Shown: positions 1 to 64,000 of the stretch, piece by piece
Position numbering within the stretch: the stretch's first letter is position 1
How the letters are laid out: each line of letters begins with the position of its first letter
NCBI GenBank assembly: GCA_026182355.1
Contig: JAPFBL010000239.1
Span: forward strand, 124,001-188,000
Direction: 5' to 3'
Source of the DNA: Hermatobates lingyangjiaoensis
Lineage: Eukaryota > Arthropoda > Insecta > Hemiptera > Hermatobatidae
Length of the DNA: 64,000 nt
The notes under the pieces: generated by a model
What the model was told of the DNA's origin: nothing
Seen by the model: only the letters and a program-made list of their open reading frames with translations
Database searches by the model: none
Program-made: the position numbers and the translations under genes

Positions 1-181
1 ATAACGGATACTTACAGACTTTGCGAGCTCTCTGATGAAAGTTTTTAAGATACAGCAAATCTGATGCTTGCATAACGGTACTTACAGACTTTGCGAGCTC
101 TCTGATGAACAGTTTTAGATAAGAGGTACAGACAACAATCTGAGTGCTTGATCCAGATAACGGATACTTACAGACTTTGCG
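1..181. repeat. Tandem repeat, 71-85 bp unit
   Basis: The segment ATAACGGATACTTACAGACT starts at 1, recurs at 72 with one base deleted, and again at 157. This gives about 2.3 tandem copies with unequal spacers of 71 and 85 bp. The array is cut by the window edge, so it may be the end of a longer satellite. No coding potential is seen. Confidence 0.8.
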
Positions 182-1990
182 AAGACAATGGTCTATGAGT
201 AGTGCTATAATAGCACACTGTGTGCCAGTCCAGTGTTTATTTCATTTCTTTAATTTGGTGCAAATGCCGTAATACAGCAACACATACAAGTTATAACTTA
301 CAGCCCCGTTAGATATTTCTATCGCAATCCTAGCATTAGTCACCACTTAGTTTTTAACAGAGGATTTCAAAAGGGTCATTAGGAATAATTGAGAGAGAGA
401 GATTTGCAGACTGAACACTCCCCAGCTTGACAACAGACGTCATGCCCTAACAGACAATGAACTATTTCAAATAATCACAATAAAGCAATCATTTAGAAAA
501 AGAGATATCGAAAGCTTCACTTCATAATCATTCTTGTCTATAGGAATTTAGGCCACTGGAAAAGATCTTTTTGATTAACCTTAAACGGTATAATTGATAT
601 GGAGACGTACAAGTGAAAGACGGAAAAGACCCTTACAGAGTTGTAACAGGACTATTAACGACTTAAGGACACACACATAATCATAAGGAAACATAATTTA
701 AGGGAAAAAACATAATCATTCAGTGAAAGATAGTTTTATTGGGGATCAAGCAGGGAATCTAGTAAATAGTCTAATGCTCGGTAATAGTGGATTTAAACAT
801 AAATCTTACGACCATTCTAAATATCAGCACCACTTCAAACGGAATACCAATACTCAATCATGAAGTTTTTACTATTCTAACGCGATATACCGGTGTAATT
901 TTCTGAATAATTCGAAACAGTTAATACAAATGTTTGATTACATAAACGTGTAAAAAAGTTGAATTAGCCAAAATAAGTGCTACTTACTGATCAAAGACCA
1001 GTTGATGTTTTATAATTTTCAAGCAGGAAATTTTCAAAAAAATTATATAAACTTATAATATAAGAAGGCGAAAATTTCTGAAAAAACTAGTTGATGTAAG
1101 TTTCGTGTTGGAATGTGCACTCAATCATTCATTAAGGGATAGTTTATTGCACTTTGTGAAGGGAACAGGTTCTCAGACATTGACTACTGCCACTGAGACA
1201 CCGGCATTTGCCTGTCCTCACAGTAACAGTTTTAATCGTGAGATAATACTTTTATAGCCTATATAATAACCTATATCCTTCCTTCGAGTTGGCCCGAAGG
1301 AAAGTTCATACGCATGCGTCAGTCAGTAAAGTGATACGTGTACCTTGCAAGATGATGACTCTTTAGAAAGATAACTCTCTTGCAAGCCAAGACTAGCTTC
1401 TTCAAAACGATGGATAATGGAACACTCTACAAGTTCAGTTTGGGGTGTTACTATTTCTTATAAATTTGTAAAATTTGTCATAGTTCAGTTTCTTTCCTCC
1501 AGTTAAACCAATTCACAGACTACAGCAATCTAGTAAAATAAGAGAACATTATTTTTAACTTAACAAATGATTTAAATGTTATTAAAGAATTAAATTAACG
1601 TTTGCTACCAAAATTTTAAGCAATATTTGACCATCACTACTTAAATATATAATGGGTAAATAGTATACAGTATTTAGCGAATGTCCTCTGTTTGCATAAA
1701 CTAGAATTTTTCAAGTTTTAGTAAAATAAAGAAACATGCAGTTGAAGTGTGAAAGCTAGAAGTTTGAAGTTAGTGACTTGACAAATGACCAAGACGACAG
1801 ATTAGCGAAGTGAAGGCTGCACATAATGGTAGACATTTCTACGGTCAATTACAACGCTTAGTCGTAAGACACCTTTCAGACGACTCCAATTACTGTTGCA
1901 TAACGCAAACAAACAAACACTTCCCATTCGAATTGGAAATTTTCCGATATTAACATTTTTTATTCTTTTTTTGATTTGTCATGGAATTGA
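182..1990. other. AT-rich stretch without recognised gene
   Basis: No ORF of note and no recognisable element. The only local structure is a small perfect hairpin, TTCCTTCG at 1279-1286 against CGAAGGAA at 1295-1302, and a short GA run near 393. Confidence 0.6.
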
Positions 1991-2126
1991 GGGGGTCAGG
2001 TTAGCTCTGTGATTAACGTACTCACCTCTGTACTGGTAGGCCCAGGGTTCGATGCTCACCTGGGCCTCTATTTATTTACACGGGAGGTGAATAAATCTGA
2101 TTATGTTGTCCCTCGGAGAGGACGAG
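1991..2126 (+). mobile_element. tRNA-derived SINE, 3'-truncated copy
   Basis: Starts GTCAGGTTAGCTC, which fits a tRNA-type A box, with a B box GGGTTCGATGC at 2045-2055. It then follows the common SINE body (GGAGGTGAATAAATCTGA, GTCCCTCGGAGAGGACG) until about 2126, where similarity to the copies at 36834 and 48083 stops. The 65-codon ORF at 2009-2206 runs through it and is not a gene. Confidence 0.8.
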
Positions 2127-2202
2127 GTACGAGCGTTCAAGACTGTGGGTGGAATGCGACTGAGAGTTCAGTGTCACGTGTTCATTCAGACTACAGTTGT
2201 TG

Positions 2203-2379
2203 TTAAAATCCACATACTATTTTTCTTTGTAAAATAATTTGTAATGCAATACTTAGTTTTTCTGTTTCAAAATGTATACTTCTGCATTTGAAAAAGGTTT
2301 TAAATAAAGACCGAAACGTTGGTAATGAGAGTTTAATTTGAACCTGAAGAACTGACCGAGTCCCGATAAACTATAGTTT

Positions 2380-2381
<2 letters not shown>
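2203..2381 (+). repeat. Family F repeat with ribozyme-like hairpin
   Basis: Closely resembles 11690-11890 (shared AAATCCACATACTAT and the tail ACTGACCGAGTCCCGATAAA). The core at 2286-2322 has a stem-loop GGTTTT..AAGACC followed by GAAACGTTGG. The CUGANGA box is degenerate (TTTGAAA), so this copy would not be expected to be active. Confidence 0.6.
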
Positions 2382-2457
<76 letters not shown>

Positions 2458-2466
2458 TGTGTGTGT
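2382..2466. repeat. Compound microsatellite (TA)n-(GT)n
   Basis: Uninterrupted AT dinucleotides to about 2414, then GT dinucleotides with a single T interruption. The family F tail leads straight into it, as at several other F copies. Confidence 0.95.
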
Positions 2467-3324
2467 AGATGTAAAATTTTAGAGGGAACTCAAAAAAAAA
2501 AAAAGAGCAGCAACAAAAAAACTTGAAATATGGACAATTCTCAAGGCTGTGCAGAAGTCAGAGAATATACCCTCAGTAGACCTCCTCTATTTTTAGTAAT
2601 CCTCTCAAAGCTGATTTTTCTTTATTAAAAAAATCATAATTTATAATCCATATTTAAAATTATTGCGCCATTTAAAGAAGTCTGTTTATAAGCAATATTT
2701 TTTTCATCTAAGGGTTATTTTTAAAAATATTTAAACTTTCAGTTTTCTCTAATGGGTATTATTCTAAAGGGATTTGCCTAGAGATCCCTAGAGATAATGT
2801 GCGTTGCTTTCCCATGGGGTATAATTACTTTAATGTTAATGGCTGCGTACATATTGTTTCATTTTGTTTTGTTTCTATTCTCCTAGAATATACATACATG
2901 ACTAAATTTAACTCTTCTAACCTTCACTAACATAATAATGCCATATGATTAATGATTTCATTGACTAGTTTAGTTTTATTTGATTGATTAAAAATTGTTA
3001 TTTTAGAATAAAAAAAAAAGGAAAGAGAACAGAAAAGTGATCTTATGAGAAAGAATGCATAATGAAGTAAGTTAACAGCTTGCTTAAAAAAAAAGGAGAC
3101 ATTGCTGTGAAATCTTGTACCCTTAAGGGATGATTTATATATATACTGAATGAAAAATGAGAAGACGATGTTTAAAATCATCTTAAATAATTGAGCCAGT
3201 TTTAAAAATAAACTGTTTACGAAAGAATAAATCTAAGATACATCTTTCTTGGATGAAAGATGACACTCGTATTAGAAGAAAATGGAGGGGTACGCATCAT
3301 TCTCAAAGAAGACTACAGCATCTC
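2467..3324. other. AT-rich stretch without recognised gene
   Basis: Homopolymer-rich, no recognisable element or credible ORF. The 84-codon minus-strand ORF at 2927-3181 is made of Phe, Ile, Ser and Lys, as expected by chance in AT-rich DNA. Confidence 0.6.
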
Positions 3325-3590
3325 AAGATATCATAATAAACACGTGAAATAACAATCAATGATCGAACCACAATAAGAAATGGGGGGAAAAAAAAGACTA
3401 AGGTCTTTCAACCGTAACAAGCGGTCTTACTCAGAGTCAAAAACCAAACTGACGTTTTTGACTCTGACGAAGACTGCTTGTTACGGTTGAGAGATCTTGG
3501 TCTTTTTTTTTTCATTTTTTATTGTGGTTTGATCATTGGCATTTAATAATTTAGCATTAATGACACACATGATATGTAATTAAACAATAA
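3325..3590. repeat. Family E fold-back element
   Basis: Inverted repeat: the left arm begins with CACGTGAAATAACAATCAAT and the right arm ends with TATTGTGGTTTGATCATTGG. Both arms carry the family E hairpin on opposite strands (3396-3438 minus, 3460-3502 plus). The trailing GATATGTAATTA is shared with the copy at 5842, so the element extends past the palindrome. Confidence 0.8.
3396..3438 (-). ncRNA. Hammerhead-like motif, family E left arm
   Basis: On the minus strand: helix I GACT, box CTGAGTA (a variant of CTGACGA), extra A, stem GACCG against CGGTT, GAAA, then AGTC closing helix I. The core box is mutated, so activity is doubtful. The plus-strand partner at 3460 has GAGA in place of GAAA. 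Confidence 0.5.
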
Positions 3591-4119
3591 GAGGCCGACT
3601 GAATACGTATCGAAGTATTTGAAAGTAGTTGTGTTGGTACCGGAACCTCGTATTCGGCTACACCGATACCTGGCGTTATTCGAATACTTCGACTATTTGG
3701 TATTCGATACGCTCATATGTAAGTATGGTAAATAGATGGAAGTTATACGTGAAAGGGAAGTTTATTTCCATCCGGCAATCACAATGAACAAAACTCACCT
3801 CATCTTCTTTATCATATCGCACAAAACGAAACATTGAGCCAAAAGCAAAAGATGAACAAAAAACCAAAACAGAGACTAGGTTAAAGGGGCAGAATCAGTC
3901 GTACGATTCTTAATTAGGGCAGTTTCCATAATTCTTCTTTCGATGCCTCATGATAGAAAACAATTTATTAGCGACTTCCCGGTTTACTGAATGCATCAGA
4001 CTCCTATTAACTTTTATAAACTATTTGTCCTGTATAAACCAAGTAATTACTGGAGTATTTCAAAAAATTGAAATGAAAAATGACAGTATATTTTCAGATG
4101 TTTCAGTATATTTTCATTT

Positions 4120-4400
4120 TTATTAAGGTTCAAGATTAAGTAAGTCATTTTTCATACTAATTCGCTTGTTAAAAACATCAATAGTGCAATTCAACATTCA
4201 TATATTGTATTCAACTTACAATAATTCACTCTAAATTTCTTAAATCTCACAGATATGTGTAATCTTTTTAGATGTAAATCTGAAGAAGAACACTAAGTTT
4301 TCGAAAAGCGTTGTTAATTTTCATACTAAAACTTTTTTTGCGTGGAGATGTAATTTTTGAAATCGTCCAATATGAGTAAATACAACACTATAACAGATTC
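4120..4400 (+). repeat. Family C element, single arm
   Basis: Related to 13345-13760, 14160-14666 and 49070-49345. The ribozyme-like core (CTGAAGA at 4280-4286, extra A, GAACAC..GTTTTC, GAAA) is followed by AAACTTTTTTTGCGTGGAGA. That conserved tail translates in one frame as (C)VE(T) and recurs after the hairpin in families A to D. Confidence 0.7.
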
Positions 4401-4495
4401 CACTTGTAATGAACCAAGTATGTTCTTTTCCGTTTAACCAACAAATTTTAAATTATTAGTTGTGCAATGCGTAATTATATGGTATTTACTCGGTC

Positions 4496-4770
4496 TAGGG
4501 TAAAATGGATAAACAAACAAAAGTCTTCACACAAATGAAGTTTTATTCAACAACAACAACGCGTTTCGAACACTTTGTGTTCATCATGAGAAAGACACTA
4601 AGAATGTGGTGTCTTCAATAACTCTTGTTTTGTTTTCACTGAACCAACCATTCAGCACCACATCCTTGGTGCCTTCCTGATGATGAACACAAAGTGTTCG
4701 AAACGCGTTGTTTTGTTGTTGAATAAAACTTTATTTGTGTGGAAACTTTTGTTTGTTTACCTATTTTACC
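4496..4770. repeat. Family B fold-back element
   Basis: Arms begin TAGGGTAAAATGGATAAACA and end GTTTACCTATTTTACC in inverted orientation. A ribozyme-like hairpin lies in each arm: minus strand about 4558-4590, plus strand 4677-4709. The arms are nearly identical while the middle is unique. Confidence 0.8.
4677..4709 (+). ncRNA. Hammerhead-like motif, family B
   Basis: CTGATGA (4677-4683), extra T, six-base-pair stem GAACAC/GTGTTC with AAA loop, GAAA (4700-4703), then CGCGTT, allowing helix III AC/GT and H17 = T. The conserved core is intact, but helix I pairs poorly (only the first pair is clear). Confidence 0.5.
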
Positions 4771-4774
4771 TCAG

Positions 4775-5841
4775 AATGTACAAATATTACATGGAGAAAT
4801 TAAAATTGGAGTTGAGAATTTAATTGAGATGAGGGAAAGATAGCACTTGTGAGCACTAAGAATTGGAAAAAGATGTAAGGAAGTGATTAAGCACTTTAAA
4901 GACGACGTTTCAGAGAAACAGGAAAACAAGCAAGCCAAGAACGTCTTCTGATTGGGCAAGAAGAAAAGGGAATTCGAGCTCTCATAGTAAAACCTGCTAA
5001 ACTTACTAAAAAAAAACAACAAGAAAAAGACCAATTATAATTAAAAAAAATATAGAAAAAAAATACCAGCTATCAACATTTAATATTCATGAAATAGAAA
5101 TTAAAATAGTTAAAACAGTAAGTCTTCCTTCATTAAATGAATGATTATTTTGAAAATAAATAACCAAACTATAAGAAACCCAAACCATCTCATCCTAATA
5201 AAATTCTAATCATATTAAGTCTTAAAATTAATATAAAGATAGAAAAAATAAACATTAAAACTAAATACCAAAAAGAACCTTATTAAAATCAGATGATATG
5301 TAAGAATGACTATATAAAACTAATATGAATGAAATTAAAAATACGGAGCTTCTAAATAATATAGATATTCAGTCAAAAATAAAAGTAACAGAAATAAAAG
5401 TTCTCATAATTGAAATACACTCTCAGTAGAGAGTCAGCTATTTCTTATTATATGTATTTCTTCTTAATATGCGTATATTCAATATCTTTTTTACAGTATT
5501 TTAAAACTTGAAATAAGGAGCCTTAACTTATTTCCACTAATGGTCTCAAATTTCTTCTTAACAACCCTACCTATACATCATTATAAATTGTAACTTGGAA
5601 ACTAATGTATAAATATGATTTTAGAATGAAAAGCCTTTAATATACATTCTACGTAATTTTAAGAAACCAATAAATAAATTTTTCGACTTTTCAAGTACTC
5701 ACTATAAGAAGTAGTTTTGGAATAACATCTCCACTTACCTGAAAAAATAAAAGAAAACATAAATTACTTAAAGTTATTACAGATGCCAGTAAAACTGTAT
5801 GTAACATACATGACAAGCATTGATATAAATGTAATAACAAA
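4775..5841. other. AT-rich stretch without recognised gene
   Basis: Very AT-rich with many short A and T runs. No element or ORF I can support. The minus-strand ORF at 4771-5034 overlaps the family B tail and has a chance-like composition. Confidence 0.6.
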
Positions 5842-5911
5842 CAAGATTTCACAATAAGCACATGAAATAATAATCAATGATCAAATAATAATATGAAATG
5901 GGAACAAAAAA

Positions 5912-5954
5912 GACTAAGTTCTTTCAACTATAACAATCGGTCTTCGTCAGAGTC
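5912..5954 (-). ncRNA. Hammerhead-like motif, family E
   Basis: Minus strand: GACT, CTGACGA, extra A, stem GACCG..TAGTT, GAAA, GAACTT, AGTC. Helix I GACT/AGTC is perfect and the CUGANGA and GAAA boxes are intact. Stem II is weakened by substitutions. Confidence 0.55.
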
Positions 5955-5986
5955 AAAAACCCAACTGATGTGAATCAGTTGGTTTT

Positions 5987-6029
5987 GACACTGACGAAGA
6001 CAGCTTGTTACGGTTGAAAGATCTTGGTC
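5987..6029 (+). ncRNA. Hammerhead-like motif, family E right arm
   Basis: GACA, CTGACGA (5991-5997), extra A, stem GAC..GTT, GAAA (6016-6019), GATCTT, then GGTC. Boxes are intact, but helix I carries substitutions on both sides relative to the GACT/AGTC consensus. Confidence 0.5.
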
Positions 6030-6473
6030 TTTTTTTTTTAAATTTCTTATTGTAGTTTGATCACTGGCATATACTAATGTAGCATTAATGTACACACATG
6101 ATATGTAATTACATAATAGTTAATATGGATTACAGTACAGTACTAACATTCCTCATAATTGAATACAAAAAAACTAAGAATATTACATATTATAAGAAAT
6201 ATATTTTCTGTGTATCATAGCGTGTTATGAATCCTAAGATAATGTAGTTAATTGTTGATATTCCTTGAATTTTTTATTTACTTCTGGCAAAATTTATTTT
6301 AAAAAAAAAATTGGTTAATATTGTCGTTTTCTATTAGTATACATTTTGGCATTCTCATAGAAGGAAGGCGCATGTTCTTACCTTGCAACTTTTATATGAA
6401 TTATTGCCTGAACTTTATTGATTAATATTAGAAATAGAATTCACCGTCTTACCTCGTATACTGCTGCTGTAGT

Positions 6474-6519
6474 TCTCTGACCGGTTTCGGGTGTCACCCA
6501 CCAACCGAAAATTAGAGAC
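6474..6519 (+). ncRNA. Degenerate family M ribozyme-like hairpin
   Basis: TCTC, a shortened box CTGAC, stem GGTT..AACC with an enlarged loop, GAAA, ATTA, GAGA. It matches family M at 11535-11567 but has lost bases in the CUGANGA box. Flanked downstream by GTAGGTGTGTTTTTAATTTC, the family M tail. Confidence 0.45.
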
Positions 6520-7002
6520 TGTAGGTGTGTTTTTAATTTCTATATACACTGAAAGATCTGTTCTTAAAGACAATTCTTTAATATAATGAGATTAAAAAAT
6601 TAGCCCATCACTTTCGGCGCTGCTTAAACGTACACTCCTCATGGTGTGTCATGGTTACAGAATCACATGGTTTGAAGAAGACAATACGGTCCGGTAGATA
6701 TCTGATCCAGCAGGTGGTGCAGGGCATGCGGGTTGGAGTGCAACCAACCAGCCTTCAGATCTCACGACTTCAAAAATGAAATTTAACTAGACTGAGAGAG
6801 AGCCCAGTGGCGTGGCAACCATTTCTACAGTTCGGCAAAATTATCAGATGATAATTCCTTCAAGATGCTGTCTTTCTGTGCGATATCCTGATGAAGGAAA
6901 ACAAGCTAAATGTTTCACTGTAGGATAAAAAATTAAGTTGAGGTGGACACTTCATCTTGGTCCAGTCAGAGCCAGAGGGATATATGTCTGTCTGTCTGTT
7001 TA
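6520..7002. other. Unassigned stretch
   Basis: Contains a GC-richer patch (6640-6830) but no ORF with recognisable content and no repeat shared elsewhere in the window. Confidence 0.5.
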
Positions 7003-7158
7003 AATGCTAACATACTCACCCACCCACCCACACACACACAGACATCATCGAAAAAACTTCATAAAACGACTTTTGGGACCTCAAAACATGTAATTCCGTC
7101 AAAATCTCGAGATCGAATTTTTTCACGATCACTATACTTTATTTGTGGAAAGTAAAAA
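7003..7158. repeat. Dispersed repeat R1, copy 1
   Basis: Very similar to 63009-63165. Shared blocks include CAAAACATGTAATTCCGTCA and ATCTCGAGATCGAATTTTTT, preceded by ACTCACCCACCCA. High similarity between two distant copies implies a young interspersed element of unknown class. The 70-codon ORF over it is not conserved in the second copy. Confidence 0.8.
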
Positions 7159-7245
7159 TAAAAAAAAACAGTTAAATAAAATAACAATACAGAAGTATTG
7201 CATTAGATATGCAAACTAATAATGAAATATATATATATACATATA

Positions 7246-7367
7246 TGATCAAACCACAATAAGATCTAATTATTTCAAAAGATCTTAGTCTTGTTTTCCC
7301 ATTTCTTATTGTGGTTTGATCATTGATTGTTATTTCACGTGTTTATGTGAAATCTTTTTATATATAA
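7246..7367. repeat. Family E element, core deleted
   Basis: Arms ATGATCAAACCACAATAAG and TTATTGTGGTTTGATCAT are kept, with the right half motif AAAGATCTTAGTCTTG. The CTGACGA box and stem II are missing, leaving a compact palindrome. Confidence 0.75.
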
Positions 7368-8401
7368 ACCTAAGTATAGTTGGATTAATCTGTTGACGTG
7401 TATTAATAGTATATGTATACTACTACAGTCAAATGACAATTTTCGTTCAGTCTGGGAACACCAAGGGGCTCTTCCAGTAGGGTAACTCAGTTTTTGAGTG
7501 ATTTATCTGCGATTTTACACACCGTCGGAGGGGGATCGATCCCTTGCGGATTCTCTAATTCAACAATGTTTGAATATCATCATAATACTGTTTATATCAT
7601 TTTTAAAGAAGATGTTAAACTTTTTAACAACAGTTTCACAGTTGCTGAAATGTTAAAATTATTATTTTTTTATTTTCAGTCACACAGTGTAGAGATTTCA
7701 TTAAATCTGCATACATTAATAATCAACAGTGTTGCCATACTCGTTCATTATCAGGAGTAGCTCACAGTTTCTGAAACAATTTTTGACGCAGAACTGTTCG
7801 ATTCTGTAACTTTCTTGGGAACCCTAGATTCGAATGATTTTACACGGTTATAATATAAATATTTTCATATCTCTTTATAAATATTATGCTCGTTAAATAC
7901 AATGAAAAAGTAATACTATTACAATGTGTATTTTTGGAATAAAAATTCCAAACTAAAAGATTTTAATTTCAATATTTCCCACAAGAGCGTAGCACATAAA
8001 ACGGAATTACTATCAATTTCAACACAAATTTTATATTGTAAACATGTTTGGCTTTATAGCTGATAGTTTGATTCTTGATTCTTGTTTGATTTTTAAGTCA
8101 TCCTCGATTAAGTCGACGATTAAGGCTAACTAGGTGTTTGGTTTTTATGGCACTAAAAATGATAATCCAGTTTCACATAAGTAGGCAGTCGGAAGTGGCA
8201 GCAATATATGAAGTGCTACTTTTACAATAGAAGGAAATTCGGGAATCAGATAGTTCCAAAAAATGACAAGTAATTCAACCTAAATATGAATAAAATGCTG
8301 ACCAATTCTACTTATGTGTTTAAGTAGATATACACATTATTCATTGTAGGGTAAAAATCTAATGAAATGGTCTCCACATATAAAAATTTTAATGATACAA
8401 A

Positions 8402-8435
8402 CAATGCGTTTCGAACACGTAGTGTTCTTCCTCAG
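8402..8435 (-). ncRNA. Hammerhead-like motif, family A left arm
   Basis: Minus strand: CTGAGGA, extra A, stem GAACAC/GTGTTC with TAC loop, GAAA, CGCATT. Core boxes intact; helix I pairing is weak, as in all family A copies. Confidence 0.45.
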
Positions 8436-8957
8436 GCATTAACTAAAAAATACAATGCCACCAGAGAGTTATCTATAGTACAAAGTAAATAAGTACAAAA
8501 ATTAATATAAAATAAAATAAGGCAGAAAGTACGAACCTAAGGATGAGTGCCTCTGAATAAGACTGACTGGAAATGGAATGAACATGGGTGGGGGTATAGG
8601 GTACATCTGTTTCTTATTAGAGCAGGTACATTTTTCTCTTAAAAGTTAGGCTGAGCCTTTACATTTTCTTTTAGACTAAGTGTAATTATATTTTTTCAAT
8701 ATGTTTCCTACACTTAGTCTAAAAGAAAATGTAAAGGCTCAGTCTAACTTTTAAGAGAAAAATGTACCTGCTCTAATAAGAAACAGATGTACCCTATACC
8801 CCCACCCATGTTCATTCCATTACCAGTCAGTCTTATTCAGAGGCACTCATCCTTAGGTTCGTACTTTCTGCCTTATTTTATTTTATATTAATTTTTGTAC
8901 TTATTTACTTTGTACTATAGATAACTCTCTGGTGTCATTGTATTTTTTAGTTAATGC

Positions 8958-8991
8958 CTGAGGAAGAACACTACGCGTTCGAAACGCGTTG
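8958..8991 (+). ncRNA. Hammerhead-like motif, family A right arm
   Basis: CTGAGGA (8958-8964), extra A, stem GAACAC against GCGTTC (one mismatch), GAAA (8981-8984), CGCGTTG. Mirror image of the hairpin at 8402. Confidence 0.45.
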
Positions 8992-9388
8992 TTTGTATCA
9001 TTAAAATTTTTATATGTGGAGACCATTTCATTAGATTTTTACCCTACAATGAGTAAATACCACATAATAACTGATTGCACTACATTAGAATTAAGGACAC
9101 ATTATTCAGTTTCATGATTCACAAGAAACACAGAATAAATCCATAACAACTAAAAAAAAAAATAACATTTAGAAAAATGTTTGTTTTAAATTTTTTTCTC
9201 GGAACTCCAGACAGTCCGTTAAGGAACCCCTGGATTTTGCAGTACTAACTTTGAGAAGTTCTGCAATAGAGGACTGAATAGCATTGAGTTTGGCTAGAGA
9301 GGAAACAGCTGGCTAGACTAATCGACAGTTAGTAAAAACTTTGTGCAATATTACATATGCTTATAATCATATTAGCAACAGTAATAAT

Positions 9389-9721
9389 TGTAGGGTGAAA
9401 AGCTAATGAAATAGTCTCCACATATAAAAATGTAATGGTATAAACAACGCGTTTCGAACACGTAGTGTTCTTTCTCAGGCATTAACTAAGGGTGAGTGTC
9501 TGTGGTACACTGCAACTATGGTAACTGCAACAACTGTGGTCTGTGAGCAACTGCAGTTGTACCACAGAGACTCACCCTTAGTTAATGCCTGAGGAAGAGC
9601 ACTACGTGTTCGAAACGCGTTGTTTATACCATTACATTTTTATATGTGAAGACAATTTCATTAGCTTTTTACCCTACAATGAGTGAATACCACATAATAA
9701 GTGACTGCACTATGTTAGAAT
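9389..9721. mobile_element. Short family A fold-back element
   Basis: Exact 9-bp duplication AGTAATAAT at 9380-9388 and 9722-9730. It has the same ends as 8344-9096 but a much shorter interior, so only the terminal 120 bp or so of each arm are shared. Hairpins lie at 9445-9478 (minus) and 9589-9622 (plus), and both keep GAACAC/GTGTTC. Confidence 0.85.
9589..9622 (+). ncRNA. Hammerhead-like motif, family A
   Basis: CTGAGGA, extra A, then G(A/G)GCAC..GTGTTC stem with one G-T pair, GAAA, CGCGTTG. The opposite-strand partner is at 9445-9478 with box CTGAGAA. Confidence 0.45.
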
Positions 9722-9730
9722 AGTAATAAT

Positions 9731-10510
9731 ACTAACAACTTCTGTGGTATAGATCATATTATATCATTTTACTCTGAATGGCCTATCTAACAGCCGAATG
9801 AACTATCAAGAAAACCAATTTCATCTCAGGATAAGACACTTGCTTAACTATTTTATAAATTCTTTAGAAGGAAAGTGATTAAGTTTATCTTACTAGATGA
9901 TTTGCTTTAAAGCCATTACCTAGAAACATTCCAAATTCCATTGGGTTCATTAGAGGGCTAGATTAATGAGTCGTAATCTTCAAGTTTAGCAAATATCATT
10001 GAAACAGCAATTCAGATATCAGATTAAATAGATTTAACTAATCAAACGAGAGAAACCATTCCAGGTTGTTTTTTTAGCACAATTAAATAAATTACCAGTA
10101 AATTATACTTTGTATATATCCTTATAATTTAAACACACTATATATACATGTTTTAAAAAAAAGGATTTTATTAAAATATATAAAGATATATATCGCATAT
10201 ATTTTTCAAAAATCTAAAACAACAGTCCTCCTCTTGTACTCGACAACCACCGGAGAACAGAAGAAAGAAAAAAACTGCGACGGTTCAATGGATATTTGAA
10301 TAAAGAGTTAGTTGTCTGAAGAAGATGTGAAATCAGAAGATAGGAAGGAAGTTATGTTTTCATCGTGGCATACGCGACTATAATACAGTCAATACACAAC
10401 TCCTTCACCTCTTCTGATTTACAGCTGGAAACGAACAGTTGCTCCAAATATTGATCGCGTAAATGTTCCAAGGAATTATATATATATATATATATATTAT
10501 TATAGAAAAC
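9731..10510. other. Unassigned AT-rich stretch
   Basis: Holds a minus-strand ORF of 65 codons (10352-10549). Its last 40 codons (LEHLRDQYLEQLFVSSCK and on) look protein-like, but its start lies in an AT microsatellite. I do not recognise it, and it may be a transposon remnant. Confidence 0.4.
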
Positions 10511-10625
10511 GATTTCACATAAACACGTGAAATAACAATCAATGATCAAACCACAATATGAAATGGGAAAAGAAGACTACGATCTTAGTCTTGTTTTCCC
10601 ATTTCATATTGAGGTTTGATCATAT
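10511..10625. repeat. Family E element, core deleted
   Basis: Arms ATGATCAAACCACAATATGA and the complementary right side are present, with only GATCTTAGTCTTG of the ribozyme region. AT microsatellites lie on both sides. Confidence 0.75.
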
Positions 10626-10659
10626 ATATATATAATATAATATATATATATATACACTT

Positions 10660-10860
10660 TAACACATAGAAAAGAACACAGAAAGACACTACAGAACTCA
10701 CTTCGATATTTCGACATCCGTCGTCATCGGGAAGAAATGCGAAGTACTCGCGTTGAGAAGCAAACTGCTACTGGCCTCCAGAATAACTCCTGGAACCACC
10801 GCAATGCTGCTCCCCAGCGGAGGAGAGGAAAAATAGAAATCCTTCCAATATTTATTTAGA
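10660..10860 (-). repeat. Family K element, partial
   Basis: Minus-strand copy of the repeat at 13760-13935: AGAAAGACACNACAGAACTCAC next to the hairpin at 10705-10729, followed by the GAAGNAATGCGAAGTACTCG region. The interior beyond 10760 is diverged. Confidence 0.55.
10705..10729 (-). ncRNA. Hammerhead-like motif, family K
   Basis: Minus strand: CCGATGA (second base of the CUGAUGA box changed), extra C, stem GAC..GTC with GGAT loop, GAAA, TATC. H17 would be C. Confidence 0.4.
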
Positions 10861-10877
10861 AAACAAGATAAAAAATA

Positions 10878-11024
10878 TATAAAATACGAAATAATAATAA
10901 TAAAAAATAAATAATAATAAAATAATAATAATAATAATAATAAAATAAAAAATAATTAACGGTACAGGTTGAGACCAGGAGGAGAAAGAGCCCCAAGGAG
11001 GAATATGAATGCCTCTTCGGAAAC

Positions 11025-11070
<46 letters not shown>
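10878..11070. repeat. Simple repeats (ATA)n and (TA)n
   Basis: AT-only trinucleotide array 10878-10955 and TA arrays 11027-11070, separated by a short unique segment. The two ORFs listed across them on opposite strands (IYIYIY runs) are artefacts. Confidence 0.9.
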
Positions 11071-11071
<1 letters not shown>

Positions 11072-11422
11072 GGTGTATAATAAAATCGGGATTCGGTCAA
11101 TTTTCCAGGATCAAAATCAAACTCTCAATGCCTACGTTTCGGTTTTATTTAAAACCTTTTTCATAGGCAGAAGTCAGAATTTTTGAATTAGAAAAATGAT
11201 GAAATGATGAAACTGGTCCAAGTTTTTGACCAGTTAAGATGTTAGTTCACTAACTATTTATTGTTACTTCATTTTATATAATGTAAATTTCATCATTTTT
11301 CTAATTCAAAAATTCAGACTTCTGCCTATGAAAAAGGTTTTAAATAAAACCGAGACGTCGGCATTGAGAGTTTGATTTTGATCCTGGAAAATTGACCGCA
11401 TCCCGATTTTATTATACACCTA
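11071..11422. repeat. Family F fold-back element
   Basis: Perfect outer ends AGGTGTATAATAAAATCGGG and its complement at 11403-11422. Each arm has the family F hairpin GGTTTT..AAAACC followed by GAAACGT or GAGACGTCGGC. Upstream GCC can pair with downstream GGC, but the CUGANGA box is only TATGAAA. The relation to other hammerhead-like families is therefore by architecture, not by intact core. Confidence 0.75.
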
Positions 11423-11489
11423 TTCTATCCAACGGTTGACATATTATTGAATTCGTTATATACATATATATATATATATATATGTTTTC

Positions 11490-11625
11490 ACGATGAATCA
11501 CAAACACAGAACTAAGGAACAAACACAATTACTGTCTCTAATTTTCGGTTGAACCGTCATCAGGAGAGTTGAGAAAGGCACACCAAGCGCACTTGTGAAG
11601 CGACGGTTGGAGACCCTCCAACTAA
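11490..11625 (-). repeat. Family M element
   Basis: Carries the best family M hairpin (11535-11567). Similar segments are at 6474, 56096-56330 and, more distantly, 27995 and 36690. Confidence 0.6.
11535..11567 (-). ncRNA. Minimal hammerhead-like motif, family M
   Basis: Minus strand, only 33 nt: TCTC, CTGATGA, extra C, GGTTCAACC hairpin, GAAA, ATTA, GAGA. Helix I TCTC/GAGA is perfect, helix III can form as AA/TT and H17 is A. Both conserved boxes are intact. If real, this is close to the smallest hammerhead fold imaginable. Confidence 0.6.
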
Positions 11626-11917
11626 GAAAAACTAAGAATTACACTACAAATTAGTCTACAAAGAAAAATAGTATGTGGATTTTAACAAGTTGTTAATCCA
11701 CATACTATTGTTAGTAATCCACCTACTATTTCTCTTTGTAGAGTGATTTATAGTGTAATACTTAGTTTTTCTGTTTAAAGATTTGTGGTTCTGCTCATGA
11801 AGGGGGTTTTGAATAAAGACCGAAACGTTGGCGATGACAGTTTGATTTAAACCTGAAAAACTGACCGAATCCCGATAAACTTTGGTTTTGTTTCTGTTCC
11901 ACAGTCGATACTTTTAT

Positions 11918-11922
<5 letters not shown>
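11626..11922 (+). repeat. Family F element with short inverted arm
   Basis: Right part matches 2203-2381. The left 70 bp are an inverted copy of AAATCCACATACTAT and flanks, making a hairpin around 11690. The core is GAAACGTTGGC at about 11823. Confidence 0.65.
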
Positions 11923-11958
<36 letters not shown>

Positions 11959-11959
<1 letters not shown>

Positions 11960-12105
11960 TTTACATAAACACGTGAAATAACGTCAGTTGGGTTTTTGAC
12001 TCTGACGAAGACCGCTTGTTACGGTTGAAAGATCTTAGTCTCGTTTTCCCAATTCACATTGTGGTTCGATCATTGATTGTTATTTCACGTGTACATGTGA
12101 AATAT
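11959..12105 (+). repeat. Family E element, left arm partly lost
   Basis: Begins CATAAACACGTGAAATAACG and jumps into the middle of the usual element, so only one ribozyme-like core remains. Ends TTATTTCACGTG. An AT microsatellite lies immediately upstream. Confidence 0.8.
11998..12040 (+). ncRNA. Hammerhead-like motif, family E (reference copy)
   Basis: Helix I 5' strand GACT (11998-12001), CTGACGA (12002-12008), extra A (12009), stem II GACCG/CGGTT with a CTTGTTA loop, GAAA (12027-12030), GATCTT allowing helix III AG/CT and H17 = T, helix I 3' strand AGTC (12037-12040). All helices pair and both boxes are intact. The inserted A between the core box and stem II departs from the classical hammerhead. 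Confidence 0.6.
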
Positions 12106-12492
12106 TTATGTAAAACTATCATTGTAAATATAAAAAAATGAGATACATAACTAAATACGAGTAGGTGGTGGTGTTGGGTTAAAGTGAATTGGTGTTTTTC
12201 TATGAAATGATGAGAGTGATAAGGTGTGGGATGGGCGAGTGGTTGAAGAAGGTGATGTATTGGGAGACAGGGCTATCTGAGTGGAAGGTTGGTATAAATC
12301 AGACGGAATCTCGCCAGGGCTAAGGCATGTCTAATAGCGTGTGAAGGTATCGCTGATTACTCACAGGCCTGCCCTCCTCCTAATGCCGCCTCGCCCAAAT
12401 TCAACCCAAACCCATTAAACAACAATCCTTTTCTGTTTTTGTTGGAAATCTTAGCGTATTTCAGAAATTCCTAAGTTCAAAAACAAAATAGT
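12106..12492. other. Unassigned stretch with GC-richer patch
   Basis: 12170-12420 is richer in G and C than its surroundings but holds no recognisable ORF or element. Confidence 0.5.
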
Positions 12493-12975
12493 TACTATAG
12501 TCCTTTTCCGAAAATAAGACACAGTTTTACTTTCTTTATAGGTCCAAAATGCGTACTAGGGCTTATTTTCAGTGTAGGGCTTCAAGTACAACAAGTAATA
12601 GGCAATAATCAGACTTACAAGACTGAAATGTACAAACGTTGTATCTGCACAGTCACTCTATGCAGATTTCCACCTTATTTTTAAGATAAATTCTAGGTAC
12701 TTAATAAATTTTAGTAATTAATTTTGACACGTGCATGTGCACGATTGTAGAGGTAAACAAGGAATCTCTCATATTTTGTTCACAAACAATTCTCTGAGAT
12801 ATTAGGGTAGCTACAGATACCAAATAAATTCAATGACGTTTTTTAACGAATTATATTTTTCTCATTATTGTAACTATGGCTTTTTTTCTAGAGAGGGCTT
12901 ATTTTTCAAAAAAGCCACAAAAATCACGCTAGGACTTATTTTCGGGGGATGCCTTATTTTCGAAAAAAGACAGTA
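12493..12975. mobile_element. MITE with TIR ending in CTTATTTTCG
   Basis: The left end TACTATAGTCCTTTTCCG and AAAATAAGAC are mirrored at the right end (GCCTTATTTTCGAAAAAAGA, CAGTA). Internal sub-repeats of AGGGCTTATTTTC sit near both ends. This terminal type is common in animal genomes as a non-autonomous DNA transposon; its superfamily is not decided here. Confidence 0.65.
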
Positions 12976-13344
12976 CCACGACTGAAATCCCATAGGTAAT
13001 ACATTCTTTAGCACATTGGATAGGAGTCAATGAAATGACTATGTCTCAAGTAGGGTACCATGCTGTCATCTATCTTCATAGTTTTTTTTCGATAAAGTAA
13101 AAACCAATTTCTTCATATTGGTTTTTCATGAAAACTAATGAAGAGAAAACATGAAATAACGTAGGAATTGATGTAGATGAAAACATGAAAACCCCCTCTA
13201 ATTTCTTCTTGATATCTTCCCTGATTTTTGAGTTCTTCCTAGCTTTTGGAACAAATTGAAATTGTATTCATTTTTTGTTGTATTGTACTGTTTATAGAAA
13301 CATAAAATAAATAAATTATTGAAATATTATACCCATTCATTATT
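12976..13344. other. AT-rich stretch without recognised gene
   Basis: No element or ORF supported. Confidence 0.5.
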
Positions 13345-13760
13345 TGTGCAATCTGTTATTGTATGGTATTTACCTATATTAAGGGAATTCAAGAATGACA
13401 TCTCCACACAAAAAAAAGTTTAATATGGAACTAGCAACGCGTTTCGAACACTTAGTGTTCTTTTTCAGGTTAAAATCTAAAAAATATACATATCTGTGAC
13501 CTATAAGAGCATCAGAGTGAATTATTTGAAATTTAATACAATATATGAATGCTGAATTGAAATGTTGAGGCTTTTAACTGGGGAATTAGTGTCAAAAACG
13601 ACTTACTTAATGTTTTATTAAGGATTAGGATTAATTAAAACATTTTTCATACTAATTCCCTTGCTAAAGGCCTCGACAGTTTCATTCAACATTCATATAT
13701 TGTATAAAATTTCAACTAATTCACTTTGATGGTTTTAAAGCTCACACATATATATATATA
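13345..13760. repeat. Family C fold-back element
   Basis: Left end ATTGTATGGTATTTACCTAT then the CTCCACACA tail and a minus-strand hairpin (13435-13468). Right half has the ATTCATATATTGTAT segment also found at 4196 and 49160. The right arm stops before its own hairpin, at the CTCACACATA-(TA)n junction. Confidence 0.65.
13435..13468 (-). ncRNA. Hammerhead-like motif, family C
   Basis: Minus strand: CTGAAAA (G8 changed to A), extra A, GAACAC/GTGTTC stem with TAA loop, GAAA, CGCGTT, G. The box has one mutation, so probably inactive. Confidence 0.4.
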
Positions 13761-13935
13761 TATAAAATAAAATAAATTCAAAACGAAGGAAACACACAGA
13801 AAGACACAGACATAACTCACATCGATATTTCGACCATCGTCGTCATCAGGAGGTGCGAAGAGCGAAGAGTCCCGCAGGAAGACAGGGCGGTATTTATTTT
13901 ATTTTAAAAAAGTCCGCTGGACCGTTTCTTTAATT
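13760..13935 (-). repeat. Family K element
   Basis: Minus-strand unit: (C)AGCGGACTTTTTTAAAAT..hairpin..AACACACAGAAAGACACAGA. Near-identical to 49840-50022 and related to 40720-40915 and 10660. Confidence 0.7.
13818..13855 (-). ncRNA. Hammerhead-like motif, family K
   Basis: Minus strand: CACCTC, CTGATGA, extra C, GAC-GATG-GTC, GAAA, TATC, GATGTG. Helix I pairs at five of six positions (CACCTC/GATGTG), helix III is AT/AT and H17 is C, giving a classical cleavage-type triplet. Confidence 0.55.
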
Positions 13936-13942
13936 ATATATT

Positions 13943-13977
<35 letters not shown>

Positions 13978-14005
13978 TTAGGAAGCAGTCCTTCATTTAT
14001 ACAGG

Positions 14006-14115
14006 TTTGATTAAATAATACGCCATATTTACGGTCCATAGAAGATTATTCAGATCCCTTGAGAAATACACAAGGAAACTAATCAACCGTAAATATGGCG
14101 TATTATTTAATCAAA
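14006..14115. repeat. 30-bp perfect inverted repeat
   Basis: Arms at 14006-14035 and 14086-14115 (TTTGATTAAATAATACGCCA and on) are exact complements over 30 bp, separated by 50 unique bases and flanked by AT microsatellites. No ribozyme-like core is present, unlike most other palindromes here. Confidence 0.85.
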
Positions 14116-14240
14116 CATAATATATATATATATATTATATATTTAGATTCATTAACTCTGCAGTCTTTTATAGTGTGGTATTTACTCATGTTAGAAAAAG
14201 TATTAAGTCTCCACACAAAAAAGTTTATTACAAGAAACTA

Positions 14241-14279
14241 AACAACGCGTTTCGAACACTTGATGTTCTTCTTCAGGTT
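14241..14279 (-). ncRNA. Hammerhead-like motif, family C
   Basis: Minus strand: AAC, CTGAAGA, extra A, GAACAT..GTGTTC, GAAA, CGCGTT, GTT. Helix I AAC/GTT pairs and boxes are intact. Confidence 0.5.
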
Positions 14280-14473
14280 ATACCTAGAAAAAATATATAT
14301 GCATTTAAGAACTTTGGGAACATAGGGGAGAATTAATTAAAATGAATGCATCTGACACTATTCAGTGACATTATTTCCCTTATTACTGAATAGTGTCAGA
14401 TGTGTTCATTTTAATTAATTCTCCCACATGTTCCCAAAGTTCTTAAATGCATATATATATTTTTTCTAGATGT

Positions 14474-14512
14474 AACCTAAAGAAGAACAACAAGTGTTCG
14501 AAACGCGTTGTT
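14474..14512 (+). ncRNA. Hammerhead-like motif, family C, mutated box
   Basis: AAC, CTAAAGA (G5 changed), extra A, GAACAA..GTGTTC, GAAA, CGCGTT, GTT. Loss of G5 should abolish catalysis in a real hammerhead. Confidence 0.4.
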
Positions 14513-14666
14513 TAGTTTCTTGTAATAATTTTTTTTGTCTGGAAACTTAATATTTGTTAGATGTTAACCTGAAGAAGTTAACCTACGTGTTCGAAACGCG
14601 TTGCTGGTTTCATATTAAACTTTTTTTTTTTGTACGGAGACGTAATTCTTGAATCTCTCCAATATG

Positions 14667-14995
14667 TTATACTCATGGTTTACTCATCCATGATTACCTT
14701 TCACATATTTTGCAACCAAAGTTGAATAATATATAATCATGGACTATGACTCAGGTATGTTTCACTGACGCCATGCACTGATTTAAACAGAAGAATTACG
14801 CTTGATGAAAAATCGAGATTCACAAACACAATGGCAAAATATCTGCGGGTGATCTCAAAGCCTATCTGATTACAGAATGTTTTTATGTCCATCAGAGATT
14901 CAATCCTCACAATTTTACTTTCGGATAACGACAAAAATATATATATACAAAACTATAGTTTATATAGTTAATATAGTTTATATAGTTTATATAGT
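14667..14995. other. Unassigned stretch
   Basis: Contains a minus-strand 65-codon ORF (14737-14934) with balanced composition (SLMDIKTFCNQIGFEITRR) that I do not recognise, and a short TATAGTT array at 14952-14997. No splice or promoter evidence. Confidence 0.4.
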
Positions 14996-15057
14996 TAACT
15001 GACCGAGACCCGATAGACTACAGTTTTGTTTCTATTCCACCGTCAATACTTTTATCA

Positions 15058-15105
<48 letters not shown>
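14996..15105 (+). repeat. Family F tail and (TA)n
   Basis: AACTGACCGAGACCCGATAG and the following 40 bp match the end of family F copies. It leads into a TA array from 15058. Confidence 0.7.
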
Positions 15106-15111
<6 letters not shown>

Positions 15112-15267
15112 GTAGACGGCAGCTTCCGCATTTACGACTTTTTTGCTCGTGTTTTCTAGTTTTCGAACTAGTTTTTTCTGGTAGGGAGTGATTTCGTGGA
15201 GGAGTTGTCCCAGAGACATCAAAGAAATAATTTTGTAGCTTAATCAATAATATTATTTTTTTATACT

Positions 15268-15305
15268 TACAAGCTTTCGATTTTCCCGGAAATCATCATC
15301 AGGTA
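15268..15305 (-). ncRNA. Hammerhead-like motif, family H left arm
   Basis: Exact mirror of 15482-15519: TAC, CTGATGA, extra T, GATTT..AAATC, GAAA, GCTT, GTA on the minus strand. Confidence 0.55.
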
Positions 15306-15481
15306 TATAGATCATTATCAAACAGATTAAATTAACTCAATAATAATTTTTCAAAGGTTAAACAGACATTAAAAGGATTAAAATTTAGAGGTTAATAGGT
15401 TAATTTTAATGCTTTTAATGTCTGTTTAACCTTTGAAAAATTATTATTGAGTTAATTTAATCTGTTTGATAATGATCTATA

Positions 15482-15519
15482 TACCTGATGATGATTTCCG
15501 GGAAAATCGAAAGCTTGTA
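15482..15519 (+). ncRNA. Hammerhead-like motif, family H right arm
   Basis: Helix I TAC/GTA, CTGATGA (15485-15491), extra T, five-base-pair stem GATTT/AAATC, GAAA (15509-15512), helix III AG/CT with no loop, H17 = T. Boxes intact and identical in both arms. Confidence 0.55.
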
Positions 15520-15564
15520 AGTATAAAAAAATAATATTATTGATTAAGCTACAAAATTATTTCT

Positions 15565-15735
15565 TTGATGTCTCTGGGACAACTCCTCCACGAAATCACT
15601 CCCTACCAGAAAAAATTGGTTCGAAAACTAGAAAACACGAGCAAAAAAGTCGTAAATGCGGAAGCTGCCATCTACTTTAATAAAATATGTTCACAAGAGA
15701 ATCTGCTGTCAATATACACTAATATATATATTATA
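15565..15735 (+). pseudogene. PLE N-terminal-like coding fragment (family H)
   Basis: Open frame beginning MMSLGQLLHEITPYQKKLVR, then KLENTSKKVVNAEAAIYFNK and ICSQENLLSIYTNIY before running into a TA microsatellite. The order lysine-rich helix, (I/V)xFN..C, then LL..YTNIY is shared with fragments at 18001, 26104, 33271 and 40463, which differ at most positions. That argues for a once-coding sequence. It lies 45 bp downstream of the family H ribozyme-like motif and is mirrored on the minus strand at 15108-15226. Assignment to Penelope-like elements rests on resemblance to the N-terminal region of PLE reverse transcriptase ORFs and is inference. No RT domain is present. Confidence 0.5.
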
Positions 15736-15737
15736 TA

Positions 15738-15895
15738 TATAGGTGTGCTCTCTAATTGGGATTAGGTCAATTTTCTAGCATAAAAAATCAAACTCTAGGT
15801 GCCAACGTTTCGGTTTTATTGAAAACCTTTTTCATAGGCAGAAGTAAAAATTTTTTAACTAAGAAAATGAAATTTACATTATTTAAAGGAACAAC
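15738..15895 (-). repeat. Family F partial copy
   Basis: Minus strand, matches the left arm of 11071-11422 (ATAGGTGTG, TTGGCACCTAGAGTTTG, CCTTTTTCATAGGCAGAAGT on plus). Core GAAACGTTGGC is present; the CUGANGA-like box is TATGAAA. Confidence 0.65.
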
Positions 15896-15917
15896 AATGT
15901 TAACCGGATGGTCCGGT

Positions 15918-16176
15918 TAACGTCAGCCGTTTACCGGCCTTTTGTTTGATCGGTTATTCTACAGATACTAATTCAATTGCATTTCGAGTAGGGATCTTTA
16001 ACGAGTACCTGACATCGTATAGGCTCGGGATCGACGACTTAACATCCTCTCCGAGGGACGACGTACTCAGATTTATTCATCTCCTGTGTGTATATAAATT
16101 GAGGGTCATGTGGGGATCGAACCCCAGACTACCAGCCCAGAGGCGAGTACGTTAACCACTCAGCTAACCTGACCCC
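15918..16176 (-). mobile_element. tRNA-derived SINE, full-length type 1 tail
   Basis: Minus strand from the head GGGGTCAGGTTAGCTGAGTG (A box) through the B-box region GGGGTTCGATCCCC to the type 1 tail ending ATCAAACAAAAGGCCGGTAA. The body contains GAGGATGTTAAGTCGTCG, corresponding to the GGACGTTAAACCGTCGGTCC block of other copies. The listed 69-codon ORF is antisense to it and not a gene. Confidence 0.85.
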
Positions 16177-16687
16177 TCATTACCATATCTCTCTTACTTT
16201 GTTTAAAACTCCTTCGAACTCTTAGAGCATTCGGTAAACCACTGAAACCCTTTGTCTCCTTTTATTCTTTCCTCTCCATTTCTTTCCCTTTCTGTCTATT
16301 TTTTGATTCCTTCTTAGCTCCTAAAACTCTGTACTTAAGAAACACAATCCTTTGTACTGGCTTGTTTTATTTTCATTGCAAATTCTCTCTTTTCATTCCT
16401 TCACACTTTCCTTTCCCCTGTCTTCCTTCTTGATATCTTCTCTTATTTTCAGTTTCTTCCTCAAATATGTGGCCCACCTCTGTTCTTTCACTTTTTCCTT
16501 ACTTCTCTTTCTTTTCATTTATGTTTTTCCATTATTCCTTCAATTAATATTCTTCTTTTCCTTTCTTTTCTCATATTATCTCAGGCCTTTTAAACAATAA
16601 ACTAGCTTTATCTCACATCGTATCTTACACCTGTTATTGAAGACAGCTGATAATTCACAAAACGTTAGACCTATCACAGAAGTTTCC
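16177..16687. other. Polypyrimidine-rich stretch
   Basis: From about 16220 to 16610 the plus strand is dominated by T and C (tracts like TTTCTTTCCC), with a chance Phe/Ser/Leu ORF. At 16640-16676 a degenerate hairpin-GAAGACAGCTG-AAAACGTTAG resembles the ribozyme-like layout but lacks the boxes. Confidence 0.6.
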
Positions 16688-16925
16688 ATTGAAGATTAAT
16701 GGACAAATCAAAGTCTCCACACATAAAAAAAGAAGCTTTTTTTATTCAACGTTTTTCAAACACTTCGTGTTCATCATCAGGTAAACTTCCAAATGAAGGA
16801 GTGGAGTACCAACTAAATTCATTTGGAAGTTTACCTGATGATGAACACGAAGTGTTCGAAGCACGTAGAATAAAAAAAAACTTCATTTTATGTGTGAAGA
16901 CTTTAATTTATATATTAACACACAC
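16688..16925. repeat. Family D fold-back element
   Basis: Inverted arms starting AATGGACAAATCAAAGTCTCC and ending in GTGTGAAGACTTTAATTTA, with hairpins at 16749-16780 (minus) and 16835-16867 (plus). The interior between the arms is only about 40 bp. Confidence 0.75.
16835..16867 (+). ncRNA. Hammerhead-like motif, family D
   Basis: CTGATGA, extra T, GAACAC/GTGTTC with GAA loop, then GAAG instead of GAAA. The minus-strand partner keeps GAAA but has GTGTTT. Helix I is not convincing. Confidence 0.4.
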
Positions 16926-17524
16926 CAATTACAGATTACACAACTAATGAGTTAAAAGTTATTTTCTTGATATAATTGATCTAACATTCTTTAAAATTAA
17001 AAATAAATTACTCCAAAGCTAATAAAATATAAATTGACTCTCTTTAATAATCTTCTACATAAGTAAACCAACTCTAAAGTTGTCAAACTAGATAAGTAGA
17101 ACGACAGGAGAGTCAAAATTAAATATTGATCTTGGACTTGCAGCCGCCAACACATTTCCAATTACTTCTCATGCTTCCTCTGCAACTCGACCAGATTTCA
17201 TCTCTCTTCTGTTTACCCAAGCAAATATAATTTAGAAATAACTTTCCATCTTATTTAGTTATCAAAGAGCAATAAATAACTTTGAAATTTCTTTTAGAAA
17301 AAAATAAAAAGAAAAACATGAAGCTCGATTTCACACAGATTTTTTTTGTTAAATAAGATATAATGAAAAATATTTCCTATTCTTTTAACAATTTAAAATA
17401 TATTATATCGCAGCTTTCTTTTGAAAAGATACAATTTTTATTTCTCAAAATAATATGATATTAGCAATAATAAAAAATGCCTGCGTGACAATTTCTGCTA
17501 ATATTTGTAAAATAAAAAACAGTA
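16926..17524. other. AT-rich stretch without recognised gene
   Basis: Nothing supported. Confidence 0.5.
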
Positions 17525-17576
17525 ATTTTCTTTTTTATCGAGGTTTGGTCTAGCTTCAATAATACAACAACTTTAA

Positions 17577-17615
17577 GCCGACGTTTCGTCTATATTTGTA
17601 GACATCTTCAGGATT
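17577..17615 (-). ncRNA. Hammerhead-like motif, family G left arm
   Basis: Minus strand: CTGAAGA, extra T, GTCTA/TAGAC stem, GAAA, CGTC, GGCTT. Boxes intact, H17 = C. Helix I is weaker here because the 5' strand reads AAATC instead of AAGCC. Confidence 0.5.
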
Positions 17616-17742
17616 TGGTATTTTTCTATTTTGAGGAAGCAATTACATAACGGTTTGTGTTCAAATCAGCTAGTGTGCTGCCCTAGTATTTGATTTGAAC
17701 ACAAACCGTTATGTAGTTGCTTCCTTACAATAGAAAAATACC

Positions 17743-17784
17743 AAGCCCTGAAGATGTCTACAAATATAGATGAAACGTTGGCTT
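17743..17784 (+). ncRNA. Hammerhead-like motif, family G right arm
   Basis: Helix I AAGCC (17743-17747) pairs perfectly with GGCTT (17780-17784). CTGAAGA 17748-17754, extra T, stem GTCTA/TAGAT, GAAA 17772-17775, helix III AC/GT, H17 = T. One of the best-paired examples in the window. Confidence 0.6.
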
Positions 17785-17982
17785 AAAGGTGTTGTATTAT
17801 TGAAGCTAGACCAAACTTCGATAAAAAAGAAAAATAGTGTTAAGTATATGTGGTCGAGATAAGGAAAACATTAAAATAAAAAACATTTGAATGGGTTACA
17901 CTCATCTTTAATGATAAGTACTGGTATATTCAAACTGATTGACAGTTAACTTAATCAATTGATCATTGTGTCTGATCAATAG

Positions 17983-18266
17983 AATCCTATAATCGGAAAC
18001 ATGTCGGATTGTAAAAATAAAAGGTTTGGTGAACTTTATTGTATCTTGTTCCAAATTTATGGAAGTCATACATGAAAAAAGTAGAAAAATTGATTAGAAA
18101 ATGTGTCAAACTGGAAATGGCCAATTGTTTCAATAGAACTTGCGTGAATAAAGGCCTGCTCACTAAATATACGATTATTAAATTTGTATATGTGGAGACT
18201 ATTTTACTAACTTTTTTTAACGTTCAATGAGTAAATACCATACAATAACTGATTGCACTACGTTAG
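17983..18266 (+). pseudogene. Family I hairpin plus PLE N-terminal-like fragment and family A tail
   Basis: AATCC..GGAAACATGTCGGATT (17983-18010) is a collapsed copy of the family I hairpin. An ATG at 18001 opens a frame, MSDCKNKRFGELYCILFQIY, which breaks near 18075 and resumes in another frame as KKVEKLIRKCVKLEMANCFN and RTCVNKGLLTKYT. It continues into VYVET and the family A tail ending ACTACGTTAGAAT. This copy joins ribozyme-like motif, PLE-like frame and family A tail in one piece, and is the main reason to link the fold-back families to PLEs. At least one frameshift, no RT domain. Confidence 0.5.
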
Positions 18267-18339
18267 AATAATTATTTTATTTAGTTCCCTACAAGCAATA
18301 AACATTGTGACTTTTGATTTCATTATCATTATTATGTGA

Positions 18340-18520
18340 AAGATTTCAAAACGTCCATCAGTTAGGAACTTCCATAAATTAGGAACAAGATATACTGGTC
18401 ATCAAAGTTTTTATTTTTATAATCTGGTATGTTTCGGTCTTCTTCGACCATTTTCAAGGATTTGCTCAAAGGAGACATGTCAGATTATAAAAATAAAATC
18501 TTTGGTGAACTAGTAAAGTT
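18340..18520 (-). repeat. Family I element, inverted copy
   Basis: Minus-strand copy of the segment around 18000-18070 (CCATAAATTAGGAACAAGAT mirrors ATCTTGTTCCAAATTTATGG), then its hairpin (18425-18459), then a short right arm AGATTATAAAAATAAAATC back in plus orientation. Confidence 0.65.
18425..18459 (-). ncRNA. Hammerhead-like motif, family I, degenerate
   Basis: Minus strand: box TTGAAAA (should be CTGANGA), extra T, GGTC/GACC stem with GAAGAA loop, GAAA, CATACC. Architecture kept, two core bases lost. Confidence 0.35.
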
Positions 18521-19079
18521 TAGATAATGATTCAGCTTGCAAAGTTTCCTTTTTACTGGAAATGTCCTAGACGACCTTTCTATTCAAGAGCCTTGTGATA
18601 TGCTTTTCCTAGATGAACGCCTCCGAAGCAGATGGAGTATGGAGGCTATCATTGATTATTCTGTCCAAAACATTACTGCTTTGTAATATGAATTACAAAA
18701 CCATTATATTTCTATATATTGTCTCAATTGCATTAAACTATTAATATGTTTAAAATGCACGAAGTCAATTAGGCAGACAGCGATGTTGATTGCGTTTGAT
18801 TTGGGTGTATGTTTGAAGGAGGGTGTTTGTTGGGGCAAAGGGAGGGGTGGCGCGGTATGATGTTACCAGGTGACTTCCTTACCTCGAGTTACTTATCATG
18901 CAGCAAATACCCTTCCTGCTTCCTGTCTCCGCAACCCTCCGCACCCTGATAACACTTGCCCCACTAACTCTGTCCTCTTATCACACCTTCATCACACAAA
19001 CAAACTTTATTTCTCAAACTGGCCCCACGTAGACAGCATTACTCCCATCATGTTTTTTACTGGCCATGTTAAACTGCGT
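18521..19079. other. Unassigned stretch
   Basis: Mixed AT-rich sequence with a GC-richer patch at 18780-18980. The 85-codon ORF at 18870-19127 has no recognisable content. Confidence 0.5.
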
Positions 19080-19297
19080 CTATTAACACATCGAGAGTCC
19101 CAAACAATACTTAAGCAAAGCATTTAAAACGTTTAACAGTTACAACCAAAACTCACTTCTCGATCATATAGTATGATTAGAAACTACGACTATTAACACT
19201 ATTATAAGTCGAAAGTCCCAAATTATACTTAAAAAAGTATTTAAAAATTTCAACGATTAGAGTCCAAACTCTCTTCACGATTATATACTATGATTAG
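19080..19297. repeat. Two-copy tandem duplication, about 110 bp unit
   Basis: Copy 1 (19080-19180) and copy 2 (19190-19297) share TCGAGAGTCCCAAA, ATACTTAAG, ACTCTCTTC and TATAGTATGATTAG. Divergence of roughly 20 percent suggests an old duplication. It is followed by a palindromic ATATAATCATAGTATATA cluster to about 19340. Confidence 0.7.
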
Positions 19298-19825
19298 TGA
19301 AGTATATAATCATAGTATATAATTATATATACTATGATACGATAGTGTGATGTATTTAGCGAGTTATAATCAAACTTCGCATAAAGAGCAGAGTTAACCC
19401 TCTTACAGACTTACGCTGCTTTGAGTACCTTGTAAGATGGGCGGGGAAGAAGCTGTAATAATCGGCTAATGTTCGCGAAAGTCGAGCATTTAGCAAATTA
19501 GTCACATGTTGAATCATTGAAGAGTATACTGTAGTGACGTGTAGTTAGGGGAAGCAGGTGAGGCCGTGCCTCTCTTACTAATAAAGGAAAGGAAGAAACG
19601 TAAAATGACTCAAACAGTTAAATAATTCATCCAATTAGTTACATTGTAAAAGTTGTTTTTAATTAACTTTGCTAGTTTAGATTGTTTTTATTGAAAATCG
19701 CTCGATTTTCACATTTACTGTTCAGATACTTAAAGGTATAATGTGCGGCGAGGTCGCCGCCTGCTGTGCTCTCGATAGATTTCATATGACTTTTAACTGT
19801 GCTGGCATGCTTTCCAGGGATACCG

Positions 19826-19830
<5 letters not shown>

Positions 19831-19872
<42 letters not shown>

Positions 19873-19921
19873 CCCTTATCTCTCTCTCTCTCTCACTCTC
19901 TCTCTCTCTATCTCTATCTCA
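19831..19921. repeat. (CT)n microsatellite
   Basis: About 90 bp of CT dinucleotides with a few C and TA interruptions. Serine-leucine ORFs across it are artefacts. Confidence 0.95.
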
Positions 19922-21383
19922 CCTCTCTGTATATTGCTATATAAATGTTTAAACACTTTTGATATATTAACTACTTTTCTAATGTACAGTTTTTTTTTGT
20001 TAGCAATCTTTGTATCTTAGTACTTTCTTGTGCTGAACGATCATAAAACTGGTGAGCGAGTCACCAAGAAAGGCCCGCAGATCCTGCCTCACGGTAGGGG
20101 GCTCCTGTGACTACAGTATCTAAATCAGACTGTGATAAAACCTCACCTGCCATGATTCTCACCGTACGTATACTGCACATCATTTTTTAAACAGAAGGAA
20201 ATAGCACAGAAACAACAATGCTTTCAACAAGTATGTCCGTGTTCGAGGCCTAACAGTCAACTGTGTAACCAGTTTTTGCGCTATCAAAAACTTATTAAAA
20301 AGTTAATACATAACAATCTCAGAAAACCCTACAAATCAGTTTCTTTCTAAAAAAATAGCAAACAGAGCAAGTAGAAAGAAAGTATCAGCTTATTATGATG
20401 AAGAGGCTCATTCTGAAGATTCTTCAGTGCCGCAGTCCCTACAGAAAACCTAAAGAAAAGCCGATAACGAGTTGCTTCTAGCAGCTATCCGAAGAGTTGG
20501 GGATCTGAGATTTCTCATTCTGACGGGACTATTATTCCTTAAACACAATGCTCTCTCCATTTACATTTAAAGGGTTAGACCAGTTTAACATTTACCTATT
20601 TTTCAAGATCTTCATTCAAAATAGTCCCCTTTAAATAAAGCAGTTTCTATACTTAAGATAAATAACACGTAGTTTATCCAAATGATTTTTCTCTAACTTA
20701 TTTCGGTGCTACTATAATTATACTACTTACCTTCGACTTTCTTATCTACCACTCACGATATCACTTCATAGCAAACAACGCAAAATTCATCACAAATATG
20801 CTAAAAAGAAAAAAAAATATACACTTTTATCAAATGATTATTTCCAGCTATTTAGATAGTACATAATAATACATTTACTCTTTGATTTTACAGTATCTAC
20901 TTCATAGAAAGAATTGACATACTATCATAAAAGAAAAAGAGGAATACTCTGAAACAGCAATGAAAACAATAAACTTTCATCTCAGAGCCATTACTGTTCT
21001 GGTGTAAAAACACCATGATGTATTTACAGCTTTCTTGAACACTGTAAGATATGTTTTCAAACAGTAATAGTTGACGGTATGATACTGTGTATGTTACTGC
21101 TTTGTAACATATTTTACAAAAGTTACTGCTTTATAAGTTTGTAAACTTTCATTATGTTTTGAATACGTTGTAAATTTTTTTTTGGATTGAATTGTAAATA
21201 ATTTTGAATAAATCTATCCATACAAACTATTTATTATTTACGGTAGATACCTATAATGGGTGGTGGATAGCATACTATAGTATAAAATCGAACGCAGGTA
21301 GCACACTTATTTTGATTTGTACAAATAAAATACTTTCATAAAAAAATATTAACTTGTCTCCGAACAATTTCATAAAACTTCTT
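19922..21383. other. AT-rich stretch without recognised gene
   Basis: No supported element. Small GC-richer patch at 20040-20130 without ORF. Confidence 0.5.
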
Positions 21384-21904
21384 TCCAACGACTAAGGAAT
21401 ATACCCGCGCAGTATAGTGCACGTCGTAACTAGCAGTTCCAGACCAGAGGCCTTCTACTGCTTGATTAATGAGCTAGAAATCCGTCAGTAATTCATGTCG
21501 GATATTAAGTTCGTCTGTACAGTAATGACATCTATTCGCGGTCATGTGGTCTTGTTAGTCATGGTTTTCAATGTTTTTAGTCAACAGTTGGAAAGGTAGT
21601 CAGATAGTCAGGGATGAAGTAATTCTTCATTGATGTTAAGAAAGGTTGGTGGCAGGATTTAAAGTTTGTGCAAGGAGGTTCGGATGAGTAGGTGGTTTGT
21701 TGTCTTCATTGGTAGTAAGTCGGGTGATGTAACATCTATGGATTTTATTTTCAAATCATAGTGAATATCCACATTTTCGGTCTACCAAGGAGCCCTGTCG
21801 GGCACACTTATTTTGAACAATCTAGATTCAAGCCTTGTTCGTTGGTGCAGCTCTAAACCAGACGGAGCATCCATAAGTCAATCCACGCCTAACGAACTGA
21901 ATTA
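21384..21904 (-). pseudogene. Non-LTR retrotransposon RT C-terminal remnant
   Basis: Reading the minus strand from 21904: IQFVRRGLTYGCSVWFRAAP, then after frameshifts and stops FKISVPDRAPW, then TENVDIHYDLK and a shared region ending near LLVQTLNPAT. The order (L)TYG.xVW, then APW..xN, then (I/L)H.DL, then HPN..L is the usual end of Jockey-like non-LTR reverse transcriptases, downstream of the catalytic domain. Followed by about 270 bp of 3' untranslated sequence shared with 23458-23852. Dead: several stops and at least two frame breaks. The clade is a guess. Confidence 0.65.
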
Positions 21905-22600
21905 AATTTATATTTTATGTCTGGTTACTTACAGCATTTTAACTCAATGCAATTAAAATTGAGCCAATAGTTCATTGACCTAAAATTACTGGAAGTAGAC
22001 CTATGCCCTCCACTGCAGAACAGCCTTAGTCTAAAGCCTTTAACCTTCTTCGACCTAAGAGACCTCTAGCTGGCAAAAATCTTCCTACTGAATTCAAGTG
22101 AGAACTATTGTTCAAATATCCAAGAAAATTATTTTTATTTCTAATAATTCACAGATACGAATATTTATATTTATATTTGTGTAAAGGTCGCCTTAGAGAA
22201 AAAAATGGTATATTTCAAAAAGCAACTAAAAGAGTGAAATCCATACTTGACAGTCAAAAAAAAAAAAAAAACCATACAAGAGCACTTTCTGCCGTATATA
22301 ACAGGCAAAAAAAAGGTGGGCATTTGTAATTTTTAAAACAAAAGTGTAGTTATGTTGTTTTAATAATGAAATAAGTCAGAATTTTTGTAAATTCTTACTC
22401 GTATTATTATCGCTGACTATTTTAATATTTTTAATTTGATAATTTGATGGAGGAGGACAAAAGAAAGTTAATGACTGGTGGAACGATATTATGTGAATCA
22501 AAACGATGTATGGATATTAAACTAAGGAATATTTGTTATAAAATAAATAATTTCAATAAAACAGATGACCGAGACTCGCTTGGCTCATGTAATTAAAAAT

Positions 22601-22832
22601 AAATTAATTATTTAATTGCCTTTTTAATTACAAACCATGAACAGATGATTTTTTATAAAGTATTAAAGTAAATGATACTATTTATAGAAAGACATAGTAA
22701 GTTCTGTTTTATTTAAATAAAATTAATTAATTATTTAATTACTTTTATTTCAATTAAAAACCATTGATATTTGTTTATGAAGTATTAAAGCAAATGACAC
22801 CAATTATAGAAAGAGATAGTAAATTCAGTTTG
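22601..22832. repeat. Two-copy tandem duplication, about 120 bp unit
   Basis: Copies at 22601-22712 and 22720-22832 share ATTATTTAATT, ATAAAGTATTAAAG, AAATGA and TATAGAAAGA. Diverged and AT-rich. Confidence 0.65.
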
Positions 22833-23457
22833 TTGGTAAACAAAGAAAACGATTTCCGGTTGAAGGTGCTAGAATGATGGGTTCTAGTTTAGGGAAACAT
22901 GCTTTATCAATTGTCTCAGCAATCCGTTATCTAGTACTGCGACCTTCAATTCTATCCTCACTTGCACTTCCTTATTCAGTGTTTTTTTTTTGTTAATCTC
23001 TTTAAATATATCATTAAGTAGTATTGTTTGTTGTTTAGAGGAAGTTTACAATAGGCAGAAAGCTTTTAAAAGATGATAGTTTAGTATTAATGTGCGGAAG
23101 AACATCTGCTAAAAGGACTGATTGCATTCAATCGAGATAATACGAGGAAGACAGAAGACACTGATCCTGCCCCCAGTGGCGAAGCAAGAGGGTGCGTGTC
23201 AGGGAGACGTATCTGGGTGGCGTTCTAGGGGACATGTAGGGGGGGGGGGCGCGTACCAGAAGATCGGCGGTAAAAATATAAAAAAAAAAATCATAAAAAG
23301 ATAACAAAAAATCTGAAATTTGACACCAAAATGAGTTTTAAAGAATTGCTTTTATGTTTTATAAGTGTAATACTGTTTTCAAACAAATTTTTCAACTATG
23401 ATATTTGTAAGTTAAAAAAAAATGTATAATAATTTTTTTCAAAATTATTGTTTCGAC
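22833..23457. other. Unassigned stretch with G-run
   Basis: CAGTGGCGAAGCAAG at 23174 resembles one kind of hAT terminal sequence, but I see no matching right end. A run of ten G lies at 23241. No gene. Confidence 0.4.
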
Positions 23458-23993
23458 CAACGACCAACGAATATAACCGCGCACTATAGTGCACGTCGTA
23501 ACTAGCAGTTCCAGACCAGAGGCCTTCTACTGCTTGCTTATTTGCTACTATAACTTGTAAGTCAGTAATTCATGTCAGATATAAGTTCGTACTGTGCAGT
23601 AAAGATGTCGTATTCGCGGTCATGTGGTCTTGTTGAGGTCATGGTTTTCAAAGTTTTTAGTCATCAGTTGGAAAAGTAGTCAGATAGTCAGTGGATGAAG
23701 TAATTGTTCAGTGAGGTTGAGGAAGGATGGTGGCAGGATTTAGAGTTTGTACAGGAGGTTGGATGAGTAGATAGTTTGTTGTCTTCATTGGTATAAGTCG
23801 AGTGATGTAACTATCTATGATTCTTTTCAAGTCATGGTGAATATCAACATTACGGGCGTACATAATGTTGATATTCACCATGACTTGAAAATGGAATCCA
23901 TAGATAGTTACATCACTCGACTTACTACCAATGAAGACAACAAACTATCTACTCATCCAAACCTCCTGGTACAAACTCTAAATCCTGCCACCT
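23458..23993. pseudogene. Second non-LTR remnant with inverted 5' piece
   Basis: 23458-23852 (minus) matches the 3' half of 21384-21904. At 23853-23862 (CGGGCGTACA) the sequence flips, and 23863-23993 (plus) repeats the coding end as an inverted copy: VDIHHDLKMESIDSYITRLT, then NEDNKLSTHPNLLVQTLNP, an open frame of about 45 codons. The inverted part duplicates, rather than continues, the main body, so simple twin priming does not fully explain it. Confidence 0.7.
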
Positions 23994-24402
23994 GCCATTA
24001 AATTATTGTTTAATGAGGTTGAAAGCATATTATATTTGTTTGCGTTCCAATTAATTTAATTTAACAATTTTTTGATGATTTTGAATTATATGTTTTTGTT
24101 TTTGAAAAAAATCTTTGTTTTCTTTGATAATGACTATATATGTATACTGAGTACTGTAATATGATGTAAGTCTGGGTGTAATAACAGCAGTCTAAAATTA
24201 GATCCTTGATTGTAATTCTATGAAAATAAATATTTTTTAGACTTTCTGGAATTCTGAAGATTTTCGGATTATAACGCTAGCCGTAGCAAGGGGAGTACTG
24301 TGCAAGTCTTATACCGTCCCAAGCGGCAACAATACTTGCTATGCGCCGCTGCCTACCCCACACCTTACGTATACTTAGCACTCATGCTGGATAAGACCAG
24401 GC

Positions 24403-24660
24403 CAGTGATCTACAACCTTTTTTACATCGCAACCCATTTTTGACGCCAAAATTTATTCGCGACCCTTTAGTGAGAACAAAAAAAAAATGAGCAACAAATA
24501 AAAAAGGGAAAATTAAAATAAATTTGATTAATAGTAACTTTAATAAGATTGCTGTGTCGCATTAATAATAAATAAATTATTTATTCAATTTGTTCCTTTA
24601 TTTTCTATTCAAAAATAAACAATTTCAAACATTTCGCGACCCGCCGGTGGAAGACCCTTG
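24403..24660. mobile_element. hAT-like MITE, copy 1
   Basis: Begins CAGTGATCTACAACC and ends GGTGGAAGACCCTTG. Flanked by 8-bp direct repeats GACCAGGC (24395-24402) and GATCAGGC (24661-24668), one mismatch. Interior nearly identical to 34365-34638. No transposase. Confidence 0.75.
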
Positions 24661-24668
24661 GATCAGGC

Positions 24669-26103
24669 TACTCGTCAAAACTAAATCACTACAGATTTCT
24701 GGTTTAATTCTTTACATATTTCTCTGACATAGTTTGTACTTTTGTTTGCCGAATTTACAGAAGTTTGCTACAAAGATAGACAAGCCACGTTCATATCAGT
24801 CTGTGAGTCTTTATTGCATCATTAAGAGCAATGCGATATAAAAGAGATTAGAGAACAGTAACCCAAATAATATATTATTCAGGAGGGAATCATATGTGAT
24901 CTAATTATGAAAAATAGTACAGTAACACAGCAAAGCTCGAAGTAATGAATATGTATGTCCTACTGGTAACTCTGAGGCCAAAAACTGGTGTTTACCGCAT
25001 TACTACTGGGTAATGTGGCACGTTCATGGCTAACGGGTGCCGGATCATAAATGAGCCACACCCTCGCCCTTGGACAGCACAGCTGAAGCCAGTAAGTGCG
25101 CCCACAGGGTAAACAAATATTATACTTGTGTATACATGCAATTATTTGAAAACCAATTATACCTTAATGTACTTAAGTGGGTATTTACGTTTACGTTTTA
25201 AAAAGAGAAAATAGCAAGTAATGCATATTAGTATTAATATTAGGAAAAAGAAAAACAAACTGTTTTCTTACCGTACTTGTATCTGGGATGAAAGAATTTT
25301 CCTTGTGGAAAGTATTATAACCAACATGTGAGCTTACCTGCAACAGAAAAAAATATGAACTAATAATTCTTGAAACTTGTAGGTTCAATGAACTTTATAC
25401 ATAATACTAGACTACCAGTGACCTTTTATAACACTCAGAAAATATAGCAATAGTTATTGAAATAAATTCACACAACATGTTTGACAGGGATAATTTTTAT
25501 TGTTGTTTCTTATTATTAAGGCACGAAATCACATTCCCATATGGCCCAAGCTTTTGATATAGTATTCTTAACATGATTCAAGATATATACACAGTAAGTA
25601 TATTTAGCAAAATGAAAAAAAATCATTTATTTTATGATATAAATAAATAAAACACTAGTTCAAGTTATATACACAATCAAATATATTTAAAATAAACAAA
25701 CCTTGACGTTGAAATATTCAATTTATTTACCTAACATAAAATAACATTAATGAAAGGAATGTGTCTTTATAATATTACCCTAGAACATTCGTATTTTATC
25801 TTACAGTTGTTTTCAAGTTTGTTTCTGAAATTATTCATTTTTAATCACTAATGTAATAGTTTATTATATATTAGTTAAACAAATATATAATACATTTGCA
25901 CTACTGTCATCGACGAGCACGCAAGCCACTGGCTACCCTGGCCGCAAGTTTTCGGATTAAATTATAATTTTCTATTATTTAATATTATTGAGGTAATAAA
26001 TAATATATATTATAATTTCAGGTCTCTATATCCACGGAAAATGGGAGAACAAACAAACAGATTTGGAAAATTGATGTACATTTTACCAGAAGGGTTGAAA
26101 ACT
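24669..26103. other. AT-rich stretch without recognised gene
   Basis: No element supported; a GC-richer segment at 25010-25110 has no ORF. Confidence 0.5.
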
Positions 26104-26211
26104 AAGTTTAGAAACCTAGAGAAATTAAACAGAAAAAAAAACAACAATGAAAATCGGCATAATTATTAATAAAACATGTCTAAATGAAGGTCTGCTCCCA
26201 AAATATAACAT
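26104..26211 (+). pseudogene. PLE N-terminal-like fragment
   Basis: KFRNLEKLNRKKNNNENRHN, then in a shifted frame KIGIIINKTCLNEGLLPKYN and IY. The end INKTCLNEGLLPKYN aligns with the ends at 15565, 18001 and 33271. Frameshifted and short. It lies beside a family N hairpin on the minus strand (26216-26310). Confidence 0.5.
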
Positions 26212-26215
26212 ATAT

Positions 26216-26310
26216 ATTTTATATATATGGATTAATTTACCACAATGAAACAAATTTGGAAACAATGCTCTAATCTAAGGTCTTTCGTCAACACATGTCA
26301 GAGAGTAAGT
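26216..26310 (-). repeat. Family N element, diverged
   Basis: Minus strand matches 42493-42590: TGACGAAAGACCTTAG, then AGCATTGTTT and TTTCATTGTGGTAAATTAAT. The box region reads CTGACATG, so the core is broken. Confidence 0.55.
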
Positions 26311-27995
26311 AAACTAAAAAATAATAAATACTTGTTAACCTGGTAGATCGAACTTTCTAGAATTGTTGGTAACCCTGAATGTGTTTAATGATGAATAAGT
26401 CTTCATCTGTTTAATTATTCCGCTAATCAAAACGTCATCCAATTTATGGAGTCCTAGGCTATTGTTCATTAATTTCTCATATAAGTTCTTTATCAGTGCA
26501 CATTTCACAATATTTCTTCTTCTTTTCGAAAACACAAATATTAATTCATTTGCTTATTAAGGTGGAGGGTGGGAGAATTAGGGCAAAGATAAAGAGAAGA
26601 TAGTAAGGATGACGTGTAACCTAGAAGATAATAAAAGAGTGCGAGCAAATCTTCTTAAAGCCCAGTATCTGAAGACTTCTCTTAATATAGAGACAGAAAC
26701 AAACAAGTCAATATCTTATTGCACACTATAAATGATTAGTTTATCATTTACTTTAAAATTAGTTTATCATTTAAAACAAAAAGTTACTGTGAAATTCTAA
26801 ACAATAGTGAACCTGTGAACAAGAAAAAAAAGGCTCCTTCTAATGAGTTGGAACTTTGGAAAACAGTTAATCTAGAATATTCGTAAACTATTAGGTCGAC
26901 GTTCCAATGTTTGGCTTCTACTACAGGTTTACAATGTGACTCTGCATAAACCAGCAGTTTGCATTTTTATTAAGTTACTTTTTCAATGCAAAAATTAAAT
27001 TGGTGTAAGTACAATAAAACTTTTGAAATGCTTGTGAAAATTAAAAATAAATATATTTAATTTTTTTTTTTAAATATTATTTGTCAACTTTCAAATAATG
27101 ACAACTGTGCAAAAATATTTAAAATCTAATACTTTTTTCTTTTTTTTTAATATCTGAGTTTAGAAACATACAACTACGCATAATTTGCCCATTAAACATA
27201 CGTGGTGAGAGTAACACAAGTATCTTTGAGACACACGATGAAAGAATGAAACCCGGTAGATTAACTTTAAATTTATTTATTTTTTTTCGTTTGTACGTAC
27301 AGAGAAGATGAAGTATTGGAGTGTGCTAAAAGAAGTTGTTGATCAGAATTCTCTGGCGTCTCCTGTCTATTGTTCTCAAAACAAACCGTTATCACTTTCC
27401 GTTGGAAGGCTTCACGCACTCTTCCCTTGGACTTAAATGTCTACTACTACAATAGTAACAAGAATTAATAAATTAATCCATCGTATAAGAAAAATTAAAC
27501 AGGTTTTCAATAAATTCGATGTGAAATTTTAAAGTTTTTCCTTCCAGTTTGTCCTAGGTATGAGTAAAGCGTGGCTCATTCCTTGACTTTGACCCTGTTA
27601 TTTATGGTTATCCCTTTAAAGTGGTGATCTTTAAGAGTGCATGGTATTGTGCAAGCTTTCAGTACTCGCTGTTCAAGGGAAGAGTACAGGATTGTTCTCT
27701 CCTTTACCCGCCTGAAATAATTTGATTTATCGGAAGCTACAGACTCCGGGTGGTTGTCGAAGAGCTGTAGCCAGTAAACCAATCTGGGTTGTGGGATTAC
27801 TCATCCACCCTACAACCAAGCAGTAACTGGTTATAGATAACCACACCCTATAACTACGGATATGGATGAAAAAAAAACATAACCACTTTTTTTTTAAAAG
27901 AAAAACTCTTCAATCTTTGTTATTTTCTTTACTAAAGACAATAATGATCACCAGAAACCTTTGGTAAAAGCCAAACAACGCGTCTCCGTTTCTCT
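26311..27995. other. AT-rich stretch without recognised gene
   Basis: ORFs on the minus strand at 26335-26535 and 27576-27782 (the latter begins MVYWLQLFDNHPESVASDK) have balanced composition but no family I recognise and no supporting signals. Confidence 0.4.
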
Positions 27996-28085
27996 TTTCT
28001 CCTGAAGACGGACTGCCCAAAAAATTTTAGTTTGTAAGAGTATTTTTTTACTCTATGTGTTACTCTTCTTCACTTTTCAACTCGT
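27995..28085 (+). repeat. Diverged family M element
   Basis: TCTCCTGAAGACGGACTGCCC then AAAAATTTTAGTTTGTAAGAG and TTACTCTATGTGTTACTCTT. The last block is the same sequence that a SINE has split at 36821-37169. The GAAA box is lost here (CAAAA). Confidence 0.55.
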
Positions 28086-29158
28086 ATATTTTCTATTATT
28101 AATATTAGTTAATAATAGAATAATATTTTACTTATTATCTGATTTTATTCTTTATACTTTAAATTGTCATTTTTTAATATCATCCAGTCGTCTGCCAATG
28201 TTATTATTGGTTACTTAGCACATTCATTGATGATTAATCTGTTACTTTCTTAAATCATCTTGTTCTATGTTTATATATTTCAAGTACCTCTATTATATTT
28301 AATATTTGTCTATTCTGCCCTGTTCTTATTAAATACATTGAATGTCAACAATGATTGAAATAATTAGCACAGTTTGACTTATTTAACTTATCTTTAAGGT
28401 GTTGCATAAACCGTTCTTTTACGCATACACATCTTATAACCATTACATTTTAGCTCATATACTTTTTTCTTTATATTTCCTAGATTTATAATCCATTGCT
28501 TTACCTATTATTCGCTTTATTGTATTATTATTTTTTAAACTTACCTTTACATTCCATTCGTTCAGTGAGTAGCAATCTTGTGGTTAATTTCTCTTATGCA
28601 TGTATCAGATGCATTTTTTTTACTTTTTAGTATTTTTTTTTATTTCTTCTATTCTTTAGCATTTTATTGTGTTTAATTCTTTGTTGTTTTCATTCTCAGG
28701 TAGTCATATTAATAATCTATTAATAACGAAATCCTATTTTTAATTTTGGTGTGGAAGGTGGATTGAAAATTTATGGACTGTTTTTATATCAGTAGTTATA
28801 TGTTTCCTATGCACTTTAAATTGAATTATATTATTTAAATAATAAATGAATAAAATCAGGTAATAAGTAAAAAATAATATTCATATAGAAAATGTAGGCA
28901 TTTATTGGCACTACTTGTTTGATAGGTAGAGGCAGGATTCTTCGACTTTATCAGTCCTATTTTAAAATATACATGTACGACACCGGTATGGCATCTACAA
29001 CAACGACTCACAAGGTATGACGAATTTTTATAACAAATTGAATAACCGATATGTTCACACTCAATCAAGTAAGTATGAGACCACAAGGAAAACAATTGGA
29101 TAAATGCTCTAAGACTTTTCACTTTATGTAAATCAAAGAGTGAACAAAGAATGTAACA
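28086..29158. other. AT-rich stretch without recognised gene
   Basis: T-rich plus strand, no element supported; minus ORF 28856-29122 is unrecognised. Confidence 0.5.
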
Positions 29159-29716
29159 TAAAAGATGTGAGGTAAATGAGGTAAAAGATGTGAGGTAAAT
29201 GAAGTAAAAGATGTGAGGTCAATGGGGTAAAAGATGTGAGATAAATAAGGTAAAATATGTGAGGTCAATGAGGTAGAAGATGTGAGGTAAATGAGGTAAA
29301 ATGTGAGGTAAATGAGGTAAAAGATATGAGGTAAAGGATATGAGGTAAATGAAGTAAAAGCTGTGAGGTAAATGAGGTAAAAGATGTGAGGTAAATGAAT
29401 TAAATGATGTGAGATAAATGAGGTAAAAGATGTCAGATTAATTATGTAAAAGATGTAAGGTAAAAGATGTGAGGTAAATGAAGTAAAAGATGTGAGATAA
29501 ATGAGGTAAAAGGTGTCAGGTATATGATGTAAAAGATGTAAGGTAAAAGATGTGAGGTAAATGAGGTAAAAGACGTGAGGTAAATGAAGTAAAAGATGAG
29601 GGGCAAATTAGGTAAAGGATGTGAGGTAAATGAAGTAAAAGATGCGAGATAAATGAGGTAAAAGATGTGAGGTAATTGAGGTACAAGATGTGAGGTAAAT
29701 GAGGTAAAAGATGTGA
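29159..29716. repeat. 23-bp minisatellite
   Basis: About 24 imperfect copies of GAGGTAAAAGATGTGAGGTAAAT. The unit is itself two related halves (AGGTAAAAGATGTG, AGGTAAATG). The two long minus-strand ORFs over it are periodic artefacts, including the longest ORF in the window. Confidence 0.95.
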
Positions 29717-30767
29717 GTCGCTTCGCAGCAAGTGACGATTGAGTCTTGGTTAATTTATATTTGACAAATATCACGTTTATAATAAAGCTATTCAAATACA
29801 CTTTCTTTTTGTAGTATACAATGCATATGTGGCAATATTTCTACAAAATAAAAGACTTCTTATTCTAGAGAGAACGAAATAATAAATCTTTAGGAAATAA
29901 GTTTCTTGAATGTGGTGGAGGATTTTCTATTTTTGTTCGTTCTTGGAAGACATTGAAAACTGTTAACTGCAACCAGATGTGACTAACTTCCGGAATTCCA
30001 CAGTTGATAATATGGGAAGAATAACGTGTGTTTCTCTGTGAAAACACAGTGTCACTTGGATGACAGAGGCGAAGGCAAAAGAAAATACGGGGCAGGGGGG
30101 CGCCTGATTAACTGTCTTGCTTCAAATGACTTTGAAAATAAAATGAAATCTCGCCAAGAAAATCGATTTCGACTTCAAAAGATTCAGTCGTTTATAATTC
30201 ATATATCATTTATAAAGACCGCTTTATTTTCTTTAACTAAAAACAGTTCTAGTTCTAAAAGAGACAATGTTTCTATAAAAAGAATTTTTTTTCTCATTGT
30301 AAGAAAGCATTGGAAAAATTAGATATGGTTTTTTTTTTAAAAACCAAGACAGGAGATCTTGAAGCATCTAGTTAACATTGAATTTAGATGGATTCCTTTG
30401 AAAGGTGTGCCAAGTTATAATGAAAACAAAAGACAGCAAATCTTTCACATAATTTGAAACAATTAACTTGTTTGTAACTTAACAAGTTGATTGGTTTTTG
30501 TTGGAAAAGATTTGTTAGAAGCTAAAAAGAACAGTCAGTTTTGGCATAAAAGCACTCTGGCGAATCGTCGTTATAACGATACATGTGAAAAGAGTTGGCC
30601 GCAGGGACTCCTTCATCATCACAGAGGTCAAGTGCCTCTCACCTCCTGCTTTAAACACATTTCTTTAACCCTGTTCTTTTGATCATCCTCCACGAGACAC
30701 TAAACTCTAAATGCATATTTATCTCTAGAAAAAGCAAAAAAGTAACTACTCACGTCTAGTTTTCAGT
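29717..30767. other. Unassigned stretch
   Basis: No supported element. The plus ORF at 30026-30322 (98 codons) is Lys/Ser/Phe-rich and unrecognised. Confidence 0.45.
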
Positions 30768-31278
30768 AAATAACGTCAGGCATTTAACTCTATACGGTAT
30801 TTAAAACGGGGCAAAAACGAAAAAAGGCGGGGGAATAATGAAAACACAGAGATATCAACCAGGTCATCGAACTTAATTATTTTGTTCATATCGATTTTTA
30901 CATATGAAGTGAAATGAGATCAGGAAGAGTTAGAATGGCAAACCTGATTTTTAAATCTCAGCAGTATCGCTCATTATTCTTCTCTGTTTTGTTTGAATAC
31001 TTTTATTTAGCTTTTGTAAACCTTTATTTTAGATTATTAAAACATTATTAATTGTTTTAATTTAAAATATTGTATGCACCTAGAGAATAATGAGCTGCTA
31101 TTCCCTAGCTTAGTTAACCCGAGGAAATAAAAATCAGGCTTACCACCCTAATTCTTCCCGATCTTATTTACTTTCTATCTGAAAATCGATATCAACAAAA
31201 TAATTAGGTTGGACAACCTGGATAATATCCCCGCCTTCATTTTCAAGTGCCGAAAAAGGTTAAATGTCTTACATTATC
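30768..31278. mobile_element. Long palindromic MITE-like element
   Basis: Imperfect arms of about 200 bp: left GGCGGGGGAATAATGAAAAC and TTATTTTGTTCATATCGATT, mirrored on the right by AATCGATATCAACAAAATAA and ATATCCCCGCCTT. Outer ends include GCATTTAACT and its complement near 31260. No ribozyme-like core. Arm divergence suggests an old insertion; exact ends not resolved. Confidence 0.65.
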
Positions 31279-31344
31279 ACCTGATTATTAATCATCATTA
31301 ATCCCTCGTCTCCGCCTAGGGAATTAAAATTCCTGGGCTTTTAA

Positions 31345-31428
31345 AAGTTTTCTAGAAGAGGCCGTGGGCCGCATTGAAGGGGGTCGTGGGCCGTATGCGG
31401 CCCGCGGGCTAGACTTTGGACAACCCTG
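31345..31428. mobile_element. hAT-like right terminus, fragment
   Basis: GGCCGTGGGCCGCATTGAAG and GTATGCGGCCCGCGGGCTAG followed by ACTTTGGACAACCCTG is a common hAT end type. It is immediately followed by CTCTAAAT, which is also the duplication of the next element. No left end seen. Confidence 0.55.
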
Positions 31429-31436
31429 CTCTAAAT

Positions 31437-32078
31437 GAAGGGTTGGGTAACTTTTTTGGTTGTTATCCCAATAGAATTTGTACAAAATGAATTTAACCTC
31501 ATACTTGGAAGTACTTAGGTGACAAACAAATTTACTTATAATATTCATATATTATAAATAAACAAAAAATGTATACTGGAAAAATTAGTGAAATTAATTG
31601 TTGATTCCACCTATATAAAGATCTGTCTTTTTGGCATGGAAATTTCACAGAAGAAAAAAAGTAGGAATCAGATTTATAAAGAAAAATAAAACACTGTTTT
31701 TAGCATTACATGGCACATAATCAAAACTACTGATCATAAATGTATTTCAAATTTATATAATAATAAAAGAAAATTCGGGAAAATATGTTTATCCTTTCTG
31801 GCATAAGAATAGCACACAACAAAAAATAATGTTCTTATTTCTGGCTTAAGAATAATGAAGAAAATATTGAAAAGTTTTAATATTTTAAAATCAGAATGAC
31901 ATTTTTAATAATTATGATTCCATAATAATTATAAAAATTTGATTTTGATAATATATTTTTAATAATAATTTGAAAACCCTTATTTAGTCATCCACATCCC
32001 CAGCACGTTCCATTACTACCCCAAAAATGTCTAATCTACCCCATTTGGGGGTAATTTACCCCTGCTCGATGACCACTG
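31437..32078. mobile_element. hAT-like element with 8-bp TSD
   Basis: Direct repeats CTCTAAAT at 31429-31436 and 32079-32086 are exact. The left end GAAGGGTTGGGTAACTTTTT and right end ACCCCTGCTCGATGACCACTG resemble hAT ends but match each other poorly. Interior is AT-rich without transposase. Confidence 0.65.
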
Positions 32079-32086
32079 CTCTAAAT

Positions 32087-32723
32087 ACATCAAAATATCT
32101 GTCTGTTTGTATATTAATATGTACACTGAAATAATTTAATTAATATTGATGCACTGTAATCCATCACGCCGGAAAGGTTACTGGTAGATGAAATGACTGT
32201 GATTCCTACGGTAAACATCACATCAAGGATATTACAGTCCTCTTTTTTATCTTATATTCCATTATATTTGGGACTCACCTGCCACGCAATACAAGCTTTT
32301 TAACAAAAATGATTACTAAGCAGTTTGTTTTAAATAACATGTTTGCATTATCTCATTTTTTTTTTAAGTTTAAAATCTACAAAACTTTAGTTATGAAGCT
32401 TAGATGAACCCTTCCACCAAACAACGGAAACTATTAAGAATACCGTCTTTAAACTATACACAAAAAAATAAAGTTGATATAAGTAAAACTGTGATAGTAA
32501 AAAAGTGGAACTTAAGATTTAGTGGCGTGAGGATATGAAGTAAAACAAGGACAGAAACTTGTCAACGTAGAACTGTCACACTAGAAAGGAAAAACTAGCA
32601 GACTTCAATGGCTTTTCAAAAACTAAAACACGACGACGTTTTCTTCAAACCACTCAAAAATAAATTCAGTTTAAGGGGTGATTGATTTACCTATAAGCTT
32701 CAAAACCTCACGTTCAAAGATTT
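32087..32723. other. Unassigned stretch
   Basis: Nothing supported. Confidence 0.5.
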
Positions 32724-32985
32724 GCTCCATGAGGATTTTTGGTTTAAAGAATTCACACTTCTGTTTATATGCCGATGTTTCGCCAAAAAATTTTTGTTTG
32801 CCAATTTTTAAGGCTTGTTTTTGAGGAGGAAACTATATACGGTCCATGTCTCTATCTACCGTAAATAGTTTCTTCATCAAAAACAAGCCTTGAAGATGGC
32901 AAACAATTTTTGGCGAAACGACGTCGACGTATAAACAGGAGTTTAATTTATTTAGACCAAAAATCCTCAAGAAACTAATCTTTGA
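32724..32985. repeat. Family J fold-back element
   Basis: Arms GAGGATTTTTGGTTTAAAGA.. and ..AGACCAAAAATCCTC enclose mirrored hairpins at 32771-32814 (minus) and 32887-32929 (plus), with an inner palindrome TATACGGT..ACCGTAAATA. Confidence 0.75.
32887..32929 (+). ncRNA. Hammerhead-like motif, family J
   Basis: GCC, box TTGAAGA, extra T, stem GGCAAACAA..TTTTTGGC with two mismatches, GAAA, CGACGTC. The first core base is T instead of C. The left-arm copy and the copy at 35919 keep GCC/GGC as helix I. Confidence 0.4.
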
Positions 32986-33129
32986 ACTTTAAAAATCAGT
33001 GGTCGAGAAGCTACATCAATATTTAAAGCTAACTTACCTGCAACTAGTATCATACAGTTGCTATTCCTCATTGTGTGCTATTTATATCAACGAATGTAGG
33101 GTACAAATGTTAATGAAATAGTCTCCACA

Positions 33130-33321
33130 TATAGAAATGTAATAATATATTGTTAAATAACGCCCCGTATTTGACTTGCATCTATTCCTTATAATTTCTC
33201 CAATTTCCTCAATTCCTTCCTCGTCTCTTCATTAAAACTATAAAGCTTATCACCAATCTTACTAGTCGACATGTTAAAATGTTTAAATGAAGGACTGCGT
33301 CCAATTTTTACAAATTTAATA
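33130..33321. pseudogene. Inverted PLE N-terminal-like fragments meeting at GTCGACATG
   Basis: Minus strand from about 33273: M, then STSKIGDKLYSFNEETRKEL, then RKLEKL and a stop. Plus strand from 33268: MLKCLNEGLRPIFTNLII. Together they resemble consecutive parts of the fragment at 40463 (STIGD.VY..DEIT..L..KIEKL, then C..E). So one reading frame was cut and its halves placed head to head at the codons that in family L sit inside the ribozyme-like motif. Confidence 0.5.
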
Positions 33322-33765
33322 ATATAAAGAAGTCGTTTCGATCACATAGTGTTCTTCTTCAGGCATTAACAAAAAATACAATGACATCGGAGAGCTATCT
33401 ATAGTATAAAGTAAATAGTACAAAATAAAATAAGGAGTTCTATTTCCTTTTTATTCTTATAATTCTCTTTTATATTTCGTTATAGTTCTGTTAAATTTTT
33501 AATATATTTTCTATACTTAGTCTTAAAGCGTGTGTAAAGGCCTCTGCCTGACCTTTAGCGAAACAATAACAAAGAAATATACCTGTTTTCCAATATGAAA
33601 CAGATGTACTACACTCTATGCCCCACCCACTTCCACCCTATTCCTAGTCAGTTGTACCACAGACACGCATCCTTGGGTATGTACATCTCTCTTAACTTAT
33701 TCCATGTACTATTTACTTTATATATAGACAACTCAATGATGTCATTTTATTTTTTAATTTAAATC

Positions 33766-33799
33766 CTGAAGAAAAAGCCTAGGTGTTCGAAACGCGTTG
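33766..33799 (+). ncRNA. Hammerhead-like motif, family A, stem decayed
   Basis: CTGAAGA, then AAAAGCCTAGGTGTTC, GAAA, CGCGTTG. The 5' side of stem II is mutated, while its left-arm mirror (33331-33362) reads GAACACTATGTGATC. Confidence 0.35.
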
Positions 33800-33885
33800 T
33801 TCATATTATTAAATTTCTATATGTGGAGACTATTTCATTAACTTTTTTACCCTATAATAAGTAAAATACCAGTACTACCTTAGAA

Positions 33886-34356
33886 TCAGTTAATGTTATA
33901 GAGACCATTCAAAATTATTGAATAATCTGTAAAAAAAAAAAATAAAGAAGGTCAAGAAAGAGTAGTCATGAAGGCAAAAAGGCTGAGTTGGAAGTCTGCA
34001 CTTACGCAAAGCTTAATGAAAACCCATATATTCCTAACAAACGTCATTCACAATGATTTGCAACGATGAAGGTTTACGTTGCCCACAAGAGGGGGACTTG
34101 ACGTTCATCCTAGAACAAACAACGATTTAGATTGCCTAGAATACACAATGTTGCCTCCATAGCGAATATATACATTTAAAAACCTCCGCAATAACCACTT
34201 TAATACTCAAGAGTACTTTAGGTATAAAACATTCTAGAAATAAAACAAGCCTACATAATATAAACTTTAGATGTTAAACAAATGTCTAACTCGAAACACC
34301 AAATCCGTGAATATGTCGACATATATTTAATGATAAATAATACTATGATTTGATTG
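33886..34356. other. Unassigned stretch
   Basis: Nothing supported. Confidence 0.5.
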
Positions 34357-34364
34357 TAGTAAAG

Positions 34365-34638
34365 CAGGGATTTTCAACATTTTTTACATCGCAAGCCAAT
34401 TTTGACGCCAAAATTTATTCGCGACCGTTTAGTGAAAAATAAAATAAAATTAACAACAAATAAAAACGAGGAAATTAAAATAAATTTGTTCAATAGTAAC
34501 TTTAATGAGATTACTGCGCCGCATTAATAATAAATAAATTATTTAATTAATTTAGTCCTTTATTTTCTATTTAAAAATAAACAATTTCTAACATTTCGCG
34601 ACCCCAAGAGGGACGCGACCCACCGGTTGAAGACTGTT
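34365..34638. mobile_element. hAT-like MITE, copy 2
   Basis: Begins CAGGGATTTTCAACATTTTT and ends ACCGGTTGAAGACTGTT. Interior closely matches 24403-24660 (TTACATCGCAA, ATTTATTCGCGACC, ACATTTCGCGACC). Flanks TAGTAAAG and GTGTAAAG may be a decayed 8-bp duplication. Confidence 0.7.
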
Positions 34639-35079
34639 GTGTAAAGAAACGATCGGTATCCGTACGAGCAATATCGGTGAACATAATCTCTCACAAAGAA
34701 GATACTATCAAAGGAAAAGGCAATGTAAGCTAGCGTTATTATTGAATCCAGTGATATATGTATACTTACTATTAAACAAAAAGTAATTTTATATACAATA
34801 TTGCTGAGAAAGTATTTCTAATTAAAAAAAATGGGGTATTCACATCGCATTATTGTTGACTCGAGTAATACTCAGAATAATATGCTATTAAAGCAAGTAA
34901 CTACAGGTAGAATGTAATAAGTATGCGTCTTATGCAATTTGTTTTTCCAATATTCAGAATGCAAGGCAGTCTGTCTTCTCATGCGATTCTTCACAGGAGC
35001 CCGAGTACTTTCAGAAGCAGAAACCACAAAAAAAATTAGTGGTTCACATAATATTTCCTATACCACGACTGCAGATCAC

Positions 35080-35400
35080 AGATACACTCGACCCTCGAAT
35101 TTCCGCACAAATAGAGACCGAAACAGGTACAGAAACTGAAAAGTCCGGAAATTGGTAACACTGGTAAATGGTAACCTAATGATGGGTAGAGTAGGCTAAG
35201 TGGTTGACAGCATGCCAAGACGTACCGTATACATAACCTCAATAAAACTTCCTAGAAGGGCTATGCTATCTAAATTTCACTTCCTTTAGCATACTACATA
35301 TTTCATTTAAATAAACACTACTATTAACATATAATAAGCAGTGTATGTTTATTATACATTAAAATACGAAATAGTAATATTGTTTATGCATAAACAGAAG
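35080..35400 (+). repeat. Dispersed repeat R2, copy 1
   Basis: Shares, in inverse orientation, sequence with 59930-60174 plus 60468-60565: AATAGAGACCGA, AACAGAAAAGTC-like, TAACACTGG, and TTATGCATAAACA near the end. The second copy is split by a SINE. Class unknown. Confidence 0.65.
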
Positions 35401-35403
35401 TTA

Positions 35404-35484
35404 TGCTGCATCATAACAGATACACATAAACTGTTTTTATGGTTATGTAACCTTCTTGTATATGTGTATCTGTTATGATGCAGC
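35404..35484. repeat. Perfect 24-bp inverted repeat
   Basis: CTGCATCATAACAGATACAC at about 35405 is mirrored by GTGTATCTGTTATGATGCAG ending at 35484, about 30 bp apart. It adjoins R2. Confidence 0.8.
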
Positions 35485-35918
35485 TAGATAAAAGCATGGA
35501 CCGTTAAATAGTGTTTCCTCTAAAACAAGGTAATAATGTCTGTAGGTTTTTGTTTTCCCTTAATTTCTTTGATTTTTTGACTCTTTTTTTATTGTTTTGT
35601 AATTTTCTGTGTTTGTTACTGTCTGTCTGTTTTTGCTTGAATGCTCTGTATAGAGGTATCCTCCCAGAATTAGTTGTGTAATAGTGCGCTTATCTGTTTG
35701 AAAATTGGGTTTTGATGTTCTGAATAATTAATAATAAGTAATTAGGTTAAACAACAAATGTTTGTTTTTAAATAATGAATAATAACACTGGGTATTTTAT
35801 GATCCTTTTGTGATTCTCTTGTAACTGAACTTTTTGTTTGTTTGGTTTGTTTTCTTTTGTTGGTATCCGTGGATGTATTTGTCTTGCTTTACTTATGTCG
35901 TTAATAAATTGTTTTTTA
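35485..35918. other. T-rich stretch without recognised gene
   Basis: Nothing supported. Confidence 0.5.
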
Positions 35919-35957
35919 GCCTTGAAAATGTCAAACAACTTTTAGCGAAACGTCGGC
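35919..35957 (+). ncRNA. Hammerhead-like motif, family J, solo
   Basis: GCC, box TTGAAAA, extra T, stem GTCAAACAA..TTTTAGC (weak), GAAA, CGTC, GGC. Helix I GCC/GGC holds and H17 would be C; the box has two changes. Confidence 0.35.
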
Positions 35958-36439
35958 GACCAAAATTTTCAAGAACTCCTTCTGTGATTTTAAAAAAGCT
36001 ATAGTTTGCTTAAGATAATGGTCTCACTCTGCCCTCATTGTAAATTAACAATACCTTGATGATAATTTACGGATAAAATACGGATAATTTTGGATGAGAA
36101 AAACAAAAGTATGGAAACTTGAAAGTACGGTTTCAAGGATCGAGTTTCCCTATGCTATAAACCTCTAATATACTTTACACAGATTTATAATTAGTCTACT
36201 ATTGTTTACCTAAAGTAGTTCGGTAAAGTACATAACGTTGGAGTGTAGTGTCGAATGAGGAGTACTATCCAAAATAGTTTGCTCAAATGTACATTTTCGA
36301 ATACTATTCCCAATAAACGTTGACAAATATCCATTTCAGATATAAAATTATTTATTTTAAACTCAATAAGATTTTTTTTTAAAAAAAATCAAACAATTTT
36401 AATAAATTCCATTATTTTGCGTTGTAAGAGTTCTAAGTT

Positions 36440-36620
36440 AATGTGTAGAAATCCGCCGGAGGAGATTAGTTGCTCTTGTTTCATTTGCGGTTTCCAGCGG
36501 TGTATTAGAGCGGTTTCAATTAGCCTTACATCCCTCCTCCAATGTTTTCTCCATACACATTTCTGATGTGTGTTACATTCAAAGATTAAATGCTCTAGTA
36601 TTTATAGTTCGCCTTTAGTC
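36440..36620 (-). pseudogene. Retrotransposon coding remnant (ExxLEHLIFEC type)
   Basis: Minus strand from about 36620: ILEHLIFECNTHQKCVWRKH, then WRRDVRLIETALIHRWKPQM and K. The motif (E)xLEHLIFxC with following H..C is typical of the cysteine-histidine tail after reverse transcriptase in non-LTR retrotransposons. A stop precedes it and no RT motifs are visible, so it is a fragment. It could be another mobile-element protein. Confidence 0.45.
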
Positions 36621-36689
36621 GAATGGTTTTTATCTAACAGTAAGTTAAAATTAAGACAAATTATATAACCGTATAGAAATTAAAATCGA

Positions 36690-37200
36690 AAAAGAGTAAC
36701 ACACAAGTGTAAAGACACACAGATACAAACCCAAAGTTTCGGGCAATCTGTCCTCAGGAGAAAAAAAGAAGGGGAGAGACCCAAGCACGTTGTAGATGCA
36801 ACGGCAAGTAACTGTTTCTTTACTCTATGTGTTGGAGCCAGGTTAGCTCAGTGGTTAACGTACTCGCCTCTGAACTGATAGGACCAGGATTCGATCCCCA
36901 CCTGGCCCTCGATTTATTCATGCGGCAGGTGAATAAATCTGAGCACATCGTCCCTCGGAGAAGGACTTTAAACCGTCGGTCCCAAACCTGTACGATGTCA
37001 GGTACTCGTTAAAGATCCCTACTCTAAATACACTTGAGTTAGACAAAATTTAGGACTCCTACTGTAGAATCAATCTTCATTGTGTGGTATCACAAAAGGC
37101 CAATGCTCGGCCTATGTGTGTCCCTTGTAGGACTGCCACTGCAACCTAACCTAACCTACTCTATGTGTTACTCTTCTTCGATTTTGAATTCGTATTGCAT
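36690..37200 (-). repeat. Family M-related element split by a SINE
   Basis: Minus-strand hairpin region 36732-36757 (CTGAGGA, C, degraded stem, GCCC, GAAAC). The following TTACTCTATGTGTT / ACTCTTCTTCG sequence is continuous at 28055-28080 but here is cut by a SINE at 36834-37156. Confidence 0.6.
36834..37156 (+). mobile_element. tRNA-derived SINE with CCTAA tail and 13-bp TSD
   Basis: Exact duplication TACTCTATGTGTT at 36821-36833 and 37157-37169. Head GGTTAGCTCAGTGG (A box) and GGATTCGATCCCC (B box, one change from GGTTCGATCCC). Body includes CGTCGGTCCC and GTACGATGTCAGGTACTCGT. The tail differs from the minus-strand copies at 15918 and 60175: GGACTGCCACTGCAACCTAA, then CCTAACC. Likely mobilised by a partner retrotransposon. 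Confidence 0.9.
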
Positions 37201-38710
37201 CCAATTTGGACCATCTATCCGTTTATTAAATGTATAAAAATTAATACTTATAATAATTATATATATAAAATATTATAGTATAATGATAATACAAATAAAT
37301 GTATGTTTATATTACGCAATTAATTTGTAATAATTATAAAATTGATACACAGTTAAACTTTAATTCAATGTATTGCAAGATTCAGTGTTATGTAAATTAG
37401 ACTCATTCATGGATTGCCCTCTGGCGATGCTTGAACGAGAAGATATAATATTAATAATAAGCAGAAAACATATCAAGATCAGTAATTACTTGTATAACAC
37501 TTGTTTTGAACATGTTAAAGAAGTTATACATTCAATATACGTCGATTAATTCAGAAATATTCTGAGATTTACAAGACGTTTAAAATATTGTTAGTGTCTT
37601 TTCAATTTTTTTTTTTAAATTAAATTGTATTTTTTACTTTTTAATTATTATTTATGACTATTTCCTGGTAAAACGCTGTGAATATTAGTTTGTTTTTCAT
37701 AAATAAAAGGAGTTATTTTATGTTAGAAAAGAAATATTGCATCGATTAACACACTAAAGTCATCAAGCCTTGACTGGCCAGGAATCATTTGGAAATGTGC
37801 CAGATCTCTGTTTTTACGACTACCTTTAAAGTTTAATGGTGGACATTAAGATGAAAATAAAAGAAATTGAAGATTGATTATAAAGTAAAGGAACTGAATA
37901 ACCCTCCCTAAGGCAATGAAGATAGAGATATCCTTAGGTAAATTTATCTATCTATACCTTAGGTGGAAAATCTGGCCCATAAGAACAAGTTAGTTTCTAT
38001 ATCAATGTAAGAGAACTGAGGCTATAAAAGACCTTGAGTACGAGCATATAAATGTGATTATATAGACCGTTATTATGTGCAAGAGAAAACAATCACTTTG
38101 AATCCCTGTTCATTATGGAAGGTGTTACTAACGGCGGCAATAAAACATCTGTATACATCATTTCTAAACAGACGCCTAAAACACAACAATGTATCCAACC
38201 ATCTCTTCTTCAATAACATCGCTAGGGACCTTGCTAAAGCAATCAAAACCTAATCTAGACAATAAGTCGATTTTGAATAATCTTTAAAAATAAATTGCCT
38301 GAAGAAGGCTATATCAAAACGAGGAAACTAGTCAAACAGTCAAGCATTACACACATGTCTTTAGGTAGAATATTGTTAACTGCCAAACAAAATACAAACT
38401 AACTTCATTTAAATATATAATAACAAATGTAAAACATTAATAAATTTAAATGAATACACAATTTAAAGCTACACAAAAGAAAATAAATCAAAATAATAAA
38501 TAAAATAAATTTAAGGAAGTAGTAATTTAAATTATTTCTAAATTGAAAATATTTTTTTTTAAAAAAAAAAATCAAAATGACATATAAAGTAAATACAAAT
38601 TACTAGAAATTTAAATGATTTCCAAAACAAAGAATTTTGGAAAATAACTTACAAGACAATTACGAGTCCTAGGGAGTTTAATTTCCCTGTCCAGAACAGA
38701 TTTGCTCGAT
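37201..38710. other. AT-rich stretch without recognised gene
   Basis: Nothing supported over 1.5 kb. Confidence 0.5.
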
Positions 38711-39060
38711 TTAAGTATTAAGTATACTATAATATACTTATTAGTATATTTAACGAAGTATACTTAGTTAAATATACTTACTAAGTATACTTAACGAAGT
38801 ATACTTAGTTAAATATACTCACTAAGTATACTTAACGAAGTATACTTAGTTAAATATACTTACTAACTAATTATACTTAACGAAGTATACTTAGTTAAAT
38901 ATACTTGCTAAGTATACTTAACGAAGTATACTTAGTTAAATATACTTGCTAAGTATACTTAACGAAGTATACTTAGTTAAATATACTTACTAACTAAGTA
39001 TACTTAGTTAACTATACTTAATACTTGGTTATACTTAGTATTAAGTATTCTAGGTATACT
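38711..39060. repeat. 41-bp palindromic minisatellite
   Basis: About seven copies of a 41-bp unit built from TAACGAAGTATACTTAGTTA and AATATACTTACTAAGTATAC. Each unit is almost self-complementary (AAGTATACTT). Copies are nearly identical, indicating recent homogenisation. Decays into TACTTAGTATTAAG variants after 39000. Confidence 0.95.
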
Positions 39061-39702
39061 AAATACTAAGAATACTAACCATTCTACTAAGTATTCTTAT
39101 TCATCGTTAGAATACTTCAGAAGTGCAAGTGTATTCTGGACGACTGGTAAACTTGCAACTAAAGAAACACTGACTGAATGCTCCTTGATCGACAGCAATC
39201 ATCTGAGCTGAGTGCCATTGATGCACTCAGCCTACGGCAAGTCCAACAGAAGGAAAGAATTCCTAGCAAAGCGCTCTGACCGCAATGCCTTCACCTGTTT
39301 TCCTACTTTTACAATGAGCTTTCCCTGAGTTTCCCTTTAATGTAGCAAGTAAAAGACTTCTTACCAGGCTACCTCCTTTGTAAAGATACAGTGTTCTTCA
39401 TTCGTGTTCTTCGTGCAATAACATTTTATACCCAAAGTGCTCATAAGAGTCTGAGATTCTATCGTAATCAGCCACATTAAGTAAATATCTCCGATTGAAC
39501 TTTACAATTCAACTTTTCAATTACAGTTAAACAACTGTGTAGCTTAATTTTTCGTTAAGTTTTTTTTTATGTTTTCCTCTCGGGTAGTCACTCTACCATG
39601 AGAAAGTATATTTTTGTAACCTGTTCCCTTTTTAATTACCTAATCTTACTTTTACTTACATTTGCACTACACTGAAATATAATATAATACTAACCTATTG
39701 CA
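39061..39702. other. Unassigned stretch
   Basis: Balanced composition at 39110-39340, but no ORF or element recognised. Confidence 0.45.
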
Positions 39703-39890
39703 GAGTGAATAGCTAATGAAATGGTCTCCACGTTATAAAAATTTAATCGTATAAACAACGCAATTCGAACACCACGTGTTCGAAACACGTTGTTTATACG
39801 ATTAAATTTTTATATGTGGAGACCATTTCATTAGCTTTTTACCCTATAATTCGTAAATACCACATAATAACTGATTGCACTACGTTAGAA

Positions 39891-39891
<1 letters not shown>
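39703..39891. repeat. Minimal family A palindrome, core deleted
   Basis: Left GAATAGCTAATGAAATGGTC, right GACCATTTCATTAGC and the usual tail to CTACGTTAGAAT. The arms meet inside stem II (CGAACAC/CACGTGTTCGAAAC at 39766-39785), so both CUGANGA boxes are gone and one perfect hairpin remains. Confidence 0.8.
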
Positions 39892-39894
<3 letters not shown>

Positions 39895-39922
<28 letters not shown>

Positions 39923-39925
39923 AAT
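39895..39925. repeat. (TA)n microsatellite
   Basis: Pure AT dinucleotides next to the family A end. Confidence 0.9.
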
Positions 39926-40076
39926 ACAATATAATTTACATAGGCTAATTAATGCATTAATTTTGTGTGTGAGAGTGTATGAGAGCAGGCAATCTCAAAA
40001 CAAAAAAATAAATAAAGTAACCAAACTTCATACAGACATTATTATAAGCCCTACGCCGGAAAGCTCGGGATAATAT

Positions 40077-40182
40077 TGAACGGTTGAAAGATCTTAGTCT
40101 TGTTTTCCCATTTTCTTATTGTGGTTTGATCATTGATTGTTATTTCACGTTTTTATGTGAAATCTTTTTATGTATGTATATA

Positions 40183-40227
<45 letters not shown>
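40077..40227 (+). repeat. Family E 3' part plus (TA)n
   Basis: Starts inside the hairpin (ACGGTTGAAAGATCTTAGTC) and runs to TTATTTCACG and beyond; 5' half absent. TA array 40180-40227. Confidence 0.75.
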
Positions 40228-40230
<3 letters not shown>

Positions 40231-40343
40231 CATAATTGAAAATGACGCCGAATTTAGCTGATACCTGTTTCTTAACAAGTTTCTCAATTTTACTAAATAA
40301 TACTCTCGTTATTTCGTCTACACAATAAACTACATCTCCTGTA

Positions 40344-40382
40344 GTCGACATGTTTCGAATGATCAACATTCATCATCAGGAC
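40344..40382 (-). ncRNA. Hammerhead-like motif, family L left arm
   Basis: Minus strand: GTC, CTGATGA, extra T, GAATG/CATTC stem with TTGAT loop, GAAA, CATGTC, GAC. Boxes intact, helix I GTC/GAC, helix III AC/GT closing an AT loop, H17 = C. The ATG of the outward frame lies across that loop. Confidence 0.6.
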
Positions 40383-40431
40383 GTGAATAATTTCTAGGGT
40401 GAATTATCTGTTCACTGTAGAAGTTATTCAC

Positions 40432-40470
40432 GTTCCGATGATGAATGTTGATCATTCGAAACATGTCGAC
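40432..40470 (+). ncRNA. Hammerhead-like motif, family L right arm
   Basis: GTT, CCGATGA (U4 to C), extra T, GAATG/CATTC, GAAA, CATGTC, GAC. As the left arm but with one changed core base. Confidence 0.5.
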
Positions 40471-40639
40471 TATAGGAGATGTAGTTTATTGTGTAGACGA
40501 AATAACGAGAGTATTATTTAGTAAAATTGAGAAACTTGTTAAGAAACAGGTATCAGCTAAATTTGGTGTCATTTTCAATAATGTGTGTGTCAAGGAAGTG
40601 TGTCATTTATATAAATTAAATATATATATATTTTTTTAA
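40463..40639 (+). pseudogene. PLE N-terminal-like frame starting inside ribozyme-like motif
   Basis: ATG at 40463-40465 lies within the sequence GAAACATGTCGAC. The frame reads MSTIGDVVYCVDEITRVLFS, then KIEKLVKKQVSAKFGVIFNN and VCVKEVCHLYKLNIYIFF, about 58 codons. Residues STIGD, (E)xT, K.EKL and FN..C recur in the fragments at 15565, 18001 and 33130. The mirrored arm (40232-40351, minus) carries the same frame. No catalytic domain; the element is a short derivative. PLE identity is inferred from the N-terminal pattern. Confidence 0.5.
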
Positions 40640-40719
40640 TGTGTCTTCAATTGACTATTTGTTATAATTTTTTAATTTTATTTATTGTATTTGAATTATA
40701 CTTTGGCTCTGCTCGTTCC

Positions 40720-40915
40720 ATTCTCCGACCTTTGCTGTCTAGTCCCTTTATTTTACGCTAGTGCTGCGCTCATCGGTCAACTCTTCATTGCTTCGAATGG
40801 AGTCGCCGTCCTGCCTTATTGCGGGACTCTTCGCCTCCTGATGATGGCAGTCATCGAAATAAAGAAGTGAGTTATGCCTGTGTCTGTCTGTTAACTTCGT
40901 TTAAATCCTATTTTA
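40720..40915 (+). repeat. Family K element
   Basis: GTCCTGCCTTATTGCGGGAC, hairpin 40838-40866, then GTGAGTTATGCCTGTGTCTG, matching 13760 and 49840 in opposite orientation. Core: CTGATGA, extra T, weakly paired stem ending GTCATC, GAAA, TAAAG. Confidence 0.6.
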
Positions 40916-41815
40916 TATAAATGTGCATACACTCATCCACTCTAAACAGTCCATAGTCATATAGTATCAAAGTCCTCAAGCAGATGACTATCGTCTATAT
41001 CAGACTGCGTATCGGCACTCGCTTGAGAGTCTGATAGCCAATACTAACACAAAGCCCCAAGATACCTATCAGACTTCCTTGCACAGGGTGCAGAACTCAC
41101 AATGACCTTGATGTATATAGTACTCATAAAGCAGCATTTAGATGAGTCACCATTTATTACAACTGCTACAATGAATCCTCCAACACAAAGACTAAGCCAG
41201 CTTGACCAAATGAAGACGTTATTTAGAATAGAGTTATTCTTGGAAGGAATCATTCAATAAGTTCAGGTCAATAGGAGGTCCATGAATTTGCTTATTTAAG
41301 GTTTGGTTCGGAGATTAAAAGCAAACTAAGATTTTCTAGGTCGATTGATTTTAGAAGGGTCAGACTGAACAGACAAGAGTCAAGGTAGCTGTCTGTTGAA
41401 GGAGCAGGAAGGCTCAAGGTGACGGAGCCATTCAGGTCGAAACTTGATTAATCATTGGGGAGGCTAGAAATAGCTCTTGGGTGACATTCGATTAAAAGGC
41501 GATTCAAGGTGGCCATGCCGCCAGTAAATAACGAGGCGTTGAGCAAGATGGCATTCAAAGGGACTGACTGACGTCTGGTCGTGAACCGCGCCTTCTAACT
41601 TGTATCAACTCAGCTGCTGATTGAAGCCTTAAGAGACTCCATGCATTCAGTGTCGCTGCGGACAAATCATTCAAACAGAAACTGAAACATACAACACGTG
41701 AGAGAAAGAAACTTTCAAAAAACGAACCTCCAAGGTAACAAGGAGCACAAGGTGGAAATTAACCAATGAGCTCAAATGATTCGTAATGAGACTGGGAAAT
41801 TTATAAAATTCATAA
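40916..41815. other. Unassigned stretch
   Basis: Composition is more balanced than the surroundings (41280-41760), but there is no ORF I can name and no repeat. This is one of the few candidate single-copy regions. Confidence 0.45.
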
Positions 41816-41962
41816 ATTTATTAATTGTGCGATGAGTTATTCTGTGGTATTTACTAATATTTCGGAAAGTATTGGGCCTCCACACGCACACACACACACA
41901 ATTTATTAAAAAAATAAACAACGCGTTTCGAACACTAGATGTTCTTCTTCAGATTCAATAAT
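41816..41962 (-). repeat. Family C element, single arm
   Basis: Minus strand: hairpin 41916-41955 (CTGAAGA, extra A, GAACAT..GTGTTC, GAAA, CGCGTTGTT), then the GTGTGGAGGCCC tail and GAGTAAATACC-like end. Contains a (CA)n run of 20 bp. Confidence 0.7.
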
Positions 41963-41995
41963 ATATCGACCGCTTGATAGAATAGGTGTGTTATC

Positions 41996-42034
<39 letters not shown>

Positions 42035-42070
42035 TAGTTTGATCATTGATATATATATATATAATACATA

Positions 42071-42249
42071 TATCATCAAACCACAATATGAAATTGTAAA
42101 ACAAGACTATGATCTTTCAACCGTAACAAGTGGTCTTCGTCAGAGTCATAAACCCAACTGTTGGGTTTTAAAGATCTTAGTCTTGTTTTCCCATTTCTTA
42201 TTGTGGTTTGATCATTGATTGTTATTTCACGTGTTTATGTGAAATCTTT
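42071..42249. repeat. Family E fold-back element
   Basis: Left arm intact with hairpin on minus; right arm begins after the core (AAAGATCTTAGTCTTG). Surrounded by TA microsatellites. Confidence 0.8.
42105..42147 (-). ncRNA. Hammerhead-like motif, family E
   Basis: Minus strand: GACT, CTGACGA, extra A, GACCA..CGGTT, GAAA, GATCAT, AGTC. Helix I perfect, boxes intact; one stem II mismatch. Confidence 0.55.
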
Positions 42250-42284
42250 TATTACACGCATATATATATATATATATGATATAT

Positions 42285-42790
42285 ATATATACTTTTCCCA
42301 ATATATATTAAATTATAAATATTGCGTAAAATATTAAGTCACACACAAAAGCGTTTATTTAAATAAAATATATAAAACTTGTTAATTACATATATATTTC
42401 AGATGTAACCTAATGTATAGAATTCCAATTGAAGTGTTCGAAACGCCAGTTAATTTTAGTAGTTTTTTTTTATATTTTTTTTTTATTTCACTTGCTCTCC
42501 GAAGATGTGTTAACGAAAGGCCTTAGAGCATTGTTTTAAAAAATTGTTTTCATTGTGGTAAATTAATCCATCTATTATATCAAGTGTTATTTTGATTATT
42601 ATTCATATATATACTTTTCCCAATATATATTAAATTATAAATATTGCGGAAAATATTAAGTCACCACACAAAAGCGTTTATTTATGATATATATAAAATG
42701 TATACATATATATTTCAGATGTAACCTAATGAAGAACATAAGTGTTCGAAACGCGTTTTTAGTAGTTTTTTTATAATAAATTTTTTTTGT
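42285..42790. repeat. Two family C-like copies flanking a family N segment
   Basis: 42285-42478 and 42607-42790 are near-duplicates (TATACTTTTCCCAATATATA, AATATTGCG, TTTCAGATGTAACCTAATG, AAGTGTTCGAAACGC). The 42479-42606 segment between them is family N. It looks like an N insertion with a long duplicated flank, or a tandem array with inserted N. Confidence 0.65.
42493..42530 (+). ncRNA. Hammerhead-like motif, family N
   Basis: Helix I TGCTCT (42493-42498) pairs perfectly over six bases with AGAGCA (42525-42530). Box CCGAAGA (U4 to C), extra T, short stem GT/AC, GAAA 42515-42518, helix III AG/CT closing GC, H17 = T. The longest perfect helix I in the window. Confidence 0.55.
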
Positions 42791-42856
42791 GCAGAGACTT
42801 AATACTTTCCCCAATATCCATAAATTCCGTAGACATAGACAAATTGTACCATAAAC

Positions 42857-43316
42857 CTTATAACTGAACTAAAATTGTGATTATGTATTATTATAAGACC
42901 TGAAATAATAATGATAAGAATATAAATAATGGAATTATCATAATTTATAACATGAATATTTAGCATGTAATATTATACCTGTGTACTGTACTTCTCTAAA
43001 TTTAATTATTGAGAATTAATGACTATATTGTATTAGAACTGTTCATATTTTATAATTTGTTAATGAATACTGTTAATTTATTATTATAATTTGTTAATGA
43101 ATACTCTGTTAAATTATCACCTCTTTATCATCTGATGATTCATTACTCTGTTTAATAAATTATTATCAAATAATTAAATTTAGAGAACTACAATACAAAA
43201 GATATAACATTTCATACTTAATATTATAAATTATGATAATTATATTATTGATATTTTATAATTACTATTTTAGTTGTTATAACAATTCATAATCACTGTT
43301 TTAGTTCAGTTATAAG
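42857..43316. mobile_element. Palindromic MITE-like element, long TIR
   Basis: CTTATAACTGAACTAAAA at the left is exactly mirrored at the right end. Imperfect complementarity continues for about 155 bp (ATTATCATAATTTATAA, CTCTAAATTTAATTATT). No ribozyme-like core, no ORF. Target duplication not clear. Confidence 0.75.
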
Positions 43317-44215
43317 CTTTAAACTAAAATTACTCTTACAGAGTATGGGAACAGGTGATAAATAAACTCCTTGATTTGTGGGGGCTACGGAAATCAGGAA
43401 AACAAAAAAAAGTCGTGGACCATTTCTACATATTTTTACAACTTTTATTGATGTTGGTATCCTGTTCACTGTGGGGTCAAAATACTGATGTACTTTACAA
43501 TAAACCAATTGGATCACTTCATCGAGATACAACCAATAGGGGGAATTATGTATGAGTAGGACAGTTTGCGTGAAGAATGCCAAGATAACAGTTTTTTTTT
43601 TGTACTTTAAAAATATATTAGAATACTCGCATGGTACATTATACATGAGAGATGAGACTGTTTAATCCTTTTTGATAGACTTAAGCGATGACTGAGTGCT
43701 GTTGACTCGGCAGAAGAAGGTTCTGTTTGAGATGGTGCGTCAAGACGCCCTTTGAGCGAGGAACCGTATAAAAAGTTAACTGGCTTGGGCTATTCTTGGC
43801 AGGAGGGGAGCGATACAAACACAGGAGCCCCCCCACAGCTCTACGCGCTGTCCACATACTTTTAACTTAATTAATGTCAAGTTTTCCATCAACACTTCAA
43901 TTAGATGGCAGCTTCATCAGGCGAGTAGGGGGGGGGGGGGGGAATAAATATTGTCTGCGGGAATATTAAACAGCCACAACAAATCTGGACTGGACTACAC
44001 TCATTGTTTGAAATAATTATTGGCTATTATATTATGTTTTTATAAAACTATTGAACATTTGTACTAAACGATGCTAATTGAATATTGTGATTCGAAATGA
44101 AAAGAAAAGCTAATCTTGCCTTTAATTTGAATCTCATGATTCAGAAAGTCAAATTAGATACAAAACAATTCAAATGTTACATTAGCATAACGGTTACGAA
44201 TATCACTACAACGTG
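43317..44215. other. Unassigned stretch with overlapping ORFs and G-run
   Basis: A 117-codon minus ORF (43293-43646) and a 66-codon plus ORF overlap; neither is recognisable. A G-run of 17 lies at 43926-43942. GC-richer at 43690-43860 without element. Confidence 0.4.
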
Positions 44216-44290
44216 CAAACTACAATAAAGAATGAGAAAAAACACTAAGACCTTTCAACCGTAACAAGCGGTCTTCGTCAGAGTCAACAG
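44216..44290 (-). repeat. Family E partial with hairpin
   Basis: Single-arm copy. Hairpin 44243-44285 on minus: GACT, CTGACGA, extra A, GACCG/CGGTT, GAAA, GGTCTT, AGTG. Core and stem II match the reference; helix I has one terminal mismatch. Confidence 0.65.
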
Positions 44291-45764
44291 TTTGGATTGA
44301 CATTTTAGTTTTTTTTTATGCAATATTTGATTCAACCGTTAAAACTCCAAGACTAGTTTGATAAACAGACAGAAGCTGAAACATTACTATGAAGGGTTTC
44401 TTTCAACTTGTTTTACTTAATATCACGCTACCAATGCAAGTTTTCTGTTTTCAAAGTTCCATTTAAAATGTCCTTTATTTTACTTGATATAGTTGGAAGA
44501 CAGTTTTCTAATAGTTTTCGTTGTTTGATGAAGGAGAATTATTTAAACTTTATAAAATAAATAAAAAGTTCTATAGATTTTGAAGATAAAGAAAGACAAT
44601 GCAAAAATGTGTCAATCAAATAAAATTTACTTCTTAATGGGTTTTGTCAAAAAACTTCCATTGATTGGCAGGTGAAGAAGAGCAGTATCATGAGCAGTAT
44701 TTTCAGGCAACAGGTTCTCATGAGTAGTCTACTTAATAGCTTATTATATCTTTTTATACACCATTTGTTTTTCTTCTAAATTATTTACTAAATAAACAAA
44801 AGTTGTTGAAATATTATGAAACTGATATTACCATTAATTAGAAGTTTCAGAGTTTCTAAATAAATGAAAATATGTATCTTTTTTTTAAATTTTGGGCATA
44901 AGTTTTCGAAATTCTTCGGTTGAAAGAATAAAATAAATAAGGAGTAATATTCTACCTAATATAGCAAACCTGGAAGTATCAAAAATTTCTAAAACTTTCT
45001 AAGTTCTGGAAACACCACTGTTTATGAGTTTGATAATATTCTATATATAATAGTAAATTAGGAACATAATTGACTAGGTTAAATAATTCATGTGTAGGAA
45101 ATGTAAACAAGTTAGACTGAATGGGTTTGCAACAAACATTGTAAATACCTTAGGTATATTACGTCAGCTCCCTGAGACCATTCTGAAAGCCTTGTACGTG
45201 ATAAACAAGGCCGCTGAGTCATGGTCCTCTGACAATGGGCATACGCTAAGAGATTCTAAACTGTCTTGCAAGGCAGGTGGCGCAACAGAGTTTAATCATA
45301 AGCTATGAGGTCAAGGGTCAGAGGGCGGCTAATGAGCGAGGTCTATTCCGAATTAACGGACAGGTCACCAAAGGTCATTACACAAACATAAATCAAGAAA
45401 TTAGAAGTACAAGGGAATGATTGACCTTGCATTTTCCTCGTGTATTTTGAAGCTTATCAATTGATAAGTTTATAAACGCTAATATGTACCAAGAGGGTCG
45501 TAAATTATACCATCTTCGAAGGTTATTCGTGATACAGATCGTCATCATACCATACTAAGAAATGCGACTTATATCTCACAGAGAAAACATCTTGCGCTGG
45601 AGCCATGAACGGAGGGTTTTGATGTAGTGGCAAGCACGCTAACCTCTGAATGACGAACTCTCTTAATGCCATTACTGAATTATGACATTTGTCACGGAAT
45701 TATCACCATTTTATCACGGATAGTCTAATAATTCAGTGGTCAGGATGAATAAATGTCTAGTAGT
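44291..45764. other. AT-rich stretch without recognised gene
   Basis: The plus ORF at 45090-45308 (72 codons, begins MCRKCKQVRLNGFATNIV) has balanced composition but no recognisable domain or signals. Confidence 0.4.
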
Positions 45765-45942
45765 GTAATCGATAAAAAGATTCCACATAAACACGTGAAA
45801 TAACAATCAATGATGAAACCACAAAATGAAATTGGAAAACAAGACTAAATGAGTTGGGTTTTTGACTCTGACGAAGACCGCTGGTTACGGTTGAAAGATC
45901 TTAGTCTTATTTTCCCATTTCATATTGTGGTTTGATCATTGG
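45765..45942. mobile_element. Family E element with 8-bp TSD
   Basis: CTAGTAGT occurs at 45757-45764 and 45943-45950, directly bounding the element, so family E inserts as a discrete unit. Left arm shortened; one core remains. Confidence 0.75.
45864..45906 (+). ncRNA. Hammerhead-like motif, family E
   Basis: GACT, CTGACGA, extra A, GACCG/CGGTT, GAAA, GATCTT, AGTC: identical to 11998-12040 except one loop base (CTGGTTA). Confidence 0.6.
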
Positions 45943-46249
45943 CTAGTAGTATATATAATAATCTTCGTTAAAGCATAAATATAACATTTAATAACATGTA
46001 ATCCAGTTCAACTAAGAGATGGTCACAACAAGGATGCGAAGAAATGAGGAGTAAATTCAAAGAAACCTGAACCATCTAAGACATCAAGTTTGTTCAACTC
46101 TCCCACTGCTAAGGACATGTTCACCAGAATGGCCCCTCCCAAGGTTTTTGGATCAATGAAAATAATTTCGGTTTGTTCCAACTGGTGTAGGAGACATGTA
46201 TGATAGCTAAAAAAAAAACACCTGAATATAATGCCTTAATGACTTAATA

Positions 46250-46522
46250 TAGGTACTGGTTAGCTCAGGGGTAAAGGCGCTCGCCTCTGAACTGGAGGGT
46301 CCATGGTTCAATACCCTCTATTACCCTCGATTTATTCACTTGGGAAGTGCATCTGAGTGTTTCATCCCTTGGAGAGGACGTTAAACCGTCGGTCCCAAGC
46401 CAGTACAATGTTAGGTACTCGTTAATGATCCCTACTCCAAATACATTTGAATTCGGCAGACTTGAGGACTCCTAATGTAGAATCATCGATCAAACAAAAA
46501 GAGCGTAAGGGTTGACATTTTT
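46250..46522 (+). mobile_element. tRNA-derived SINE, type 1 tail
   Basis: GGTTAGCTCAGGGGTAAAGG (A box), GGTTCAATACC (B box), GGACGTTAAACCGTCGGTCC, and the type 1 tail ATCGATCAAACAAAAAGAGC to GTTGACATTTTT. Moderately diverged. Confidence 0.85.
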
Positions 46523-47211
46523 AACTCGCTACGGTACCGGTTTAAACAAATAAAGAAAGGAAAAATAATATATATATTATTTTTAAAATATATATTATTA
46601 TTTGGTAAATAATAACAAAGAGTGGTAATTGGCGACAAACACGAAGTCTTGGGAATTCATATACTCTTTACTCGTTCACTATTTTAATTTGTCTCTTAAA
46701 CCCTCATTTAATTAAATTACAATTAAAAGGGATTCGGATAAGGCTGAGTAAAATGATTTGAAAGTAAACATAGACATAGATAACACGTGATGTTATACTG
46801 TGCCTAGTGCAGCAAAGCTGTAGGGCCAGCAAAGTCAGCAGGAGTTAAATAACGTTAAACAAAGCGGGGATAAGTAGATTATAGGGTATAATGGTGGACT
46901 AGCGGAGCGCTGACTCGGCAATACAGGGCAGGCCATGTGACCCAGGGTCAGGTCACATCGGCCCCTACTTCGCAACGCGGCCCACTCTCCCTCAGGCTCT
47001 TCACTCACCCAGTGGCGTAGCAACTATTTTACCAGCCCGGGGCGGTCGTAAGATTTGCCCACCCCAATGCTGCCCGATAATAATCCATATTAATTTTCAA
47101 ATCTTCAGAACGTCCTGAATATATTTATTTTCATGCAATTACAATCAAGGATATAATTTTAAACTGCTGTCGTTTTTTTTACCTTCATTGTTTAAACCCA
47201 CCCCCTAGCGA
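46523..47211. other. Unassigned stretch with GC-rich island
   Basis: 46835-47040 is the most GC-rich part nearby and includes GTGACCCAGGGTCAGGTCAC. CAGTGGCGTAGCAAC at 47010 resembles a hAT terminus without a matching end. Confidence 0.4.
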
Positions 47212-47457
47212 CATATTACGTCAACCGTTTGCCGGCTTTCTGTTTGATCAGTGATTCTACATTGGGAGTCCTAAATTTTGCCTAACTCAAGTACATTCGA
47301 GTAGGGATCTTTAAAGAGTACCTGACATAGTACAGGCTAAGGACAGACGGTTAACGTCCTCACCAAGGGATGACATACTAAGATTTATTCACCTCCCGTG
47401 TTAATACATAGAGGGTCAGATGGGGATCGAACCCCGGACTACCAGTCCAGAAGCGAT
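47212..47457 (-). mobile_element. tRNA-derived SINE, 5'-truncated
   Basis: Minus strand: B box GGGGTTCGATCCCC present, most of the A-box head lost at 47457, type 1 tail present (ATCAAACAGAAAGCCGGCAA). Confidence 0.8.
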
Positions 47458-47785
47458 TGCTGTCATTAGTCCCAGACTTACATCTCATTGCAGTAGTCGT
47501 ATAAATTAGATACAGTCGTCATCAAAGAAAACAAAAAAGTATAATTCAAATCATAAAAAAAATTGTTAAACTAAATTAACTGGTTACGCAAATAAATACA
47601 ATACATTTTCAACCTCATTAAAAAAATAATAGTTTTGAAAAATTTAAAAAAATTATTTCTAATTAGCAAATATTACAATCAAAAATGCATTTAAAAACAG
47701 CATTACAGAAATAAAACATACAAAGAATTATGGCCTTAATATAACCTGAGCCCGACTATATTACAGGGGTCATAGACAGTTGAAA

Positions 47786-47852
47786 AGAAACCGATGCCCT
47801 TGCGGGTTAAAAACGTTAGCTCTTACGGTTTTTTTGTTTGATCGGATGTTTG
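47786..47852 (-). mobile_element. SINE tail fragment
   Basis: ACGTTAGCTCTTACGGTTTT and TTTGTTTGATCGG match only the type 1 tail in minus orientation. Confidence 0.55.
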
Positions 47853-48082
47853 GGTAAAACCACTGAGATCAGTGTCTAGAACTGTTGCCCGAGTTCCGTT
47901 CCCTTCACCAAATTGTAAAGATACTCAGAGGGGGCAAAGCCTAGACTGTTGGGATTCTAACGTAACTGTCTACGGCTTTCAAGCGCAGTAGTCTCTATGC
48001 GGATGGCAGTTTTTGAAGTTTTTGAAGACTTTTTGAAGTGACTCCTAAAGCACCCGTGTCCTGTCAGTAGACCTATAACCAA

Positions 48083-48389
48083 GGGGCCAGGCTAGCTCAG
48101 TGGTTACGCGCTCACCTCTGAACTGATAGGACGACCGGGGTTCAATCCTCACCTGGCCCTCGCAGGAAGTGAATAAATCTGAGCACGTCGTCCCTCGGAA
48201 AAGGACGTTAAACCGTCGGTCCCGAGCCTGTACGATGTCAGGTACTCGTTAAAGATCCCTACTCTAAATACATTTGAGTTAGGCAAAATTTAGGACTCCC
48301 ATTGTAGAATCAATCTTTATTGTGTGGTATCACAAAGGGCCAATGCTTGGCCTAAGTGTGTTCCCTTGTGGGACTGCCACTGCAACCTA
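48083..48389 (+). mobile_element. tRNA-derived SINE with CCTAA-type tail
   Basis: Flanks ACCTATAACCAA (48071-48082) and ACCTACAACCAA (48390-48401) match at 11 of 12 bases. A box GCTAGCTCAGTGG, B box GGGTTCAATCC. Tail GACTGCCACTGCAACCTAAC. Same subfamily as 36834-37156. Confidence 0.9.
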
Positions 48390-48949
48390 ACCTACAACCA
48401 ACATCATCTGACTCCTTGAAGCCTCATTAGCACGTGGTCATAATTCACCACTGGTTCAAAAAATAGCTTTATTTGATGACCATTGTTCGTACTGTAGAAA
48501 TATTTGAAAACTGTAAACTCAATATTTAAACAAAACCAATATTATTTCTTATAACATGCATTATTGCTGTATGCATAAGATACAGGAAGCAGATGGGTTC
48601 CAAATAAACTGCTGATTCACGAGTTGCAAAGATACCAAACTCTTATCTGATGGCATTTCTTTACATAAGAATGTATAAATAAATAGAAAGAGCAGAGATG
48701 TTGAGATAAGCCTGTGATAAGCTGCGCTGAAGCGACTTGGTGGGAAAGGTGGCAGGCGGTATTGTTTGGGCGGGTGAATCACCTGACATAAAAACAGCCA
48801 GGTAGACGCTCCCGCACCGTCTTCATTCTCTTTCCAGACCAAAACATTGACATCTTTTACAAACTCAATAGCAGTTTGGCTTTCAGTATGTTTATTTGCC
48901 TGGATTTTAAAATTGTCAATGCTATGATAACAGTTTTGTAGTTAGTTCC
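48390..48949. other. Unassigned stretch
   Basis: The 93-codon minus ORF (48561-48842) is unrecognised; GC-richer at 48715-48835. Confidence 0.4.
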
Positions 48950-49052
48950 TTGAAATAGTAAAATAACAAGCCCTGAAGATATGTACAAATATAGACGAAA
49001 CATCGGCTGAAAGGTGTTGTATTGTTTGAAGCTAGACCATACCTGGATAAAA
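48950..49052 (+). repeat. Family G single arm with hairpin
   Basis: Matches the right arm of 17525-17834. Hairpin 48968-49008: AAGCC, CTGAAGA, extra T (stem partly lost, ATGTAC..TAGAC), GAAA, CATC, GGCT. Helix I retained. Confidence 0.7.
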
Positions 49053-49069
49053 ATAAGTTTAAAGAGAAA

Positions 49070-49345
49070 TAATAATATTTGCGAGCTAAGAATATCAGAG
49101 TAATTTATTTGAAATGGAGTACAACATATTCACTATCCTCAATAGTGCAATTTAATATTCATGTATGGTATTCAATTTCAAATACAAATTTTAAGAACTC
49201 TGTGTTCTTAAAGCTCACAGATATGCATTATTTTTTTATATGGTATTTAAACCTGAAGAAGAACACTAAGTGTTCGAAAAGCATTGTTAGTTTTCATATT
49301 AAACTTCATTTGTGTGCAGACGTAATTTTTGAATCCCCAATATGA
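49070..49345 (+). repeat. Family C element, single arm
   Basis: ATTCATGTATGGTATTCAAT, then the hairpin, then TTCATTTGTGTGCAGACGTA and the AATATGAATTTT end. It follows directly on family G. Confidence 0.7.
49250..49288 (+). ncRNA. Hammerhead-like motif, family C
   Basis: AAC, CTGAAGA, extra A, GAACAC/GTGTTC with TAA loop, GAAA, AGCATT, GTT. Helix I AAC/GTT and boxes intact; helix III is altered (AAGCATT). Confidence 0.5.
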
Positions 49346-49700
49346 ATTTTAAAAGTTTAAAACAAAAATATTACATTCGCATAGAAGTCTGGAACGTAAT
49401 GAAAGACGATATATTTTATCTTCTAGACAAACACCTTCTATGCTCTACAGAATATTTTGATCATCAAATGCAAACTATAGAGGCTCTATCGGTCTTAAAC
49501 GAACTTTGCTAAACCATTGCTTCTTCTGCTATGGTACTTGAGCAGTCAGTATTAAGATGTCTTAACACACTTTAAGATACCTCCTCTATGTCTCCTACCT
49601 TCCCAAAACTTGTTTTTACATAACTTGGTCTCTCACGAATACCACTTGTAAGCCATATCTTAGTCAAGATTAGTAATTTGTTACTGTTTTTAGACGATTA

Positions 49701-49800
49701 CATATATACAACAATGTTCAAACCACAATCAGAAATGTGAAAAATCTAAGTCTTGTTTCACATTTCTTACTGTGGTTTGAACATTGATTGTGAAATCTTG

Positions 49801-49837
<37 letters not shown>
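49701..49837. repeat. Family E relative, core deleted, plus (TA)n
   Basis: AATGTTCAAACCACAATCAG mirrored by CTTACTGTGGTTTGAACATT; no ribozyme-like core. TA array 49801-49837. Confidence 0.7.
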
Positions 49838-49839
<2 letters not shown>

Positions 49840-49840
<1 letters not shown>

Positions 49841-50022
49841 AAAGAAACGGTCCAGCGGGCTTTTTTAAATAAAATAAATTCAAAACGAAGGAAACACACA
49901 GAAAGACACAGACATTAACTCACATCGATAGTTCGACCATCGTCGTCATCAGGAGGTGTGAAGAGCGAAGAGTCCCGCAGGAAGGCAGGGCGGCGACTCA
50001 TTTCTTCGTTTTGAATTTATTA
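49840..50022 (-). repeat. Family K element
   Basis: Near-identical to 13760-13935. Hairpin 49921-49958 has GAAC instead of GAAA and is probably dead. Confidence 0.75.
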
Positions 50023-50039
50023 TATATATATATATATAC

Positions 50040-50212
50040 ATTCAAAATCAAGAATTTCACAGTAAAAACATGAAAGAAAGTCAACGTCTAGACCACAGTA
50101 AGACACACTTGTGCCTCAGTTTGAGTAAAAATATTACGAAGAACAGTTATTTTTTTATGAAAGCTCCTAGACACATTTCTGAACTTCTTATTGTGGTTTT
50201 GACGTTCATACA
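50040..50212. repeat. Diverged family E-like palindrome
   Basis: AAGAATTTCACAGTAAAAACATG.. to ..CTTCTTATTGTGGTTTTGAC keeps the E outline but the centre differs and no core box is visible. Confidence 0.4.
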
Positions 50213-51490
50213 TATTTAACTAAGCACAAATAAAACTATAAGTTTAACGTTCTGAAGCAGCATCTGTATTAAAGAATATATTGAAGATATTGTTATCGAA
50301 AAGCAAGTCAACTTAACATGTCAATTACTTCCTTAAGTTACTTTCCTTTTTGCAGTATATATATATATTTAATTAAAATAAAGAATTTATAAACAAATAT
50401 TTCTTTTTATTTATAGCAGTTGTTTCAAACAATGAACGAATCATGAAAATTCGTTCATGGAATTTGATGATGAACAAATTCCTCAATAATTCGGAATCAT
50501 TAAATTGATTAGAAGTCCATTTTTTTAAAAAAAAAAAATAGAAACACCTATCGTAGAACTACTTACGACTAATAATGCATAGTCGTACATAAATGCATAA
50601 ATAATGCATTTAACTAGATCACCTCCTTTACTGACGGTTAGGTAGAGTTGAATTTACTCAAAAGTGATTAAAATTTCTTTGTGATTTTCAGTTTCATATA
50701 TATGTAATTGGTGGTACTGAACTGTTAGGACATCAATATTAATTTGCAAACTTTAACTAACACTGCACTTCTAAAATCTTCATCGAAGAATAACTTTAGG
50801 AATGGAAACCATTTCTAAAAGAAATATACGAAAAAATTGGAAAATATAACATGAGAGTATATGAATTGATGTTTAGAGAAGTGTTCATAGAATCAGAAAT
50901 CAGATCAATACATTTGTCCTGATGTAATGCTACATATAATACAATATTATTTAATATAACGATATATCTGAGCTAAATATATCAGGTCATATATATTAAC
51001 AATGAATTTAGAATTGATTCAAAGATAGAAATACGTACTGTTTTAACTTGCAAATGAACTTGATATTTCAAGAACGAGATGTTTTACATATTCTTTTATA
51101 AAAAAAAAAAATGCAAATGTTGCTCTCGTTATTTCTGTTTGATGAGGAGGAATTTCATTTTATTCGACTTACCTCTCACATTTTATATTTTTCTTCATAA
51201 TTTACTAATTAAGGCAATTATGATGATGCCGACTTCTATACTTTTATTTATGTACTAAAAACTAAAAATAAACTCAAGGTAAACAAATAATGTATTAATG
51301 TATAGATATAACACTAAAGAATATGAATCAACTTTCTTTTAAATCATTTATAATGGTGTAAACGCATACTGCTAGAGTATGCAATATTCATGTATTTTGC
51401 TGGAACTTTTTTAACTATTTATTTAATAATTTTTCAGACAATCAGACATTCAAACTTGTACTACCATCTAAAAAAAAAAGTAATATGAAT
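50213..51490. other. AT-rich stretch without recognised gene
   Basis: One small hairpin GAACGAAT/ATTCGTTC at 50434-50456; otherwise nothing supported. Confidence 0.5.
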
Positions 51491-52022
51491 GAACCTTCCC
51501 GGGAACCCCAGATCCTAATGATTTTATACAAACATAATATAAATATTTTCATATGCCTTTTTAAATAGTATGTATGTTTAAAACCAATTAAAAAAGTAAT
51601 ATTACTGCAATGTGTATTTTTCGAATAAAAATTCAAAACTAGAAGATTTTAATTATAAATTTTCCACAAGTGCATAACACATAAAACAGAATTACTAGCA
51701 ATTTTAACACAAAGTTTAGTTTTGTAATCATTTTTGGCTTTATAGTTGACAGTTTGATTCTCACGTTAGCCACATGATTAAGTCTACTATGGTATTTGGT
51801 TTCTATGACAGTTTAAAGGGAAAATCAAGTTTCACATAAGTAGGTAGTGGAAAATGGCAGCAATGTGTGAAGTGCTACTTTTGCAATAGCAGGAAATTCG
51901 GGAATCTGATAGTTCCAAAAACTGTCTAGTGATTCATCCTAAATATGAATCAAATTTTGACCACTTCTACTTATGGGTATATGTAGATATAAACATTATT
52001 CGGTTTCATGATTCACAAGAAA

Positions 52023-53373
52023 TCTTTATAAATAAAATAATGATTTTGTCTGTACATTGCTTAGAACTGACTCATTTCAAGTTTTCTTTACGTTTCATAC
52101 ATTGGAGAAACCGAATCCACCCTTAGAAAAATTTCTGTCGGTTTGTCGGTTTGTCCGCAAAACTTTGTCACAGGTAAACTCAGCTACCATAAGACATATA
52201 AAGCTGAAACTTTTACAGTAGATTTGTGTAGGTCTAACTTAAAATATAGGCTATGAATTGATTGGAACATCAACGTAGAAGTGAAGTTATGGACGTTTAA
52301 CGCAAAAATGTTTGTCACAAGTAAACTCAGCCACCATAAGACATAGCGAGCTGAAACATTGACACTGGATTTGTGTGTGCCTAACTTAAAATATGGGCTC
52401 TAAATAGATTATTAATTCAGTACAGAAGCGAAGTTATGGGGCTTTTAGCTGTATTTTCCTAACTTCACAGACAAGTTTGTTTTGAAAATACACAGGTGTG
52501 GCAAGTAGGTATTGTTAGTTGATTTTAATTTCAATTGAGCACATGAATATATTGCGTATTTGACATCATTGAAATGGTGTTTCACAGAGTTAAGGATGTA
52601 CTATCTATTGAGGATAAATGTTTTGTAAACGAGCAATTCTCAGCCCTTAATATGAACAGGCATGAGAAATCAACAAACAAGTTCTTACGCTATATGAAGC
52701 CGAGGAAAGAACTTACAAGTCAGTAAAGAGATTGGATTAGTGATGAAGAAGCAGTTCATTATCTAATTGAATTTCTTGACTCTGAATTTATTTCTCCTGG
52801 ACTGCCTGCTCATGAGTAAAAACTTAAAGTAGGAGCACCAATGATGCTGCAATTTATAGCAGTAACAAATTTCATGTTACGAAACATGAGTGACCCAAAA
52901 ACTGTGCAACGGGACACGACTCTGAGTTCGTGCTCTACACAGATATGCCATAGAGGCGGACATAATGACTGGATGTGGTATTGGGGAGTCTTCCGAACCA
53001 CTGTCTGTTTCCATTCAAATGATTGCAAGGTCCCCTCAGAGTCTATTTCGCAATGACGTTAACTAAGTCGCAAAGGGAGACTTTATCTAACGCAGGAATT
53101 CAAGTTAGCGAAACCAAGTTTTTCTCACATGGTCAACTGTAGTTTACTTGCTCAATAGTCAGAGGTTTCAACTGATTGTTCTTCCATGAACCTGAAGGAC
53201 AGACAGCTAATGTAGTGTATACAGAGGCATTTGTTTAACACTGTACTAATAATGGTGTTTTCTACTATTCTATAATTTCTAATTATAGTATTAGTATAAT
53301 ACTATAATTGATATGTTGGAATACCAAGTATAATAGAATTTTTGATTCCGTCAAAGACGGGTACATTTGCTAG
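52023..53373 (+). mobile_element. Helitron with TC...CTAG ends
   Basis: Starts TC (52023) and ends CTAG (53370-53373), inserted between A (52022) and T (53374) with no target duplication, as expected for Helitrons. A hairpin CCGTC-AAA-GACGG at 53348-53360 lies 9 bp before CTAG, also canonical. Both borders are confirmed by the uninterrupted sequence at about 9125. Contains a direct repeat of 147 bp (52164-52310 and 52311-52457) and a broken helicase remnant. Length 1351 bp, so non-autonomous. Confidence 0.85.
52560..53270 (+). pseudogene. Helitron Pif1-type helicase C-terminal remnant
   Basis: In broken frames: EAVHYLIEFLDSEF, SPGLPAH, KLKVGAPMML, then RNMSDPKTVQRDTT, then RVYFAMTLTKSQRETLSNAG and KFFSHGQL, then ANVVYTEAF. 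These correspond in order to the conserved end of Helitron helicases (EFLN..., LKVG.P..LLRN, FAMTINKSQGQT, FSHGQLYVA, NVVY.E). Several stops and an insertion between APMML and RNM show it is inactive. Rep domain and Walker A region are absent. Confidence 0.8.
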
Positions 53374-53559
53374 TATAGAATAAATACATACCCAAAATCA
53401 AAAATTTTTAGAAAAATGTTTTTACTAAAGGTTTTTCACGGAACCCCAGACAGTCCGTTAAGGAACCCCTGGGCTCCACGGAACCAACTTTGGGAATCTC
53501 TTACCTAGACTAAAAAAGGTTTGTACAAGACATGATTACTGTAATATATAAGGGATTAT

Positions 53560-53748
53560 AACAAGATTTCACAATATGAAATTCAAACCACAATATGAAA
53601 TAGGAAAAAAAGGCTAAGATCTTTCAACCACAACAAGCGGTCTTCGTCACTTCGTCAGCTGGACTTTTGACTCTGACGGGAGACCACTTGTTGTGGTTGA
53701 ATGAACTTATTTTTTCCCATATCATATTGTGGTATGATGAATGGATTT
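53560..53748. repeat. Family E fold-back element, diverged
   Basis: AAGATTTCACAATATGAA to CATATTGTGGTATGATGAA. Hairpins: minus strand TGACGAAGACCGCTTGTTGT.., plus strand CTGACGG with GACCA..TGGTT then GAATG (GAAA lost). Confidence 0.65.
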
Positions 53749-54059
53749 TATATGGATTATATATTATATGTAGATCTGTACATATAATATATTATTATTA
53801 CCTGGTTTACTAATACATGGACTACACATGAAAAGTACAAAAAGTATGAGATCGCAAAATATGTTGTACGCAGAGGGCGGACCCTTAGTAGGTATGCAAC
53901 GCTGCAAAACGAGTCTCAACTCGTGAGAGCAGGAACCTCTAATATATGTAACTATTGAGACGAATCTATTGTTTAACTGACGATCTCACAGATGCCTGTA
54001 TATATTACTGATGATAGAGATGTTACAAATACCGATGATAGAAATTTCACTGATGATAT
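53749..54059. other. Unassigned stretch
   Basis: Short imperfect repeats of CTGATGATAGA near 54008-54060; no gene. Confidence 0.5.
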
Positions 54060-54836
54060 TATACACCAATACCTCGCTTTGCGTCGTTTCGTTTTGCATT
54101 TTTACGAAGTTGCGTCGAATTAGTACTAACTTTCACTGTGTGTCGTTAAATTTTCTAGGTTCGTTGTTTTGGGTTCAAGTCTTTCATTTTTTTTTGAAAT
54201 TTTTCTTTTTTTTTTTCTAAAAAATTGCACCACTTTTGTTTCTAATTGCGCTATGCCTCCAAAACTCTGGGATTCCCTTTCTAACTGAAAATCAATAGAA
54301 TTTTAATAGTTTTATTTTTACTTTGTTTTGTTAATTTTAGATATCAGTTTCAATTATGTAGTGTGTTGTGCTTTTTGTAACGTTTCAATTAGAGTGTTGT
54401 GCTTTTTTTAAAAGAGAATAATACATTTTTATAAATTTTTAAGGGTTGTTTCTGGTTACGAAAAAGGTAAATATTTTTCCAATTTATTTATTGGCAGAGT
54501 TTTTAATTTGTTTTTAATAAAGCCGGCTCATGACAACAGCCACTCATCAGGCAGTGATTAATTTTAATTTTGTTTTTCATAAATTAATTGAATACATAGT
54601 TTCTTTTGTTTTAATTGAATATTTTTTTTTATTTTTTTGCATGTATATAATAAAATGTTATATTATTTTTATTTTTAAATATTTACTTTGTTCAATTTCC
54701 TTTTTAAACATTAGTATTTTCGTAACCCTGAAACCTATCTTCGATCTTTACATGGTTTGCTATGGAAAATCTTAATTCACTTATCGTCGTGTTTTTTTGG
54801 AACGTAACCTCGACGCAAAGTGAGGTATCGGTATAC
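54060..54836. mobile_element. MITE-like element with TACCTCNCTTTGCGTCG TIR
   Basis: Left AATACCTCGCTTTGCGTCG at 54068 is mirrored at the right by CGACGCAAAGTGAGGTATCG (54811-54830). Flanks TATAC/GTATACC could be a short duplication. AT-rich T-strand interior; no transposase. Superfamily not decided. Confidence 0.65.
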
Positions 54837-55600
54837 CTTACTGATGGTAGTATTAATACCCCTGGGAAGAAGTCTTGGGTAGAGTTCTTTAACAAGTAGT
54901 ACCATGACATCCATGCGGAATACCATGCATGGTAGTACCATGTTGCGGAATACTCATTTGGGAAGCATTGCAGACAATGTAAACCCCAGTCATATGTAGC
55001 AATATGTCAACAACCATTATTGCCCATAACATTGAGTTCATTCGATCAAGGAATCAAATGAGTTTGTTTTCTCCAGGCTTGAATGTCACGAAATGCCAGG
55101 TCAAGTTTTTCCTTTGCCCTATCAAAAGGGCCTTAATAAAACAGTACCACAGCCCCGAGGGTAGATTTAATTTCAAATTCAATCCATCACTTTCACGCTA
55201 ACCTGTTATTCCTGACTTCTACGATTTCAGCATTATTTATTCAATGCAAAACCATTTTCGATTGTATTAGACGCTTCATATTAACTTCGTTTCCTGTATC
55301 AATACCTAAAGGTCTAAACGATAAAAATATTTACCACTAACTCATCTTACCCAACCTTACAAACAAGGCTAAAACATTCAATAACTGTCAAGACTATGTA
55401 ACAATACTTATAAATATATTATAGTTTAACACAGTGAAACCTTTTTGACGATCATTCTGACTTAGAGAGCGTGTATTTAACATTTGTACATAGAATTTCT
55501 ACGTTTGCTTCACAAGCAAAATATCTTTTCTACAACGATGATTTCCAAATATCGTCATCATCATTTAGACAGTAGGCCCTTTCTAGTATGCTTATAGCTA
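54837..55600. other. Unassigned stretch
   Basis: Palindromic patch CCATGCATGGTAGTACCATG at 54922-54943; otherwise nothing supported. Confidence 0.5.
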
Positions 55601-55603
55601 ATC

Positions 55604-55646
<43 letters not shown>

Positions 55647-55733
55647 ATGATCCGTAAAATATGAAATGGAAAATAATAGGACTAAATCTTTCAATCACGA
55701 CAAATGTTTTCGTGAGTCAACAACTAAAAACAA
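55601..55733. repeat. (TA)n and degenerate family E fragment
   Basis: TA array 55601-55644, then AATATGAAATGGAAAATAAT, GGACTAAATCTTTCAATCAC and TTTTCGTGAGTCAAC, a decayed left arm of family E with its hairpin destroyed. Confidence 0.6.
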
Positions 55734-55935
55734 AATGCTGAAACAGAGATGGTTCAAGAAGTGGGAGGAAGAGTGGCATTATGTGTGTAAAGTACAGGAA
55801 AGGCACAGTTCGAGAGGGATGTTTGGGGACAAGTATAGTAAGAACGTTTCTACTGTAACTGTTTTTTTCATTATTTTTATGATATTGATTGTTAATTAAT
55901 GCTATGTGTAATCTTGGTATGCTTATATATATATA

Positions 55936-56078
55936 TGTTATTGATAAAAGTATCGACCGTAAAAACAAACAAATATAGGCCTATGGAAAAGGTTTTAAAT
56001 AACAACCGAAACGTTGGTTGAAATGAGAGTTTAATTTGAACCTGAAGAACTGACCGAGTCCTGATAAAGTGTTATTTT
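55936..56078 (+). repeat. Family F single arm
   Basis: GATAAAAGTATCGACCGT, then the hairpin region 55978-56020 (GGTTTT..ACAACC, GAAACGTTGG), and ACTGACCGAGTCCTGATAAA. Followed by a short TA array. Confidence 0.7.
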
Positions 56079-56095
56079 GTATATATATATATATA

Positions 56096-56330
56096 CGTTC
56101 AATGTAGACAAAGGAATATAGAGAAATTAAAAACACACATATAGAGTCTTTAATTTTCGGTTTGAACTGTCTTCATAAGAGGTGGGAGAGGAAAACCAAA
56201 CACACTGGTACAAAAACAGTTAGGTCTCCAACCTTCCATAGCCTATCTCTCCTGAAGACGGTTAAACCCGAAAATTAGAGACCATAAGAGTGAGTTTTTA
56301 ATTTTTCTATGTTTCTTTATCTACATTCAA
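56096..56330. repeat. Family M fold-back element
   Basis: Ends TTCAATGTAGACAAAGGAAT and its imperfect mirror TTCTTTATCTACATTCAAGG. Hairpins at 56148-56180 (minus, decayed) and 56248-56281 (plus). Confidence 0.7.
56248..56281 (+). ncRNA. Hammerhead-like motif, family M
   Basis: TCTC, CTGAAGA (56252-56258), extra C, GGTTAAACC plus one unpaired C, GAAA, ATTA, GAGA. Helix I TCTC/GAGA is perfect; stem II has a bulge compared with 11535. Confidence 0.5.
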
Positions 56331-56351
56331 GGCTCCGAGAAGCTGGTTTAC

Positions 56352-56566
56352 TTCCAGATATCCACTTGAACTATAAAGTTGAAGTCGTCGTTTCCTCCTA
56401 GCCTGGTAATGAATTGGGAGAGCGGCTGAGCTAGACCTTGTGGAGAGGCATATTTGTGGCATGCCAGGGGGCATCCAGACTGGCCATGTCTTGCCAAACT
56501 CAAGGAGAAATTCTGTAGATTACTACAAATATTATTCAAGTTGAACCAGAATGTTGGTTCATACAT
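56352..56566 (-). CDS. Candidate coding exon, unrecognised
   Basis: A 72-codon ORF from ATG at 56566: MYEPTFWFNLNNICSNLQNF, then SLSLARHGQSGCPLACHKYA, then SPQGLAQPLSQFITRLGG, ending DDFNFIVQVDIWK. Composition is diverse and unlike the AT-driven ORFs around it. Its end sits on GGAAGTAAAC, a possible splice donor. Upstream on the same strand are a strong acceptor-like site (tttctacactgCAG, near 56655-56670) and a strong donor GGGGTAAGTA (56811-56820), but the frame between them does not stay open. I do not recognise the protein. It may be an exon, a pseudogene or chance. Confidence 0.3.
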
Positions 56567-56817
56567 TGGAAAATTGTGTAATTACTTTTGATTGAAGGAT
56601 GAAGAAGGTTATACGACAGAGAACAAAATGTCATACAGCCTGCAGTGTAGAAACAAACAATTACAAATTGTTTAGGTATGGGGCAGGTTAGAGAAAGGTC
56701 AGCCGAGTTTGTACAGACATTTAAGGGGCGGAACTAATTTAGAACAAGCTAAAGGTTAGGGAGGTAACAAAGCCGAGGGTGGATGTCCAGAGGGGGTGTT
56801 CAATGGCTTCTACTTAC

Positions 56818-56902
56818 CCCACCGCTCATCCGGAGACCCTGAGGCCGAGAACGCTGACCAGGAGAGCCTTCGGATGAAGGACAGGATGTCCGCAGTACTT
56901 TG
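56818..56902 (-). other. Possible exon-like segment with consensus donor
   Basis: GC-richer 85-bp segment between TTAG (56903-56906) and GTAAGT (starting 56817). One frame reads QSTADILSFIRRLSWSAFSA and SGSPDERWG. The donor matches the GTAAGT consensus. It cannot be joined in frame to the ORF at 56352-56566 through the acceptor I see, so status is uncertain. Confidence 0.25.
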
Positions 56903-57092
56903 CTAACACACCAAGTCAGAGGTGTCTATGGCGTGCGGCTTCCCGTAACGTTACAAAGTGCCAACTCACCCACACCATCTTCATGTTTAGAACAATCCTA
57001 TCACAACCGGTGGGTCATCCGTACAGCTCTAGTTTATCCCGAAACCAAGGTTTCGAAATGAAACTGAATACCAATGTTCTATTGGTTTAAAC

Positions 57093-57512
57093 CAGTGTTT
57101 CCCAAACTTTTTCGAGTGACCGCGTCCATAAACCTATAAGTCAACACCCTTGAATAATAATCAGATTCCTAGACTAAATAACCACATGACTAACATTTTA
57201 ATAATTAAATTAAAATAATTACTAATCGAATATTTATTTAGAATCCAATAGATGTATTATTTCAAAGCATATTATGCAAAAGAATTGATACACAATAAAA
57301 GAAACTTAGGTGAGAATATACTTTTAACATAAAAATGAATTATCAAAACAAATAATTTTAAAAAACTGTTTCTTAGAAGTTTACATGTCGTGTTTTCACT
57401 TAAATTTAGAAATTATATTGCATGAACATTTCCAATTTATCGAAATAGAATCCCTCTCCTTTTTTCATTGCCGCCCCCAGGGGGGCGGTACCACCCACTT
57501 TGGGAAACACTG
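57093..57512. mobile_element. hAT MITE with exact 8-bp TSD
   Basis: TIR CAGTGTTTCCCAAA at both ends (14 bp exact, inverted). Flanked by GTTTAAAC at 57085-57092 and 57513-57520, an exact, palindromic 8-bp duplication. Length 420 bp, AT-rich interior, no ORF. The hAT superfamily is supported by TIR type and TSD length. Confidence 0.9.
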
Positions 57513-57520
57513 GTTTAAAC

Positions 57521-57792
57521 CGATTCCCTAGAAAGTCAAAAACGTCAGCCCTAACGGTTTTTTTGTTTAATCGGTGATTCTACCGATTAAAATTTAGGAG
57601 TCCTAAATTTTGCTTAACTCAAATTTATTTAGATTGGGGATTTATAAAGAATATTTGACATCGTACAGGCTCGGGACCGAAAGTTTAACGTCCTCTCCGA
57701 GGGACGAAACACTCAGATTTATTTACCTCGAGGGCCGGAGTGGTTATTGAATCAAGGACTCTCCAGCCTTAACCATGAGCTAACCTGGTTCC
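57521..57792 (-). mobile_element. tRNA-derived SINE, internally deleted
   Basis: Begins exactly at the right TSD of the preceding hAT MITE. Tail AAAAACGTCAGCCCTAACGG, body GGTCCCGAGCCTGTACGATG (minus), head GAACCAGGTTAGCTCATGG. Part of the tRNA region between the A and B boxes is rearranged. Confidence 0.8.
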
Positions 57793-57829
57793 TTACCAAT
57801 GTTCTACAACTGATTCACAGACAAATACC

Positions 57830-57965
57830 TGCAAGTAAAGTCGGAATGCTCTGGCGTAATAATTTCTCTGAGACCTTTCGTGTATTCAGTCGTCAGAGAG
57901 CAAGTGAATACATGCTATTCACTTGTTCTCTGACGACGTGATAAACGAAAAGCCTCAGAGTGACT
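57830..57965. repeat. Family N fold-back element
   Basis: Inverted arms meet at GAATACATGCTATTC (57906-57920). Hairpins: minus 57866-57900 (CTGACGA, C.., ACGAAAGGTCTCAGAG) and plus 57926-57960 (CTGACGA, extra C, GTGATAAAC, GAAA, AGCCTC, AGAG). Helix I is TTCT/AGAG in the plus arm (one G-T pair). Confidence 0.65.
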
Positions 57966-58057
57966 ATCTTCTATCTTTCGCGGTGAGTTACTTGAATATT
58001 TATATCACGTGTTATTGTAATAATTTTATATAAATTTAGATATTTAAATAATTAATC

Positions 58058-58190
58058 ACCAGGAGAAAAGTGAAGCATAACCCACTTGAGAAGAAAAACA
58101 AAGGTTTATCACATCTCCTAATGACGACTATGATTCGTCGAAATATCAAGTAAGTTATTCTACTCTTTACTCAGTGTTTTCTCCTCGTGA
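58058..58190. repeat. Family K-like element with hairpin
   Basis: ATCACCAGGAGAAAA mirrored by TTTTCTCCTCGTGAT. Hairpin 58118-58146: CTAATGA (G5 changed), extra C, GAC..GTC, GAAA, TATC. H17 would be C. Confidence 0.5.
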
Positions 58191-59326
58191 TTTATTTCAA
58201 TCACAATATTCTTTATCATAATTTAAAATTTGATTTATATTAAATAGAAAATAAATAAAAATAAACTATATATATTTGAAATTTGAATATAAAGGTGTTA
58301 ATATTATTAGGTTAAGGGACTGTAAGGGAAGTTGTAGGGAGTGTAAACATAATATTCGTGTTGGGCGCATTATTAATTAAGTTTGGCGGAGGGCGCCGGA
58401 GTGACCTGGTGAAGGGGCATGGTCGGGGCGGCATCGATTTCCCCCAAGCCTCGCTTGTTTGTCGTGGCCCGGATTTGATAACCACGCTAGAGGACCCTTA
58501 AGAGTAATCCAGCTTTAAGAACAGAACTACATGTGCACTGCATCACCAGTACATAAATGACGTGAGATGTGTAATCTCTTGGCTTGTGGCCCAGTAATGA
58601 CCACCTGCATACAATGATACCTAACTCTACCGGCAAATCTCTTTAACAGATGTTACAGCCTTTGCATGACTGTTTTCCCTTACAGTATTTCATTAATATT
58701 CATTTCACCCTTTAGATAAGACATTTCATAGATTTACCCCCAAAAGCAAACTGTAGCGATTAATCATAAAGTAAAACAAATTAAATAAAAAATCTGAAAA
58801 GTCCATACCCAATTTATACAACAAATAGACTTCTCGGTTGTACTGGAGTTGGTACATCAATACATTTATAACGTCTAAAAAAGGCAATGAGTCAAAAGGA
58901 ATAATATGAGTTGGAGCTAGAGTCAAATAGAAATGGTACACTATTTCCAACACCTTTGTATATCCTGGGTTTTTGGATGCTCTGGCCATTTTGGTAGGGA
59001 GGTGGTAGCCATATCAGTGTACAAGTGTTTTTGAGTTTCACAGTCCCCCATTAAAAATCATATACTCGTACACGAGATTTCTCTTTTAACGTCGAGTTCT
59101 TGATCTAGTTATTATTTTTGATAAATATCATACTCATAAGTGGGATTTTACGAGTATAATAGGTAAACAATTTGACTTTTACACATTTATATGTTAGCAT
59201 TCCACATTACTCCTTAATGTATTTTAAGACTTTTTCATAAAGCTCACACTGTCCCGAATTATCATTTCTTTTATTATTATTATTTATTATACTTTCTATA
59301 CTATTCTCCCAAGAAGTTATTAATAT
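58191..59326. other. Unassigned stretch
   Basis: GC-rich patch 58380-58500; 87-codon minus ORF (58726-58989, begins MARASKNPGYTKVLEIVYHF) unrecognised, mostly hydrophobic. No supporting signals. Confidence 0.4.
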
Positions 59327-59560
59327 CCTGAAGATGAATAATATGAAGATTATGAAGATGAAGAATATGAAAATGAAGATGAAGATGAATGGTGATTATT
59401 TGAAACATGTCGGCTGTGGGAAATACGCTATTATACTGTTCAAAGTTGCTAGAATATTATTTAGAAAAATTTAAGCTTGTCAGGAAATAGTTGTGAGTTA
59501 ACTTTGTTAGTTTCAATAATACATGCATATATACTTATGAACTTTGGGAGCAATCATTCA
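59327..59560 (+). pseudogene. Family L-related hairpin and PLE N-terminal-like frame
   Basis: A GAAGAT/GAATAT array (59327-59390) appears to have expanded within the ribozyme core (CTGAAGATGAAT). Then TGAAACATGTCGGCTG; the ATG at 59407 opens MSAVGNTLLYCSKLLEYYLE and KFKLVRK before a stop, continuing VNFVSFNNTC. The layout equals 40432-40639 but decayed. Confidence 0.45.
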
Positions 59561-59929
59561 TTACATGTTTCGTTAGAAATTATTACTATAAATCAAATGA
59601 AAGTAGGAAATGTACTCCATAAGATTTGAGAGAGCATCAGGAAACTGTTCTGAAGAATGGAAAATACCATCTCAACTTAAAAACCAATCTCAACTAGAAG
59701 AGGCATATTTTTCAATCAAATTTACATTTATAAAAATATCATATTATAAAAGTCCGTTATACGTCGTCAATCGGCGTTGTAGTCGCTCGATCGGTTCAGA
59801 TGTTGTACATCTTCAGGTGCCACCCTTGATTGCATACTCGTATGTATACGAGCGACCCTAATGAAGTATTTCCGTACTTCAAGAAACCATACTTTTTTTT
59901 CCGAATAGCAACAATTATCATCCCAGTAT

Positions 59930-60565
59930 TGGTGATTCAAAATGAGGGCAGCATATGACCCTGTAGCCTAGGCTACTTTAATTTCGTTATCTTGAACAAA
60001 CTATAATTTATTATGCATAAACAATGGTATTATTACGTACTTTAATGTATAGTAAACATAAACAAACAGTATTTGATGATTGTGATTTTGATTTAAGGTA
60101 AAGTGAGGCAGAGAATAGTCTAGCTACCCTCCCTTCTCATATGCCTACCCTACCCACCCATTCGACTACCACTTCAGCTGATACCCATTACCGGTTTTTT
60201 GTTTAATCGGTGATTCCACAGATTATATATTGGGAGTCCTTAATTTTGCCTAACTCAAGTGCTTTTCGAGTAGGAATCTTTAACGAGTACCTGACATCGT
60301 ACAGGCTCGGGACCGACGACTTAATGTCCTCTCCGAGAGACGACGTACTCAGATTTATTCACCTCCTGCGTGAATAAATCGAGGACTAGGTGGGGATCGA
60401 ACCCCGGACATACCAGTTGAGAGGCGAGAGAGTACGTTAACCACTGAGCTAACCTGGCCCCTTAGGGTACCACTTACCCAGTGTTACAAATGTCCCGACT
60501 TTTCTGTTCCTCGACCTCTCTCGATCTCTATTAGTACGGGAATTCTAGGGTCCAGTGTATATAAA
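59930..60565 (-). repeat. Dispersed repeat R2, copy 2, split by SINE
   Basis: Minus-strand copy of 35080-35400 in two blocks, 59930-60174 and 60468-60565. A SINE occupies the gap. Confidence 0.65.
60175..60467 (-). mobile_element. tRNA-derived SINE, type 1 tail, 8-bp TSD
   Basis: TACCACTT at 60167-60174 and 60468-60475 bounds it. Head GGGGCCAGGTTAGCTCAGTG, B box GGGGTTCGATCCCC, body GGACATTAAGTCGTCGGTCC, tail with GATTAAACAAAAAACCGG. Near full-length. Confidence 0.9.
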
Positions 60566-61430
60566 AAGGCAAGGCAAATAGAAATATTAAATGCATCAAA
60601 CAAAAAATATATAAAGTATATGTTTAGAGTACATAATAAAATATTAAGACTAAAGCAGCACTTGTTTAAAATTCATGCCAGTAACTTTAAAAAAAAAAGA
60701 AAAAAGAAGTTGGGACAGGTGGTTATATTATAAGCAGGCTGTGGATTTGCTATTTGTCCTTGGAAGTCAAAAAGGCGTTCTGAACAGAGGAAGCAGACAT
60801 ACGTGAGCCGACTAGAACGTTCAGAGAACTTCCGATGACGACCACTTCTTTCGGCCATTCACTTTTTTTTCATACATATATATCCTCAATTCATTACCAT
60901 GCTTTATTGACCAATGAATTAACCCATCAGAATATTTTAAAGTCAATGCGTACTTGTTAAATCGCTGAGGAGAATAAATTTATATTGCAAACGCAGAAGA
61001 TTTCAAAACAAGTTTCCTGGTGTCGTGTTATCACACGCACTGTCACCACAGTACACAGCCATTTCGGGAATCTGAAACTGGTACAGTGACTGTCTCTTAG
61101 TAGCACAGTTTCATTCGAGAATTACAATTCGTAAGATTAAATAATCAAATCAAGTATGCTGTCACCACAGCATGTTTGTTGAGATCAAACCTGTAAGCTT
61201 AGTAAATAAAAGCAAATTTAAGCGACATATAGATTGTTTAGGGTTTCAGCTCGAGGAGCATGACTGCTGAAATATATCGCTAATTATAATAACTTATTGA
61301 GAGAGTAAATTCTCATTCTGAAACTAATATAGTTGACATAAAAACATTTCTATTTGGGTGCGCAATTTAATTTGACCGACTCTATTTCGTAAAGACCAAT
61401 AGTGAGACTTAGATTTTCAAACATCTAACT
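60566..61430. other. AT-rich stretch without recognised gene
   Basis: Nothing supported. Confidence 0.5.
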
Positions 61431-61432
61431 CA

Positions 61433-61480
61433 GGGGTGTCAAACATACGGCACGCGGGCCACATCCGGCCCACCTGGAGG
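61433..61480. mobile_element. hAT-like left terminus, solitary
   Basis: CAGGGGTGTCAAACATACGG then CACGCGGGCCACATCCGGCC is a widespread hAT end type. No matching right end was found within the window. Confidence 0.5.
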
Positions 61481-63008
61481 TTGCGTACTGAACCCCTATG
61501 GACTAGATCAAACCCAAGGAATAAATCTGCATTATTATAAAAAAAATCTGGAGTGGCCTACACTCTACTTTACTATAAGTAACTTAATGTCAAATTTCTT
61601 GAGTATATAAAACATAACGTCTCATTTAAGCATAACGTAAACATCTAAATGGGATATGATTATTAGTCTTTCATTCCTGAGGTAGTACAGATAGTGATTG
61701 AAGGACATATCAATTTATAAGCTTATTTTTGTACATCACAAATAATTTATTATTTGCAAATAATTTCATTAGTATAACTACAGCAGTAATAACATTTTTG
61801 AAAAACCAAAGTGAACATTTCTTGAAACGAAATAGTATCCTACAAGAGAACATGGCTATTGTTCAAATAGCCAGTAGATTTCTTACATCGTTTACTTGAC
61901 ATCCTTCTACATTGAATATTTATGTAAAATTTTCAAATTTGAAACAGTAAAATACTCTTTTTTTCTCTGAAAAACTTCTTAAACAGCGAAGAAAATGTTG
62001 TTTTAAGGTGATTTGTTAATTAAAGATGTACGATAATTAAAGTTATTAATCTCTAAACGAAAGATTTATATTTTGAATTATCTTTACATTTTGGTTTTTA
62101 ACAGAATTATTATACTGGGAATTTTATGGCTTCTTAGTATTTAATAAGATCATTTTCCTTCCCCTTTGTCAAATAACATATATACGAATTTTTTTTTAAT
62201 GAGTGTTATCATTTACCTGCACAATATTATTCCTGTTACATCTCTTATAAGTCAATAATATATTTTCATTTTTCCATTAGAAACATCAATTTTATCTCAG
62301 TGGATTCGCTCAAAAAATTTCTAAGTTAATGTAAACAATGTAAAAAAATACAAAAAATTCGACAAGTATAGCAGGTGATCTCTTTGTCTGGAATAAACAA
62401 ACAGTTTTTATATCGTTATTGCTCTTTCCCGTAATTGAAACTTCATGAATTTTTTTTTTGTGACTTGCTAATTTTTTGTTCCATTTTTGGTCAAATTTTC
62501 ATTGTTTTTTAACGAGCCGTTTAGCGTCAAAAAATCATTTTCTGTAAACACAAATCGTACTGTAACGCCCCTTTAGCGAAAGTAATTTAAAAAAAAAAAT
62601 ATCTCAACTCATTCGCCATATAATGTTCTATTTGTAGGCATAGTTTCATTTTTGTCCGTCAAACAGTATGGCTTGTATCGCTCTCACAAGGTTTGAGATT
62701 GAATTATAAGTCAAAAATTTTTACATTTTATTGAAAAAAAAATATTTCCTGTTGTCTTAAAATTCTGAATATATTTTTCGTTTGTTGCATTTGAAACCTC
62801 AAAGATAATGTCAAAATTTCAAAACTCTAGGGTTATCAGTTTAGGAGAAATAAATGTTTTAAAAAAAACGGTTTTTGGCAAAAAAAGTGACTTTCCCATC
62901 ATGCATAATTCTTCCCAAACAATAGGGATCTTCGTCTTTTGGGGCCCATTTTTGTGTAAAATATCAACTTGATCCATCAAAGATTCTGGACCGTAGCGTC
63001 GTAACAAG
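61481..63008. other. AT-rich stretch without recognised gene
   Basis: Nothing supported. Confidence 0.5.
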
Positions 63009-63165
63009 CAATGCTAACACACTCACCCACCCATCCACAAACACACAGACATCATCGTAAAAACGTCATAAAACGACTTCTGGTACCTCAAAACATGTAA
63101 TTCCGTCAAAATCTCGAGATCGAATTTTTTCACGATGACTATACTTTACTTATAGTAAAGTAAAA
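63009..63165. repeat. Dispersed repeat R1, copy 2
   Basis: About 95 percent similar to 7003-7158 (AACACACTCACCCACC, AAAACATGTAATTCCGTCA, CTCGAGATCGAATTTTTTCA). It continues a little further at both ends than copy 1; a small hairpin ACTTTACT/AGTAAAGT ends it. Confidence 0.8.
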
Positions 63166-64000
63166 AGAATAAGTTCACTTTAATTTTATATGAAATATGT
63201 GATTTTTATACTGTCCGCTAGCGGCAGAGTATTTAAGTACGCGCAGACAACATGAAAGCAACACAGTGGTGTCACTACCACAAGGAGGTGGTAGCATTGA
63301 ATGCCTGTTCAGCGTCTGTTGGTATAATATTCTCTTACCCTTTGACCTCGCACCTTCACCAGCGAAATATCTCTATCAGAAAGAAGAAAGAAGTGGATAC
63401 AGAGTGTCGGATTTTAATAAAGATTTTTTATAATTGACTTATCCTTCTTTGCACTAATTATTAGTATCAGTGACTAATACAGAGTAAAAAGTGACTTATT
63501 GTTAGTTGTATGTAATTTTGTAATTACCTTACTGGCCTAGTCCCCGTGAGATCAGATTAAGCTGTATTCGGCCCCCAGAACAAAATGAGTTAACCGTAGA
63601 ATTTATCGCAAAAAAACAGTGATAACCGCATATTGATCAGGTTAAGAAATAGTTTCATTCAAAATATAAAATATGAGGTGGGGATACTTGGTTGGAAGTC
63701 AGAGAAATTATTTTGAAAGAGTCTATATTTAAACTATTGTGGATAATGGTTTCGTTTTATAAACAATAGATTCTAAATTGTCAATAAAGAATCAATTGCG
63801 AAAGCACACCCGCTCAAAAACCGATACAAATACAGCTATTCTAACAATACAGAAAGCAGGTCGTCGAGCCTCAAAATATGAAAAATCCATTACAAAGTTA
63901 AATAAACTTTTCTTGATTACTGCACTTGTTAATCCTCTAAGGGAGGGATGTTAGCCTGAGGTAATATGGAAAACAGTTCCAGGCTAATATCCAAGAAGAA
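63166..64000. other. Unassigned stretch to window end
   Basis: The plus ORF 63252-63437 (61 codons) has no recognisable content. No element supported. Confidence 0.45.

Follow-up and report, generated by a model that had tools for sequence, protein, structure and literature searches.

Hammerhead-like motifs with one extra base before stem II and a palindromic helix III in several repeat families of a 64-kb window from Hermatobates lingyangjiaoensis

The window analysed here, that is, the whole 64-kb stretch of DNA, holds a hammerhead-like motif in seven repeat families with an intact core (F1 to F7), together with F9, F8 and traces of one more family near position 18430 (Table 1). As the original prediction had described, the elements are found across the 64-kb window in the order helix I, CTGANGA, one base, stem II, GAA-A, short helix III, H17 and helix I'. 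The same prediction had counted at least ten unrelated families, and there are indeed several, but some of those named belong together: the copies with a GAACAC/GTGTTC stem, most of which have ACGCGT, share their flanks (31 matching pairs downstream, 20 upstream) and are, in sequence terms, a single superfamily, so that several of the noted families merge. The families called C, E, G, H, J, L, M and N there map to F families by helix I, and I maps to the traces near 18430; for A, B, D and K, we infer the match to F families. In F9, each of the three copies has T4 changed or an imperfect palindrome, and in F8, the core is broken in all six copies seen. Since F8 is multicopy despite its broken core, the ribozyme may not be needed.

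Table 1. Hammerhead-like motifs and mirror-image insertions, in positions of the window
Feature	Position	Strand	Model or arms
F1 representative: extra base A, palindrome ACGCGT, H17 T	14240..14280	-	training copy, model R1, 22.7 bits
F1 copy	49249..49289	+	E 0.0011
F1 copy, helix I of five pairs	41916..41956	-	E 0.011
F2 representative: extra base A, palindrome AGATCT, helix I GACT/AGTC	11998..12040	+	training copy
F2 copy	45864..45906	+	E 0.001
F3 right arm: extra base T, palindrome AGCT	15481..15520	+	training copy
F3 left arm: hammerhead identical to, and head-to-head with, 15481-15520	15267..15306	-	
F4 right arm: extra base T, palindrome ACGT, helix I AAGCC/GGCTT	17744..17783	+	training copy
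F4 left arm	17576..17615	-	E 8.7e-5
F5 left arm: extra base T, palindrome ACATGT, H17 C	40343..40383	-	training copy
F5 right arm: core CCGATGA	40431..40471	+	E 0.17
F6 representative: extra base C, palindrome ATAT, H17 C	13820..13853	-	training copy
F6 copy: core CCGATGA	10701..10734	-	E 5.3e-6
F6 copy	49923..49956	-	E 1.5e-4
F7 representative: extra base C, palindrome AATT, H17 A, helix I TCTC/GAGA	11535..11567	-	training copy
F7 copy, head-to-head with 56147-56180 (-)	56248..56281	+	E 1.6e-6
F8 head-to-head pair: outer parts hammerhead-like, core broken	11069..11423		
F9: core CCGAAGA, extra base T, palindrome AGGCCT, six-pair helix I TGCTCT/AGAGCA	42495..42528	+	outside training; E 0.037
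F9 head-to-head pair: cores CTGACGA, palindromes imperfect	57866-57900, 57926-57960	-, +	E 0.35, 0.11
Mirror-image insertion, F1 in each arm, left palindrome altered to ACGCAT	8337..9056		348 nt, 98% complementary, spacer 24 nt
Mirror-image insertion, F1 hammerheads, left-arm core CTGAGAA	9387..9680		123 nt, 95%
Mirror-image insertion, F3 in each arm	15105..15682		281 nt, 99% complementary, spacer 16 nt
Mirror-image insertion, F4 hammerheads	17518..17841		151 nt, 93%
Mirror-image insertion, F5 hammerheads	40230..40584		174 nt, 95%

The strict scan required an exact core, stem II, GAAA, a self-complementary 4- or 6-mer, a non-G H17 and helix I, and an identical filter was applied to the real DNA and to 60 shuffles that kept the dinucleotides within 2-kb blocks. 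It gave 13 matches in the window and none in the 60 shuffles. With one core mismatch allowed (stem II of at least 4), there were 14 matches against a shuffle mean of 0.05; with two, 17 against 0.40; and with three (stem II of at least 5, helix I of at least 3), 10 against 0.17. The window has an A+T content of 67% and many simple repeats, as a chance or low-complexity artefact of AT-rich DNA would have it, but this explanation retains next to no probability, as it is refuted by the empty shuffles. The box patterns were also scanned on viral and prokaryote contigs, which gave at least 127 distinct matches; among the 127 listed, a stem II of at least five pairs stood at 0, 1, 2 and 3 extra bases in 1, 3, 2 and 0 cases, respectively, which is the level of chance and leaves only three such stems at one extra base.

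The spacing before stem II is constant. Exactly one extra base was found in 13/13, 14/14, 17/17 and 10/10 matches of the four scans, in agreement with the original prediction. A looser earlier scan, which did not require the palindrome (one helix III pair, a loop of 0 to 6, a non-G H17), retained 23 of the 59 exact cores, and one extra base was present in 22 of the 23 best readings; the sole exception, at 53658, can be read in register as F2, with a single extra base and the core GTGACGA. The extra base is A, T or C by family, and H17 is T, C or A in all seven representatives, in few families and with G at H17 excluded by the scans. The earlier statement that G never occurs at either position is not significant, given that chance alone would produce this in about 13% of cases with seven families (0.75^7).

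Hammerhead cores are defined by C3 U4 G5 A6 N7 G8 A9, G12 A13 A14 and the pair A15.1-U16.1, and these are invariant in 7/7 representatives, which were picked for having that core. When all 16 combinations of bases 3 and 8 were tried, C3/G8 gave many hits, 21 among 59 cores, and the other 15 combinations gave 0 to 3 each. TTGANAA cores, in which U3-A8 stands for C3-G8, were considered as a second active class and rejected, with 3 of 105 such cores being hammerhead-like. The hammerhead-like architecture is real, and the motifs are probably self-cutting RNA, namely hammerhead ribozymes.

Covariation was assessed over seven hand-chosen representatives, one trimmed copy per family, after a first alignment of 16 copies proved to be misaligned and was dropped. 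Pairing was found in 92.9% of cells, compared with 63.4% after shuffling (0/500 as high), an absolute level that is inflated because all of these copies had been filtered beforehand for stem II and some for the palindrome. Sliding the partners out of register left at most 38.1% of cells paired. Both sides have changed in 8 of the 10 pairs, at least one of them in each helix, which bears out the earlier claim that the sequences differ and still pair. Pairing is also better within than across families, at 24 of 28 positions in helix I (4/5040 permutations as high) and 27 of 28 in stem II (2/5040), and helices I and II are kept by covariation as in hammerheads. It could be argued that the boxes descend from one recent ancestor with the pairing merely inherited, or that they serve a non-catalytic function, such as a target or priming signal; the boxes are, after all, common to all families, and cores are broken in F8 and several other copies. 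We consider this very unlikely, as both helix strands have changed together between families, C3/G8 is kept far more than other combinations, and the flanks of F1 to F7 match each other only at overlaps between neighbours and along stretches no longer than 44 bases.

A model built from the seven representatives found 20 matches at E≤0.01, all of them catalogued before and seven being its own training copies. F9, which had been left out, was recovered with one extra base and a palindrome. The search of the Rfam hammerhead models that had been proposed as a check gave no match in the window, either at the gathering score or up to E 10. Energy folding of the seven representatives predicted a hammerhead lacking helix III as the lowest-energy monomer in F4 only, and a homodimer with both stem II hairpins and palindrome pairing in F1 only, there without helix I; it is neutral to negative for a dimer hammerhead.

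Helix III differs from what had been proposed. Instead of about two base pairs with a loop of 0 to 2 nt, it is a perfect 4- or 6-nt palindrome with no loop in 7/7 representatives, which were picked partly from a scan that required the palindrome. When it was not required, 15 of 23 best readings were loop-less and the other 8 had loops of 2 to 6, at least some of them in decayed copies such as that at 8435, with ACGCAT for ACGCGT. None of the seven representatives has a helix III closed inside one RNA. A loop-less palindrome can close only between two RNAs, so all seven families would depend on a partner, and the suggestion that dimers might be needed only by families with a weak helix I was too narrow. 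According to a review, dimer work calls for tandem copies and for a stem III sequence that is palindromic (PMC6466107); the reduced, self-complementary helix III is present here, and tandem copies in the window are limited to 1 same-strand pair among 17 same-family neighbours.

Most neighbours are in fact arranged head-to-head. Among 47 hand-picked copies, which do not include F9, 16 of 28 close neighbours are head-to-head against a mean of 7.1 (0/20000 strand shuffles as high), as are 14 of 17 same-family neighbours within 650 bases, while the eight same-strand neighbours within that distance include one same-family pair (14477, 14569). The 47 exclude 3'-half-only or short matches, among them 6490, 7244, 10552, 10613, 33185, 39759, 39789, 40053, 42136/42144, 45881, 49714, 55714, 59379 and 62637, together with F8 at 2296 and 55991. 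For a few copies (3464, 53674), the position was moved by hand onto the core. These observations bear on non-LTR retrozymes, small non-autonomous elements that spread via circular RNA made by canonical hammerheads. The repeats are non-coding, fall into many families and have a low GC content, and animal retrozymes likewise have less than 50% GC, but those published are tandem repeats of about 150 to 450 bp with a canonical type I hammerhead (PMC7229834), which is not what we find here. In addition, none of the 47 copies lies inside the four long-unit tandem arrays, helix III is loop-less in the representatives, and the neighbours are mostly head-to-head, so that a retrozyme origin appears quite unlikely.

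The core boxes are the same as in the minimal hammerheads of Penelope-like elements, which were reportedly described by Cervera and De la Pena in 2014 and by Lunse, Weinberg and Breaker in 2017. Further likenesses, as far as these sources are accessible, are the reduced helix III with a palindrome, the many families per genome and the dispersed non-coding copies, whereas same-family neighbours in the window are mostly head-to-head rather than tandem. Likewise, three papers place minimal type I hammerheads without a proper helix III, which may cleave as dimers, by the thousands in animal genomes and also in Penelope-like pseudo-LTRs; one coral genome has over 6000 motifs of the minimal or the canonical form, which fall into 16 families (PMC7229834, PMC7761336, PMC6155905). 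For Penelope elements, pseudo-LTRs inverted head-to-head and accompanied by palindromes have been reported and attributed to self-priming (PMC3846280), and the window shows the same arrangement; in rotifers, these are likewise inverted pairs with central 5' ends and junction palindromes, whereas our ten picked pairs stand alone, measure 123 to 720 bp and have no Penelope reading frame that we could find. The newt satellite and avocado sunblotch viroid have a similarly weak helix III and cleave as double hammerheads in which helix III is joined, the newt copies being, unlike ours, satellite repeats with loop-loop contacts.

The best reading is that these are dimer-type hammerheads of the minimal form, derived from the pseudo-LTRs of Penelope-like elements. 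We think it highly probable that the repeats come from the pseudo-LTRs of several Penelope-like families, as single or mirror-paired pieces, or are short elements moved by such families, each with a dimer-type minimal type I hammerhead. On this reading, the motifs belong to a published kind; of the variant class first proposed, the minimal hammerheads, the several families and the kept pairing stand, and the novelty does not. Against this reading, the dimer literature stresses tandem copies. No Pfam match to reverse transcriptase or GIY-YIG was found in the 98 of 171 open frames (at least 60 aa) scanned in the window, whose three Pfam matches were all weak, unrelated and of a single member; such an absence is expected for solo pseudo-LTR pieces, and the window alone therefore does not establish Penelope membership.

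Each piece, on this reading, carries a minimal type I hammerhead with one unpaired base between A9 and stem II. Its loop-less 4- to 6-nt helix III would form between two RNAs, or between tandem copies within a single transcript from an intact element located elsewhere. The resulting double hammerhead would cut both strands after H17 and so reduce multimeric element transcripts to single units. Head-to-head pairs would be insertion products, most likely of a reverse transcript that folds back and primes its own second strand. Within one mirror pair, the sense and antisense ribozymes would be held together in a single long hairpin, which probably makes the majority of the copies in the window silent relics. 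An in vitro study of an Anolis Penelope element speaks against the reading, as hammerhead cleavage was unnecessary for insertion there and none of its RNA reads ended at the cut site (PMC11167929). It is also conceivable, if unlikely, that in this lineage the extra base and loop-less palindrome are an obligatory, selected trait of a dimer-only class, in which the extra base keeps the core competent when two RNAs share helix III and mirror insertions are copies of ribozyme-paired RNAs. Dimerisation would then influence both cleavage and integration.

A single 64-kb window thus contains at least seven families that have one ribozyme architecture in common, with differing helices and a constant extra base, and they offer a natural test set for the role of an unpaired base after A9. 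This set also bears on whether dimer-only hammerheads serve Penelope-like elements at all, a question raised by multicopy F8, with its broken core. The plus-strand hammerhead of Chrysanthemum chlorotic mottle viroid is of type III and monomeric. It likewise has one unpaired A directly after A9, compared with A, T or C by family in the window, and two papers provide precedents for an extra base (PMC10085705, PMC3705267, the latter on this viroid). Every match of our four scans has one base between A9 and stem II; in the sources available, which cover the 2014 and 2017 papers through citing papers, we found no published statement that this base is constant.

The five inverted repeats in Table 1 with F1, F3, F4 or F5 have arms of up to 348 nt that are 93 to 99% complementary. 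Ten mirror pairs were hand-picked from 25 listed of 81 inverted repeats, and the ratio of the shorter to the longer arm is at least 0.86 in five of them and 0.41 to 0.75 in the other five. Fold-back priming is not clearly favoured by these lengths, and two-ended reverse transcription of two RNAs may be an alternative source of the pairs. One of the pairs with a low ratio, at 14195-14558, encloses a further inverted repeat. The strongest Rfam microRNA-precursor matches fall on the mirror-image hairpins. Penelope target sites are AT-rich (PMC11167929), and (TA)n lies directly to the left of 3 of the 10 picked insertions.

The recurrent hammerhead-like box order, with an extra base ahead of stem II, as originally proposed, was borne out by a strict scan, which gave 13 matches in the window against none in 60 block-wise dinucleotide shuffles. 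A first scan took the 59 exact CTGANGA cores of the two strands and asked for stem II, GAAA, one or more helix III pairs, and a cleavage base other than G; without a demand for a palindrome, 23 of the 59 cores were kept, and 22 of these read best with one extra base. The strict scan further demanded that GAA be followed by a self-complementary stretch of 4 or 6 bases and that helix I have two or more pairs. Allowing one or two core mismatches, with a stem II of at least four pairs, gave 14 and 17 matches (0.05 and 0.40 in shuffles), and the number of extra bases was exactly one in 13/13, 14/14, and 17/17 matches at zero, one, and two mismatches. A differently scored parallel scan found 14 matches versus 0.1 in 40 shuffles. 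When all bases were tried at core positions 3 and 8, C3/G8 gave 21 hammerhead-like contexts from 59 cores; each of the 15 remaining combinations gave 0 to 3, from 17 to 105 cores. Such selectivity is the trace that a ribozyme would be expected to leave. Two matches in viral contigs (L001 and L014) are probably due to chance.

The families also keep their pairing while their sequences differ, as had been predicted. We compared one representative of each of the seven families with an intact core (F1 to F7) with all the others, and 24 of 28 helix I positions paired with their own partner (permutation mean 14.9; 4 of 5040 as high), as did 27 of 28 in stem II (mean 19.7; 2 of 5040 as high). In a covariation test on an ungapped alignment of these representatives after trimming, 92.9% of cells were paired, compared with 63.4% after shuffling and at most 38.1% with partners slid, and 8 of 10 pairs had changed on both sides (24 cells in total versus 7.2 in shuffles). 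The absolute pairing figures are inflated, given that the representatives were preselected by the stem II filter and some also by the palindrome filter.

The extra base is A in F2 and most F1 copies, T in F3 to F5 and four F1 copies (4590, 4677, 16780, and 16835), and C in F6 and F7. In those two families the C may pair with G12, which would lengthen stem II at the cost of the core, and the T could form a wobble with G12; the A of F1 and F2 would be truly extra, because it does not pair with G12. Reportedly, a 2001 kinetic study of the chrysanthemum chlorotic mottle viroid plus-strand hammerhead found A tolerated, U favourable, and C and G harmful. One unpaired base, an A, lies immediately behind A9 in that viroid hammerhead (PMC3705267). 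We found no statement of a constant extra base in Penelope hammerheads in the literature searched; two key papers on these ribozymes lay outside it, and the absence is therefore no sign that the feature is unpublished.

The original prediction of many repeat families holds for F1 to F7, which are distinct in their flanks, matching only at overlapping neighbour copies and over at most 44 bases. It does not hold for the copies with a GAACAC/GTGTTC stem, which, judging by their shared flanks (31 downstream and 20 upstream matching pairs), are one superfamily, F1. A covariance model built from the seven representatives gave 48 matches in the window up to E 1 (20 at E≤0.01), of which 40 were already catalogued copies. 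Among the other eight is a copy of F9, a family absent from the model. The weakest of the model's matches (e.g., 98, 36729, and 59324) may be due to chance.

A short helix III of about two pairs with a loop of 0 to 2 bases had been predicted. The short helix stands, but in all seven representatives it has no loop: the stretch from GAA to the cleavage base H17 is a perfect palindrome of 4 or 6 bases (ACGCGT, AGATCT, AGCT, ACGT, ACATGT, ATAT, and AATT, from F1 to F7). In the scan without a palindrome demand, 15 of 23 best readings were loop-less and 8 had loops of 2 to 6. Lacking a loop, such a palindrome is unable to form a closed helix alone; it can pair with a second copy. Reviews report this double-hammerhead arrangement from newt satellite RNA, avocado sunblotch viroid, and Penelope-like elements, and a palindromic sequence at stem III is given as a requirement (PMC6466107, PMC6155905). 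By folding energy, the ribozyme fold is favoured only in F4, as a monomer, and partly in F1, as a dimer without helix I.

Long inverted repeats hold many of the hammerhead copies in their arms. Among 47 catalogued copies there are 28 neighbour pairs at most 650 bases apart, of which 16 are head-to-head, 4 tail-to-tail, and 8 same-strand; strand shuffling gave a mean of 7.1 head-to-head pairs and never reached 16 in 20000 trials. Seventeen of the 28 are same-family pairs (14 head-to-head, 2 tail-to-tail), and same-family tandem copies are nearly absent from the window (1 same-strand pair). In rotifer Penelope elements, head-to-head inverted pseudo-LTRs with palindromic junctions have been ascribed to self-priming (PMC3846280). 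Two-ended insertion is a live alternative, since an Anolis element is described as cutting and extending both target strands, with a preference for AT-rich sites (PMC11167929). The arm-length ratios of the mirror pairs do not decide between self-priming and two-ended insertion.

Minimal hammerheads that lack a proper helix III have been reported from the pseudo-LTRs of Penelope-like elements and, scattered through animal genomes, in thousands of copies; in one coral, they belong to a set of 16 hammerhead families that includes canonical ones (PMC7229834, PMC7761336, PMC6155905). The window copies fit this kind; thus, of the proposed variant minimal class, minimal hammerheads in several families are retained, but the class itself has already been described. 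Against a firm assignment count the folding energies, the scarcity of tandems, the lack of any element protein among the 98 of 171 open frames scanned, and the Rfam search suggested by the original prediction, in which no hammerhead model matched in the window.

When intact elements are transcribed, two ribozymes would pair through the palindrome and each would cleave 3' of H17, so that multimers are trimmed. Within a mirror pair, the ribozyme would be caught in a hairpin with its antisense copy, and most window copies are therefore probably relics. F8 lacks an intact CTGANGA core in all six copies seen and has multiplied in spite of this; it retains stem II, GAA (GAG in one copy), and ACGT, with helix I kept, as judged by eye, in 4 of 6, and shares up to 80 flanking bases with F7. 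It looks ribozyme-dead yet multicopy. The Anolis element is reported to insert in vitro without needing cleavage, and none of its RNA reads ended at the cut site (PMC11167929).

Hammerhead copies, inverted repeats, and other features (window positions unless a viral contig is named)
Feature	Position	Details
F8 copies (broken core)	2296 (+), 11156 (-), 11335 (+), 11805 (+), 15827 (-), 55991 (+)	
F9 copy	42495-42528	E 0.037; six-pair helix I; one extra base; palindrome AGGCCT; core CCGAAGA
F9 relatives	57866-57960	core CTGACGA; palindromes imperfect
Inverted repeat	8337-9056	arms 348 nt, 98%
Inverted repeat	15105-15682	arms 281 nt, 99%
Other hammerhead-bearing inverted repeats		arms 93-97%
F1-type insertion	39740-39800	mirror centre within hammerhead; each arm keeps 3' half only
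Viral-contig match	L001 11740-11776	seven-pair stem II after one extra T; weak helix I (1 pair)
Viral-contig match	L014 3691-3728	five-pair stem II after one extra T; weak helix I (2 pairs)
Minisatellite	29159-29717	23-bp unit (AGGTAAAAGATGTGAGGTAAATG); strong GC skew
Tandem array	38728-39077	41-bp unit rich in TATACTTA, itself inverted-repetitive
tRNA-Gln-like sequence	48084-48161	
Repeat	52164-52439	147-bp unit, 1.9 repeats

Among the other features of the window, the tRNA-Gln-like sequence is possibly part of a SINE.
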